From Cephalotus follicularis (taxonomy: Eukaryota > Streptophyta > Magnoliopsida > Oxalidales > Cephalotaceae), in contig BDDD01000038.1 of assembly GCA_001972305.1 (NCBI GenBank), forward strand, positions 1,146,756-1,210,755: DNA of 64,000 nucleotides, read 5' to 3'. Of this stretch, positions 1-64,000 are shown in pieces. The notes beneath the pieces are model-generated. The model saw only the letters and a list, made by a program, of their open reading frames with translations, did no database searches and was not told the origin of the DNA. Position 1 is the first letter of the stretch. Every line of letters begins with the position of its first letter. The position numbers were made by a program, and so were the translations under genes.

Positions 1-1175
1 TTTTGATAAAGAGATAGCATTTTTCTTAAAAGTCTTATTTTTCAAACACATATTCTCATACTCATCATACAATTTTTCATAAGCAATTTGCAATTCATCA
101 AATGTAAAGTTTACCTCATCTTCTTTCATCCTCAATTGCCATGTAAGCAATGTGTGCAACTTCTTCATCGCTTTCCTCTTCGGAGCTTGAGGAGTCGCTA
201 TCCGACCATGTGGCCACCATTGCTTTCTTCTTCTTGAAGTATTCATTCTTTTTCTTGAATTGCTCTTTCTTTTTGAGGTTTGGACATTCGTTCTTGAAAT
301 GGCCGGGCTTCTTGCATTCATAGCATGTTGGTTCTTCCCGTTTGCTTGGTTCTTCATCTTGAAGGTATTCTTTTTGAAATTCTTTTTACCTCTTTGATTC
401 TTGAGGAACCTTTTGAATTGGGAGGTAATAAGCGCGACATCTCCATCTTCATCACTTTCACTATCTTCCTTTGAAGCTTTGAAAGCGATTGCCTTTTTCT
501 TCTTGACTTCCACATTCTCATGATTCTTCATTGTTGTCTCATGTGTCATCAAGGAGCCAAGTAATTGTTCGAGTGGGAGAGTGGAGAGATCTTTGGCCTC
601 CTCAATAGCCGTCACCTTAGGCGTCCAACTCTTTGGCAAGCACCTTAAGATTTTCCTTACAAGTTCTTGGTTAGCATAGGATTTGCCAAGATTTTTAAGA
701 GAATTATAATGGTAGTAAAGCGAGTAAACATATCACTAATACTCTCATTATCATGCATTACAAACAATTCATATTCATGTACAAGCATGCTTATTTTAGA
801 TTCCTTAACTTGATTCGTGCCTTCATATGTGACTTCTAACAAATCCCACATCTCTTTAGCCGAATCACACGAGGATATCCGATTAAATTCATTAGGGCCA
901 ACGGCACAAAATAAAACATGTTTGGCCTTAGAATTCAATTGGAGCATTCTAAAGTCATTGTCATTATATTCATTTTCGGGTTTAGGCGATACTACTCCAT
1001 CTATAGTTCTTGTGGGCATCCTAGGACCATTTACAATTATGTGCCACAATTGATAGTCAAGGGATTGCAAAAATATGGTCATTCTAGTCTTCCAAAAGCT
1101 ATAGTTAATTCCGTCAAAAAACGGAGGTCTAGTGATGGAGGAGCCTTCTAATCCTATGTTCATTTGGTTTGCCAT
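1..1175 (-). pseudogene. Copia-1 gag (UBN2-type capsid and zinc knuckle), frame-broken
   Basis: Gag forms the virus-like particle and binds the element RNA. The start MANQMN at 1175 matches the start of the intact sister copy at 57593. An open stretch runs to about 657 and contains the copia gag core (FFDGINYSFWKTRMTIFLQS, then SAKEMWDLLEVTYEGT). A frameshift near 700 (I-I-I-L-L replaces the sister's I-I-N-S-L) breaks the frame. The rest can be followed in other frames: a CCHC knuckle (CYECKKPGHF...) at about 280-330, then an acidic Ser/Glu-rich stretch at about 100-240. Compared with the sister copy, several short indels and stops accumulate below 657. It is a pseudogene. I chose 1175 over the upstream ATG at 1196 because only 1175 is conserved in both copies. 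Confidence 0.88.
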
Positions 1176-1217
1176 GGATCTTTGTATCTCTAACAATTAA
1201 GAATAATGAGATAACCC

Positions 1218-1229
1218 GCTCTGATACCA
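1218..1229 (-). other. Copia-1 primer-binding site (initiator tRNA-Met type)
   Basis: The minus strand reads TGGTATCAGAGC two bases after the LTR end. This is the complement of the plant initiator tRNA-Met 3' end, the usual primer for plant copia elements. It fixes the LTR/internal boundary at 1231/1232. Confidence 0.9.
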
Positions 1230-1231
1230 AC

Positions 1232-2240
1232 TGAAAGTTAAGTATGGCAACCTTAAACAACAAACTAAATTGTTTGCGGAAATAACAAATTAAGCTATGA
1301 ACATAAACAATCACACAATAACAAATAAATAAGGAGTTAAGGGATAGAGAGTGCAAACAAAAATTATTGTGGTTCGGCAAAACCGTGCCTACGTCCACTT
1401 TTTCAAGAATACCTTGAGATTCCACAAGCCACCACTAGCAACCTTTGATTTTCGACTTACGGGTGCAAATCAAAGCAAACCACCTTTACACTTGATTTAA
1501 CTTCCGGGTGTAAATCAATAAACACCTTACAAGGGTTCACTCCCCTCAATTACAAATAATGATAGAAATGAATTGTGTAGTGTTTACAATAACCTCTCAA
1601 TAGGTTGGATATGAAAATGCTAGCTTAGTGTAAGCTTTGGATGTTGATATGAAAGATATAGGATTGCTCTAGCTTTGCTTGGAAGGAATGTATAATCACT
1701 TGTTATCTCTTGTAGTTTGTATATTGTAAAAATGCCATATTCTCATTTGTAATTATAGCCGTTGGGAGGAGGCAGTCGGCTGGAGCCCTGTGGCAGTCGG
1801 CTGTATGTCTGGGCAGTCGGCTGTTGCTCTGTTCCAGTCGGCTGTTTGGGCCTGAAATTCGATTTCCAAAGCTACTGGTTGAAATGTGCATCTCATGGCA
1901 GTCGGCTAGAATGTCACGGCAGTCGACTGGATTGTCATGGAAGTCGACTGGAGACCTGTGGCAGTCGGCTGGTTGGAGTGCACCTGCAGATTCTGGGTTT
2001 GTTTGAAGGTCCAGTCGGCTGGTCAAATGTTGGCAGTCGACTGAAGCTCTGTGACAGTCGGCTGGTTTTCCTGTTTCTGCAATTTAGAACCTTTGCAACA
2101 CTTTCAACAATGCAACCAAGTGAGTATATGAATTTGTATGAAATCAAATCATGCATATAAGAGTTTCTTGATTGTTACTTGTTTGTTAATCATCGAAACA
2201 TAATCTCTAACATAATTAAAGGGGTGGCAAAAAGCCAACA
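1232..2240 (-). repeat. Copia-1 5' LTR, 1009 bp
   Basis: The LTR runs from TGTTGGC at 2240 to CTTTCA at 1232 on the minus strand. The half nearest the PBS (about 1232-1560) has the same block order as the Copia-2 LTR: a stretch around CCGTGCCTACGTCCAC, then one around GGGTGTAAATCAA. The U3 half carries a 21-bp-spaced array of CAGTCGGCTG sites (1773-2064), where the sister LTR has a different motif. The block AGCCGTTGG just inside the array is shared with Copia-2. Confidence 0.88.
1773..2064. repeat. Palindrome array, flavour A (CAGTCGGCTG/CAGTCGACTG), in the Copia-1 LTR
   Basis: Sites start at 1773, 1794, 1814, 1835, 1899, 1920, 1941, 1962, 2012, 2034 and 2055. Gaps are 21, 20, 21, 64, 21, 21, 21, 50, 22 and 21 bp. 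The 64-bp gap equals three periods. The 10-bp core is conserved and the 11-bp spacer is variable, often CTGTGG-like just before the next core. Cores alternate between palindromic GTCGAC and GTCGGC. Confidence 0.93.
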
Positions 2241-3983
2241 CTGCATCAGAACACATCCCAAACCCTTCTTAGAAGCATCGCTGTATATCTGGTATCCACC
2301 CGACCCAGATGGTAAACGAAGAATTGGTGCTGACACAAGACCATTCTTCAATTTCTCGAAGCTTGCTTCTCGCTCCTCATTCCAATCAAATTTTGCTCCC
2401 TTCCTCATAAGCTGAGTTAGTGGTAAGGCTATAGAGGAAAAGCCTTCCACAAACCGCCTATAATATCCAGCCAAACCCAAGAAGCTCCTTACCTCCATCA
2501 CTGTGGTAGGTCTCGGCCATCTCGTAATAGCCTCAACTTTAGCAGGATCCACACAGATACCTTCAGCTGTAACCACATGACCCAAAAACGCCACCTGTTC
2601 CAACCAGAACTCACACTTCGAGAACTTCGCGTAAAGCTGATTCTTCCTCAGAATACCCAGCACAATGCGAAGCTGTTCTTCATGCACTTCCTTCGACTTG
2701 GAATACACAAGAATGTCATCTATAAACACAATAACGAACTGATCCAAGTACTCATGAAAAACCCTGTTCATCAAGTCCATGAAAACTGCTGGTGCATTAG
2801 TGAGTCCAAAAGGCATCACCAAAAACTTATAATGCCCATACCGAGTACGGAAAGCAGTTTTAGGCACATCTTCATCCTTTATCCGAAGCTGATGATATCC
2901 AAATCTCAAATCGATCTTCGAGAAATACTGAGCACCTTGGAGTTGATAAAACAAGTCATCAATCCTAGGTGGCGGGTATTTATTCCGAACAGTTATTCGG
3001 TTCAACTCTCTGTAGTCTATACATAACATCATAGACCCATCTTTCTTCTTCACAAAAAGAACCGGAGCACCCCATGGAGAAACACTAGGCCGAATGAAAC
3101 CCCGATCCAACAGCTCTTGCAACTGTTCCTTTAACTCTTGCAGTTCCAACGGTGTCATTCTGTAAGGTGCTTTAGATATAGGTGCCGCTGCGGGAATGAG
3201 TTCGATGGTAAACTCTACTTCCCGTTGCGGGGGTAAACCCGGTAACTCCTCCGGAAACACATCAGAAAATTCTCGTACCACAGGATAGTCTTCAAGGAGA
3301 GGCTCAACCTTTGAGACATCCTTCACAATAGCTAAGAAACCTTCAACGCCCTTAGCCACCAATTTCTGAGCTTTCAGAGCAGATATCACTTTCACTTCTT
3401 TCCTCGGCTGTGAACCCTGATAAACAAACTCAGGACTATTCACATCCCCAAACAGAACTCTCCGAGCATAGCAGTCGATCGTAGCCCGATGTCGGTTCAA
3501 CCAGTTCATTCCAAGAATCATATCAAAGTCGTACATATCGATAGGCAAAAGTTCAGCATCACGAATCCGATCATCGAAAACAAGAGGACAAGCATAAAAG
3601 CACACAGATATCACAACAGAAGAACCCGTAGGGGTCGAAAGGACCAAAGCTGGATCAAGCAACTGAGAAGACATCCCAAGATGTCGAACAAAAGACCTCG
3701 CTACAACCGAGTGGGTCGATCCAGTATCATACAAAACATAAGCCCTACGGTTACCAACAAAAATAAAGCCCGAAACTGTACCTGGTGCGTTAGCTGCCTG
3801 CTGAGTCGTGATAGCAAAGACACGACCTCCCACGTTGCACTGTCCATGATCTACATTATTCCCCTTCCTTTCCTTCGAACGAGGGTCAGGAGAATCCTTC
3901 ACGAAGTGCCCTTTCTGTCCACACACAAAACAGGCCCATATAGCCTTGTAGCACACTCCTACCGGATGTTCTCTACCACACAT
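2241..3983 (-). pseudogene. Gypsy-1 pol: zinc knuckle, protease, reverse transcriptase, truncated RNase H
   Basis: The polyprotein segment converts the element RNA to cDNA. In order it holds a gag zinc knuckle ([14 protein letters not shown], last Cys replaced by Ser), an aspartic protease with active site DTG ([10 protein letters not shown]), a complete RT with KKKDGS, the catalytic FIDDILVYS and the thumb motif [15 protein letters not shown], and the start of RNase H ([15 protein letters not shown]). The open frame physically extends to 2190, but residues after CVLMQ are read from the Copia-1 LTR, so I end the gene at 2241. It is in frame with gag upstream across a TGA at 4101-4103. RT and protease look intact, so decay here is recent or limited. 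Loss of RNase H and integrase makes it non-autonomous. Confidence 0.9.
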
Positions 3984-4103
3984 ATCACATTTGGAAATCT
4001 GGACATACGCAGCTCCCTGAGTCTGCCTTTGGTCATTACCGGGATGTTGCTGTCCCCGGTTATCATTCCTCTTACCACGCTTGGCATTCCTATTCTTATT
4101 CTG

Positions 4104-4934
4104 TCAAGAACCTTGCCCCTGAGGATCACCTCTGTTTCTCTTTCGGTAAAACTCCTGTCGAGCTGCCTGGAAATCTAACCTTTCCAGCTTAATGTTCTTA
4201 GCCGCATTAGCCACTCCAGATACATCAGCAAACCTGGTGTTGATCAATTTACCCCGGAGCTGATAATGTAACTTCCACTTGAACTTTTCTGCCTGCTCCA
4301 ATGCTGTCCCAGCCGCAGAACCAGCAAAGCCAGCAAGCCTAGTGAAACGGGTCAAGAACTCTATCACCGACTCTCCATCCTTCTGTCTGGTATTGATAAA
4401 CTCCCTGGCGTAAGCCTCCTTATCAGTGGTGGGAAAGTACTGCTGATAAAAGACTTCGCAAAACTCAGACCAGGTCAAAGTCTCTGCATAGTTGCCACTC
4501 TTAGCCAAAACCACAGCTTTCCACCATTTCTGAGCATCACCCTCAAGCTCGTACACAGCTAACTTAATCTGCTGTTCATCATTGCAACCAAGCACATCAA
4601 AGATCTTGTCCATATTAGCAATCCAGTGTTCAGCTTCCACCGGTGTCACGGCCGAGCTGAAAGACTGCAGACTCTGCTTCTAGAACCGCTCTAGCCAAAC
4701 ATAAGTGGGCGTATCAGTCCTGTCCCCAGCATCTCTTCCCAAAGGGACATCATCTGGAGTATCATTAGCAGCAACCAGCTCCCTACGGTCCTCATTCTGA
4801 TTCTGCTCACTCAACACGCATCGTATCTCCTGAGCGACTGCCTGACGTACAAGCTCCTCCATAGTAGGCTCATTTCTAGCTTCCTGAGCTTCAATGGGTG
4901 CAGTCCTCCCAGCAGTGTTCCTTGTACGTGCCAT
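4104..4934 (-). pseudogene. Gypsy-1 gag (retrotransposon gag domain), two stop codons
   Basis: The frame starts MARTRNTAGR at 4934 and shares its reading frame with the downstream pol, so gag-pol was a single ORF. In-frame stops lie at 4677-4679 and 4101-4103. The gag core is clear: TPVEAEHWIANMDKIFDVLG, then LEGDAQKWWKA and REFINTRQKDGESVIEFLTR, the pattern of Tekay/Del-type capsids. A basic tail follows (YRKRNRGDPQGQ). The Gypsy-2 gag at 15.7 kb is a more decayed relative with the same order. The start was chosen for its fit to the family N-terminus and its distance from the PBS. Confidence 0.88.
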
Positions 4935-5089
4935 CTATGAAAAGGCATCCAAAGCATAAAACATCGCAAGGAACAAAATAGAAAACAGAAAGCATATCAG
5001 AAAATCATAACCGAAATAGCCTAACCCGGTGTCTACCCAATCTCACAGGTCAAACCTAGTTAGGTCTTCTAAGGAAACAAAACCTAATT

Positions 5090-5100
5090 CTCTGATACCA
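5090..5100 (-). other. Gypsy-1 primer-binding site
   Basis: The minus strand reads TGGTATCAGAG five bases after the LTR terminus, the complement of the initiator tRNA-Met 3' end. Confidence 0.85.
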
Positions 5101-5105
5101 TAATC

Positions 5106-7632
5106 TGTAACACCCCCGGATGGCGGGAGTCGTCATAGGGTCATATCATACATAACATAACTTAACAAATCATAAGTTTGCTTTCTTAGTCAAAAACAGC
5201 CAAAACGTGGCAATCTTATCAAAACAAAAATACTTAACCATTTAACATATTAAGTAGTTGCGGAAAATTCAAAACATAAATCAGCTCCAATTTAAAACAT
5301 AAAACATAAAAATCCATGTTTCTGACCACTAAACATAACATAAGGATCACTCTCCTAAGGATCCAACATACAGGGTGGTCATCACTCAATCACACTTTCC
5401 CCCGCTGCTCCTGAAAACCTGCCGCATGGAAATAAAAATGCGGCTGAGCAAACCTCAGTACGGATAAGGGAAATAAAACAGTAAACGGTAATTTAAAAAC
5501 ATTAATATTTCAATAATAACTTAACAGAAATCTTTAACAGATAAAACAGTTTAATCATATTCAAATGACAATTGCATATTTTTCGAAACAATTACGGAAC
5601 GTTATAAATCATAGTTCATAAAACATACTGAGCCATATTCATATCACATATCATAAATTTTGGCAAGGGAGGTGCTAATTCCACATGCCCACTAGAATTG
5701 AAGTGTACGGCACTACACAAGTCAATTCTAACATGTCCGATCACACCTCAGACCACATATCTGAATTCACCTCAGATCACATAAACTAGAATCGATTCAT
5801 ACGCCTCTATCATACATAGCGGATCCACAAATCCACCTCATGGGATTTGTAGACACACTCAGAGACGCCGTAGTCTAATCACACCGCTACGGAAGTGTCA
5901 CGTCCCCGTGCCAAGCCCACGACGTGCCTATGGTTACGCCCCATAGGTGGGTACAATACTCAGTATTTATTTCAAAATAATTGATTTATCATATAAATAT
6001 GTTTTCACACAACATATTCGAAAACCGCTCACAGCGGTATCATAACATATCATATCATAACATATCATATGGATAAAGTCAGAATCAATTAAAATGTCAA
6101 ACCAACTTTAAATTTGAAACGTATTAAAATCATGAAACATCGTTGATTCCATAAACGAAGATGCTTAGCAAAACAGTTTCAGTTCGAATGTCAGATAGCC
6201 AAGGAACAGAAAATCCGTACCTTATGTGCTTACACAGTACTTACGAATAGGCGATCAAAAACAATTTCTCCTTTGAAGTATACAATCTAAAAGTCATACA
6301 AAATCATACGTGTAAGAGTCTAAAACACACCAGAAGTATTAAACAGACTCTTAACAGTGTTTGGAAAAGACTTGGATTGATTCGGGGATTAGACGAATTA
6401 AAACAGTTGAAAACAGTACATTCCAGGGCAAAACAATCGACTAAAACAGGGCTCCAGTCGACTAGGGAGACTTGGCAGTCGACTATTCATATGGTCCAGT
6501 CGACTACACAACCCAGAATACAGGCAGTCGACTGTGTTCATCCCTCCAGTCGACTATACAACCAAGGCAGTCGACTGCATTCATGTGGCAGTCGGCTACC
6601 CAACCATTCCAGCCGACTGTCCACAGAGACAGCCGACTGTTCTGGGCGACAGAACAGTTGGAAATTCGACGATATGCTACTGAAAATGGTTCAAATGGTT
6701 TCTACGTTAAACTAGAGACATATGGACATAAACATATGATCATATATGACTTGTAGGTGACATAGAAACACAGAAACGGCATATAAATAATTGGACAGTG
6801 ACTTAACTTACAAAAAGGAAACAAGAAGACAATGGATGTACATGTCCAGATTCTGTCTCTAATTGATTACAGATGTTATAAAACAAGTTTGTGACATATC
6901 TAGGTGCATAAAACGTGTTGACAATATCAGTGACACAGTGACAACATGTTTAGGCAGGAATCAATGACCCAAAGACACCAAGAGCACAAAAACTCAAAGT
7001 ATGCCATTAGAACAAGATTATCATTAGAGAGGACGAATCTACTAACCTGTAATGATTCCCAGAACACAAGAACAGTAGAAGAAACACTAGCACACACTCA
7101 CAATTCAGCTGTGAACAAAAATAGAGGAAGAAGAATACAAAACCATAACATACTTAGACATACATAGCAAACTAAGAGAGTTCAATCCAAAGAAAACAAC
7201 TAAAGGATTGAATTTACCTCTTCTGACTTTGAAGAACGAATTACACAGCAGATTGTTACACACAACAAGGCAGAATCGGCAGTGGCTTGCAAGAAGGATG
7301 AGGGCAACATATAAAATGGCAAAGGTAAGGTACTCTAAGAAAGGAGAAAGGAGGAGACACAATTTGACCAAAAGGGGAAGAAAGGAGGATTTTATGGAAT
7401 TTGAAATGGGAAAAAGAGAGGTTTAGCATGTGATATTGATGGTGGGAAGAAGGATTTACGGGAAAGGAGAAGGAAAGTAGGAAGAAAGTAGGAGAAAATG
7501 ATAAAATAGGAAAAAGGAAAAAAATATAGATGTTTCAATATATGCACAATCATGCCAAGTGGCCATAAACAATCCATATGCAAGAATACTGCACAAGGGT
7601 ACAATCAATTCATCCATCAATTGGGTGTCACA
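5106..7632 (-). repeat. Gypsy-1 5' LTR, about 2.5 kb
   Basis: The inner end (GGGGGTGTTACA on the minus strand) is at 5106. The outer end is placed at 7632 where the minus strand reads TGTGACACCC, followed about 90 bp later by a pyrimidine-rich tract (about 7340-7540), as in related LTRs. It contains the conserved CCTATGG...CCATAGG hairpin block (5927-5947), the nearby conserved CACACCGCTACGGAAGTG block (about 5880), and a flavour A array (6434-6640). The outer end is uncertain because sequence beyond it is also LTR-associated repeat. Confidence 0.7.
6434..6640. repeat. Palindrome array, flavour A, in the Gypsy-1 LTR
   Basis: Ten CAGTCGACTG-like sites start at 6434, 6455, 6476, 6497, 6525, 6547, 6568, 6589, 6610 and 6630. 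Gaps are 21, 21, 21, 28, 22, 21, 21, 21 and 20 bp. The last two sites are CAGCCGACTG, the reverse-complement form of CAGTCGGCTG. Confidence 0.93.
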
Positions 7633-9080
7633 CGCCGCTATCTCCTAGCTCTGACTGTGCACTACCTAACTATCTCCTGCGCTCTGAGGATGATAGAACA
7701 TGTAACATTTACTACCGGCGTTGGCGGGTAGTTTAACAAATAAGATCTGCAATGCATATTAGTTTAGGAGATATCCTGGCCAACTCCTGGCACCCAGGAT
7801 GCCTACCGTAGTCGGTGACCACAGCCATCACTCGACCACCGGCAACAAGCATAATCAATACAAGCATTCAATAATAATATTACATATATCAGCAATATGC
7901 AATATAAAAGTGGTTTTCTTTAGGAACATGTAACAAGTCATTTATCGTACATCTCTTCGGAGGAAAACGATATCAATTCAATAGTGGTTCTCGATTGGAG
8001 AACAAAACAGTAATAGTGCCTCTATCGAGAGGAAAATAACAGTTTGTATGATAATAAGATTTTCTATTAGAAAACCGTTTACAAATCATTGTTTATGCTT
8101 TAAGCATTAGGTCGGTAAAATTCATGAATATGTATGCATATCAGTAGAAATTTTACCCAATAACAGTAATAATGGTTACAATATAACATATCAGGGATAC
8201 TTGCAACCACAAACAATTCAATTGATCAATAACAAATTTCTACACCTACTGGTCTAAAGCGTCGACAGTTACTATATAAGCGTCGATGGTTAGTGACTAG
8301 GCGTCGACATTACACAGTTTGAGCGTCGCATTCTAAGCATTACTATGCCATTTTCGTATCAAAGCGTCGACGGTCAAGAGTAAGAGTCGACGCTTATGGG
8401 TTTCATACGAATTCCAGGAGTAGTTTCAAAACAGGGGATGTACAATTTCAATCCAAACTCAAACCAATTCAACATGCAATCAAGTACAGTCCATCATAAC
8501 ATATTATACATGTTATATGTTCAAAAACATGTCAAAATCCCCTACCTCAATAGCTAATCCCAAGATCAATTGGAATGATCTTTCACTTTATGCCAAAAGT
8601 TCCTCACTTCCTTTAATCTTCCAAAGTTTCCAGAATTAATCTACATGAGTGCATGTTTACAGGTCTTAGATACGAATCTAGTATGTTAGGCTAATTATAT
8701 AACCATGACAACATCCTGGAAATTGAATCATAAGCTTAAAACTAACTTCTAGGCTAAACTTCTAACCTTAGCTAATACATTATCTCATCTTTTCTTTCAT
8801 GTTTAATCCTCCATAAACATGTCAACAGTGGCATTGATGCTAACATTAAGGTATTACATTACTAGTGACCTTAACAACAACAAGAACATTCGGATTACTT
8901 ACCAATTCCAGGTAGTGTTCCAAGGTTTCCCTCTTTACTTCAAGCTCCTTCCTCCTCTAGCAATCCTCCAATAATCATCCAGGTTGTCTCACAATCTCTC
9001 AGTGTTTCTAACACTAAATCATTTCAAGGATCAACTGATATAAGGACTCATCAGTGTCTCCTTCAATTCGCCAGATTCTC
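7633..9080 (-). repeat. LTR-associated repeat, left arm of a large inverted repeat
   Basis: No coding sequence is seen. About 7543-8110 is an inverted, diverged copy of about 11880-12420; shared blocks include CATGCCAAGTGGCCATA, TGCAATGCATATT, CCAACTCCTGGCACC and CACCTAACTATC-like stretches. The arm therefore crosses the supposed LTR boundary at 7632. A flavour B palindrome array follows at 8260-8396. The rest (about 8400-9080) is AT-rich with nothing recognisable. It is probably the 3' untranslated region or LTR of another gypsy copy. Confidence 0.6.
8260..8396. repeat. Palindrome array, flavour B (AAGCGTCGACGCTT type)
   Basis: Core starts (the C of CGTCGA or its equivalent) are at 8260, 8281, 8302, 8324, 8365 and 8385. 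Gaps are 21, 21, 22, 41 and 20 bp. The best palindromes are at 8362-8372 and 8384-8395. Confidence 0.88.
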
Positions 9081-11209
9081 TGTAATGACCCCGACCCGAG
9101 CTCGCTAATATCTCAAAGAGAACATCCGAGGATCGGTTCCGTTACGTTGGTTGCGAAACGTTACATCCTTTGGTACTATTCTCTAAAAGTACACTACATT
9201 ATAACTCACATTTCGTAACATAATACCTAACCTTAAATTCAAACTTTATACAAAATCTTCTTATATGAAGATGTCATAATCATATCGTTAATCTACATTA
9301 CACAGGATCATTCTTTTACATTACAGCGGAAAAACTTTATTCCTATTACATAATAAAACATTAATGCAACATCATTTCATAGTCTTTCATTCTCAAAAAC
9401 TCCTTCTTAAGAGCTTCCTCTAAGCTCCCAATCTCCATTCATTCATTTCCTGAAAACATTTTATTTGAAAACAACATTGAAAGGAATGAGCCCAAAATAG
9501 CCCAGTAAGGTGTTTTTATAGTAAACACATTTCATCATGACTTTTTCTAGTCCATACATATAATTAGAAACATTTCATGAAACATATCACTTTTCTAGTT
9601 AATATCGTAACTAGATCATTTCGTAAACAAAAAAGTCATAAAAAACCTTAATGAACCCTTTACACCGCTTCACCGGGGCATTGTGCACTCCCCGATTACT
9701 ATCCTTACATCGCATGCATGTCCGTGAGCACGCTCGGATCCATTAACTTTGAGCATCTCGCTCCATTCCCCTTGGATCACAATCCAAGGGCAGTTCATTC
9801 ATCATTTACTTTGAGTGATCAGTTCAAAGAAATCATAAAAATCATTTCATAACGTCTCTTTCACAATCCATAAACTTTTCTCTTCATTTGAGTAATTTAA
9901 CTCAAAACCTTTGTAAAACAGTTTTGCATCACTTCACTAAAACTGATAATTCATATAGAAATAAGCCTTTTCAGTAAAAACTTAAAACATAAACATTAAA
10001 GTACACATCCTTAAGATTTCAGAAAGCTCAAGATCATAACAATTGGTTGAGAATTGAATCCTCTATGAATTTTTGAAAGTGGCTGGTCCGATGAGAAAAC
10101 AGGACATGAGCAGTAAAATGAATCATTGATTTTCATCAAGAATTTGACATAATTTCGGGATACATAAAACATAACAGTTAAAGAGGACATATTAAGGTTT
10201 TCAAAACATCTAGACATTAAATTTTTCATCAAAAAACGAGTAAGATATGTTTTAAAGAAGCTGCTGCATAATCTAGGAATAAAACAGTTCCTGAACAGAA
10301 ATTTAAAACATGGATTTCCATCAAGAAAGCGATAGAATCTTGAAACATGAAAAGCATAACATTTAAAGAAGACATCTTAAAGTTTCTAGAACATCCAACC
10401 ATTCAAAAATCCATTGAGAATTGAACAAGTTATAACTAGAACAATATGCTGCATAATTGAAACCAAAACAGGGGATGCTTTGTAGAGAATGGCTAAAGAA
10501 TTTCCTTACTTTTGCTTTAGAATTCCTTTCTCTTTTGCTCTCCACGAATTCTTCACTTCACTATCAGCAGGAAAAATTTCTTTCTCAACAGAAATTACTG
10601 AGTTTCAACACTCTTAGCCATTAAATAGAAGGATAGCTTGTGAGGTAAGTTTTCCCCCCTCTCACACACTCAATTATCTAACTTGGCAGCACATGTGACA
10701 AATTTCAACCAATCCAGGTGTTTACACCTGTTAGATTATCAGGTAACACCTCCTAGAATCCTTCCCTGGCCTGCCATGTGTCCAAAATTAAAGATTTTTA
10801 CCCACAAAATGCCAAAAAGTCAGATTTTACATTTTGTCTGTAGCTCAAAGCGTCAACGTTTTCCTTCTAAGCGTCGGCGGTCAGAGCCTTTTCCTGAGTT
10901 TTTCACCTCTATCCCGACTAAAACGCTGATGCTTTATCACAAAGCGTCGCCGCTTTAAGTCAACTGACACACATAACTTCAACGAATCGACGTTTAAAAT
11001 TAGGACATCGACTGTTACCCAAAGCGTCGACGCTTTCAACAAAACCGTCGGCACTTTAGACAGTTTTTATGATTGCTCACCGGGGAGCGGAACCCCCGTA
11101 CTCCCCGAGCGTTGGGTCATACTACGGGTCCCTTAAACTATTTGCCAATTCACACAATAGAAATCGTTTTCCATAATTAATATCTTACATAGAAACTCGG
11201 GTCATTACA
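9081..11209 (-). mobile_element. Solo LTR, 2129 bp, with target duplication TTCTC
   Basis: Termini are TGTAATGACC at 9081 and GGTCATTACA at 11209, flanked by TTCTC on both sides (9076-9080 and 11210-11214). No internal region or second LTR is present, so this is a solo LTR left by LTR-LTR recombination. Minus orientation is inferred from similarity to the LTR at 47218-48283: both share the blocks GGGGAGTGCACAATGCCCCG and GAGCTCGCTTTGAG-like sequence before CTCGGGTCGGGG. A flavour B array lies at 10851-11057, which the 47-kb relative lacks. Confidence 0.88.
10851..11057. repeat. Palindrome array, flavour B, inside the solo LTR
   Basis: Core starts are at 10851, 10872, 10924, 10945, 10985, 11006, 11025 and 11046. 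Gaps are 21, 52, 21, 40, 21, 19 and 21 bp. The clearest member is AAAGCGTCGACGCTTT at 11021-11036. Confidence 0.92.
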
Positions 11210-12310
11210 TTCTCCCTCCTTCAATGCACATTTCTCTCTCTCACATGCATGCACCCTCTTTTGTTCTTTCTCTAAGCTTAGCAGATTGTGCAGGTTGAAG
11301 GGAGGCATGCAAGGCCTTAGTCTGGGGTTAACAACAGCTGTCGAGGTCCCCCTTGCATGGCCAACACGTCTAAGGACGCGTACCTTGGTTCCCATCATGA
11401 CCATCTCAGCCATTTCACTCTAACTGACACCTATTTTTAGCCAGAACACGACTAAAGCGTCATCGGTTACCTCGTGGGCGTCGGCGCTTAGACGCCATTA
11501 AGTGTTGATACGGAGCGTTTAAAAGTCGACGGTTGGCGCCCAACCTCAGTCTTCAACTGTGCATTTTGACACATGCCAGGTCTTAAAGCGTCGACGGTGT
11601 CATTCCAGGTGTCGGCGGTTTAACATCAAAAATCAATTCTTTAAATTTCCATTTAAGAATTCTATTTCAAGTATTTACCAATCATAAGAATTATTATAAT
11701 TGGACATTAAATTCAAATGAGTGCACATTTTATTAATCAATATTACAATGTACACGAATTGAATTTGCGGTTATTACAAATGATGTTGTTATACATACTG
11801 TATAGATATTAAGTGTTCATAAATACTATTGTTACACTTAATATTACTGATTGAACCAACTAGTGCTATAAGCACAGATATGGGTTTTCTTTATTGTTTT
11901 CAAAATAAAAACTTATTGTTAAAAGATTTACTGATTCTCCTCCACTGAGAGGCAAAACTACTGTGTGGAATACTGTTTCCCCCAAAAGAGAGGTACGGTA
12001 ACTGAATTGTTAAATGTTTCAAAAAAAAACTATTACTATGTTGCATATTATAGATATATGTAATATTACTACGGAATTCAATGAATTGTTTGTCTATGCT
12101 TATTGTCGTGAGTCGAGTGATAGGGGACATCACTGGCTACGGGGTGGTCCTAGGTGCCAGGAGTTGGCTAGAGTTTTCACACACTTATCTGCAATGCATA
12201 TTTTATTTGTTACCTGCCCGCTAAATGCTGGCAGAATTGACCTGATCTATCATCTTCAGAGTGTAGGGTGATAGTTAGGTGGTGTGCAGTCTGTGCTATG
12301 AGTTAGCGAG
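11210..12310 (+). repeat. Continuation of the repeat split by the solo LTR; right arm of the inverted repeat
   Basis: This joins 7633-9080 once the solo LTR and one target duplication are removed. Short ORFs here have no recognisable domain. A flavour B array occupies 11458-11621 (cores at 11458, 11479, 11524, 11589 and 11610, with two 21-bp gaps). The right part, about 11880-12310 plus the first about 110 bp of the next LTR, is the inverted counterpart of 7543-8110. Confidence 0.6.
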
Positions 12311-12851
12311 ATGTGACACCCAAACCACCGTATTGATTGATTTTACCCTTGTGCGGTATTCCTGAATTGTATTGTCTATGGCCACTTGGCATGATTGCTT
12401 ATATATATTGAGATACTTATATATATGTTATTTCAAATAACTAACATGCATGTTGCATTTATATATTCTTTCTCATTCTTTATTTTCTACTTCGACAAGT
12501 GAGGACAACGGCTAACCCCCTACAATTTCAGATTAAGTGAAGGCGTTCGGGGAAGTGCTACTGAAGCTTTATTGGAGAGCTTCTATTTTGTTAAGTTTGT
12601 TAGTCACTATGTTTTGTATTGAAATGAACGATCATACTCCGTTGTTGTTGTTTTACATTTCCAATATGTAAAAGGATAATTGTTAGTATTGTATAAGCAC
12701 GTAGTATGGGCTGCGTGTGGATAATTTTATAATCCGGCAATGGAATGCTCCCGGTTATGTTAATGAAATTTGTTTAAATGTTGAATGCTGGATTATTATT
12801 TATAACTGATAGCACCACATATGTTGTCTTAACGGAAAGCGGGGTGTGACA
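12311..12851 (+). repeat. Short LTR, 541 bp (TGTGACACCC...GGGGTGTGACA)
   Basis: The ends form an inverted pair: TGTGACACCC at 12311 and GGGGTGTGACA ending at 12851. The right flank AGTGTGATGAG continues as a different LTR family, whose uninterrupted form at about 19923 reads GGGCAAGTGTGATGAG. This fits insertion of an element into that LTR, with the present copy as its 3' LTR. The left flank is not the expected target, so the 5' part of the inserted element is missing or rearranged. A pyrimidine-rich tract lies about 165 bp from the start. Confidence 0.6.
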
Positions 12852-13193
12852 AGTGTGATGAGAGAAACACCTTTGGCTTGAGGACATTTTAGAATATGGT
12901 TTCTTTTAGTAATGTTATGGTTATGTACGGAACTTGGAGTTTAGTTTCATTTAATCACTCAAGTTTAATTCTGTCAACTGAATAGTCATTTCATGATCCT
13001 ATGTTGACTAGTGTTATGTACATAATTTTGATTTTGGAGTTTATGTTAAGGCTTATACAAGTTTTCAGATTTTAGAACCACCACGTATTGATGATGATTA
13101 TGATCCAGATTTTTTACATGTTTTTAGCTCAGTTTTGTGTGACACACTGATCCCGAATCGGGAGTGATCCAATTCCGAATCGGAGGTGTTATA
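12852..13193 (+). repeat. 3'-terminal fragment of a large gypsy LTR
   Basis: This matches the last part of the Gypsy-2 3' LTR (about 19926-20274) block for block: AGTGTGATGAGAGAAACAC, then GGTTTCTTTTAGTAATG, then CCCGAATCGGGAGTGATCC and a terminus GGTGTTATA (from GGTGTTACA). No gag follows it. Confidence 0.75.
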
Positions 13194-15527
13194 GTTATCA
13201 ATACTTGTTCCCTTCGGTATCTGAATTATTTTGGATTACTCTATTTCTGAAAGATGTTTAAGTTTTAATGCTTGAAATATTCTTTTAATGCTTTTCAAAT
13301 GCTCGTACGATGATAGTCATAGTATGACGCTATTTTCAGATATATTTGTATTTGATACGAAAATGAATTATGTATCTGTTTGAATCTGTTTAAGTCTGTT
13401 TGAAATATGTTTTGACAGTTTTCTGTATCTGTTTCTACGATATTATGAGCTGAACCGGTTTTATGATTCGAAAATGAATGACCTAGACGATTCCTTGAAT
13501 TTAGTGAATTCGAAATTTATGTTTAGATGAGGCTTCTGCAATTTGGACTTAGCAAACCTATCAGTATCTTATATGGTCACGATATGTGTATAGTGACTCA
13601 TGAGTCGAGCTCTTATTTTATTTCAGGTCCTTGTGAGAACTATTTTATGACTGTTAGATATTTGCAACAACCGAGAAGCGGTCTACAGAATTATCGATAT
13701 ACATTCTTGAGGTTATTTTTGTATTCCCATGAGGTATGGATCATTTGTTCTTTGGCGCTCTTATAGATTTTATTTTGAGGAAAAAGTTAGCTTTACAAAA
13801 TGAATATGTACGGATTCTTCGTCTTTGGTTATCATCCTTCGTTTTCGATTTTAATAAATTCAATTTTTCTGTTATGAATAAGTACGGATGTTTCGTTCCT
13901 TGATACTCTCCTATTGATTTTATTAGAGTAAAAAGTTAGTTTTTCTTTTATGAGTAAAGTACGGATTTCTTGTTCTTGATTATACTCCTTGGATTTTATT
14001 GGAATAAATCCTATTTATATTTTGTGAATATGTACGGATAATTCTCTTCTTGACATCTATCCGAAATTTTGTACGATCATCTCTTTTATTGTGAAAATTA
14101 AAATGAGTTGATTTCTGATTGTGAAAAGGTACGAGTTCCTCGTTTTGATATGATTTGAACAAAGTTTGTGTTATCACTTTTGACTAAAGTTGAATATGAC
14201 TAATTTTATAAATTCTGCATGATTTTCACTTATTAAAGTATGCTAATTTTTATGATACATATTTTGTTATGAAACGAGCATGATTTTCACTCATGAAAGT
14301 ATGCTGATTTTATGATATGTTTTGGATTGGTTTTGGGAGTAAACCAATAATTGGAAATGATTTTTGATAAAATTATTATTTTCAAATTACTGAGAATATT
14401 TTTGTACCCACCTATGGGGCGTACCATAGGCATGTCGTAGGCCTGTCATGGGGACATGACACTTCCGTAGCAGTGTGATTAGTCTACGGCGTCTCTCTAT
14501 ATTTATGATATCCTCGTGCAGAATTTGTGATAGAGGCGTATGGATCGATCCTAGTTTTATCTTATGTTATGTTATGTTATGGGAATTGATTGTGTAGTGC
14601 CGTACCCGTCGTTCCGGCAGGTGGGCTTTCTAAACCCCTTGCATATATGTATGTATTTAATGTGTTATTGCATATCTCAGTATTAACCTTTGTTTGGAAA
14701 AAGTTTGTAAACTGATATGAACGAAAATTTTATATATGTTTTATGAAGGTTTGTAAACCTATATGCATATGTTTACTTTTGAAAGTTTTATTTGAAAGAT
14801 TACTGATTTTCATGTGTGACATGAATACCATTGAAATTGCATAAATTTGGTTTATTTATGAATTACTCTGTTTTTGTAAAAGATTCGTACTGTTTGTAGT
14901 GTTTCGTTTCGTAAACTGTTATATTTTGTTTCGTACTGTTTTGATTTGTATCCGTTTTATTCTGTAATCTGTTTTGTTCGTACTGATCGGAAATTGTTTT
15001 GTTTCATAACAGTTTTGATTTGTTTCAGAAACTGTTTTGTTTTGTAAATTGTTCTATTTCGTAAACTGTTCTGCTTCGTAATTTGATTTGTTTTAGTACC
15101 GTTTTGTTTCGTACTGTAAACTGTTTTGATATTCTATATCCGTGCTGAGGTTTGCTCAGCCGCGTTTTTTTTTCATGCGGCAGGTTATCCGAAGCTTTGG
15201 GGAAATGTGTGGTGAGAGAGACACCTGGGGCTTGAAGATTCCTAGGAGTTGATTTCTTTTAGTAATGTTATGATTTTCAAACTATGTTATGTTATCAAAT
15301 TATGATTTTAGACCATCACGTATTAACTTGGAGATTAAATTTGTTATAAGCTGCATTTGATTTTACACTCGAGGTTTTCAATTGTTAGTATTTTTCGAGG
15401 AAGTATTATCTTAATTTGGATAAAGTTTAAGATATTTTTTACATGTTTCTATTTGAATCTCTTAGTTTTGTGCGACACATCGATCTTGAATCGGGAGTGA
15501 TCCCGGTTCCAAATCGGGGGTGTTACA
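13194..15527 (+). repeat. Gypsy-2 5' LTR (5' end not resolved)
   Basis: It ends GGGGGTGTTACA at 15527, four bases before the PBS. It contains the hairpin block at 14411-14430, the block GATTAGTCTACGGCGTCTCT (about 14480), and CTGAGGTTTGCTCAGCCGCG near 15150. The part around 13420-13560 matches, in reverse, about 40380-40510 in Gypsy-5. Unlike most LTRs here, it shows no palindrome array, presumably because that part is missing. Confidence 0.68.
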
Positions 15528-15531
15528 GTTG

Positions 15532-15543
15532 TGGTATTGGAGA
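15532..15543 (+). other. Gypsy-2 primer-binding site, mutated
   Basis: TGGTATTGGAGA follows the LTR end by four bases. It matches the tRNA-Met-type TGGTATCAGAGC seen elsewhere in the window except for substitutions in its second half. Confidence 0.65.
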
Positions 15544-15694
15544 ATAAGTTTTGTTCCTTAGAAAGCCTATCTAGGTTTGACCTATGAGATGGGTAGAAAT
15601 TGGGTTAGGGCTATTCTTTAATAGTTGTTTTTGCATGTCTTTGACCAGTGTTCTGTTTGTTTTTGTTTTATCATGTTCCGATTCTTGTTCGTAG

Positions 15695-16838
15695 ATGGCA
15701 CGTAAAGGCAGACGATGAAGGAACATTAATCAGTAAGTTGGGCAAGCTGCTGCACGTAAAGGTGTACGGAACCAGCCGACCTTGGATGAGTTGGTAAGAC
15801 AAGTGGTTACACAAGTTGTCCCACAGGTGGTAACTCAAGTGGTTCATGCAATGCAACAGCATAATTTGGATAAAGAGCAGCAAAGGAATATAGTTCAAGA
15901 AAATGTACGGGTAAATGCACTGGTGGAGGAAATAGCGGAGGATCATCTCGATGTTTTGGTACACATCTAGCTTGAGAGGGTCGAGAAACAGAGACCTCTG
16001 GTATTCAGTTTGGTATCGACCCCTATAGATGCTGAAAATTGGATAGCCCATATGGGGAAATTTTTTGAAGTGCTAGGGTGTAATGATATTATAAAGGTGA
16101 GGATGGCTACCTACAAGTTGGAAGGGGATGCTCAACGTTGGTGAAAGGCTCTAAGGATAGCAATGGGAGAAGAATTCATTACTGCCCTATCATGGAGTGG
16201 ATTCTGTGGGGTCTTTTATCAGTAGTACTTCCCAAGTGCTGATAAGGAAACGTATGCCCTAGAATTTGTGACTAATCGACAAAGAGATGATGAGACCGTT
16301 ATTCAGTTCGTACAACGGTTTACTAGATTGGTGGGTTTTGCTGGTTATGCGGTGAGGACCGCAGCTGACAAGCGGAGAAGTTTAAATGGAAGCTTCATTA
16401 TCGACTTAGGAGAAAGTTGATTAATGAAAATTTTGCCGACATGTCAGATGTGGCCAATGCGGCCAAAAACTTCGAGATGGAAAGGATGGAGTTTCCAGCG
16501 GCCAGACAGGAAGGGGGAAGGAAACGAACTAGAAATGATTATCAGGATCAGAGCCCTAAATAGCGGGATAGGGGCCATGGTGGTGAATCGATGGACGAGG
16601 ATAATTCCAATTTTATTCCTGTTGCACAGTGTGATTTTTGGGGGAAATGGCATCCTATTGGAACGTCTTATAAGGCTATAGGAGCTTGTTTCAGGTGTGG
16701 TCAAGTGGGTCATAATGTTAAGAATTGTATAAACCCTCGTGCTAAGAATAGAAGAGGAAATGGTGGTGATGCTGTGCAGTGGAATGAAGGAGGCAATGTG
16801 TTTGCGATTCATCATACTGGAGATTTTTCAGGTTAGTA
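15695..16838 (+). pseudogene. Gypsy-2 gag remnant with zinc knuckle
   Basis: The start MARKGRR at 15695 is followed at once by a stop. Recognisable gag segments lie in one main frame with several stops: DAENWIAHMGKFFEVLG, LEGDAQRW (then a stop), YFPSADKETYALEFVTNRQR and VIQFVQRFTRLVGFAG. A frameshift follows near 16370, and then a CCHC knuckle CFRCGQVGHNVKNC at about 16690. The end (GGNVFAIHHTGDFSG) corresponds to the gag/protease linker of Gypsy-1 (GGRVFAITT). Beyond it there is no protease, only the 3' end of the element. It is homologous to, but much more decayed than, the Gypsy-1 gag. Confidence 0.85.
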
Positions 16839-16867
16839 GTTGTTTAGATTTCGGGACAAAATCTTTT

Positions 16868-16881
16868 TAAGGGGCTGGAGA
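16868..16881 (+). other. Gypsy-2 polypurine tract
   Basis: TTAAGGGGCTGGAGA lies directly before the LTR start TGTAATATC. The same arrangement precedes the Gypsy-3 (24762) and Gypsy-5 (41409, minus) LTRs, each with a preceding TTTCGGGA(C/T) block. Confidence 0.75.
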
Positions 16882-19800
16882 TGTAATATCTCGTCTGTCT
16901 GTGTGTAAATATTCTACCTGCTAATCTATTTTGCCTAATTTATTTTTGTTTATGTGGTTTGGGCTGACTGATACCAGCCTTGGCCTTTTGGGTATATGTT
17001 TTTATGTGCATATGAATAAGTAGAATTATTTTATTTTTATATTATTACAAATCAGTTTTTAATTAAACTTTTGGAATGAAAATCTTTTATTTTATTCTTC
17101 TCTCTCCCATATCTCTATCTCTCCCGTATGTTTCTCACTCTTTCTCTCTTTCTCACCCGATTCTCTCCCTCTTTTCCTTATCCTACCGATTTTGTTCCCT
17201 CTTCTTCCTTGTCTCAGCTAAAATTATCTCCCTTTTCTGTTTAAGTAAGCCTCAACCACTGCTATGTCTCTATCTTCGTCTCTTTCTCTTGGAAAGCACC
17301 GTGTCTTGACGGCCTTGGATTCCTTGAGTTTGGTTTGCTGTGTTGTCTCTACAATCAGGTTTGCTCTTCATGGTTTGGTCTATGGATTGTTTTGCTTTAA
17401 TATGCATAAAATTGGCAGGATTTGAATCCGCGTGTTTTCCTTCTCTTTTTCCTTTTGAACAGATGTTCTAAATCTTGAAAATCGTTGTGTTTCTTCTACA
17501 GTTTTTGTGTTGCCATTGGAGGTTGGTTTTCTTGTTTTGCTGTGATGGTTCATCTTGTTTTGTTATGAATCCGATTTCATGATTATACAGGCTGTTAGGA
17601 TACCGTTTTTTATTCTTGCCACACCCCGTCTTGTTTTGTTTGTGAGTCTATTAGTAGTTTTTTAGTGTCCTGTATATGCTGTAATCTGGATATGATAATT
17701 TGATGAATTATGCATTGATAATTGTCAAATGGTACATATGCAGAATTTAGCATTTTCTTGAAGTTTAGCCACTGTCTATATATGTCACTCTGATGTTCAG
17801 TGTTCTTTTATTGTTTTAAATACCATATAGAGTCTTATTTAAATGGTTATGGTTCTCTTGTAATGTGATATCCAGGTTTTGATAGAAAAATTGCATAGGA
17901 TTGTCAGATTTTTGTTTTTTATCGCCCACGGCAGTCACCTGCCATATTGAACAGTCGACTGGACCCCTGTCACGGTCGACTGGCTGTAGTTCTGCTTGTG
18001 TAGTTGGCTAGCCATGTTGGGTAGTCGACTACCAGGCTTTGAACAGTCGACTGGAGTCCTGTTCTAGTTCGCTGGTAAGTCCGGGAAAATTCTGCTTTCA
18101 AATTTCCATATCCGTTTGTTCTTATGATGAATCGGGGTCTGTTTTAAACACCGTTATATTTCTGATTTAATGTCCACAGTTAATTCCAAGTCCTTATATG
18201 AACGATTTTGTATCTTATAGATAATAATGCTACCAAGGTGCTGTTTAGAGATTCATAAAGTTATTTTTATGAACGCATAAGGTACGAATTCTTCGCCTTT
18301 GGTTATCATCCTCTGTTTTGGATTTTGACAAATTCAGTTTTTACTGTTTAATGAGTACGTACGGATAACTCCCTTATTGATAAATTCCTCTGATTTAATT
18401 GGAAATGAAATGATTTTAGTACGGATAACTCTCTTCTTGGACATCTGATTTTATTGAAATAAAGTCAGTTTTGGTTTTTAATGGATATTGTACGGATAGT
18501 TCTTTCCTTGATATCTCTTTGGGTTTTTAATGAGATAATTTCAGTGTTTGCCTTTATGATTTAGAGTATTGATTCTTCGTTCTTTGATACACTCTTGTGG
18601 TTTTATGCTTTTGTGAACTAAGTATGGATCTTTCCTTTTCGAATACCATTATTCGGTTTTATCTGAATTGAAGTAGTTTTGTTTTAATGAAATGTACGGA
18701 TTTTCGTTCTTCGATATCCCTTTGGTTTAATGAATTCTGTTATGCTTCGGGTTTTCGGTATGTTTTGAAAATAAAGTCAGTTTTGATATTAAAATCCAAG
18801 GAGTATAATCAAGAACAAGAAATCCATACTTTATTCATAAAAGTAAAACTATCATTTTACTCTAATAAAATCAATAGTAGAGTATCAAGGAATGAAACAT
18901 CCGTACCTCATGCAATCACAAAAATAACCTCAAGAATATATATCGATAATTCTCTCCTTGGATATCTGATTTATTTGAAATAAATCCAGTTTTTGTTTTT
19001 AATGGATATGTACGAATAGTTCCTTCTTTGTTTTATTCCTTCGGTTTTATGAACTCTGTTATGTTTTGGATTTTCAATATGTTTTGGAAATAAAGTCAAC
19101 TTTGATATTTTTTTTATGAAAACTGAATATTTCTGACGTTATATAGTCAGCTATGAATTGTTTACAAAATGTTATGCAGTCATCTCTTTTATTGAGAAAT
19201 TAATTTAGTTGATTTCCGATTATGAAAGTATGTGAAATATGAAATTATATCGTTGATAACGATTTATGGATATGTTTTGGAAATCCTTTATGTGTTTTGA
19301 ATTGATTATGATAAAATCAATGTTTTGAAATGGTGAAGTATAGAGCTTTTGTACCCACCTATGGGGCATACCATAGGCATGTCCTTTGGTACGGAGGCAT
19401 GACACTTTCCGTGGCGGTGTGATTAGTCTACGGTGTCTCTCTATGTTTATGATATCCTTGTGGAGGATTTGTGATAGAGGCGTATGGATCGATCCTAGAA
19501 ATATGTGATATGTTATGTTATGAGAATTGATTGTGTAGCGTCGTACACGTCATTTCTATTTGGCATGTGGACGTCGCGAATCCCTTGCTTATATGTGTTA
19601 TGTTATGTGATATGTTATGAAGCTCAGTAGGGAACTTTATGTTTTGAAATGTATGCTTTATGTTTTAAAAGATATGCTTTATGTTTTTGAAAGTTGTGGA
19701 TTTGGTTTGATACGAAAATTTCTGAGGTAATTTATAAAGAATGTTTAAACTATTTTGTTTCGTTTTCTTCAGTAAAAACTATTTTGTTACGTTCCGAAAA

Positions 19801-20274
19801 CTGTTCTATTCCTTAAACTGTTTTGTTTTGTTTTATTCCGTAAACTTTTTTATTATTCTATATACGTACGGCTGTTTTCTCAGACGCGTTTTTGTTTTCC
19901 ATGCGGCAGGTTATCAGGAGCATCTAGGGCAAGTGTGATGAGAGAAACACATTTGGCTTGAGGACTTTTTAGGATTTGGCTTCTTTTAGTAATGTTATGG
20001 TTTATATAACGAACTTGGAGTTTAAGTTGTTTAATCACTTAAGTTTAATTCTGTTAACTGAATAGTCGTTTGATGATCCTATGTTGACCCGTGTTATGAA
20101 CATATTTTGATCTTGGAATTTATGTTAAGGGTTATTTATGTATTTCGGATTTTAGAGCCACCACGTATTGATGATGATTAAGATTAAGATTTTTCACATG
20201 TTTTTAGCTCAGTTTTGTGTGACACACCGATCCCGAATCGGGATTGATCCCGGTTCCGAATCGGGAGTGTTACA
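16882..20274 (+). repeat. Gypsy-2 3' LTR, about 3.4 kb
   Basis: It starts TGTAATATC and ends CGGGAGTGTTACA. It contains, in order, a CT-rich tract (about 17090-17230), a flavour A array (17932-18074), repeated GTACGGAT-containing segments of 90-120 bp (about 18280-19030), the hairpin block (19358-19377), and the terminal GAATCGGG block. ORFs within it (for example 18687-18983) are chance. The flank after 20274 is not a PBS, which fits a 3' LTR. Confidence 0.75.
17932..18074. repeat. Palindrome array, flavour A, in the Gypsy-2 3' LTR
   Basis: Site starts are at 17932, 17952, 17973, 18001, 18022, 18044 and 18065. Gaps are 20, 21, 28, 21, 22 and 21 bp. A single 28-bp gap inside the array also occurs in the Gypsy-1, Gypsy-3 and 33-kb copies. 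Confidence 0.9.
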
Positions 20275-20968
20275 GTAATGGATAATTCTCTTGCCTCATA
20301 GCTGAATTTATAAAGCCAAAAAAATTCACTTCCATAAAAATATCAAAGCTGACTTTATTTGGAAACGTATCAAAAATCCGAATCAAAACAAAATTCATAA
20401 AACCAAAGAACCAACAAAGCTGAATTTATTTCAATAAAATCAGATGCCCAAGATGAGAATTATCCCTACCTTAAGCGATCACAGAAATAACTTACGAATT
20501 GACCGATAAATTTCTAAACAGCCCCTCGGTAGTACAATATATCTATAAGATACAAAATCATTCATATAAGAACCTGAAATTAACGGTGGACATAAATCAG
20601 AAACATAACAGTGTTTAACACAGACCCTGATTCAACAGAAGGACAAACGGATAAGGAAATTTGAAAGCAGAAATTTCCTGGACTCACCAGCCGATTGATA
20701 CAAGACTCCAGTCGTCTGTTCAAGGTATTGTAGTGAACTGCACAACATAGCCAGCCGACTACACAAGCAGAACTGCAGCCAATCGACTGTGACAAGGGTC
20801 TAGTCGACTATGCAAGACATAACAGCCAACTAATTCAAAAGGCAGCCGACTACCCAATGCCTAACAGCCGACTGTTCAATAAGTCAGCCGGCTGTTTTGG
20901 GAGACAGAAAACAAAAATCTAACAGTCCCATGCAATTTTTCTTTTAAAAACCTGGAAACCTCAATGTG
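20275..20968 (-). repeat. Inverted LTR fragment with flavour A array
   Basis: On the minus strand this matches part of the Gypsy-3 LTR (about 37790-38260), in the same order and up to the first GTACGGATAA-like block. The array has sites at 20688, 20709, 20752, 20780, 20801, 20823, 20843, 20865 and 20885 (gaps 21, 43, 28, 21, 22, 20, 22, 20). It abuts the Gypsy-2 3' LTR end on one side and Gypsy-3 integrase sequence on the other, with no target duplication that I could see. Confidence 0.72.
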
Positions 20969-20984
20969 TATGATGGCTGATCAT

Positions 20985-21949
20985 ATTATCAGAAAGGCTG
21001 TTTTGTTTGAGGCACACAGTTTTCCATTTTCTATACATCCGGGTTCTACAAAAATGTATTGAGACTTGAAGAAAAATTTATGGTGGAATGGAATGAATCG
21101 GGATGTAGCCGAATTTGTTGGGAGGTGTTTGATCTGTCAGCAAGTCAAGATTGAGCACCAGCGAGCTAGTGGTTTGTTGCAACGCTTGGAAGTTCCAATA
21201 TGGAAATGGGAGAGGATTGCAATGGTTTTTGTTACTTGTTTGCCAAGGACATTCTGGAGGAATGATGCTGTTTGGCTAGTAGTGGACCGATTGACAAAAT
21301 GGGGTCACTTCTTGGCTATTGGAGAGGGTTTTTCTGTGGACTGATTGGCAGAGGTTTTTCAGCAGGAGATTGTGAGACTTCATGGGACACCTGTATCCAT
21401 TGTTTCGGACAGGGATCCCCATTTCACTTCACGGTTTTGGAAAGTGTTTCACAAGGAATGGGGTACGAGGCTCAATTATAGTATAGCTTTCCATCCTCAG
21501 ACAGATGGGCAGTTAGGGTGGACCATCCAGACTTTAAAGGATATGCTAAGGTCTTGTGCATTAGAGTGGACTGGAAACAGGGATGAGTATTTGAGCTTGG
21601 TGGAGTTTGCCTACAATAACAGTTGGCCTGCTAGTATTCGTATGGCTCCGTTTGAGGCTTTGTATGGGAGGAGGTGTCGAGCTCTGACTTGTTGGGATAA
21701 GGTTTGAGGAAGAGCTATTGAGGGACCCGAGCTAGTTCAGATCACTACTGATAAAGTGGCTATAGCTAGGGAAAGATTGAAAGTAGCTCAATCTCGACAG
21801 AAGAGTTATGCAGATAAACATCGGAGGGACTTGGAGTTTAAAGTAGGTGAACATGTGTTTTTGAAGGTTTCACCTTTGAAGGGAGTCCGACATTTTGGTT
21901 TGAAAGGGAAGTTGAGTCCTCGATATATAGGACCATTTGAAGTTCTGGA
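20985..21949 (+). pseudogene. Gypsy-3 integrase (zinc finger and catalytic core), inactive
   Basis: Integrase inserts element cDNA into the genome. Visible parts are the HHCC finger (FSIHPGSTKMY...CLICQQVK), the catalytic core and the start of the C-terminal domain (FKVGEHVFLKVSPLKG...FEVLD). In-frame stops are at 21060-21062, about 21342 and 21705-21707. Two catalytic positions are lost: the first Asp (family MDFV) reads MVFV, and the Glu in the family motif (SERT) reads LGWT. The middle Asp (VSDRDPHF) remains. The frame ends at 21949, where a foreign LTR starts, and its continuation is at 24390. Confidence 0.88.
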
Positions 21950-24389
21950 TGTTGGAATAGGGGTGTCCCTCCATGCCACGTGGTGGCTCTGCATAAATAT
22001 ACATGTATGTATGGGATGCACTCCTTAACTGGAGATATCACTTTAAGCTACGGGGCGGCTGCATGTGTGTATATTACACTCTCTATTTATACAATCTGAA
22101 TTCCTTTTCGTGTTTTATAGTGCATATTCAATCAACAATGTCAACCCGCTATATGTATATCCCAAACAATCTCAATGGATCAGTTGATCACCATGTCAAC
22201 TAAGTACACATATAGTGCCCTGTCGTTCGAGGGGTTGGATCTCATGCATGAGAGGTTATGAGAATGAGATCCTTGTTCCCTTCTGACAGAACGTTCCAAG
22301 TCATAGGTTCACTTTCATTGGGCAATTGTTGAACCGTAAAGACTTGTCGTATTATGCTTGCTCCCGGGTTTAGTGGAGGATGGATTATCTCATTACCATT
22401 TGGATTTATCCTAAAGCATAATGCGGGGTTCGTGCTAAGGAGCATGAGACTGAACAGACCCACCATAGGAAACCTATTTGGAAAGTCATACCTATGTCAA
22501 TAGGTATCCTATAGTCTCGGTAGTGTATAGTCTATGGTGACTAGTAGACCATTCGTGGAGCTACGTTGTATCGTTAAACCTGAGCGGCTGGCATTCATTG
22601 TATTGTAACTGATTGGCTTTGATTTCCGCCTTCCCCAGCACTAGCCACATGCTGGTAAAAGGGTTGTGTTTGGGCCTTGTGGGAGCCTCACTGAGATGTA
22701 TGGGAGAGTTCGCAATAAGGGATCGTCACACCCGTATGCAGGGTGATCGGGTCTATATTATTTATGTCCGTTGAGACTCATAAAACCCTGATCAGGTATA
22801 GGCAGACTGGAAACGAGGTTTCCGAGGAGGTCTGCCAGAAGTCTCAATGTGTACGTGAATTTATAGTTATCACGACTTTACCTAGGGGTGACATTATTCC
22901 GAACCCTAGGTCGCAGTCGGAGCTAAGTATGACGTAGGATACATGACACATATGCCGATGACTGGATAAAGTACTTGTTTAACCGGTTGTCGACTTATGG
23001 GCGTAGTTGATTATACAGATCCGGGGGGTGATACGATTAACACCGGGGTCATTCTGATAGTTGGGGACTATTAGGGTGGTCGTACCAGAACTACTCGGAT
23101 GTTCTGGGAAATTTATAGTTGTACCAGATTCAAATCGGGCTTTCAGGTGGCACCTGATTATTGGAAAAGTGATGCATGCTACAGACATGCTAGCTTGGCG
23201 GAAAATCTAGTTTTAACTAGTATATATTAATTTGGCATTAGTGGTTCATTTATTTATTTAAATTTACCACCGTATTGTCAAATTGATATATTAACAGAAA
23301 CCACAGTGGGAGTACGTTTTACATACCATGTGCGGGGTGCACACAATTAAAACAAGAGAGAAATTTGTTATTGTATTTTTTTTAATACAAAAGGAGAAAG
23401 AGACTTTTATGTTTTGACTTGGTCAATTTTGGCATCCCGAGTACGCCTTGTGCGCGTCTGGTGCGCTAGCAGGAGAGAAACGCACGAATGCGTGCACAGT
23501 GCCTGGACGACGCTTCTGGCAGGAGAAGACGACGCCGCTGGTGTCGGTGGCCGAGGAAAGAGGTGGCCTTCCATCCACGGTAAACCTTTCTCTCTTCTCT
23601 CCCCGTTTTTCTCTTCTCTCTCTCTATTTTAGCCGAGATGCATTTTTGCGTCTTCCCACTATCGGCGTCTCTTCCGCCACCGACAGTCACCGTAGGTGGA
23701 GCCAAGATTTGGCTCTACCCAGCTTGGCCCTGTTTAGGCTTTTCTTGGCGTTTTCTGGTGCGTTTGTGGCCGGATTCGTTTTGTTGAGTTGACTTTGCCG
23801 AGTCGACTCACTGTGCGCCATGACTTGGCGTTTCAGCTTGAATCACGGCGAGTCTTGGCCACCAGTGGGTTTATTGGGGTGTTGACGTCCACATATGTCA
23901 CTGCCGGTCAATGACACATTGTCCGAGTTGCATTGAGTCCGAACTCAGTGAGTCGTCGCAGCTGTTCGCCGTGTTCTGATGCGCTTCTCGGCACGTCTTC
24001 GCCAGAAATGGGTCGAGCAGATTTTTTGGAGTCCGTTGGTGTCTTGGTTCATTTTTTCGGGGACTGGCCGGAAACCGGCAGTGCAGCCGGTAACCGGCAG
24101 TAGCTTCGGCAAGCATGTAGCGACAAAGTGATGGAGCCGCCAACATTGATATGGTTCCTAATCTTATGTTTTTTGATGTTTACCGAATTGGTTTAGGTTA
24201 AATGGATGTATGCTTGACTGTTTTCTTTTGTTCAATTGAATATTAAACGGAGATCCTAGGCGCATAGATTTTGGTAGTAAGATGTAATTTGAACCTTGAC
24301 TTGAAGTCTTGGTGTTTTTAAAAAATTAAAAGTATACACACTTGCATCCTAGACCCAAAATCGACCGGGACCCCTCCTGGGTTCCAACA
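21950..24389. mobile_element. Probable solo LTR, 2440 bp, in the Gypsy-3 integrase
   Basis: The ends are TGTTGGAATAGGGGTGTCCC at 21950 and GGGTTCCAACA at 24389, an inverted terminal pair. It cuts the integrase reading frame between FEVLD and VGMVAYRLALPP. Flanks are CTGGA (21945-21949) and CTTGA (24390-24394), a 5-bp target duplication with one mismatch. I see no PBS, PPT or second terminus inside, so a solo LTR is the simplest reading. Internal ORFs (for example 23448-23792) show no domain. The terminal TGTTGGA is common in copia LTRs, but the family is unassigned. Confidence 0.72.
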
Positions 24390-24695
24390 CTTGAAAAGGT
24401 TGGCATGGTTGCATATCGGTTAGCTTTGCCTCCGGAGCTATCTCATGTCCATAATGTGTTCCATGTGTGTATGTTGAGGGGTTACCAGTACCATCCCCTA
24501 CATGTGGTCCACTATCCTTTGGACAAAATTCGGGAAGATTTATCATGTTAAGAGGAGGCAGAAGCTATTCTGGATTGACAGGAACGGGTTACGAGAAGTA
24601 AGACCATTCCTTTTGTAAAGGTCTTGTGGAGGAACCATCCTGAGCTTGAGGCTACATGGGAGTTGGAGGAGCATATTCGGGAATAATACGCTCGT
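24390..24695 (+). pseudogene. Gypsy-3 integrase C-terminus and chromodomain
   Basis: This continues the integrase after the inserted LTR: VGMVAYRLALPPELSHVHNVFHV, then a stop at about 24549, then VTRSKTIPFVKVLWRNHPELEATWELEEHIRE. The last segment has the pattern of the chromodomain at the integrase C-terminus of Tekay/Del-type chromoviruses, which in that family directs insertion to heterochromatin. It ends at tandem stops near 24684. Confidence 0.85.
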
Positions 24696-24761
24696 TTGTT
24701 TGAGTAAGGTATGTGTTTGTTTATGATTTCGGGACGAAATTTTCTTTAACGGGGATGGACA

Positions 24762-25636
24762 TGTAATACCCTGTTTGTCTGTGTGTATATTTTCGGGCCT
24801 TTTATCTGTTTGTCAAGTAGTCGGTCTACTTTATTTTTGGTCATGTGTGTTGGGCTGACTGATACCATCCTTGGTCCATTGGGTATGTTAGTATGTGTAT
24901 ATGCATAAGTATGAATTATGTTTTTTATTTTATTTTTAATATCATTGTTTATTTTAAAATTTTAAAACTATATCTTTTATTTTATTTCCTTCTCTCTCTC
25001 TCTCTTATCTCTCTCGTATGTCTCTCCCTCTATTAACTCCCTCACTCAATTTTTCTCCCTCTTTCCCTCAACTTCTCCCAAAAATCCTCCTCTTTTCCTT
25101 ATCATACCAGATTTTGTTTTCCTTTTTCCTTATCCTAGCTGAAATTGTCTCTCCTTTCAGTTTAAGAATGGCTTTTGTCCACTATTTTATGCCATTCGTT
25201 TCTCTCTCACCTGGTTGTAGCCGATTTTGCAAACTTGGCAATTTGTTTTATTCTTCGTGCAATTGCTTCATTAAAATCAGGTTTGTGTTTCCTAATTCCA
25301 TCATATATGGTTTTGTTTTATTGTACATTCGTTTGGCGGGTTTGAATCCTTGTGATTTTCCTCCTCTTTTTCCTTTTGAATAGCCTTTGTGAGTCTTGGA
25401 AATTGTTTTGTTCTTTCTATGGTTTCGGTATCGCCATTACAGGTTGGTTTCTTGGTTTACTTGTGATGGTTCGTCCTGTTTTATTGGGAATCCGATTATA
25501 TATGTATATAGGCTGTTAGAGTTTTGGTTTTTGATTTCTGCCGCTCCATGTTCTGTCATTTTTTCTGAGTTTGTTAAATAGCCTTTAGGCGTCTTGTATA
25601 GGTTGTAATATGGTTTTGATAACTGATAGTTGGTAA
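24762..25636 (+). repeat. Gypsy-3 3' LTR, first part
   Basis: The LTR starts TGTAATACCC at 24762 after the PPT ACGGGGATGGACA. It has the CT-rich tract at about 24985-25100 in the same place as the Gypsy-2 LTR. It stops at 25636 where Gypsy-4 begins; the last five bases, GGTAA, are repeated at 37617-37621. Confidence 0.85.
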
Positions 25637-28018
25637 TGTAACACCCCGGGCCCGCAAGGCGGACACGTGGCATTACCCTCAATCCAATACACAATACAAT
25701 GGTCGGGACTAGCAATATAAAAATGCAGAAAACTTTAAAACTTTACAAGCCTTTTCAAATACATAACAATCCTTTAAAAAGCATTACAATACAGTATATA
25801 TCCATCTTTCATTACAATTTCTCAAAGCAATACATTCCAAAATTTACTACAATGTCTCACAACCAGCTCCGCGGTACCCAAGCAGTCATGCGATCAACGG
25901 TCTTCAATCCTTCTGTCCACTGCTACCAGCTACCCTACCTATGCCGCACACAAAGGTACAACACAGCCCCACCCCGAAGAATGGGGTTAGCCACACTGGC
26001 TAAGCAGAAACCCCATGTAGCATGTATGCATTTACAATGTGCAATATCGGTGACAATTTATATAATATCAATGTGCGGTGTACAATATCAATGCATGACA
26101 TGACAAATGTACATGTACAATTGGCGATCAGACTACCCGTATGACAATGGCCCATAACAGAGCATACGGATAGGATCTATAACAATCAATCAATCAATAG
26201 CTGACATTCAATGGTGGTGTATGAAACACCCAATCAACCAATCAATAACCAATAGAGCATGCGACCGGTGTCAATACAGTGTCAATCAGTTAGCAGTGAT
26301 CAATCCTATAGAAGGTAGTCCTTCGAAAAGGGTGAGAGATCTATCTACGATTCTCAGACTGATCAGGTCTCGAACGCATAGATCTTCCAGCCTATGGCTG
26401 GGCCAATAGAATCTCAATGAGCTATAGCTGAGGGAGCTACTGATGCCATTAGGGAGCTATAGCCCTCAGCGAGCACAATCGTCAATCAATCGTGCTCGTC
26501 AGGATGACAATACAGTAAAAGAAACGGTCGACGAAATAGGTGGACATAGTCAACCTAACAAGCCGACATAAACCACAAGGTCGCTCTATAGGATCCATAC
26601 GATACAATCAATCATTCAATCGAGTCAATACAACATTAAGAAAAGTCAATGATTGGTGGTGCCAAATGGAGAAATGGGAACGTGCGTCCATCTTACCGAC
26701 TTAGACTCACAACAACACTTACGACTCAAGCAATCGATCGATGTATCAATACAACGTCGATGCAAGGTCGATAAATGGTGGTGCCTAATGGAGGGATGGA
26801 GACGTGCGTCCATTTTACCGACTTAGACTCACTACAACACTCACGACTCAAGCAATAAATCAATTAATCCAATCATTTAAAACCGTTTTCAAACACTTGA
26901 ACACCTCAAGTGAGGCTCTAGTTAAGTGGCAATGTGAAAAGAAGTTGAAAACAAACTTTAAAACAGTTAAAAACTCCTTTCAGTACATTAGGCGTCGATG
27001 TCCTTGGTGAAAGACATCGACTCCTTTTTAAAATGATGGAAAGACGTCGATGTCTTTAAAAGACATCGATGTCTTTCCCTATTTGTGTGGAGACCTGGCC
27101 GAAGACGTCGATGTCCTTTAAGAAAGGCGTCGACCCGTTTAAATAAAAATAGCCTGAGAATGCACATCGATGTTCGGCATCGACGTCTTTCCAGGGGAGA
27201 GACATCTCGAGGCAAAGACGTCGACGTCTTTGAAAGGCGTTGATGTCTTTGCTGCAGAATCAAGGATGTAGCACTCGTATGAGAAAGACATCGACGTCTT
27301 TGTGCTAAGGTCGATGTCTTTTCCGGGAAAAGTCGATTTTGTGCAGAAAATAGGGCCAATCTCGGGTCAAAAACAAATTTAAAGCCATTATTTGAAAACC
27401 AAAGTTTACAATCAATCATTTGAGGTTAGTAAGACTAGTTACAACCTTCCAAATTTGATTTCAATCATTCAATTTAACAATTAGGTCAAGGGTTTGCTAT
27501 AAACCCTAAAAACTTCAATTCAATCACTCAATCACTCAATTCAATCATGCAATTCAATCAATAAAACAGTAGGCAACTCAGTAAAGAAGTCCTACCTTTC
27601 ACTAAAGCTTCAAAAGTTGAGCTAACGATCGATCAATCGGCTGAAAATGCCCAATAATCCGCTACTTTCTTGTTCAATCGGTAAGCCACCACTTGTAATC
27701 ACTGTCCTTGTCGATGGAGATGCAATTCCGGCTGCAAGGGAGGAAGATGGAGGCTCCAACTAGAGAGAGAGGGAGAATAATAGAGAGATAAGAGGAAATG
27801 AGAATAATGAGAGAAAAGAGAGAAAGAATTTACATAAATAGTCGATTAGATCAACTCTCCGAAACTCGGCCCAAAATCCCGACTATACATGCATATAACC
27901 AATACAATATCAATAGGTGTAAGAATACCTCAATTCAATACAGTTCAGTACGGTCTAGTACGATACAATAAGGTACGATGTATGCATGAACAGTACAAAA
28001 GGGAATTCGGTCGTCACA
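25637..28018 (-). repeat. Gypsy-4 3' LTR, 2382 bp
   Basis: On the minus strand it runs from TGTGACGACCG at 28018 to GGGGTGTTACA at 25637. It is unusually rich in CAAT/CAATC words on the plus strand (for example about 26185-26300). It contains a flavour C palindrome array (26993-27335) and a duplicated segment around ACTTACGACTCAAGCAATC (about 26660-26880). Confidence 0.92.
26993..27335. repeat. Palindrome array, flavour C (AAGACGTCGATGTCTT), Gypsy-4 3' LTR
   Basis: Core starts are at 26993, 27015, 27045, 27064, 27106, 27128, 27165, 27178, 27203, 27219 and 27238, with more near 27290 and 27311. Several gaps are 19-22 or 42 bp, but the spacing is less regular than in flavours A and B. Examples are AAAGACGTCGACGTCTTT (about 27215) and AAAGACATCGATGTCTTT (about 27060). 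Confidence 0.9.
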
Positions 28019-28032
28019 TTCTCCCCTCCTTG
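28019..28032 (-). other. Gypsy-4 polypurine tract
   Basis: The minus strand reads AAGGAGGGGAGAA directly before the 3' LTR start TGTGACG. This is the usual site of plus-strand priming. Confidence 0.85.
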
Positions 28033-28074
28033 AAAGAATCTGGTCCCCAGATTCATCGGTCAAACAAACAATTA

Positions 28075-29600
28075 GTCAAAGAGAAAAGGATATGTCTCTC
28101 TCATATCGTCCTTGCGCTCCTAGATGCGCTCCATAGAACCATGATACTGCCATAGAACACTGACCAAAGGGATGGTCTGGTTCCTCAAAACTCTGATCTG
28201 TCGGTCAACAATCTGTATAGGAGTCTCAATAAATGATAAGTCAGGTTCCAACTAAATCTGACCAAACTCAATGATGTGCGAAGGATCTCGAACATATCTC
28301 CTCAACTGAGAAACATGGAACACATCATGCACTACCGACAATGCTGGAGGCAAGGCAAGCCTATAAGCAAGTCGGCCAATCCGATCCAATACCTCAAAAG
28401 GTCCAATAAAATGAGGAGAAAGCTTTCCTTTCTTCCCGAATCTCATGACTCCTTTAGTGAGCGACACTTTGAGGAAAACATGGTCACCAACACTAAACTC
28501 CAAGCCTCTGCTATGAACATCAGCATAGCTTTTCTGTCTGCTCTATGCAACAATCAATCGTCTCTAATCAGTTTCACTTTCTCTGTGGTAATCTGTACAA
28601 TCTCTGGCCCCAAAATACTCTTTTCACCGACTTGATCCCAACAAACTGGTGATCGGCACTTTCTACCATATAAGGCTTCATAGGGAGCTATCTGTATGCT
28701 CTCGTGATAACTATTCTTATATGAGAACTCAATCAAATGCAAGTAGTCATCCCAACTGCCTCCAAAGTCGTGCACGCATGCTCGAAGCATGTCCTCCAAT
28801 GTCTGAATGGTCCTTTCAGACAAACCATCTGTTTGGGGATGAAAAGCAGTGCTGAAACTCAATTCTGTACCCATAGCTACCTGTAACTTCCTCCAAAACC
28901 TGGAAGTGAAGCGAGAGTCTCGGTCCGAAACAATGCTAACAAGAGCTCCATGTGCTTTAACAATCTCTTTCATGAACAATCTGGACAACTTTTCTCTAGA
29001 ATAAGTCATCCGAATCGGTAGAAAGTGGGCCGACTTCGTGAGTCGATCAACCACAACCCAAATACCATCATGTTTGTCACGAGTCAGAGGCAACCCAGAC
29101 ACGAAATCCATGGTAATGTGCTCCCATTTCCACTCAGGAATGAGCAAAGGCTGAAGCAAGCCCGCCGGTCTCTGGTGCTCTACCTTAACTTGCTGACAAG
29201 TGAGGCATCTCGATACAAACTCGGCAATTTCTCTCTTCATGCCAATCCACCAATAGCTAAGTTTTAGGTCACGATACATATTCGTACTTCCTGGATGGAT
29301 AGAGAGACGAGATTTATGAGCTTGAGAAAGAAGCTCTTCCTTCAACTCGCTATCGGCTGGAATGCAAATTCTATTTCTGTATCTCAATAACCCATCTGTA
29401 GAGAGAGAGAAATCGGGTTTTAATCCTTCATCAATAGTAGTAGCAACTTTCTGTAATTCAATATCTGCTATCTGTGCATCTCTAATCAGGTCAGGCAATG
29501 CAGGTTGTACTTGAATATGGGAAAGAGTCATACAAGATAGCTTGTGACTCAATGCATCTGCAACGACATTTGCTTTTCTATGATGGTATTCAATGTCACA
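28075..29600 (-). pseudogene. Gypsy-4 integrase with chromodomain
   Basis: The minus-strand ORF 28554-29552 contains the RNase H/integrase linker, the HHCC finger (LSIHPGSTNMYRDL...CLTCQQVK) and a core with all three acidic residues in context: TMDFVSGLP, VSDRDSRF and QTDGLSERTIQTLEDML. A frameshift near 28553 moves the C-terminal part to another frame (28252-28503: FSVGDHVFLKVS, GPFEVLDRIGRLAYRLALPP). A stop follows, and then a chromodomain remnant (TIPLVSVLWQYHG..., EDDMRETYP-like) down to about 28075. The catalytic domain is well preserved compared with Gypsy-3. Confidence 0.88.
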
Positions 29601-30675
29601 GTCATATATCTAAGACTCTTATGATCAGTGAAAACTGTGAACTTGGTCCCATAAAGGTAGTGGCGCCATTTTCTAAGAGCAAAGACAATGGCTGCCAACT
29701 CCAAGTCATGCACTGGGTAGTTTTCTTCATGTGGTTTGATCTTTCTCGATTCATATGCGATCACTTTGCCGTATTGCATAAGAACACAACCAAGCCCCTT
29801 TCCAGAAGCATCGGTGTATACAACAATGTCTTCGTTCCCGTTTGGCAAGGCTAAGACAGGAGCGGAAACCAATCTGTCTTTCAACTCTTGAAAACTTCTT
29901 TCACAATCACTATCCCATACAAAGGCAGCGTTCTTCTGTGTCAATCTGGTCAATGGTGTTGCAATACGGGAAAATCCCTCAACAAACCGACGATAATACC
30001 CTGCTAAACCCAAGAAGCTGCGAACTTCGGAAGCATTTGTCGATCGTTTCCAATCTTTCACTGCCTCTAGTTTCTATGGATCTACTGATAAACTGTTACC
30101 AGAAACAATATGCCCAAGAAAAGCAACCTCCGATAACCAGAACTCCCACTTGTCGAAATTTGCATACAATCGATGATCCCTCAAAGTTTGCAGTACAATG
30201 TAGAGGTGTTGGGCATGCTCCTCATCGGTCCTGGAATAGACCAAGTGGTCGTCAATGAACACTACAATGAACTGATCCAAATACTGCATGAACACTCAGT
30301 TCATCAGGTCCATGAAAGCCGCAGGAGCATTAGTCACACCAAAAGGCATAACTAAGAACTCATAATGGACATATCTCGATCAGAAAGCCGTCTTCGGAAT
30401 ATCCTCCGGTCTGACTTTCAACTGGTGATAGCCCGATCTCAAGTCGAGCTTAGAAAACACTGACGCTCCTCTAAGCTGATCAAAGAGCTCATCAATGTGC
30501 GATAGAGGGTACTTATTCTTCACTGTAACTTTATTTAGCTGTCGGTAGTCAATACACATACGGAGTGATCCATCTTTCTTCTTGATAAAAAGAACAGGTG
30601 CTCCCCAGGGTGAAGCACTAGGACTTATAAAACCTTTGTCGAGCAGATTTTGTAACTGTATCTTTAACTCTTCAA
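29549..30675 (-). pseudogene. Gypsy-4 reverse transcriptase and RNase H
   Basis: RT is read from about 30675 ([37 protein letters not shown]) with stops near 30381 and 30299. The catalytic motif is FIDDHLVYS: both Asp are kept and the usual Ile/Val after them is His. RNase H follows ([51 protein letters not shown]). A deletion of roughly 20 codons lies near 29605: the segment usually between SLRYM and DCDIEYHH (TQKELN...LLKDY in relatives) is missing and the frame shifts. It continues into the integrase linker ([10 protein letters not shown]). Confidence 0.87.
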
Positions 30676-31400
30676 TTCTATCGGTGCCATTCGGTACGGT
30701 GCTCGAGAAATCGGTGTAGTTCCTGGTATCAAATCAATGACAAATTCTATCTCTCTGTTTGGCGGCAACGATGTCAAATCCCGAGGAAAAACATCTCCGA
30801 ACTCGCAAACCACTGGAATATCTTCCAGTTCTGGCCGCCATCTGTCTGTATTGAGCACATGTGCCAGAAACCCCTGGCATCCCTGTCGTGACAATCTGTC
30901 CGCATGCAAAGCCGAAATCATCAGAACAAACAATGGCTCTAAGTTGCCAAGAAAACGAAAAGGTGGTCGTCCCGGAAGACTAAAAACCACTACTTTTCGA
31001 TGACAATCCACCTGAGCAAAGCTAGTAGACAACCAATCCATGCCAAGAATCACATCTAGGCAATCCATCGGTAAAACAATAAGATCGGCTAATAAGCAAC
31101 GATCATCAATCTCAACAATACAGTCTTTACACACTCGATCGGTGGTCGCTGACTCACCGAGAGGTGTGGATACCTCCATCAAGAAAGGAAGGTACTCAGG
31201 CCTCAAACCAACATGTGAGACAAAATGCAATACAATGAATGAATGGGATGAACCTGGATCAATAAGAACCTGTGCTAGAAGATGAAAGAGTCGAATGGTA
31301 GCTCCAATAACAACATCGAACCCCACTGCAGCACTCGGTTCCATAGCAAACACTCTAGCCTGAACTGTCGGAGCAGAACTCATAGGCTGCTTCCCCCTGG
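30664..31400 (-). pseudogene. Gypsy-4 aspartic protease and RT N-terminus
   Basis: The ORF 30664-31383 contains the retroviral-type protease: LIDPGSSHSFI, in which the active-site triad D-S/T-G has become D-P-G, then the flap region and MDCLDVILGMDWLS. After a linker it reaches the pol motif [30 protein letters not shown] that precedes RT. It is in a different frame from gag (frameshift near 31385) and from RT (frameshift near 30675). The D-P-G change would be expected to abolish processing. Confidence 0.87.
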
Positions 31401-32136
31401 ACTGCGAAGCCCACAGGAAGAAGACGGTACACTAGCTGTCGGTCCTGGTGGAGGCGGTGCCCGCTGTGTCTGATCAAATCCTCTAGGACGAGAACTCCGA
31501 GGACAATCTCTAGCAAAGTGGTCGGGACCACCACAAACAAAGCAATGGCCCAAGAACCATCTACAATTCTCAGAAGTATGGTTAGTCTTCTGGCAATGCA
31601 CACAAGGAACCGTAGCACTCTGATTACCGCTCCCAAAAAATCTGGAGGGTGTACCCTGACTAGGACCTAAAGATCGGTCTCCTCGGCATGCGTTCCTCGA
31701 TCTGCCTCTCCTCCGAAAGCGGGACGGATTCCCGCTACCCTGATTGCTACCCTGAGAACCAGGTGAGGGGCTACTATCAGTCTTCTGCGATTTAGCACTG
31801 CCACTGTCACTACCACTCTGCCAAGAAGAAGGAGTAGGCCTGGTACGGGCTGCATCCCTCATCAGTTTAGCCTCAGCTACAATATACTCAAGCTGCATAG
31901 CTCGGGAAGAAATATCCGATATGGAGGTCAACCCGAAGGGGGTCAGTTGCCTCCTCAAATCCAATCTCAATCCCTGAAGGAACTTCTTTGCTCTACGCTC
32001 TTGGCTTTCCACTAAGTACGGGGCAGATCGGGCTAGCTGCGTGAACCTCGCCTCATACTCAGCAACTGTCATGCTCCCTTGTACCAAGTTAGCAAATTCA
32101 ATCTCTCTTCTATCTACCTCTACTTGAGGGTAGTAC
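31380..32136 (-). pseudogene. Gypsy-4 gag C-terminal part with two zinc knuckles
   Basis: The frame continues from gag N-terminus 34559-35060 once the TRIM insertion is removed. Insert plus one target duplication is 2427 bp, a multiple of three, so the frame is restored. It holds YYPQVEVDRREIEF, the gag motif MTVAEYEARFTQLAR, a Ser/Gly/Arg-rich linker, and two CCHC knuckles (CVHCQKTNHTSENC and CFVCGGPDHFARDC), as is usual for this gag type. It ends in a stop at 31380. Confidence 0.88.
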
Positions 32137-32249
32137 TCTAACTACCCGGCCCAATCTTGTGAGGTATTGTCCGCTTTGGGTTCAAGAGGTGGCCCCCGTG
32201 TCCAACACGTGGCACTTTGCCCCTCACGGTTTTGTCCTCAAAAGGCACC

Positions 32250-33796
32250 TCTATCACAAAGCGGATCCATAAGTCCACCTCATGGGACTTATTCAAAACA
32301 TAGAGAGACGCCGTAGTCTACTCACACCGCTACGGAAGTGTCACATCCCCGTGCCAGGCCCACGACGTGCCTATGGTACACCCCATAGGTGGGAAATATC
32401 TCTGTATATCCAAAGTTAACATACTTCCTAATGTGGAAGTCATGTTCATTTAACATACTTCCTAAGGTGAAAGTCAGGTTCGATTATCTAATACAAAAAT
32501 TCGTATACTTTCGAATGGGAAAGTCATACTTAGTTTACAAAACCGGTGACATTGAACTTTAGTAGTAAAACAGATTTTATAAAACATCCGAGGTTGCATA
32601 ATCTTTCATAAACATTCAAAGCCAAAACATAAAGTCAGGAAATATTTATTTTCACAAAAATATCCTACCGACTTTATTTCAAAACATATCGAATTACGAA
32701 GCATAACGAAATTCATAAGATCAAAGGAATTATATTCGTAACAAAACTGAATTTTATTCTTTAACAAACCAGTAGGAGGGTATCAAAGAAGGAGTTATCC
32801 GTACTTAATCATAAAAAGTGAAACAGGATAGTTCCAATAAAATCAGATAACCAAGAAAGAAGGTCATCCGTACCTTAAGCAATCACAAAAATAACTTTAC
32901 GAATTGAACAACAATTTCTAATTCTCCCTCGAAGCACACAAATCTAAAACATACAATTTCATTCATATAAGCATTCAAATATCACTCCCAAAACAGTAAC
33001 TTAATAGTGTTTAAAATAGACTCCAAATCATTAGACAAACAAACGGATCACAAAACTTAAAACCAGAAAATTCCTGGGCAATTCCAGTCGACTGCATCAA
33101 GATCCAGTCGGCTACTCAAAGGATGGCAGTCGACTACACAACATAGGCAGCCGACTACTCAAACTGGGTTGAATCCAGTCGACTGGGATAGGGGTCCAGT
33201 CGACTGTGCAAGGCCAAACAGTCGACTATTTCAAGAGGCAGTCGACTGTTCTGGGCGATAGAACAGCAAAAACACAGCAATTCAATTTCAATTTTCTGTC
33301 AAAACTATATTACAACATTACCAGTGGTTACCAACATTTAAACAAGACTTATGTGACTTATCCAAGGCATTTAAACATCCAGAATCAGAGGTTTAGTTGG
33401 TGATCACACTTTTTAAAGAGACTCAAGTTCCAATTTTTATTTGCATAACCATGTGTTAAATATTCTGTCAAACCTTTACTGTTAAATCCAAAACCAGTTT
33501 AGTACCATTACTAGACTTCACAGGACTTACTAACAATTCTCAAAACATCAGCAAAACATGCATGGCAGGGAGTAAACAAAACCAACATACTAGCAGCCTT
33601 CATGAACATGAAACTTGATGATATAAAACGAAACTCACTGCTATGCCATATTAACAGAGGAAAACCAACCTGATATGATGAACAAAGAAGCACAACACAG
33701 TCTCCAATTTGTAGGTTCGGTTCTCAGGCACAACAAAATCGTTGAAGCATAAACAATGAGCAATTGTGCATATAAATAGAAAATATGAGGCAATAG
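32250..33796 (-). repeat. Large gypsy-LTR fragment inside the TRIM block
   Basis: On the minus strand it carries the hairpin block (32370-32389), the CACCGCTACGGAAGTGTCAC block, several GTACGGAT-type segments (about 32790-32880) and a flavour A array with sites at 33085, 33105, 33127, 33148, 33176, 33197, 33219 and 33239 (gaps 20, 22, 21, 28, 21, 22, 20). About 33260-33790 is AT-rich without recognisable content. The left edge interrupts the TRIM LTR at 32249 after AAAAGGCACCTC. Confidence 0.75.
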
Positions 33797-33897
33797 GAAA
33801 AAACCGTGCAGGGGCAAAGTGCCACGTGTGGGACACGGGGGCCACCTCTTGAACCCAAAGTGGACAATACCTCAGAAGATTGGGTTGGGTCATTATA
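33797..33897 (+). repeat. TRIM LTR copy 1 (5'-truncated)
   Basis: This is about the last 100 bp of the TRIM LTR, from AAAACCGTGC to a mutated end GGGTCATTATA. It is directly followed by the PBS-containing internal region. Confidence 0.8.
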
Positions 33898-34035
33898 GGT
33901 GGTATCAGAGCTGACCCAATACAACTTCTATGTCGGATACGCGGACATTCTGGGCTGACCACGAGCCTGTCGTGGTATTTGGATATGTTTGGCCTCTCCC
34001 TTGGTGAGGGCGCCAGGGATTAAACGGGGGGAGTA
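33898..34035 (+). mobile_element. TRIM internal region 1, 138 bp
   Basis: It starts GGTGGTATCAGAGC (tRNA-Met-type PBS) and ends with the polypurine tract AAACGGGGGGAGTA. It is non-coding. Confidence 0.87.
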
Positions 34036-34227
34036 TGTCATGACCCGCATCCCACATCGGAAGTGTATGGGGAGATCCATGGTATATATGTGAAAACCCT
34101 TCTCAAACTTGTGAGGCTCCTTTTGAGGACAAAACTGTGCGGGGCAAAGTGCCACGTGTGTGACACGAGGGCCACCTCTTGAACCCAAAGTGGACAATGC
34201 CTCACAAGATTGGGCCGGGTCGTTACA
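34036..34227 (+). repeat. TRIM LTR copy 2, 192 bp
   Basis: It runs from TGTCATGACCCGCATCCCAC to GGGCCGGGTCGTTACA and contains CCCACATCGG, a motif common in plant TRIM LTRs. Confidence 0.88.
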
Positions 34228-34365
34228 GGTGGTATCAGAGCTGACCCAATACAACTTCTATGTCGGATACGCGGTCATTCTGGGCTGACCATGAGCCTGT
34301 CGTGGTATTTGGATCTGTTTGGCCTCTCCCCTGGCGAAGGAGCCAGGGATTAAACGGGGGGAGTA
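34228..34365 (+). mobile_element. TRIM internal region 2, 138 bp
   Basis: It has the same length and content as internal region 1, with PBS TGGTATCAGAGC at the left and the G-rich PPT at the right. Differences from region 1 are a handful of substitutions. Confidence 0.88.
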
Positions 34366-34558
34366 TGTCATGACCCGCATCCCACATCGGAAGTGTACTG
34401 GGGAGATCCCTGGTACATATGTGAAAACCCTTCTCAAACTTGTGAGGCGCCTTTTGAGGACAAAACCGTGCGGGGCAAAGTGCCACGTGTGGGACATGGG
34501 GGCCACTTCTTGAACCCAAAGCGGACAATACCTCACAAGATTTGGCCGGGTCGTTACA
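34366..34558 (+). repeat. TRIM LTR copy 3, 193 bp
   Basis: This is nearly identical to copy 2 and ends GGTCGTTACA at the junction with Gypsy-4 gag, next to the GGTAC target duplication. Confidence 0.88.
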
Positions 34559-35060
34559 GGTACCTTGCATAGAATTCTCTTTTGAAGGCATCCCAAGAGC
34601 GGACTGTACCATTCCTTGTCCAATCAGTATTAACCATAGCCCACCAGTGCTCAGCTTCTCCTTGGAGCATATACACTGCCAATACCAATTTATGTTCATC
34701 ATCACATCCCATGACCTCAAAGATCTTTTCCATATGGGTTAGCCAAGACTCAACAAGGGTAGGATCAGGGAGTCCTACAAATGCTGGAGGCTGCAACTTG
34801 AAGAAGCGGCTCAACATGTCTTCCCTCCTTGGTCTACGTTCCACTCTAGCCTGTTGGCGTCCCATCAGAGTATGCATCTGTGCCATAGTGGCACACAATT
34901 GTCTCCAAACCTCAGGGTCAGCATCCACTGGTAGAGCATTAGGATCATACTCTGGAAAAGCATTACCAGGAGCCGGTTCATCATCAACAGGAACAGGGCC
35001 AGGAGCAAGGGTAGGAGCATTCCTTCCACCCCGTCGGCCACGCCTTCCTCTGATTTCCAT
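34559..35060 (-). pseudogene. Gypsy-4 gag N-terminal part
   Basis: The frame begins MEIRGRRGRRGG at 35060, about 170 bp after the PBS. It carries the gag core: FFKLQPPAFVG, PTLVESWLTHMEKIFEVMGC, LQGEAEHWW and SWDAFKREFYARY, and then the TRIM insertion cuts it. No stop is seen before the insertion. An upstream in-frame ATG at 35096 adds 12 hydrophobic residues not typical of the family, so I prefer 35060. Confidence 0.88.
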
Positions 35061-35229
35061 TACTATAAGAGACAACAATGGGATGATCAGATGCAATCAC
35101 TTTCAATTCAAATAACAATATCTTTTCCAATAACAATAGCATGAATAAGCAAGAACACATATCATGCAAATCCATTCAGTCAATCTCAATCAACGCATTT
35201 ATCTACTTAGCTAGCAGGCTTACCAATGT

Positions 35230-35240
35230 CTCTGATACCA
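35230..35240 (-). other. Gypsy-4 primer-binding site
   Basis: The minus strand reads TGGTATCAGAG three bases after the 5' LTR end. Confidence 0.87.
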
Positions 35241-35243
35241 TAC

Positions 35244-37616
35244 TATAACACCCCGCGCCCGCAAGGCGGATACGTGGCATTACCCTCAATCCAATACACA
35301 ATACAATGGTCGGGACTAGCAATATAAAAATGTGGAAAACTTTAAAACTTTACAAGCCTTTTCAAATACATAACAATCCTTTAAACAGCATTACAATACA
35401 ATACATATCCATCTTTCATTACAATATCTCAAAGCAATACAGTCCAAAATCTACTACAATGTCTCACAACCAGCTCCACGGTAGCCAAGCAGTCATGCGA
35501 TCAACGGTCTTCAGTCCTTCTGTCCACTGCTACCAGCTACCCTACCTATGCCGCACACAAAGGTACAACACAGCCCCACCCCGAAGGGTGGGGTTAGCCA
35601 CACTCGCTAAGTAGAAACCCCATGCAGCATGTATGCATGTACAATGTGCAATATCGATGACAATTTATACAATATCAATGTTCGGTGTACAATATCAATG
35701 CATGACATGACAAATGTACATGTACAATTGGCGATCAGACTACCCGTATGACAATGGCCCATAACAGAGCATACGGATAGGATCTATAACAATCAATCAA
35801 TCAATAGTAGACATTCAATGGTGGTGTATGAAACACCCAATCAATGAATCAATATCCTATAGAGCATGCGACCGGTGTCAATACAGTGTCAATCAGTTAG
35901 CAGTGATCAATCCCACGGAAGGTAGTCCTTCGAAAAGGGTGAGAGATCTATCTACGCTTCTCAGACTGATCAGGTCTGGAAAGCATAGATCATCCAGCCT
36001 ATGGCTGGGCCAATACAATCTCGATGAGCTATAGCTGAGGGAGCTACTAATGCCGCTACGGAGCTACGGCCCTCAGCGAGCGTCAATCGTCAATCAATCG
36101 TGCTCGTCAGCACATGCTCGTCAGCATGACAATATAGTAAAAGAAACGGTCGACGGAATAGGTGGACATAGTAAACCTAACATGCCGACGTAAACCACAA
36201 GGTCGCTGTATAGGATCCATACGATACAATCAATCATTCAATCGAGTCAGTACAACATTAAGTAAAGTCAATGAGTGGTGGTGCCTAATGGAGAAATGGG
36301 AACATGCGTCCATCTTACCGACTTAGACTCACAACAACACTTACGACTCAAACAATCGATCGATGTATCAATACAACGTCAATGCAAGGCCGATAAATGG
36401 TGGTGCCTAATGGAGGGATGGAGACGTGCGTCCATTTTACCGACTTAGACTCACAACAACACTCATGACTCAAGCAATCAATCAATTAATCCAATCATTT
36501 AAAACTGTTTTCAAACACTTGAACACCTCAAGTGAGGTTCTACTCAAGTGGCAATGTGAAAAGAAGTTGAAAACCAGCTTTAAAACAGTTAAAAACTCCT
36601 TTCAGTACATTAGCCGTCGATGTCCTTGGTGAAAGACATCGACTCCTTTTTAAAACGGTGGAAAGAAGTCGATGTCTTTAAAAGACATCAATGTCTTTCC
36701 CTATTTGTGTGAAGACCTGGCCGAAGACGTCGACGTCCTTTAAGAAAGGCGTCGACGCGTTTCAATAAAAATAGCCTGAGAATGCACATCGATGTTCGGC
36801 ATCGACGTCTTTCCAGGGGAGAGACATCTCGAGGCAAAGACGTCGACGTCTTTGCTACAGAATCAAGGATGTAGCACTCGTATGAGAAAGACATCGACGT
36901 CTTTGCGCTAAGGGTCGATGTCTTTTCCTGGCAAAGTCGATTTTGTGCAGAAAATAAGGTCAATCTCGGGTCAAAATCCAATTTAAAGCCATTATTTGAA
37001 AACCAAAGTTTACAATCAATCATTTGAGGTTAGTAAGACTAGCTACAACCTTCCGAATTCGATTTCAATCATTCAATTTAACAATTAGGTCAAAGGTTTG
37101 CTATAAACCCTAAAAACCTCAATTCAATCACTCAATTCAATCTTGCAATTCAATCAATAAAACAGTAGGCAACTCAGTAAAGAGGTCCTACCTTTCACTG
37201 AAGCTTCAAAAGTTGAGATAACGATCGATCAATCGGCTGAAAACGCCCAATAATCCGCTACTTTCTTGTTCAATCGGTAAGCCACCACTTGTAATCACTG
37301 TCCTTGTCGATGGAGATGCAATTCCGGCTGCAAGGGATGAAGATGGAGGCTCCAACTAGAGAGCAGGGGGGAGAAGGATAGAGAGAGAAGAGGAAATGAG
37401 AATAATGATAGAAAAGAGAGAAGGAATTGACTTAAATAATCGATTCGATCAACTCTCCGAAACTCGGCCCAAAATCCTGACTATACATGCATATAACCAA
37501 TACAATATCAATAGGTATAAGAATACCTCAATTCAATACAGTTCAGTACGGTCCAGTACGGTACAATACGGTATGATGTATGCATGAATAGTACAAAAGG
37601 GAATTCGGTCGTCACA
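35244..37616 (-). repeat. Gypsy-4 5' LTR, 2373 bp
   Basis: It is colinear with the 3' LTR at 25637-28018. The end next to the PBS has mutated from TGTAACACC to TATAACACC. Its flavour C palindrome array is at about 36612-36930; compared with the other LTR it lacks one AAAGGCGTTGATGTCTTT unit near 36850. Confidence 0.92.
36612..36930. repeat. Palindrome array, flavour C, Gypsy-4 5' LTR
   Basis: Cores follow the same order as in the 3' LTR, for example AGACGTCGACGTCC near 36725 and AAAGACGTCGACGTCTTT near 36837. One unit fewer than the sister LTR shows ongoing gain or loss within an element. Confidence 0.88.
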
Positions 37617-39431
37617 GGTAATTTGACAGTAAATTGGATTATATATGTATGCAATGGATTAGAAGTCACTCCTTCTCTTTTTAAAGTATAACCACTGTCC
37701 ACATACTCCATTTTAATTTTGTGTTCTTTTTACTGTTACACATTGCATAGATGTTTGTTTAAATGGTTATGGTCCTCTGGTATTGAGGTATCCAGGTTTT
37801 TGAAAGAAAAATTTCATAGGATTGTTACATTTTTGTTTTCTATCGCCCAGAACAATCGGCTCTTAGGCATTCAGTAGCCGGCTGCCTTATGAATCAGTCG
37901 GCTGTTATGTCTTGCACAGTCGACTGGACCCCTCTCAAAGTTGGCTGGCTACAGTTATGCTTGTGTAGTCGGCTGGCTATGTTATGCAGTCGACTGGAGT
38001 CCTGTATCAGCCGACTGGTGAGTCCAGGAAATTTTTGCTTTCAAATCTCCTTATCCGTTTGTCCTTCTGTTGAATCAGGGTCTGTGTTAAATACTGTTAT
38101 ATTTCTGATTTATGTCCTTAGTTAATTTCAAGTCCTTATATGAATGATTTTGTATCTTATAGATATATTGTACAACCGAGGGGCTGTTTAGAAATTTATC
38201 GGTCAATTCGTAAGTTATTTCTGTGATCGCTTAAGGTATGGATAATTCTATTCTTGGACATCTAATTTTATTGAAATAAATTCAGCTTTGTTTGTTCTTT
38301 GGTTTTATGAATTTTGTTATGATTCGGATTTTCGATATGTTTCCAAATAAAGTCAGCTTTGATATTTTTATGAGAGTGAATATTTTCTGACTTTATAAAT
38401 TTAGCTGTGATATGTTTACGAAATGTTATGCAATCGTGTCTTTTATTGTGAAAATAAATGAGTTAATTTTCGATTATGAAAGTATGTGCATTATGAATTT
38501 ATATCGTTTGATAACGATTTATGGATATTTTTCGGAAAACTTCTATGTATTTTAAATTGATTATGATAAAATCAATGTTTTGGAATGGTGAAGTACTGAG
38601 CTTTTGTACCCACCTATGGGGCGTACCATAGGCATGTCCTTTGGCACGGAGGCATGACACTTTCTACGGCAGTGTGATTAGTCTACGATGTCTCTCTATG
38701 TTTATGATACCCTATGTGGAGGATTTGTGATAGAGACGTATGAATCGATCCTAGAAATATGTGATATGTTATGTTATGAGAATTGATTGTGTGGTGTCGT
38801 ACATGTCATTTCTATTTGGCATGTGGACGTCATGAACCCCTTGCTTATATGTGTTTCTATATGTGATATGTTCTGATGCTTAGTATGGAACTTTATGTTT
38901 TGAAAGGTATGCTTTATGTTTTGAAAGTTATGGATTTGGTTTATACGAAAATTTCTGAGGTAATTTAGAAAAGAATGTCTAAACTGATTATTGCTTAAGA
39001 TTTCTGTTTTGAGTTAACTTTGAAATCTTATAGCCATTTGAAAGTTATCGTTTATTGTTTTCACATTCTATATCCGACTGAGGTTTGCTCAGCCACATTT
39101 TTGTTTCTGTGCGGCAGGTTATCAGGAGCAACGGGCCAATGTGTGATGAGAGGTGTCTACCCTATGTCTGAGGATCATCTAGGAGTTTGATCATATTATG
39201 CTTATGTTGTCATATGGTCATGCTAGGGCCTGTTTTATGAACAATTTTATGGTTTCGGATTATGATATTTGGTTTATGTTAAGTTTTCAGACTATGTTTT
39301 GATTCAGATATGTTATCAAGTTATGTTTTAGGCCATCTTGTTTTAATAAAGTTGAGCTTTATATTCTGTTCTGTTTTGTTAAGTTCTGTATTATGACCGG
39401 TAAGGGCTCTCACCTTTCGGGGGTGATATAG
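37617..39431 (+). repeat. Gypsy-3 3' LTR, second part
   Basis: It resumes with GGTAATTTGACAG after Gypsy-4 and carries a flavour A array (37853-38017), GTACGGAT-like segments, the hairpin block (38613-38632) and TGAGGTTTGCTCAGCC at about 39080. A mutated terminus GGGGGTGATATA lies near 39431. The total LTR without Gypsy-4 is about 2.7 kb. Confidence 0.75.
37853..38017. repeat. Palindrome array, flavour A, Gypsy-3 3' LTR
   Basis: Site starts are at 37853, 37875, 37895, 37917, 37938, 37966, 37987 and 38008. Gaps are 22, 20, 22, 21, 28, 21 and 21 bp. Confidence 0.9.
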
Positions 39432-41409
39432 ATTGTGCAACACTACACAATCAATTCTCATAACATATCATATAACATATAACTAGGATCGATCCATACG
39501 ACTCTATCATAAATCCTCCACAAGGATATCATAAACATAGCGAGACGCCGTAGAATAATCACACCGCCACGGAAAGTGTCATGCCTCCGTGCCAAAAAAC
39601 ATGCCTATGGTACGCCCCATAGGTGGGTACACAAGCTCAGTACCTCACCATTTCAAAACATTGATTTTATCATGATCAATTCAAAACACATAAAGGTTTT
39701 TCGAAACATATCCATAAATCGTTATCAAACGCTATAATTTCATATTTCACATACTTTAATAATCGGAAATCAACTCATTTAATTTCACAATAGAAGAGAT
39801 GATTCCATAACATTTCGTAAACTATTGATAGGTGAATATATAAGGTCAGAAATATTCAGTTTTCATAAAAAAAAAATATCAAAACTGACTTTATTTCAAA
39901 AACATATCGAAAATCCAAAACATAACAGAGTTCATAAAACCAAAGGAATAAAACAAAGAAGGAACTATTCGTACATATCCATTAAAAACCAAAACTGAAT
40001 TTATTTCAAATAAATCAGATGTCCAAGAAGTGTATTATTCGTACATATTCACAAAACATAAATAGGATTTATTCCAATAAAATCCAAGGTGTATAATCTA
40101 TAACAAGAAATACGTAGTTTATTCATAAAAGTAAAACTAACTTTTTACTCTAATAAAATCAATAGGAGAGTATCAAGGAACGAAACATCCGTACGTCATG
40201 CAGTCACCAAAATAACATCAAGAATATATATCGATAATTCTCTAGACCGCTCCTCGGTTGTTGCAAATATCTAACAAAAATAAAATCGTTTTCAGAAGGA
40301 CTTGAAATAAAATAAGACTTCGACTCATGGGTCACTGTACACTAATCATGACCATATAAGATAATGATAGGTTTACTAAGCCCAAATTGCAGAAGCCTCA
40401 TCTAAACATAAATTCGAAATCATTAATTTCAAGCGGTCCTCCAGGTCATTCAAGTTCGAATCATAAAACCAGTTCAACTCATAATATCACAGAAACAGAT
40501 ACAGGATTACAAAATTCAACAGAAAACAAAATTTAACGGAGTAGAGTTTAGAGTTTACCGAAAGTAGATAGAACGGAGCACAGACCCAGAATCACACCTC
40601 AGAATCAGAACGGATCACGCCTGCACAGAAAACGGAGTCAGAATGCTGTAAAAACCATGTCGTCGAAGACTACCGGCTCTTGGGCTGACATGCTACCGCT
40701 GGCCGGCAAGTGTCTGTTATGCACGGTCCCCGATCAGCCTCAAGAAAGGGCGGATATGGAGCGTCAGAGGTCGGGGATCATGGATATGGGGAGCGTTCTT
40801 CACGGCGTAGCCGTATCTAGCCGGAACGAACGCATTTGACCGCGGGTGACTTAGTCATCGATCTTTGTTGCCAGTGTTGCCAAGGGTCGGGGCTGGTCGG
40901 GTTCGATTCCCGTTGACGCCAGGATGCCGAATATGGGCTCGCCTTGCCATGACTGTCACTAGAGATGGAGATATGGTGGTTGCTAGTGGCGGGGAGAGAA
41001 GAATTTCGTGCTCGCAAAGGGGCCGTTGGCCGGCGCAGGGACGACGTCCGGTATGCTCAGGAGGACGTAGGGGTTCGACTGGTACCTTCGGCAGAGGCTG
41101 AATGGGAGAGAGAGCGGGAGAGAGGGTGGCGGGGAGAGAGAGAGAAAAGAAAATTAATGTAAAAATAGGGTTTTTGATTTTTTTGAAATGCTGAAATTGG
41201 GTTTTAACAAATAAATAAAAGCCAAAATTGGTTTAGTCATTTATAGTCTTGCTATCAAAACCCACTAGGCCAAGGCTAAAACCCGCTTAGCCCATCCAAG
41301 AGCAAAACAAATGGAAAATGGGCAGTCCACATACCAAATTAAAATAAACGGCCCATACGAAATAGCTTAAAAAGCCCGAAAATTTTATATGGAAAAATGG
41401 GATATTACA
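39432..41409 (-). repeat. Gypsy-5 3' LTR (minus strand), 3'-truncated
   Basis: It starts TGTAATATCCC at 41409 on the minus strand and runs down to about 39432, where it meets the Gypsy-3 LTR head to head. It holds the hairpin block (39604-39623) and GTACGGAT-type segments (about 39990-40200), inverted relative to 38240-38800. The more GC-rich segment 40560-41160 has short ORFs but no recognisable domain and ends in a GA-rich tract. No palindrome array is seen. Confidence 0.75.
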
Positions 41410-42091
41410 TCTCCACCCCCTTAAAAGAAGATTTCATCCCGAAATCTAAAACCACTACTAACCTGAATGAAACAGATTATCCCAACGAAACACACCATAT
41501 CATATCAGCGAAAACCTCAAACAATATCTAAAAGCAGTATGAATAACCATTAAAACCCATACTCTTAGGATATCCCAAAACTCGGTAATTTATTATCCGT
41601 TTATCGGACTCCATGACACATGATAAACCACAGTTTATATGTTTGGGGATCAATTCTCATATTTCCTCACAATCTATATGATGGGGCTCAGCCCGTACGG
41701 AACTACATCACAACTAAATCAAATATACCATTTGCACGCGAAGGATAATCCTTTCTATGCTCTCAATCCAATAATAACATACGCATGCGAAAGATAATCA
41801 TGTCAATGAATAATCAATTGAGTACATTCTAACTCTTATAATCTTCCAAAAATTCGGTATGTAGTATTTGTTTATCTGACTTATGTACCCCTGTAAAGAA
41901 AACAAAATTTATATCCACACTCTCGAAGGAGGAACCAATAGTTATAAATGGGCTCAGCCCTCAGTAACGCACTATTTAAATATGAATTATCATTTTAATC
42001 TCACAGCTCATGCATATCCAATACATCAACACACATATCTCATAAGCACTGCCACATGTCAACAGGTCGATAACTGAATAAACATATCACT
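41410..42091 (-). mobile_element. Gypsy-5 3' untranslated region and PPT
   Basis: The minus strand ends with a TTTCGGGATGAAATC block, AAGGGGGTGGAGA (PPT) and the LTR. No coding sequence is visible. Segments such as GGTTCCTCCTTCGAGAGTGT and TTATCTTTCGCATGCGTATG are homologous, in inverted orientation, to about 61010-61410 in Gypsy-6. The fragment is cut at 42091 by the Gypsy-6 LTR. Confidence 0.7.
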
Positions 42092-42449
42092 TATAGCGCC
42101 CCGAATTTCATAAATAATTATTATGAAAATGGTGCGTGTACGATCGTAATAAAATCGATGGAGCCCAGAGTAATAAAAAGGCATTACGCATTTAAGTCGT
42201 AATCGTGTTAGCTAAGACGACTAATAAAATCTATTTTTAATGCGCGACAATAAAGCCCAAATGTTTGTATTTTTATTGCGATTATTTTGGTGGTCGTTTG
42301 GATAATTTATGTCGCGATTCGTGGAAAATCGGGACCCAGACCTTAGTATTTTACCAGAAAAGAATAAGGAGGGAGCAAAATAATAAAGGAAGAAGGGGGA
42401 GACACGGGCGCATAGCGCGCCCGTGCGAGTAACATGTAGACGGGAGAGA
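42092..42449 (+). repeat. Gypsy-6 5' LTR, first 358 bp
   Basis: It starts TATAGCGCCCCGAATTTC (3' LTR: TGTAACGCCCCAAATTTC) and stays colinear with 62025-62385, including CGGGCGCATAGCGCGCCCG, up to CGGGAGAGA. There it jumps into the Copia-2 LTR. Confidence 0.85.
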
Positions 42450-42972
42450 TTTTAAATCTTGTTTCTTGGCCTCTATATATAGCTTCATTTAGTTTCTAGC
42501 CGTTGGTGAAGAAATAGAGCCGTTGGAGAAGTCTTGGAAGTTGTGGCATAAAGATTGGTTCTTCAAAACATGTTCTGATATTGTATCAGCCGACCAAAGG
42601 GTCGACGACATTGCTTTAAGCGTCGGCGCTTAGGTTACCGTTAGGAGTTAAATTTGAATTTTCTCGTTTGGACGCTGGCGCTTTAAACTGGGAGTCGACT
42701 CTTCGCCATAAAGCGCTGACGCTTTAATCCTAAGTGTTGCCGCTTTGAGTGCTTCAGCTAATTTTGTGCTCCACTGGTTTTAACGGCAGATATACGCTTC
42801 TTGGGCGTCGACTTTTTGTCTTAAAGCCCTGACGCTTTGATTGTGACCGTCGGCGCTTTGCTCTGTTTCTGCACTTCTTTGTTTTGCTTATTTGTTTTCT
42901 TGCACAGAAAGCAGCAAAGTTAAATGCTAATTTGCAATCATTAAAACTTAGGATTGAGACTAAAAGTCAACA
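42450..42972 (-). repeat. Copia-2 3' LTR, truncated to 523 bp
   Basis: It matches 58165-58687 at exactly the same length with few substitutions. It contains the TATA-like block (CTCTATATATAG on plus) and a flavour B array (about 42600-42859). The missing 517 bp are the R/U5 half. Confidence 0.9.
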
Positions 42973-43684
42973 ATCTCCCCCTTTTTGATGATTACAAAAA
43001 TTTGCTACATTTTAAAAAAAATTATACCGATAGAAATGAATATATACCAATTGAAGATATACCGATAGAAATGACTATATACCAATTGAAGATAACAAGA
43101 AATTTTCTTTAGATACCAAGACAAAGATTTCTTTAGATATCAAAAAAATCTAGATAAACTCCCCCTTAGTATAACATCTAATTTTCATTCCCTATAACAC
43201 ATTTTTCATTTAAAAACACATTTCATATATATCTCCCCCTAAGCATAAGCTATTAATTTTTCCTTAAGCATGAAGCATTCTCCCCCTTTTTGTTAGCATA
43301 AAAAAGAATTGACACCAATTAAAAAATTTTAAAGGGATATCAAATGACACTACTTGTTGGGAAATTATGTCCAAAAATTGATACCAATAAAGAAATTTTA
43401 AAGGGAAACATATTGAAAGATACCAATTGAAATAAAAACCTTTTAAAGTTTAAAAATATCAATATATAAAGAAAAATTTGAGAGATACCAATTGTTGGAT
43501 AAAATGATGCTAAAACCAATTGTTGAAGCAATATTATCAATAAAATAATTTAAGATTTTGAAAGAAACCAATTGAAAATTAAAGATCAAAACAAAGAGAG
43601 CAAGATGATACCTCCCCCTCAACAAGAGCTTTCTCCCCAAGTTATGTACTTGAAATGATTGAGCTTGACTTCAAGTACACCTAC
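42973..43684 (-). mobile_element. Copia-2 3' internal region with polypurine tract
   Basis: The minus strand reads AAAAAGGGGGAGAT directly before the LTR, a clear PPT. The rest is AT-rich and non-coding, with repeated CTCCCCCT motifs and a short duplication of ATATACCAATTGAAGATA (about 43040-43090). It ends in the target duplication CCTAC (43680-43684). Confidence 0.8.
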
Positions 43685-44657
43685 TGATGTGGGAAAAATT
43701 AAGTTAAATAAAAAACAACACGTGTCCTCATGCAAGTGCTGCCAGGTGTCCAAAGTGACAAGGATTGATGAATTAAAGGCAGAGGAAGCCTATTGACCAA
43801 CAAAACAGTGATATAAGGAGGATTTTTCCTCGGCATAAGTGCCAAGGACACACCCAGCGATTCCAGTACAAACATTATTCTCCTCGGATCCAGGTCCGAG
43901 GACACCATTTGAAGCAACCTTGCCGAGGACACCCTCGGCCACACAAAAGGCTATCCATTTCAAGTGCAAACTTGTAGGAGCAGAAGACTACAACCAAGGT
44001 GCAAGGGCAGAGGACTCCCTCAGCCCAGAGAATCTACCAGACATACAACAGGGGACATTTACTATGAAGAAACTATCGAGCTTCTCCTCAGACTAATGAA
44101 GACCATGACCTCGGCAGCATAGATATGGTTCCCTCTAAAATCTTGTAAACGGAGGACCTCAACCTTATCTATGGGATAAGGGGATTAACTTCAACAGATT
44201 TCACAGGATCTACACTTATCCAAACAAGAAGATAAGATAGGGATAACCATCAACAAGGAAAGGAGATAATTAAGGAGACGATAAAGGAAAGAAGAGATAA
44301 TTCAGGTGGGGATAAGGGAAATCCCGAGATCCTCGGAATTTCCTTAGGGGATAGCAATTACATCCGACTTTCACGCTCTAACAGTTACCCAACACTACTA
44401 TAAATATAAGTTCAACATACTGAACAAAGGTCAGCAATTTTCACATTCTAAAGAACCTAATTTCATCTGCACTTGTCTAACTTGAGCGTCGGAGTGTCCC
44501 CGGGAGAACAACCTCCTGGACCTTCCACCAATGTTGTTACCCTGTGTAGGTGTCCGAGATCAGAAGCTTCCTCAAGGCATTAGTGACAAGTGTTTCTCTC
44601 TACAAATAAAAGTCCTCCACGTAGGATACTGTTGAGAGAAAGATTTATGTATCAACA
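43685..44657 (+). repeat. Tat-1 5' LTR, 973 bp
   Basis: It runs from TGATGTGGGAAAAATTAAG to TATGTATCAACA. It lacks the palindrome arrays found in other LTRs here. A TATAAATATAAG block near 44400 is a candidate TATA box, followed by a transcription-start-like region. Confidence 0.93.
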
Positions 44658-44659
44658 GT

Positions 44660-44677
44660 TGGCGCCGTCTGTGGGAA
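44660..44677 (+). other. Tat-1 primer-binding site
   Basis: TGGCGCCGTCTGTGGGAA lies two bases after the LTR end. The TGGCGCC start is common in Tat/Athila-type gypsy elements. I do not assign the tRNA. Confidence 0.8.
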
Positions 44678-44786
44678 ACGCAGCAAAAAGTCATCAGTAA
44701 CCTTGCCTCCGAGGAAGAATACTCTAGTTGGAGCCACTTGTAGCCAGCGACAGGAGGACGTAGCTCCTCCCCCATAAGTTGCCCAA

Positions 44787-47217
44787 GTGGTGGCACAAGA
44801 GCCAGCTCCCGTCACGGGAGAGCAGCTCAGTCAATTCCTCCAGGGATTGGAGCGTGTCACTGATCGGTTGGTCACAACTCTAGCCAACCAACAACAGCAA
44901 GCAGGGCCCGCTCAGCAAGTGGCCCGAGGAGTTTCTGGCCCTCACAGGACAGAGGTGGAGACAAGACACCCCCGAGGTGCCAGGCGAAACCCGCCGAGTG
45001 GAGAAGAACTTCCCCTTGGGCGGTGAGGGGACAACAATCCCCTGGGAAGGAGGCCTGAGATCAATGCATCTCAGAGAGCTGAGTCCTCGACTGCAAGAGA
45101 TCATCCTAATGATCCCAGGAGAGCACACCCTCAACGCCAGGCTATGGATGTCGATCCTCGGCAGGAAGTCAGAGGAGTAGAGGGGGCGCAAGTGCGCTCC
45201 AACGCTTCACGCAGAGCTGGCACTGCCCGAGGGAGCAGGGTCAATCCCCCAGCCTCATTGGCTGGAGGGTCACATGTTTCCAGCAGAGTAAGGAACATTG
45301 AAGAGGTAGAGCAGGCAGTGAACAGAAGGCTTGCAGACCTAGAAAGGAGGTTCCGAGGAGCGGAACGGCAAGGGGGGCACCTATCCGAGGTGCAAAACAT
45401 CAATGCACACCCCTTTACGGCCAAGATCATAGCCGAGCCAGTCCCCAGTGGGTTCCAAAACCCAAATCTTGATAAGTACGATGGGTCCACCGACCCCATC
45501 CAACATGTGCGCTCATACATCCAGGCTATGTGGATGTATCAAGCCTCGAACGCCATGCTCTGCCGAGGATTCCCAATGACTTTGATTGGAGCTGCCCAGG
45601 CCTGGTACTTTACCTTGGCAAGGAATTCAGTGAAAAGCTTCGATCAGTTTAAGGAACTGTTCGTCACTAAGTTTCTCAACAGCACTACGGAGAAACTCTA
45701 CCCACCTCATCAACGTAGTGCAGGGTAAGGATGAGACTTTGAGAGATTACCTCACCAGGTTCAACAAAGAATCTCTCACAGTGAAGGACCTGGAGCCATC
45801 ATTTGCTCTGGCAGCCTTGAACAATGGGCTGAGGAGAAACTCGAAATTCACTTTCTCCCTACTGAAGAAGCCGACAAAGGACATGGCAGAGTTATTGAAA
45901 AGGGAAGAGAGATATGTGAACGCCGAGGAAAAGATGTTGGCCAGGAAAAAAAAGGCACCTTGGAATGGCCAACAGGAGGAGAGAAGGGAGCATTCACGAA
46001 ACGCTCCCGAGAGAAGAGAGAAGAGGAAGGAGAGGTCAGACCTGTCCAAGGGAGACATCAGACATAAGCTTTCCAGACGAGAGGGCACATCCAGGGGTTG
46101 AGCACCAATACCATCTTACAACACTTTTGCCCCCCTCCTGGACACACGTACTAAAATTCTTGCTGTGGAGCAGGATAAAGTCCCTTTCCAATGGCCTGAG
46201 AAGATGAGGGCCCCGGCAGAGAACAGAAGTGTGGAGAAGTACTGTCATTACCATCGTGACCACGGCCACGATACAGAGGAGTGCAGGCAATTAAAGAATC
46301 AGATTGAGGACCTGATTAGAAAGGGACACCTGCGCAAGTATGTTGACAGAAATGCTCCTCAAGGAAGAAGAGAGCAGAGAAGAGAAGAAAATCCTCGACA
46401 GCAAGAGGAGCAACAAAAACAACAACCCAGAGGTGTTATCCACACCATCTCTGGGGGGGTCGCGTCTGGGGGCGACGATTCGAATGCAAGAAAGGCCTAT
46501 GGGAGACAGTCCCTTGCTGTGCAACAAGTCCCTCACAGCAAAAGGCTCAGAACTGGAGGAGATGATGAGGTGATATCCTTCTCGGAGGTGGACTACGAGG
46601 GAGTACGTCTTCCTCACGATGATCCAGTGGTGGTTACCCTTCTGGTAGAACTCTTTGCCATGAAGAGGATCCTCCTCGATAGTGGCAGCTCGGCCGATAT
46701 CCTGCACAAACATGCATTTGATCAGCTGAGGATATCGGTCGACCAATTAAAACCTGTCAAAACCCCACTAGTTGGCTTCACAGGTGAGACGATCCATCCT
46801 CTGGGATCTATCAACCTGTCCGTGGTCATAGGCACGACCCCACGTCAGACTCAAGTCGAGATGACATTCCTGGTGGTGGACACCCCTAGCCCATACAATG
46901 CTATAATAGGGCGACCAGGTTTGAACTTATTGGAGGCCATAGTGTCTACGAGACACTTGTTAATGAAGTTTCCCACAAGGTTTGGCGTGGGGGAGGTCCG
47001 AGGAGATCAAGTGGTGGCGAGGCGCTATTATAAAACTGCCATCTCGGACAAGGGGAAGGCCAAGGTTCTCCCCATAGAGAATGTGGAGCTCAGAGGTGAT
47101 GTAGAACCGGAGCGTCCGCAGCCTGTAGAGGATGTCCTTCAAGTGCCCGTGGAGGAGGGCAACGAAGAGAGAGTACTCCAAGTTGGCTCACAACTAGGAG
47201 AGGTGGAGAAGGAGGAG
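44787..47217 (+). pseudogene. Tat-1 gag-protease
   Basis: The frame starts MVAQEPAPVTGEQLSQFLQG at 44787. It has a stop at 45024-45026, continues in frame through a gag domain (FQNPNLDKYDGSTDPIQHV, QAWYFTLARNSVKSFDQFK), and shifts frame by one near 45700 (INVVQGKDETLRDYLTRFN continues in the new frame). It passes a stop at 46099-46101 and goes on to a CHYHRDHGHDTEEC knuckle and an aspartic protease (ILLDSGSSADIL, then YNAIIGRPGLN). At 47217 the frame runs into a foreign LTR. Three lesions separate it from an open gag-pro frame. The Tat family normally continues here into RT, which is absent. Confidence 0.88.
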
Positions 47218-48283
47218 TGTAACACCCGAGTTTTTTGCAAAATGTAAGATTACGATTTTAAGGTAATCTTATTTTAGAATTATTGAGAATAGTGAAATTC
47301 TTGAAATTGATGATGTTTTTAATCGGGGAGTGCACAATGCCCCGGTGAAGCGGTGTAAATGGGTTCATTAAAGGTTTTTAAACCACAAGTTTTATGAAAG
47401 GTTCTGGTTATGACCAGACAATGGTTTTCAATGAAGTTAAGTTTTCAAGCATGGCTATGATATATGCCAAAAGAATGTACGATTTGGAAAATGTTTTTAA
47501 TCGTTTTCAAGTCTGGTGGTATTATACCCCAGAAAATGTATGATTTCGGAAATATTCTGATTTTATGAATATTATCAGAAAACAATGGATTTCAATAGTG
47601 AAATGTTCTGGTTTTATAAAACTAGAAAATGATTTCCAAAGATATTTTGAAAAGTATGATGTTGAATTGTTTTGATAAAGATTATCAAAAATAACGGATT
47701 TCGATAACGTTTTATGACTATGATACTTACTGGGCTCTTAAAAGCTCACTCCTTGCAATGTTTTGTTTTCAGATAAACTGTTTTCAGGGAACGATCGAAT
47801 GAAGAATGCGAGCTTTAGAGGAAGCTCATAAGAAGAAATGTCGGAAAGAAGTATGTTATGCTATGATGTTTGTTTAAGCGTTTCATAATGTAAGTTAAGG
47901 CTGTCTGCTGTGAAAGGATTTATTATAAACGATGTTTAAATGTAAATGTATATGATTATTTTATGATGTGATAAGATTACGATTTTCCGCTGTGTAAGGT
48001 TATATGATTAGTGATGTACCAATGTAAAGGTATTAGAAATGATCATGATAATGAGAATATGACATTTTGAAATTGATGTTTCAAAGATATAAGCATATGC
48101 GATCCTGTGAAGTTATTGAATATGAGTAAAAATGTTAGATTTTAAATCTAAGTTAAGATTAAAAGATATGAAATGGATCGTTGAATAATTAATGATTTGA
48201 CGGTCAAAGGTTACACCCACGTAACGCACCGATCTTCGGAGCTCGCTTTGAGCTTAAAGCGGACTCGGGTCGGGGGCGCTCCA
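47218..48283 (+). repeat. Gypsy-7 LTR, about 1.07 kb
   Basis: It is similar to the minus-strand solo LTR at 9081-11209 at both ends and at GGGGAGTGCACAATGCCCCG, but lacks about 1.1 kb that in the solo LTR includes the palindrome array. In the solo LTR the missing part lies between two GGGGAGT...CCCCGGTGA-like blocks, which would suit a recombination deletion. Confidence 0.75.
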
Positions 48284-49050
48284 GGAATGGTATCAAAGAG
48301 TTTTTGGTGTCTTGTAACGATTACAGTTATGGTATTAGAGAGATTTTATCAGAGAGTTTGATATTATTATGGAATATGAAGAGTTTGATATTGTTATATC
48401 AGAGATATTTTGGTGACTAGCAATTGTGATTGATGTTAATACCAGGAATGGTATCAAAGAAATTTTGGCGACCAGTATTGTGATTGATGTCGATACCAGT
48501 AATGGTATGAGAGAGTTGATTTTGTTATAATTGAGGATATGATATGTGTGGAAATATTTTCAGATCTGATTTCTTTAGATGTCATTAAAGATTGAATTAG
48601 ATCATTTGGAGATTAGTACATGATTTAATGGTTAGGAATGAGGAACTTCACAAAGAGAAAGAAATTTTAAGAAGGTTCATAGCGAAGAATAGAGATGAAT
48701 TGTATATTCGCTTGTGGAAGAAGCGTATAGATAGAAGTTAGTAAGGAAGAATGAATGCCTTTGAAAAGTTAAGTCAGGTCTGAAAATTCTTTTGAGATAT
48801 TTACGGGGAATGAAGGAAATAGTTATTCGAGAAATTAGAGAAAATTTGTTAATGATGATATGGCGTATCTAAGAAGAGATAACCAATGATGAATAGTCTA
48901 GCGATGATGACTAGAATGATTATGAAGGAGCTTTATGTAAGAATGGAATAGTGAATGTAAGACATGTGCAAAGAGGTGTAGATGTTAGTTCTTTGTAAGG
49001 TCTTGAGTAGAATTATCTAAGGCTAAGGTTAACTCATAAGTAGTAACAAG

Positions 49051-49670
49051 ATGGCTGACGCGAGGAAAGATCGTAGTCAAGAAGGAACGGGAATGTACAA
49101 GAGGACGGAGAAGATGATTCTCTAAACGCAGTATTGAATCGATTGGTTCGAGTCATTACTGATAACAACAGTAATGACCATAACGCTTTGCCAGCAAGGC
49201 CAACTCTAGAGTAGTTCGCGAGATAGATTCGAAGACCTTTTCGGGAACGGTAGGTCCTATGGAAGGGAAAGCATGGGTTCAAGGAAACAAAAAGATCTTT
49301 AGAACCTTGAACTGCACAGATCGTCAGAAAGAAGAGTTTTTGATCTATACGTTGGAAGGAGAAACAGATCAATGGTAGAACATAATGGAGAGGACGAAGA
49401 CACGTTAGAAGTTAGAAGTGATGACGTGGGAAAGGTTTAAGGAAATATTTATGGACAAATATTTTCCTCAGATGATGAAGGACCAAATGGAAGAAGATTT
49501 CCCTTCGATTGGGACAAGGTAAGTCTGAATCGGTAGCTCGCTATGATACGAATTTTACGAGGTTGTCTCAATAAGCTACCACATGATGTCAACGGGACAA
49601 AGAAGAGCAAATAGATTTTGCAAAGGTTTAAAACCCAACGTTCAAGGATTGTTGAGTAATTGTATTGTTG
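49051..49670 (+). pseudogene. Gypsy-7 gag remnant
   Basis: The start MADARKDRSQEGTGM at 49051 is typical of gypsy gag. Across several frames I can read gag-like pieces: EEFLIYTLEGETDQW (about 49330), WERFKEIFMDKYFP (about 49430) and KSESVARYDTNFTRLSQ (about 49520). Stops and shifts break it at least five times. Nothing recognisable follows between about 49680 and 49807. Confidence 0.75.
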
Positions 49671-49807
49671 CAGATTAAAAGTGCCATTAATTGGTTGGAT
49701 TGGCGGTGATTGTGTTTAAGTGAATAACTGAGGTATGATTGAACGAAGTGACAGTGAGGGCTATAAACTAAATAGCGGCTAAGTGACCGACCGAGTAAGC
49801 CGCCATA

Positions 49808-50272
49808 AATAACGAGGCTGAATTGGTAGCTCTGATAGCTGGACTGACAATTGCAAAGCACTTAGAGGTGCAGAGGATTGAAGCCTCAAGTGATTCTCAG
49901 CTGGTGGTTGGTTTGGCGAATGGGGAGTATGAGGCCAGAGAGGACCTCATGGTGAAGTACTTAACCCATTTTCAAGGCATGAAATCAGCCTTCGAACTGT
50001 TAAGAATTGTGAAAGTGCCAAGAGCAGAGAATGTCAGAGCAGACCAACTATCAAAGCTAGAAACAGCAGAGGAGTTGGAGAAAAACCAAACAGTGCTAGT
50101 TGACTACCTGGAGCGTCCGACAATCTCCCAAGCAAAGGTAATGGACATTGATGATCTACAGGAGCCAAATTGGATGACTCCCTTTATCAGTTGGCTAAGG
50201 GACTGGATCCTTCCTGAGGACCCCGTGGAGGCGAGGAAGCTAGTCTACAGAGCGAACAGGTTCCAATTCTGA
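49808..50272 (+). pseudogene. Tat-1 RNase H, C-terminal part
   Basis: The frame resumes at NNEAELVALIAGLTIA, the conserved core of the Tat RNase H, with ASSDSQLVVGLANGEYEA and the late acidic motif NVRADQLSKL. The N-terminal part with the first catalytic Asp is missing at the junction. A TGA at 50270-50272 interrupts the frame just before the integrase linker (DGILYKRSFSFPWLRCL), which continues in the same frame. Confidence 0.88.
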
Positions 50273-51406
50273 GATGGGATCCTCTACAAAAGGTCATTCT
50301 CATTTCCTTGGCTGAGATGCTTAAATCCCTCAGAGGCTGACTACGCACTAAGGGAGGTCCATGAAGGAATCTGTGGCAACCATACTGGGGGCAGAACTTT
50401 GTCCCACAAGCTTCTAAGGCAAGGTTACCACTTGCCGACTATGCACCAAGATGAAATAAACTTGGTGAGGAAGTGTGACAAGTGTCAGAGGAACGCCAAC
50501 ATAAGTAGAAAGCCTTCTCAACCTCTGACATCACTTACGGCCCCGTGGCCCTTCGCACAATGGGGAATGGACTTCGTCGGACCATTACCTATGGCAACAG
50601 GCCAGAGGAGGTTCCTCATTGTAGCGGTCGACTATTTCACTAAGTGGGTGGAAGCAGAGCCCTTGGCCACAATTACAGAGAAGAACACAGAGAGCTTTGT
50701 GTGGAAGTCAATAATTTGCAGGTTTGGAGTTCCGAGGACCATTATCACAGATAATGGTAAGCAGTTTGATTGCCAAGCCTTCCGAGACTTTTGCAGAGAA
50801 TGGAGGATAGAGCATAGGCTCGCTTCAGTAGCCTACCCTCAAAGTAATGGTCAAGCCGAGGTGATCAACAGAGAGATCATCTCGGGCTTGAAAAAGCGGC
50901 TAGAAGACAGCAAAGGAAGGTGGACTGAGGAACTACCAAGTGTATTATGGGCATACAGAACTACTCCTCGGACTACAACAGGAGAATCCCCATAGAGTTT
51001 ATGCTTCGGAGCCGAGGCTATGATACCAGTGGAGGTTGGAATGCAATCACCAAGAGTTGTGCACTTTACCGAAGACAACAACAAAGAAGGGCTTAGATGC
51101 CTCCTCGAACTAGTGGGAGAGCTCAGAGATAAAGCTGCAATCAGAGTTGCAGCCTACCAACAAAGGGTTAGTCGCTACTACAACAAAAAAGTAAGCCCAA
51201 GACCACTAAGGCAAGGAGACTTAGTTCTACGGAACTCAGCCGTTGCAGATCCTACTGGTACCAGAGGAAAGTTAGCCCCTGCCTGGGAAGGGCCATACAA
51301 GATCAAAAGGGTCCTCCGCCCAGGAACATTCAAACTTGAAACTTTGGGGGGTAGGGAGATTGCCAGAGCTTGGAATACCGAGCATCTGAGGAAGTACTAT
51401 CAATGA
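50273..51406 (+). pseudogene. Tat-1 integrase
   Basis: All parts are in one frame with the RNase H: the HHCC finger (REVHEGICGNHTGG...CDKCQRN), a catalytic core with three acidic residues in context (GMDFVGPLP, ITDNGKQF, NGQAEVINREI), and a C-terminal domain (PRPLRQGDLVLRN, AWEGPYKIKRVLRPGTFKLE). It ends NTEHLRKYYQ at 51406. The only lesion besides the upstream TGA is a TAG at 50993-50995 in SPFSLCFGAE-type sequence, a single-base change from Phe. Confidence 0.92.
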
Positions 51407-52831
51407 ATGTAAGACATTTTCAATGAAAAGTTCGAAATTTTTCAAGATTTGCGTTCAACATTATAATTCCAAGTTTGCAAGGGACCGGAGGTCCAATGTT
51501 CATGTCCTCAAACCTCTGAACAACCACCGACCAGCTCCCTCAATCCTAAGATATGCATCTCAGACCATGCCCCCAAGGGGGCATTTCAGGATCCAAACTT
51601 TCCTAAGCCTTATGGAAGCTAATTCTCAAACGGAAAACCAACCCAAGCCGAGGTCTCAGACAGACCAGTGAAACAGGCGTTCAAGAGCATCCAAGGATGC
51701 ATACACCAAAGCCTCCTTCCGAGGAGCGTACAAAAGACTCCTTCCGAGGAGCACACCTAAAGACTTCCAAGGAAGCACTAAGACTCTCAAGGGAGCAAAC
51801 ACTGGTTGGCAACACCATGGGAACTTGTCCAACCATGCCTAAAATCGTGACTTGAAAGGCGAATCCATGGGAACTCGCAACGATCAAACTCATCGGACTG
51901 AGCACTTTAATACAAGTGTCTCCAAGTGGACTGAAAGCTCAGCCGACCTGTCCTAAAAACTCTTAGGTCAGACGATATTCTCCTCGGCAAACCCACGAGA
52001 ACTTGTTCGAGCAGACCAGGAACTCAAATTACGAGTATAAAGATTTAGTGAAGACTCAGTTACTGTCAAACTAAAGCACTCTCAAGAGTGAAGGGTCCTA
52101 TGAGGACTGTCAAAGTTTAGTGACCTCGCCCACCAAAGGTTAGTGATCTGAGCTAAGTTAAAAATTCCTAAAGGAATTATCACTGTATATATTCTCAAAG
52201 TCCAAGTATACAAGAGGCCAATTGAAGACCACGTCCGAGAAGGTAAACCCTCTTTCATTTATATTTTGCTAAGTCACTTAAGTTTTTTGGGAGTCAAATG
52301 CTCAAATGCTCATTTATATTAGTGACCTCGCCCACCAAAGGTTAGTGATCTGAGCTAAGTTAAAAATTCCTAAAGGAATTATCACTGTATATATTCTCAA
52401 AGTCCAAGTATACAAGAGGCCAATTGAAGACCACGTCCGAGAAGGTAAACCCTCTTTCATTTATATTTTGCTAAGTCACTTAAGTTTTTTGGGAGTCAAA
52501 TGCTCATTTGCTCGAAAAGACCGAGGTCACTTTGAAGACAAAATTTCTAAGGGAATTATTATTAAGTACAAGTATGCAGAGGTTAATCACAACAAGAAAA
52601 GTTTAAGTCAAGACCATAGAAAGGAAGTTCTTTTATTAATGCCTAGAAGAGATTACGAGAGTTTCGATATTAATGTTTTTTATGTTACTTGAAGTTCTTT
52701 TGGAGGAATGTCTGGTTCTACGAGAAGTCAGAGTTCCCAAGTGGTAAAATTCCCAAGGGGATTATCAGCATACATACTAAATGTAAACACAAGTCCACAA
52801 TGCAAAAAAGTAAAGAAAACAGAAGTGCAAA
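51407..52831 (+). other. Tat-1 spacer between integrase and antisense ORF
   Basis: No coding sequence is recognised. It has repeated GA(C/T)T(C/T)CCGAGGAG-like units (about 51715-51770), a 202-bp tandem duplication (52118-52520) and further diverged copies of AATTCC(C/T)AA(A/G)G(G/A)(A/G)ATTAT units to about 52770. A long non-coding spacer here is usual for Tat elements. Confidence 0.75.
52118..52520 (+). repeat. 202-bp tandem duplication
   Basis: TAGTGACCTCGCCCACCAAA begins at 52118 and again at 52320. The copies are almost identical throughout and end at GGGAGTCAAATGCTCA-type sequence, so the duplication is recent. Confidence 0.92.
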
Positions 52832-54431
52832 CTATACAATCAGAGGATCTTCCTTTACCTCGAACTGGCTTCTAAGGCAATTATGTACAAGGCCCTTGCT
52901 GGACCAGTCCTCCTTTTCCTTCAGCTCGTCCAGGAAGACACAAAGTGAGCTGAGGGCAAAAGGCACCCCTTGAGTATTCAAGCTAGAGGAGCCCTTCCCA
53001 ACTCCCTCTAGCTCTTTGATCATCCTCTCCACATCCCGAGAGGGAGGCAGGATGATGGGGACGTCTGCAGTTCATCCAAGGATGGAGTCCAGCTCGGACT
53101 CAGTGATGAGTCTCCCCCTTTTACTTGGAGGATTGTCAGAGGAACGTTCACCGGCAGGGCGTTTGGCCCCTTTACCCTTGGCAGTAACTCCTGCCTTCTT
53201 CAGCTGTTTGGCCCCAACCAAGGCATCCTTGGCCCTTTGCTTGGCCCCCTCTGCAGCCTTTTTCTTAGCTGCCTCATAGGAAATCTTTCATCTGGCCGCT
53301 TCCACAGCAGCCTTTCGTCTGGCATCTACCTCGGCAGCCTTTTGTTTCTCTGCTGCAGCGTCAGAGGAGGACTTTGAGCCCTTGCAAGCGTTGAACAGAG
53401 AATCGAATCCTCTCTGAGAAGACATTGCTGCACAGACAGAGGTCAAGAATGTTAATGATTCACAATCAAACAAGTTAGAAGAAATATAAAGACAAAAAAG
53501 ACGGAGGAGATGAAAGTTGTATACAGTTTTCCCCCATCTCTTGGGGCATGGATTGGGCAGGGGGCCCTTCGTCCCCTGAGGCTTCCTAGACCTCGGCCGA
53601 GTGTGACCCTCGACTGGGAGCAACACTTAGCCCAGCCCGGAGCAGACGCTCCTCGACGATCACAGAGTTCACCTCCTCGAGCTCCAAGTGGATGAGCTTA
53701 TGGAGGTCCAGGTCCTTGGCCGCGGTCAAAGTGGGCCTCCTATTAAGACGTGTGGTGTCCAAGGAGTCACACCACACGGGGGAGACGACCCCCTCGAAGT
53801 TTTTGATGAGGAAATATTTCTTCCTCCAGTGTTTAATGGACTGGGTTGGTTTGGTGAGAATTTTTGTGATGCCAGGACGTGACTTAAAAAAGTAGCCACG
53901 CTTCCCTGGCGAGGACGAGATGACATGGAATTGTTTAAACAACCCCACTGTGGCGGTCACCTCGGACTCGTGACACCTGACAAGAAATCCTATCATGAAA
54001 CTCCATGATTGGGGTTGAAGAAGAGAAGGGTGGACTTTGAATGTCTCCAAAATCGACAAGGCAAAGGTAGGAACAGGGATCCTCAGACCATGAGTAAGAG
54101 CTCCTTCAAAGACAACGAAAAGGCCCTTTTTACTCTTAGTGACAGTCCGAGGATCCTTGGGGAGATGGAATCTTAGCCCAGAGGGGAAGTTGAACTTGGT
54201 AGTTAGTTCAACCACGTCCTCCTGTGAGAGAGCACTGACACCAAAGCCATCAGGGGAAGAGGAATCAGCCTCAGTATCGGGAACGACAGGTTTGCCCACA
54301 GCAGCCCCCAAGCTACCCTCAGATGGAAGGGGACTCTCAGCTGGAGGACTCACAGCAGGAGGGATCACCATAGCCAAGGGCTCAACCTCCAAGGGAGGAG
54401 AAACCCTAACGGTGCATTTGGTTCTGGCCAT
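52832..54431 (-). pseudogene. Tat-1 antisense ORF (aORF)
   Basis: Tat-lineage elements often carry an extra ORF in antisense orientation between integrase and the 3' LTR; its function is not settled. Here a 281-codon frame runs from MARTKCTVRVSPP at 54431 to 53586, with conserved-looking segments (FNFPSGLRFHLPKDPRTV, FALSILETFKVHPSLLQPQSW, HWRKKYFLIKNFEG). A second part in another frame starts near 53425 (MSSQRGFDSLFNACKGSKSS), is Ala/Lys-rich and charged (AAEKQKAAEVDARRKA), has stops near 53287 and 53068, and ends at 52832. The gap 53426-53588 could be an intron: an acceptor-like TGTGCAG lies just before 53427 and a GAG/GT donor near 53588. This is inference. The first part has no stop. Confidence 0.82.
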
Positions 54432-54939
54432 TTAGGTCAAGGTAAACGAAGGAGATGAAGAAAGAGTAAGGATGAAACACAAGAATCAGTTTTAGCGTAA
54501 AAGAATGGCTAAAAGATTTAGGGTTCCTTTTATAGGCCCTAGCTCTAATCCTGGCCCTCCACCTAGCAAAAGATCTAATGGCTGAGAATCCAACCGACAG
54601 TCCAAGCGCGGGAAACGAAGCGGCAGAGGCGGGAAACGCTCTGCTCGTGCCATGTGTTAAGTGTGTTTAATACGCTACTTAAAGAGCAATGATATGGGTT
54701 CATAACACGAGGACCAACGGTTGGGACATGAGGAGACAAGGGGGTAGATTTGATCCTCTACCAGGACACATTCAACCTTCCAACACTCTTCAAAAAATAA
54801 TATAAGTCTTTGTTGTCGGCTGGTTCATGAGAAGTGGATTAATAGCAAGCTTTGCAAAGGTGTATTGCCTGGGCCACGGCTCTCAACTCTGCTCCTTCTC
54901 CTCTGACCACGGTCAGAGAACAAGGACCAGGGGGGCATA
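54432..54939 (+). other. Tat-1 3' non-coding region and polypurine tract
   Basis: It holds the presumed promoter side of the antisense ORF (on the minus strand) and, at 54921-54939, the plus-strand PPT AAGGACCAGGGGGGCATA before the 3' LTR. A short ORF here has no recognisable domain. Confidence 0.7.
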
Positions 54940-55898
54940 TGATGTGGGAAAAATTAAGTTAAATCAAAAGCAACACGTGTCCTCATGCAAGTGCTGCCAG
55001 GTGTCCAAAGTGAGAAGGATTGATGAATTAAAGGCAGAGGAAGCCCGTTGACCAACAAAACAGTGATAAAAGGAGGATTTTTCCCCGGCATAAGTGCCGA
55101 GGACACACCCAGCGATTCCAGTACAAACATTATTCTCCTCGGATCCAGGTCCGAGGACACCATTTGAAGCAACCTTGCCGAGGACACCCTCGGCCACACA
55201 ACAGGCTATCCATTTCAAGTGCAAACTTATAGGAGCAGAAGACTACAACCAAGGTGCAAGGGCAGAGGACTCCCTCAGCCCAGAGAATCTACCAGACATA
55301 CAACAGGGGACATTTACTATGAAGAAACTATCGAGCTCCTCCTCGGACTAATGAAGACCATGACCTCAGCAGCATAGATATAGTTCCCTCTACAATCTTG
55401 TAAACGGAGGACCTCAACCTTATCTATGGGATAAGGGGATTAACTTCAACAGATTTCACGGGATCTACACTTATCCAAACAAGAAGATAAGATAGGGATA
55501 ACCATCAACAAGGAAAGGAGATAATTAAGGAGACGATATAATTCAGGTGCAGATAAGGGAAATCCCGAGATCCTCGGAATTTCCTTAGGGGATAGCAATT
55601 ACATTTGACTTTCACGCTCTAACAGTTACCCAACACTACTATAAATACAAGTTCAACATACTGAACAAAGGTCAGCAATTTTCACATTCTAAAGAACCTA
55701 ATTTCATCTGCACTTGTCTAACTTGAGCGTCGGAGTGTCCCCGGGAGAACAACCTCCTGGACCTTCCACCATTGTTGTTACCCTGTGCAGGTGTCCGAGA
55801 TCAGAAGCTTCCTCAAGGCATTAGTGACAAGCGTTTCTCTCTACAAATAAAAGTCCTCCACGTAGGATACTGTTGAGAGAAAGATTTCTGTATCAACA
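54940..55898 (+). repeat. Tat-1 3' LTR, 959 bp
   Basis: It is colinear with the 5' LTR and lacks 14 bp present at about 44285 (AGGAAAGAAGAG-like). It is followed by the CCTAC target duplication. Confidence 0.93.
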
Positions 55899-55909
55899 CC
55901 TACAAAACA

Positions 55910-57593
55910 AGGTTTAAGCTTTTGGTACCCATTTGAACTTGGGTCCTTTCAAGTTAGTCACAAGAGTTCCTTTTGGAACCCAAATCATCCTAGTTTTACC
56001 AAAACAAATATTATTTCTATGAATGCAAAAAGTAGATATATGTCCTTTTCTACCACAATAATTGCAACAAATTTTAGGCTAATCTTTCTTAACAAAGAAA
56101 TTGTTGAAGTGTTTGACATTTTTCATTTGTTCATAGCCAAGACCGGCTTTGTCAAACACACATCTTTGTAGTCCTAAAAAATTATCCAATTTAGCACTAC
56201 TATTTGATAAAATAGAAAAAGACTTCTTCAAAGCATCAATCTCAATTTTTAGTTTTTCATTTTCTTCCATAGAATCGATTGATAATTTTGAAGAAAGATT
56301 TAGAATCTCAATTTCATTCATATAAAAGCTATTTTTATCCTTTAGAAATTCAATTTCTTTCATATTTTTGCTATTTTCATTCTTTAGAATTTCTAATTCG
56401 TTAGTCATAGAAATAGCATTTTTCTTTAGGGTCTTGTTCTTTAAACAAATACTTTCATATTCTTTAAACAAGTTCTCATAAGCATTTTGTAATTCTTCGA
56501 ATGTAAAATTTACCTCATTTTCACTTTCGTCTTCACTTGTATCTTCTTCCAAAGCCATGAGATCAAAATTTAAAACTTCCTCATCACTTTCTTCTTCTTC
56601 GGAGATTGAGGAATCGCTATCATCCCATGTCGCTACCATTGCTTTCTTCTTCTTGGAATGCTCTTTGTTGAATCGTTCTTTCTTCTTAAGATTTGGGCAT
56701 TCGATTTTGAAATGGCCCGGCTTTTTGCATTCATAACAAGTTGTCTCTTCCTTCTTGCTTGATTCTACATTGTGAGGGAACTTCTTTAAAGCCTTCTTGC
56801 CCTTTTGACTTTTTAGAAACTTCTTGAATTGGGAAGTTATAAGTGCCACATCTCCATCTTCATCACTTTCGCTTTCTTCCTTTGAGGCTTTTAGAGCGAT
56901 TGACTTCTTCTTCTTGACTTCCACATGCTCATGATTCTTCATTGTTGTCTCATGTGTCATCAAGGATCCTAGGAGTTGTTCGAGTGGAAGAGTGGAAAGG
57001 TCCTTAGCCTCCTCAATTTCTGTCACCTTTGGAGTCCAACTCTTCGGCAAGCACCTTATGATTTTCCTTACAAGTTCTTGATTAGGATAGGATTTGCCAA
57101 GATTCTTAAGAGAATTAATAATGGTAGTAAAGCGAGTAAACATATCACTAATACTCTCATTATCATGCATTATAAACAATTCATACTCATGTACAAGCAT
57201 GCTTATTTTAGATTCCATAACTTGATTCGTGCCTTCATATGTGACTTCTAACAAATCCCACATTTCTTTTGCCGAATCACAAGAAGATATCCGATTAAAT
57301 TCATTCGGGCCAACGGCACAAAATAAAACATGTTTAGCTTTAGAATTTAATTGGAGCATCCTAAAATCATTATCATTACATTCATTTTCGGGTTTAGGAG
57401 AGACTACTCCTTCTATTGTTCTTGTTGGCATCCTAGGACCATTTACAATTATATGCCATAATTGATAGTCAAGGGATTGTAGAAAAATGGTTATCCTAGT
57501 CTTCCAAAAACTATAGTTGTTTCCATCAAAAAATGGAGGTCTAGTAATGGATGATCCTTCTAATCCTATGTTTAGATTCATTTGGTTTGCCAT
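55910..57593 (-). pseudogene. Copia-2 gag, long N-terminal frame with downstream zinc knuckle
   Basis: A 504-codon frame runs from MANQMNLNIGLEG at 57593 to 56079: the UBN2-type gag core (FFDGNNYSFWKTRITIFL, KEMWDLLEVTYEGTNQV, LPKSWTPKVTEIEEAKDLS), a Lys-rich region, a first CCHC knuckle (CYECKKPGHFKIECPNLKK), an acidic stretch (DDSDSSISEEEESDEE), and then a heptad-like Leu/Glu/Lys-rich region likely to form coiled coil. A TAG at 56076-56078 is followed in frame by a second knuckle (CCNYCGRKGHISTFC) and the motif MIWVPKGT...KFKWVPK near 55930, which in this copia group leads into protease. Tat-1 begins just beyond. Despite one stop it is the best-preserved gag in the window, and it serves as reference for Copia-1. 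Confidence 0.9.
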
Positions 57594-57634
57594 GGATCTT
57601 TATATCTCTAACAATTAAGAATAATGAGATAACC

Positions 57635-57646
57635 TCTCTGATACCA
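57635..57646 (-). other. Copia-2 primer-binding site
   Basis: The minus strand reads TGGTATCAGAGA two bases after the LTR end (CCAACA), a tRNA-Met-type PBS with one change at the end. Confidence 0.87.
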
Positions 57647-58188
57647 CTTGTTGGAAATGTATGGAAACCTTAAACAAATAATTTGTATGCGGAAATAACA
57701 AATTAAGCTATGAAAATAAACAATCATACGATAACAAATAAATTAAAGAGATAAGGGATAGAGAGTGTGCAAACGAATTTATAGTGGTTCAGAAAATCCG
57801 TGCCTACATCCACTTTCTCAAGAACCCCTTAAGTTTCCACTAGAATCCACTAGCAACCTTTGATTTTCGGCTTACGGGTGCAAATCAAAGAAACCACCTT
57901 ACACTTGATTTTGGGTTCCGGGTGCAAATCAATAAAACACCTTACAAGGGTTCACTCCCCTCTTTTACAATGTATGATAGAAAAGGATTTGTGTCGTGTT
58001 TACAATAACCTCTTAAAGGTTGGATATGAAAGTGATAGGATGTTACAAGCTTTGGAGATGTTACAAGCTTTGGATGTGAAAGTGTAAAACTCTAGCTTGA
58101 TGTCTTTCTCTTTTTATGCAAGTTGAGATATTGAGATTGGATGTTCAAATGTTGTTCCTTGGTCTTTTAAATCTTGTTTCTTGGCCTC

Positions 58189-58196
58189 TATATATA
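58189..58196 (-). promoter_or_regulatory. Copia-2 LTR TATA box
   Basis: TATATATA sits in a CTATATATAGAGGCC context on the minus strand. It is kept in the truncated 3' LTR (about 42474). The palindrome array lies about 120-385 bp upstream in transcription direction, the usual place for an LTR enhancer. Confidence 0.7.
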
Positions 58197-58314
58197 GCTT
58201 CATTTAGTTTCTAGCCGTTGGTGAAGAAATAGAGCCGTTGGAGAAGTCTTGGAAGTTGTGGCATAAAGATTGGTTCTTTAAAACATGTTCTGATATTGTA
58301 TCAGCCGACAAAAA

Positions 58315-58573
58315 CGTCGACGGTATTGCTTTAAGCGTCGGCGCTTAGGTTACCGTTAGGAGTTAAATTTGAATTTTCTCATTTGGACGCTGGCGCTTTA
58401 AACTGGGAGTTGACTCTTCGCCATAAAGCGCTGACGCTTTAATCCTAAGCGTCGCCGCTTTGAGTGCTTCAGCTAATTTTGTGCTCCACTGGTTTTAACA
58501 ACAGATATGCGCTTCTTGGGCGTCGACTTTTTGTCTTAAAGCGCTGATGCTTTGATTGTGACCGTCAGCGCTT
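58315..58573. repeat. Palindrome array, flavour B, Copia-2 LTR U3
   Basis: Core starts are at 58315, 58336, 58388, 58429, 58450, 58521, 58542 and 58563. Gaps are 21, 52, 41, 21, 71, 21 and 21 bp. Examples are AAGCGTCGGCGCTT (58333) and TAAGCGTCGCCGCTTT (58446). The same array is at 42600-42859. Confidence 0.92.
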
Positions 58574-58687
58574 TGCTCTGTTTTTGCACTTCTTTGTTTT
58601 GCTTATTTCTTTTCTTGAACAGAAAGCAGCAAAGTTAAATGCAAATTTGTAATCATTAAAACTTAGGATTGAGACTAAAAGTCAACA

Positions 58688-58708
58688 TTTGTAAAACGGG
58701 ATGTGACA
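58688..58708 (+). repeat. Last 21 bp of the Gypsy-6 5' LTR
   Basis: TTTGTAAAACGGGATGTGACA directly abuts the Copia-2 LTR and ends in the TGTGACA terminus, four bases before the PBS. Confidence 0.78.
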
Positions 58709-58712
58709 ATAG

Positions 58713-58724
58713 TGGTATCAGAGC
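58713..58724 (+). other. Gypsy-6 primer-binding site
   Basis: TGGTATCAGAGC, complementary to the initiator tRNA-Met 3' end. Confidence 0.9.
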
Positions 58725-58876
58725 TTATATTCCTTTTATAAGCTATCGCTGGGATACTATCCTCGGCAAGTAAATAATAGGATGAAGGAACTTGTCCAGG
58801 CTAATAGGTTCCTTTGCAATTAACGAATTGTTTCCTTGAGATGATTACTAATGACATCTTTTCCATATAGGAACAA

Positions 58877-60055
58877 ATGGACAGAAGGAGAACACGTGCG
58901 AGAGCTAGAGCCGCTGAGGCAGGTGCTCCCCAGGAAATGAGTGTTCCGCAAGGGGTGAATGTTCCCCAAAATGCAAATGAAAGGAGGGATCCGATGCATC
59001 GGATGGCCGATTACTTTCAGCAGCAGATGGCTGCTAATGCAGCTAACATGGAGGAGATGCGGCGATTGTACGCCCAAGCTCAGCCGCGAGGTATGGCTCC
59101 TGACCAGGGTGTATATCACGAGGGAAGTCAGTTTGGAAGGAACCTTGAAAGTTTTATGAGACAGAATCCACGCAGTTTCAGAGGAGAGTTGGATGCTACC
59201 ATTGCTGAGAGGTGGTTACAGGATCTATAAAAGATCTTTGAAGTGATGGATTGCATCGACAATCAAAAATTGAAGTTTGCAGTATATCAACTCTGGGGTG
59301 AGGCCATCCACTGGTGGGAGATGGTCAAGGCAAAGTGGGAGTCAGCTGGACTCGACGGTACATGGGAAAGGTTCCCAAGGGAGTTCCTTGACACTTATGT
59401 ACCTCGAATTGAACAAGAACAGAGAGAGACGGAACTCCTGGAGCTACGACAAGGAGAGATGACTGTGGCCGAATACAAGGCCAGGTTTATGGAGCTAGCC
59501 AGACACTCAGCCTATTTGGTAGGCGATGAAGAAAAGAAGATTCAGAGGTTCTTAAGAGGCCTGCGACCGGATCTTCGGTCAGAGATTAGAGTGACAGAAT
59601 TGCAGACTTTTGTACAAGTCGCTCAAAAGGCGAGATTGCTGGAGAGTATCCAAAATGAAGACCGAGCTGAGAGGACTCATGTGCAGTAGAACAGATAGGC
59701 CCTCACACAGTCTAGACCAACTCCATAAAAAATGTAGGGTAGTGGTTCTCTGACAAAATCATCGCAGAACAGACTTCAACAGACCGCTACTCAGGGTACT
59801 CCTAGTCAGGGGAGTAATGCTAGATCAGAAGCTTGTTCTCATTGTGGCTGTAAAAGCCATCAGCTGGAAGATTGTTGGTTGAAAAATGGGTTGTGCATGA
59901 AGTGCGGAGCATCTGACCATTTTGCGAGGGTTTGTCCGAACAGGCAAGTTGTAGTGCCGACTGGGCCTGCAGGTGGTAGTAACGCTGCAGCTAGACCTTC
60001 ACAGCGGACGGATACTGGTAAAAGCATCATGAGAGGTAAGGCCTTCGCTCTTACT
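58877..60055 (+). pseudogene. Gypsy-6 gag with two zinc knuckles
   Basis: One frame starts MDRRRTRARARAAEAG at 58877. Stops are at 59228-59230 (after AERWLQDL), 59687-59689 and near 59725. Gag core motifs are KIFEVMDCIDNQKLKFAVYQLWGEAIHWW, REFLDTYVPRIEQEQRETELLELRQG and MTVAEYKARFMELARHSAYL. Knuckles are CSHCGCKSHQLEDC and CMKCGASDHFARVC near 59840-59935. It ends at MRGKAFALTF, where relatives continue into protease; here the sequence turns into non-coding repeats. The domain order is the same as in Gypsy-4 gag. Confidence 0.88.
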
Positions 60056-62024
60056 TTTACAGCTTACTTATATTGTCCAAAGTACATCATATCGATATTG
60101 ATTGTAACCGTGTTGATTAGATGGTTATGGATGGCTAGTGTATTGTTATCGATCGTATCATATCGTAACGGGCCGTTATTGAACGGATAGTGATCGTTTG
60201 AACCGTTGTTGAGCGGTTAGTGATCGTATGGGCCGTTATTGAACGGATAGCGATCGTATGAACCATCATTGAGCGGTTAGTGATCGAATGTATCGTTATT
60301 GAACGGTTAGTGATCTAATGGGTCGTTATTGATTGGATAGTGATCGAATGAACCGTGAATGGCTGTTGGCCGTAACGGACATGAATTGTAAATTGGTATT
60401 GACCGTAAACGACTGTGGGCCATAAACGGATACAAATTGTGAATGGATATAGACCATAAACGGCTATGGACCGTAAATGGATGTGAAATGTATTGGATAA
60501 AGCCCAATCATGGATTGATATGGGACGAAAGGCCCCGGATGATAGTATATGGTAGAGTTACTGATGACGTGTTGTGTTATGACTTGTATAAATGTGAAAT
60601 GAAATTGTTCACATTGCTTATGCTATGTACGCATCTCGCATGATTGACATTATATATATATATCTGCTACACCCTGGCACGCATTCATTACATATGTATA
60701 TTGTACACAGCCATTGGTTGCTGACCTGTTTCGTTGAAATGAAGTGGGTCAGGTTCAGGTTCAGGTTCAGGTGGACGCGTCAGTGATTAGACAGTCCGAG
60801 TGCAGGGTAAGAATCTATATTCTTTGATCTATGGTTGTATAAGGTAATTGTTGTAGATGAACAGTGTATTTATATATGACCTGCCAGCTTGTGGCAGTGC
60901 GAGAATATAAATGTGTGTTGATGTATTGGACCTGCCGGCATGTGGCAGTGCATCATTTGATCGGTGTATTATATTATTGGATATGATCAGACCCATCTTT
61001 GAGGGTTTGACGTGATTATCCTTCGCATGCGTATGATATTATTGGATATGATCAAACCCATCATTGTGGGTATTGAAAGGATTGTCCTTTCGCATGCAAA
61101 TGATATACTGGATTTAGTTGTGATGTAGTCTGGTGTGGGTAGAGCCCCCAGCATATAGATTGTGATGAGATGAGGGTTGATCCCCAAACATATAAACTGT
61201 GGTTTATCAGGTGGTATGGAGTATGATAAACGAATACTTCATGCCGAAATTTCGAGAAATCCTAAGAGTGATTTTAATGGATTCATTACTTGAGATATTA
61301 TAATGATGATTCGGATCTAAATTGTGGTTGTTGAGGGCTGAGCCCATTTGTGAACTGTTGGTTCCTCCTTCGGGAGTGTGGATATAAATTGTGTTTTCTT
61401 TGCAGGGGGCATAGTCCTGTAAACGAATACTTCATGCCCGATTTTTGGGAGATTATAAGAGTTCAAATGTATTCAACTGATTATTCCGCTGACATGATGT
61501 GATTGTTTAAAGTTCTAGCTTATAGCACTTTTGAGTATGATTGACGTATGACTGTTGCGGAACTGTGCTGGATATAGTAGTGTAGGATCCTTACTGTTGG
61601 GAGATTGAAAGTGATTAACTGAAAAGGTGCTAATTGGAGTTATTTGGAGTTGCGGAATAATAATGGGTAAGATGTTGGGTTCTTGGAGACCTAGTGATAT
61701 GGATATAGTATGGTTATAGATCGAACGGATACAGAATGTGCGGTTACGGAATGTGCGGTCATAAACCATATGACTATGGGTCGTATGATTATGAATTGTT
61801 TGATGTGGATGAGCTGTGGTCTCAAGCCTATCGCTCCAGTTTCTCCGTACATCCGGCGATTAGCATGATGTATCGAGATCTGAAACTCCATATTGGTGGA
61901 AGTGTGATGGTAATACCATGGGCTTGGAGAGCCACTTAGAACGTGAGGAACGAGTGAAGGCATTTTACCTTCACATGATTAATCTAGGGAATCTCGGGAC
62001 GAGATTTCTTTAAGGAGGGGAGGA
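60056..62024 (+). other. Gypsy-6 non-coding spacer replacing pol
   Basis: It holds a 30-bp minisatellite (60170-60349), about 51-bp units of the form GACCGTAAACG...GGATAT (about 60350-60500), a TA microsatellite (about 60650), a GGTTCA hexamer run (about 60748-60772), repeats around GGATATGATCA(A/G)ACCCATC (60977 and 61036), and segments shared in inverted form with Gypsy-5 (41410-42091). At about 61800-61940 a short relic DELWSQAYRSSFSVHPAI..MYRDLK is recognisable as the integrase zinc-finger start. The end is the conserved CTCGGGACGAGATTTC block and a PPT AAGGAGGGGAGGA. Confidence 0.75.
60170..60349 (+). repeat. Minisatellite, six 30-bp units
   Basis: Units have the form G(G/A)(G/A)CCGTTATTGA(A/G)CGG(A/T)TAG followed by TGATCG(T/A)AT. 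The first four alternate between GGGCC...GGATAG and GAACC...GGTTAG types, giving a 60-bp higher-order period; the last two drift. A seventh unit decays after 60350. Confidence 0.92.
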
Positions 62025-64000
62025 TGTAACGCCCCAAATTTCATAAATAATTATTATGAAATTGGTGCGTGTACGATCATAATAAAATCGATAGAGCCCG
62101 GAGTAATAAAAGGCATTACGCATTTAAGTCGTAATCGTGTTAGCTAAGACGGCTAATAAAATCTATTTTTAATGCGCAACAATAATGCCCAAATGTTTGC
62201 ATTTTTATTGTGATTATTTCGGTGGTCGTTTGGATAATTTATGTCACGATTCGCGGAAAATCGGGACCCAGACCTTAGTATTTTACCAGAAAATAATAAG
62301 GAGGGAGCAAAATAATAAAGGAAGAAGGGGGAGACACGGGCGCATAGCGCGCCCGTGCGAGTAACCTGCAGATGGGAGAGAGAGAGAGAGAGACTGGGAG
62401 AGATAGTGAGAGAGAGAGGGGGAGAAGGCGCCGGAGACGACGCCGGAGCCAGCCACGTGACCGAGAGAGGACGGCGGACCACCCAGGCATGCCTACCGCT
62501 GGTAAGCTCTTCCCCTTCCCCTCTTTTCTCTTCTTTTTCCTTTCTTCCCCGCCACTGTTCGCTCAAGCTGCCGGCGTTTCCTGACACTGTTAGCGTCGCG
62601 GGTGGGGTGGGTTTTTGTGTAGAAGGCGCAGTCTTGCCATTTCGACCACCGGTGAAGCATGATTCGGCCGGAAATGGCCAGAATCAGTTGACTGAGTCGA
62701 GTCAACGAGTTGACTCACGGCCGCATAAGACCGCGCGTTTGGCGCCGAGTCTTGGCGAGTCACAGGCATGGGTGTGTATAACTGGTGAATGTGTGGCATT
62801 TTTGGGTGGTGATCGGACCTGTGGAGGTACGGCGAGTTGACTCAGTTAGTCACGACTCGCTGCCGGCCGTGGCGCGGCGTTCGGCATCGATTCCCGGCGA
62901 GTCTTGACCGGTTTTGAGTAGACCGTTCAATATGGAACCCGTTGATAGGTGATTCACCGCCTGGTTGTATCGGACGGAATCCGGCCGGCGTTTCGGCAAC
63001 GGAAATGTTTTGTGTGTCGAATGTAAAGGAAATGTGTTGTATGTGCAGTGTGCGAGTGGCAATTGGTTTTGGCATTGAGGAATCGATCAATTGGCGAGAA
63101 CCGGCTTCGATTCAACGGTTTCTGGATAAGGTTCGGCAATTGAACCTGCGGCTCGACTGTGCTGCTGCTGCTGCGATTCCTAGCTTTGAATCGGAGGTAG
63201 GGGAAGCTATACATGCAAGTTTGAGTTCAATAATATTTTAATGCCATTGATGAAATGCATGGTTTGCAGATTGTGAATTGTGTGATTGTGTTAGGGTTAC
63301 TATGAGTAGTTAACCTGTTATGCATATTGTGCCGTAGAATGCTTGTGGACTGTGGATTGTGAATTGTGTGACTGTGTTAGGGTTGCTATGAATAGTTAAC
63401 CTGTCATGCATATTGTGTTTTACAATGATTGTAGATAGGATTGCATGTGTTGTGTGCTTGAACTCTATTGGTTTTGAGGCGTGTTGAGGGAACCGTGTTT
63501 TCATTCGCTTAACCGTCGACACTTAGGAAACAGGCGTCAACGCTATGGATTGTCATACGGAAAATGAGTCCTGATTCACGAGAAACGTCGACGCTTAGAG
63601 AAAACGTCGACGCCACGATTCGTTGTATGTGAGAATGGACACGTGTGCCGTTGATGCCTGACGTTCCTACCTCAGAGCATCGACGCCAATGGGATGAGAC
63701 GTTGACGCGTAAAGTTCTGGTTGGAAGCGTTGACACTAAGAGTTAAGCGGTGACGCTTAAGTGACTGGGTTGAACATTAACGCCAATATGGTACTTGTTG
63801 ACGCGAATAGAGCTCGTTTGCATTTTGAGCATATGTTTGCATTGCATACTGTTATGGATTGAAATGTATATAATTGCTAAAGTGTTTGTCATTTTAGACA
63901 ATGAGAGTATGGTTTAGTTATAACCAATATTTCGTACGAAATGTAATATTTCAAATATTGAAATGAGATTTCAAAGGATTGATACATATTTTGAGTAAAT
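62025..64000 (+). repeat. Gypsy-6 3' LTR, at least 1976 bp, runs off the window
   Basis: It starts TGTAACGCCCC right after the PPT. The first about 360 bp match 42092-42449. It contains a GA microsatellite (about 62374-62425), a GC-richer segment (62400-63200) whose ORFs show no domain, two near-identical segments around GTGAATTGTGTGA(T/C)TGTGTTAGG (63270 and 63357), and a flavour B array (63514-63760). Confidence 0.8.
63514..63760. repeat. Palindrome array, flavour B variant, Gypsy-6 3' LTR
   Basis: Core starts are at 63514, 63535, 63586, 63605, 63678, 63700, 63728 and 63748. Gaps are 21, 51, 19, 73, 22, 28 and 20 bp. Cores such as AACGTCGACGCTTAG and AAGCGTTGACACTAAG are more diverged than in the Copia-2 LTR. 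Confidence 0.85.

Follow-up and report, generated by a model that had tools for sequence, protein, structure and literature searches.

The LTRs of Ty1/copia and Ty3/gypsy retrotransposons of Cephalotus follicularis were found to carry arrays of short palindromes with GTCGAC-like cores, spaced mostly at about 21 bp. The arrays are confirmed both in the genome and in the window, which denotes the whole stretch of 64,000 nucleotides that was analysed (contig BDDD01000038.1, positions 1,146,756 to 1,210,755). Judged from their sequence, they probably serve as promoter or enhancer modules of the LTR retrotransposons, addressed by a dimeric, sequence-specific DNA-binding protein.

Palindrome arrays and their host elements

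The window contains 88 GTCGAC, GTCGGC or GCCGAC cores (mean 16.2 and maximum 26 in 300 dinucleotide shuffles) and 34 core pairs at 19-23 bp (mean 0.02, maximum 1 in 300 such shuffles). A unit scan recovered an array at all 14 places listed by the initial annotation, which had assigned them to many unrelated LTRs. Seven LTR types are represented, among them two Sirevirus-like Ty1 elements and at least three Ty3 families, but not 14 unrelated LTRs, as homologous copies had inflated the family count. The arrays listed at 26993 and 36612 are in the two LTRs of one element, those at 42600 and 58315 in the two LTRs of another, those at 6434, 17932, 20688, 33085 and 37853 in homologous copies of one LTR family (X), and those at 8260 and 11458 probably in one interrupted LTR. 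The flavours of the arrays, CAGTCGACTG, GCGTCGACGC and GACGTCGACGTC, have a GTCGAC or TCGA centre in common and differ in their arms; in flavour C the centre is often ATCGAT.

Flavour A (CAGYCGRCTG) was found in a Ty1 element and in family X. In the Sirevirus-like Ty1/copia element S2, 11 units occupy 1773..2064 (minus strand) in U3 of the 5' LTR (TGTTGG...TTTCA, 1232..2240, minus strand), with the PBS TGGTATCAGAGC at 1218 and gag at 657-1196 (PF14223); read on the sense strand, eight of the 11 units contain GCCGAC. Copy Xa of the Ty3/gypsy family X harbors 10 units in its 5' LTR (6434..6639, minus strand; LTR end 5106, PBS 5090, gag 4104-4679, pol 2190-4103). The unit scan and copy alignment placed the remaining family X arrays at 17932..18074 (Xb, plus strand), 20688..20894 (Xc, minus), 33085..33248 (Xd, minus) and 37853..38017 (Xe, plus).

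Flavour B (AAGCGTCGACGCTT) occupies array position 2 (8257..8395, minus strand) and array position 1 (11455..11620, minus strand; LTR start TGTAATAACCGC at 11778) of LTR family F, as well as another LTR (10848..11056, minus strand) that starts at 11209 (TGTAATGACCC) and is preceded by a purine tract. It is also present in both LTRs of the Sirevirus-like element E1: in the 3' LTR (42597..42858, minus strand), which starts at 42972 and is cut at 42450, and in the 5' LTR (58312..58573, minus strand), with a TATATATA box about 115 bp downstream of the array. The E1 5' LTR (TGTTGAC...CCAACA) spans 57649..58687 on the minus strand, with the PBS at 57636 and gag at 56079-57599. The last B array (63511..63758, plus strand) is in the 3' LTR of the Ty3/gypsy element G4 (PBS 58713, gag 59231-59689); this LTR starts at 62025, after a purine tract. 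Flavour C (AAAGACGTCGACGTCTTT) was found in the 3' LTR (26988..27321, minus strand) and the 5' LTR (36610..36925, minus strand) of the Ty3/gypsy element C (25637..37616, minus strand; LTRs 25637-28018 and about 35244-37616; TSD GGTAA), whose minus strand encodes pieces of gag, protease, RNase H and integrase. The LTRs of the gypsy element E2 (43685-55898, TSD CCTAC; LTR 43685..44657, plus strand), which is nested in E1, served as an internal negative control and contain no cores.

For the X and F arrays, terminal-inverted-repeat DNA transposons with arrays inside the inverted repeats were rejected in favor of LTR copies in opposite orientation, because PBS, purine tracts, gag/pol and LTR pairs explain X and F better. 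Six arrays were scanned for TATA-like boxes, which were obtained 15 bp downstream of the array in S2, 115 bp in E1 and 108 bp in G4; the Xa and 10851 arrays had none downstream, and the array of element C is more than 900 bp from the nearest one.

Spacing and conservation of the cores

In the 1.58-Gb assembly, whose assignment to Cephalotus follicularis was supported by gag identity, motif pairs were counted with the reversed pattern as control. Exact CAGTCGACTG pairs numbered 38,225 at gaps of 8-14 bp (control 137), 10,999 at 15-30 bp (control 29) and 48,265 at 31-60 bp (control 137), and GCGTCGACGC pairs 3,558 (control 4), while the centre-swapped palindrome CAGTGCACTG gave no pair genome-wide. 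In other collections the A pair was present in 14 prokaryote stretches and in 0 viral ones. A sample of 20 stretches of 10 kb, picked by position only, yielded 152 cores and 52 core pairs at 20-22 bp; 20 arrays with at least three cores were spread over 11 of the 20 stretches. For pairs at 19-23 bp, GTCGAC ranked first among all 64 palindromic 6-mers in this sample (24 pairs; TATATA 7, ATATAT 6). The enrichment extends beyond the listed arrays, genome-wide with near-empty controls and also in the position-chosen sample.

For flavours A and B of the window, steps of almost always 19-22 bp, mostly exactly 21, had been reported, and from these it had been deduced that the sites face one side of the DNA. 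In the sample and window together, 79 of the 89 A-unit pairs 15-36 bp apart are at 20-22 bp, nine at 28 and one at 25; steps of 20-22 bp predominate, but a 27-28 bp step also recurs, from which a second series of distances arises near 49, 70, 91 and 112 bp. Most steps correspond to about two helical turns, but a strictly uniform face does not quite hold, because the recurrent step of about 2.67 turns misses the register by roughly a third of a turn. The 19 long intervals of the window agree with a period of 10.5 bp (Monte Carlo p 0.00035), the best-fitting one being 11.2, but not with 21 bp (p 0.23). This test of helical phasing was not taken as proof of a common face, since the odd distances of flavour A in the larger sample reflect the recurrent 28-bp step. 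When units 40-44 bp apart in the sample and window were paired and the middle position was not required to match, a unit with at least 9 of 10 matches lay between 41 of the 45 pairs, versus about 0.2% at random places in the same sequences. Of these 45 middle units, 34 have T at position 4.

In alignments of the family X copies, mean divergence was 0.17 in cores, 0.35 in spacers and 0.33 in flanks, with core columns defined by a motif match in any copy, which introduces a mild bias toward conservation. Cores change less than spacers, as had been predicted, with core divergence clearly below spacer divergence in seven of ten copy pairs; Xd and Xa differ at 6/80 core, 47/85 spacer and 127/287 flank positions. 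The three closest pairs showed no core conservation: core and spacer are equal in Xb-Xc (16/70, 18/76), and the core is higher in Xb-Xe (16/60, 16/64) and Xc-Xe (14/80, 9/88). The LTR pairs within one insertion likewise show a small contrast or none (E1: 6/107 in the core, 10/179 in spacers and 5/237 in the remaining LTR; C: 3/119, 8/194 and 104/2041, in that order). This pattern fits selection in active lineages that would be followed by neutral decay. Copy divergence, the middle-unit test and pair counts support selection on core and spacing, as postulated by the initial annotation, in both Ty1 and Ty3 LTRs. The accompanying statement that spacers are not conserved fits the other five A arrays, in each of which spacer similarity was not significant in a shuffle test, but not S2, where spacers are non-random (pairwise identity 0.38 versus 0.27 shuffled; 0 of 1000 shuffles reach 0.38).

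Array types within and between LTR families

At array position 2 of LTR family F, two copies carry flavour B and three carry flavour A at the same place. The window B copy has flanks homologous to those of all three A copies, at 77-84% on the left and 72-77% on the right. In all seven elements with paired arrays about 1 kb apart, the flavour of the two is identical. S2 and E1 agree at 88% (345/392) downstream of the array, and nothing above shuffles was obtained in or before the array zone. Arrays may be modules that are lost or swapped between LTR families, and the flavours probably differ in specificity because their arms differ.

A transfer of the A array between S2 and family X, proposed from common spacers, is suggestive only. 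Spacer likeness was significant in the same orientation (p 0.001 for the maximum, 0.0005 for the mean) and not in reverse, but single copies (Xc maximum p 0.20) and the reverse orientation (Xa mean p 0.001) are inconsistent; for flavour B arrays the outcome was mixed in either orientation. That the short flank TGCCCAGAAAT moved into family F together with the A array is not claimed, as one of 15 comparisons beat all 200 shuffles (L030b-Xd, 11 against 10; L035-Xa equals the maximum, 9). Nor is a possible B array in L036 (6824-6890), at the site where family X has its array; the adjoining sequences were not above shuffles.

Proposed function and relation to known systems

From the palindromes and their steps we infer that each 10-18 bp unit is a putative site for a homodimeric DNA-binding protein. 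With sites about two turns apart, neighbouring dimers could bind side by side, and bound dimers might activate transcription from the LTR or protect it from silencing. A bolder and rather doubtful extension is that unrelated LTR retrotransposons have exchangeable palindromic address codes in common, and that a whole LTR family switches code, in all arrays together, because a trans-acting dimer of evolving specificity (a host factor or an element-encoded anti-silencing protein) licenses transcription. If so, the genome would hold a record of an arms race across Ty1 and Ty3, or of competition over one activator. The control regions of LTRs change quickly in evolution, and their logic can seldom be read; in these arrays the presumably functional letters stand out from weakly conserved spacers. 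As these letters recur tens of thousands of times in the genome and in both superfamilies, with the type varying within one LTR family, the recruited protein, competition for an activator and an arms race with silencing become testable. The core and its 21-bp step would also give a simple sequence handle for LTR promoters in other plants.

An epigenetic variant of the module reading is unlikely. Arrays would nucleate loss of silencing like the VANC-bound motifs of VANDAL elements, which are DNA transposons, and flavours would change by an arms race between an element- or host-encoded protein and its targets. VANC targets are likewise dense short motifs in non-coding parts that change between related copies (PMC5735166), and different flavours at one place in LTR family F match this pattern. 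However, the motif bound by the element-encoded anti-silencing protein, YAGTATTAY, is arrayed in the same orientation and in non-LTR elements, whereas the arrays here are palindromic and in LTRs; neither 'LTR' nor 'palindrom' occurs in the main text of that paper (PMC5735166).

A function at the RNA level is improbable. Palindromes in U3, and hence also at the 3' end of genomic RNA, would act by forming hairpins, by dimerising the RNA or by giving rise to small RNAs. Among the four arrays that were folded, Xa (z -7.96) and C (z -11.37) were far more stable than shuffles, and in maize Sireviruses the palindromes, which have a strong predicted structure, are hotspots of small RNAs (PMC5311732, PMC10760457). 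Folding was weaker for S2 (z -1.72; 12/200 shuffles as good) and E1 (z -2.61; 3/200), though, the GCCGAC units of S2 would introduce C-A mismatches in self-pairing RNA, and RNA pairing has no need of a fixed 21-bp step.

Neutral expansion of a 21-bp unit by slippage, with core conservation as a search artefact, is very unlikely. The likeness of the S2 spacers, the three closest X pairs and short 21-bp arrays reported by Tandem Repeats Finder at 1771, 1893 and 33105 are in line with it. Against it, distant copies differ far less in their cores than in their spacers, the middle unit is retained, one core occurs in otherwise unrelated Ty1 and Ty3 LTRs, and two arrays within one LTR agree in flavour.

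Activator sites for AP2/ERF proteins of the DREB/CBF type, (G/A)(C/T)CGAC, are the least credible explanation: barley CBF2 binds GTCGAC, but DREB proteins bind as monomers, which would not maintain palindromic arms, and ATCGAT centres are frequent in flavour C. Most S2 units do contain the exact CRT/DRE core GCCGAC, but the T at position 4 of most middle units departs from RCCGAC, and GTCGAC sites did not recruit Arabidopsis CBF3 (PMC5209670).

The initial annotation knew of no described element class with this signature across copia and gypsy families. This was wrong for the general kind, as palindromic motifs of Sirevirus LTRs were described in 2010 as high-copy repeated motif (RM) boxes in U3, upstream of the TATA box, that are conserved in otherwise diverged LTRs and different between elements (Bousios 2010, PMC2829016). 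S2 (11 units) and E1 (8 and 9) similarly carry palindromic boxes in at least eight copies, in the upper LTR half and upstream of TATA-like boxes. The Vitis RM CGGTCGACCG contains the GTCGAC core, and the Tnd-1 RM ACAATCGATTGT has a TCGA centre like the Cephalotus flavours (PMC2829016). The CGG-CCG core signature of Sirevirus RM is absent from the arrays, whose GTCGAC or GTCGGC cores have CA..TG or GC..GC arms, and likewise from Tnd-1 in the original RM set (PMC2829016). Sireviruses carry several copies of the polypurine octamer AGGGGGAG, the terminal one followed by AT/TG; in E1 five AGGGGGAG tracts (42975-43612) lie upstream of the 3' LTR, and the terminal one reads AGGGGGAGATTG. The LTR/PBS junctions of E1 (CA/AGTGG/TATCAGAGA) and S2 (CA/GTTGG/TATCAGAGC) each differ at one position from the Sirevirus form CA/ATTGG/TATCAGAGC, in which the second position is G in six elements (PMC2829016). 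The copia-type gag PF14223 was matched for the Sirevirus-like elements; pol of E1 and S2 was not identified within the window.

RM boxes were called Sirevirus-specific and absent from classic Ty1/copia (PMC2829016), whereas the LTRs that carry arrays here include those of elements encoding Ty3/gypsy proteins (X, C, G4). Boxes in Ty3 LTRs, a 21-bp register and replacement of the box type within one LTR family do not appear in the passages on RM boxes considered from that source (PMC2829016). A literature search of titles and abstract openings gave no earlier report of such arrays in Ty3 LTRs among the matches listed. Apparently new are the occurrence in Ty3 elements, a register of 21 bp, the use of one motif in both superfamilies and the switching of flavour. 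Protein-binding promoter repeats of 21 bp, a two-turn step, are known from SV40 and the HTLV-1 LTR; with few copies and other motifs in animal viruses, they offer an analogy only. Palindromes that are clustered and copy-variable in LTRs, as here, but with a different core, are present in maize Sireviruses, reportedly the work of Bousios et al. 2016. These motifs (CACCGGAC...GTCCGGTG) form clusters in the LTR cis-region, vary between copies and also occur in Helitrons (PMC5311732, PMC10760457). RM boxes form CpG islands in Sireviruses; the CpG observed/expected ratio of the arrays was 1.49 in C, 1.46 in E1, 1.67 in G4, 0.61 in S2 and 0.72 in Xa.

Retrotransposons and palindromic cores in the window

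LTR retrotransposons inserted into one another make up the window, which belongs to a plant assembly of 1,577,397,061 bases. E1, a Sirevirus-like Ty1/copia element on the minus strand, has its 5' LTR at 58687-57649 and a 3' LTR that starts at 42972 and is cut at 42450; its gag protein (56079-57599) is up to 90% identical to proteins named Cephalotus follicularis, which places the host in Cephalotus or very close to it. Its insertion site seems to be the 5' LTR of the plus-strand gypsy element G4 (PBS 58713, 3' LTR from 62025). Gypsy element C is located on the minus strand, with one LTR at 25637-28018, the other at about 35244-37616 and the TSD GGTAA. Further elements are the Sirevirus-like S2 (LTR 2240-1232) and Xa, a copy of the gypsy family X (LTR end at 5106). 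The gypsy element E2 (LTRs 43685-44657 and 54940-55898, TSD CCTAC) is nested in E1, and no cores were found in either LTR of this complete element. E2 further contains a direct tandem duplication of 202 bp (52117-52513, 98% matches) and, antisense between integrase and 3' LTR, a minus-strand open frame with a PF04195 match (53586-54431). In G4, tandem repeats of 30, 51 and 17 bp between gag and 3' LTR (60173-60482) are made of other inverted repeats (CCGTTATTGAACGG, CCGTAAACGG) and form a further palindrome array outside the LTR.

Cores of the type GTCGAC, GTCGGC or GCCGAC were found 88 times in the window, where 16.2 were expected and 26 was the maximum of 300 shuffles; 34 core pairs lay 19-23 bp apart (0.02 expected from 300 shuffles). 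The phasing of about 21 bp described in the initial annotation held beyond the window, as pairs at about this step were also abundant in a sample of the genome and in genome-wide pair counts. In the sample (20 stretches of 10 kb, taken at the same position in each of contigs C1-C20; 3,706 of 200,000 bases masked), GTCGAC ranked top of all 64 palindromic hexamers for pairs at 19-23 bp, and 20 arrays of at least three cores were spread over 11 of the 20 stretches. Genome-wide, exact CAGTCGACTG pairs were counted 38,225 times with a gap of 8-14, 10,999 times with a gap of 15-30 and 48,265 times with a gap of 31-60, whereas the reversed pattern gave 137, 29 and 137 pairs, respectively. GCGTCGACGC pairs numbered 3,558 (control: 4), and the palindrome with its centre swapped to GTGCAC gave no pairs in the genome-wide count. 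Pairs of CAGTCGACTG with a similar step also occurred in each of three bacterial contigs from one Myxococcales metagenome assembly (L007, L010, L012), which may represent an unrelated bacterial repeat.

Conservation of cores and spacing of units

Cores had been described as conserved and spacers as not, which applied to distant copies but not to the closest ones. Among five aligned copies of family X (Xa-Xe), cores had a mean difference per site of 0.17, compared to 0.35 for spacers and 0.33 for flanks. Core conservation was clearest in the most distant pairs (Xd-Xa: core 6/80, spacer 47/85, flank 127/287), whereas it was missing in the three closest of the ten pairs (core and spacer: Xb-Xc 16/70 and 18/76, Xb-Xe 16/60 and 16/64, Xc-Xe 14/80 and 9/88). 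The two LTRs of a single insertion are identical when inserted. In the LTR pairs of E1 (core 6/107, spacer 10/179, rest of LTR 5/237) and C (core 3/119, spacer 8/194, rest of LTR 104/2041), core and spacer divergence was equal or nearly so. Judged from these sequence comparisons, the pattern would fit purifying selection as long as lineages are active and neutral decay once copies are dead. When flavour A units (CAGYCGRCTG) 40-44 bp apart were taken with no match demanded in between, 41 of 45 middles in sample and window contained a unit of at least 9/10. The S2 spacers retain some common sequence, and the statement on unconserved spacers is therefore too strong for S2.

Distances between A units 15-36 bp apart in sample and window were 20 (16 pairs), 21 (53), 22 (10), 25 (1) and 28 bp (9). 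Longer core distances in the sample formed two combs, one near 42, 63, 84 and 105 bp, corresponding to multiples of 21 bp, and one near 49, 70, 91 and 112 bp, corresponding to multiples of 21 bp plus one 28-bp step. Twenty-one base pairs equal two helical turns and 28 bp about 2.67; thus, the proposed location of all sites on one face of the DNA agrees with the 21-bp step but, taken strictly, fails across the recurrent 28-bp step. Among 50 plus-strand matches listed of the 10,999 CAGTCGACTG pairs with a gap of 15-30, 36 had a distance of 27-28 bp, 9 of 39-40 bp and 5 other distances. CGTG on either strand was present in the spacers of 28 of these 36 steps (shuffles: mean 4.1, maximum 11), at offset 7 in 20 of 23 distinct sequences among the 27-28 bp steps listed (located on C1-C10), and in 2 of 11 such spacers in sample and window. 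The CGTG box may be a putative second binding site or merely a trait of some families.

Different unit flavours at the same array position

Flavours B and C differ from A in their palindrome arms and have the GTCGAC or TCGA centre in common with it. LTRs of family F, which carry two array positions, start with TGTAATAACC or nearly so (window 11778, L033, L041/L042 and two copies in L030), preceded in L030 and L042 by a purine tract. Flavour B arrays occupy 8257-8395 and 11455-11620 of the window and also occur in one L030 copy; flavour A arrays were present in the other L030 copy, L033, L035, L039/L040 and L041/L042. At array position 2, the window B copy was 77-84% (left flank) and 72-77% (right flank) identical to three A copies, far above shuffles. 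In its left flank, the L033 A copy matched the B copy of the window (427/506) as well as it matched the other A copies (468/564, 472/565); some 210-250 bp immediately left of position 2 were not covered by local alignments between the window copy and A copies. The two positions, about 1 kb apart, had the same flavour in 7/7 readable elements (2 B/B, 5 A/A), a count that includes L039-L042, chosen from the flavour A listing, an L035 pair linked by order and distance only and a window pair split by later insertion; given the totals, the arithmetic probability of chance agreement is 1 in 21, and shared descent may contribute to the match. In L041 (cores 1179-1249 and 2294-2417) and L042 (1183-1253 and 2277-2379) the LTR holds two separate arrays. 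The first has a 28-bp step and is located about 175-250 bp into the LTR; the second, with steps of about 21 bp, follows at about 1.3 kb.

Downstream of the array, the LTRs of S2 (A) and E1 (B) shared 88% identity (345/392), but no similarity exceeding shuffles was found inside the array or before it. This Sirevirus-like pair repeats the theme of family F. A short array of three units with B-like arms (L036:6824-6890) lies about where family X copies have their A array, a placing inferred from X-like sequence downstream (L036 7297-8282); directly adjoining sequences failed to align. In L037, two S2-type LTR fragments (1936-2594 and 3991-4649), 97% identical and only 2.05 kb apart, may represent the remnant of a nested insertion or else an element of very small size.

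Putative function and relation to Sirevirus motifs

TATA-like boxes were located 15 bp (S2), 115 bp (E1) and 108 bp (G4) downstream of the array; none was found downstream of the Xa array or the array at 10851, and in element C only beyond 900 bp. The dyad symmetry of the cores, the fixed step and the boxes of S2, E1 and G4 point to a putative dimeric DNA-binding protein, which the arrays probably serve and which would act there on the LTR promoter. Self-pairing of RNA is not a common feature of the arrays, since it was strong in Xa (z-score -7.96) and C (-11.37) yet weak in S2 (-1.72) and E1 (-2.61). Spacer similarity, with weak statistics, suggests that the S2 array is oriented opposite to family X arrays relative to transcription, which would resemble enhancers, as these may work in either orientation.

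The initial annotation knew of no element class with this signature. However, the general type of array is already known, because Bousios et al. (2010; PMC2829016) reported palindromic repeated motifs in 13 Sireviruses, termed them Sirevirus-specific and proposed that motif variants may bind different nuclear factors. In passages of later papers, the palindromes of maize are regarded as cis-regulatory sequences and as hotspots of small RNAs (PMC5311732, PMC10760457). Palindromic arrays are common to both systems, but the Cephalotus core differs and Ty3 elements are included. Compared to the Sirevirus motifs as covered by these open-licence texts, the other core, the presence in Ty3 elements, the explicit 21-bp register and the flavour replacement appear to be new.
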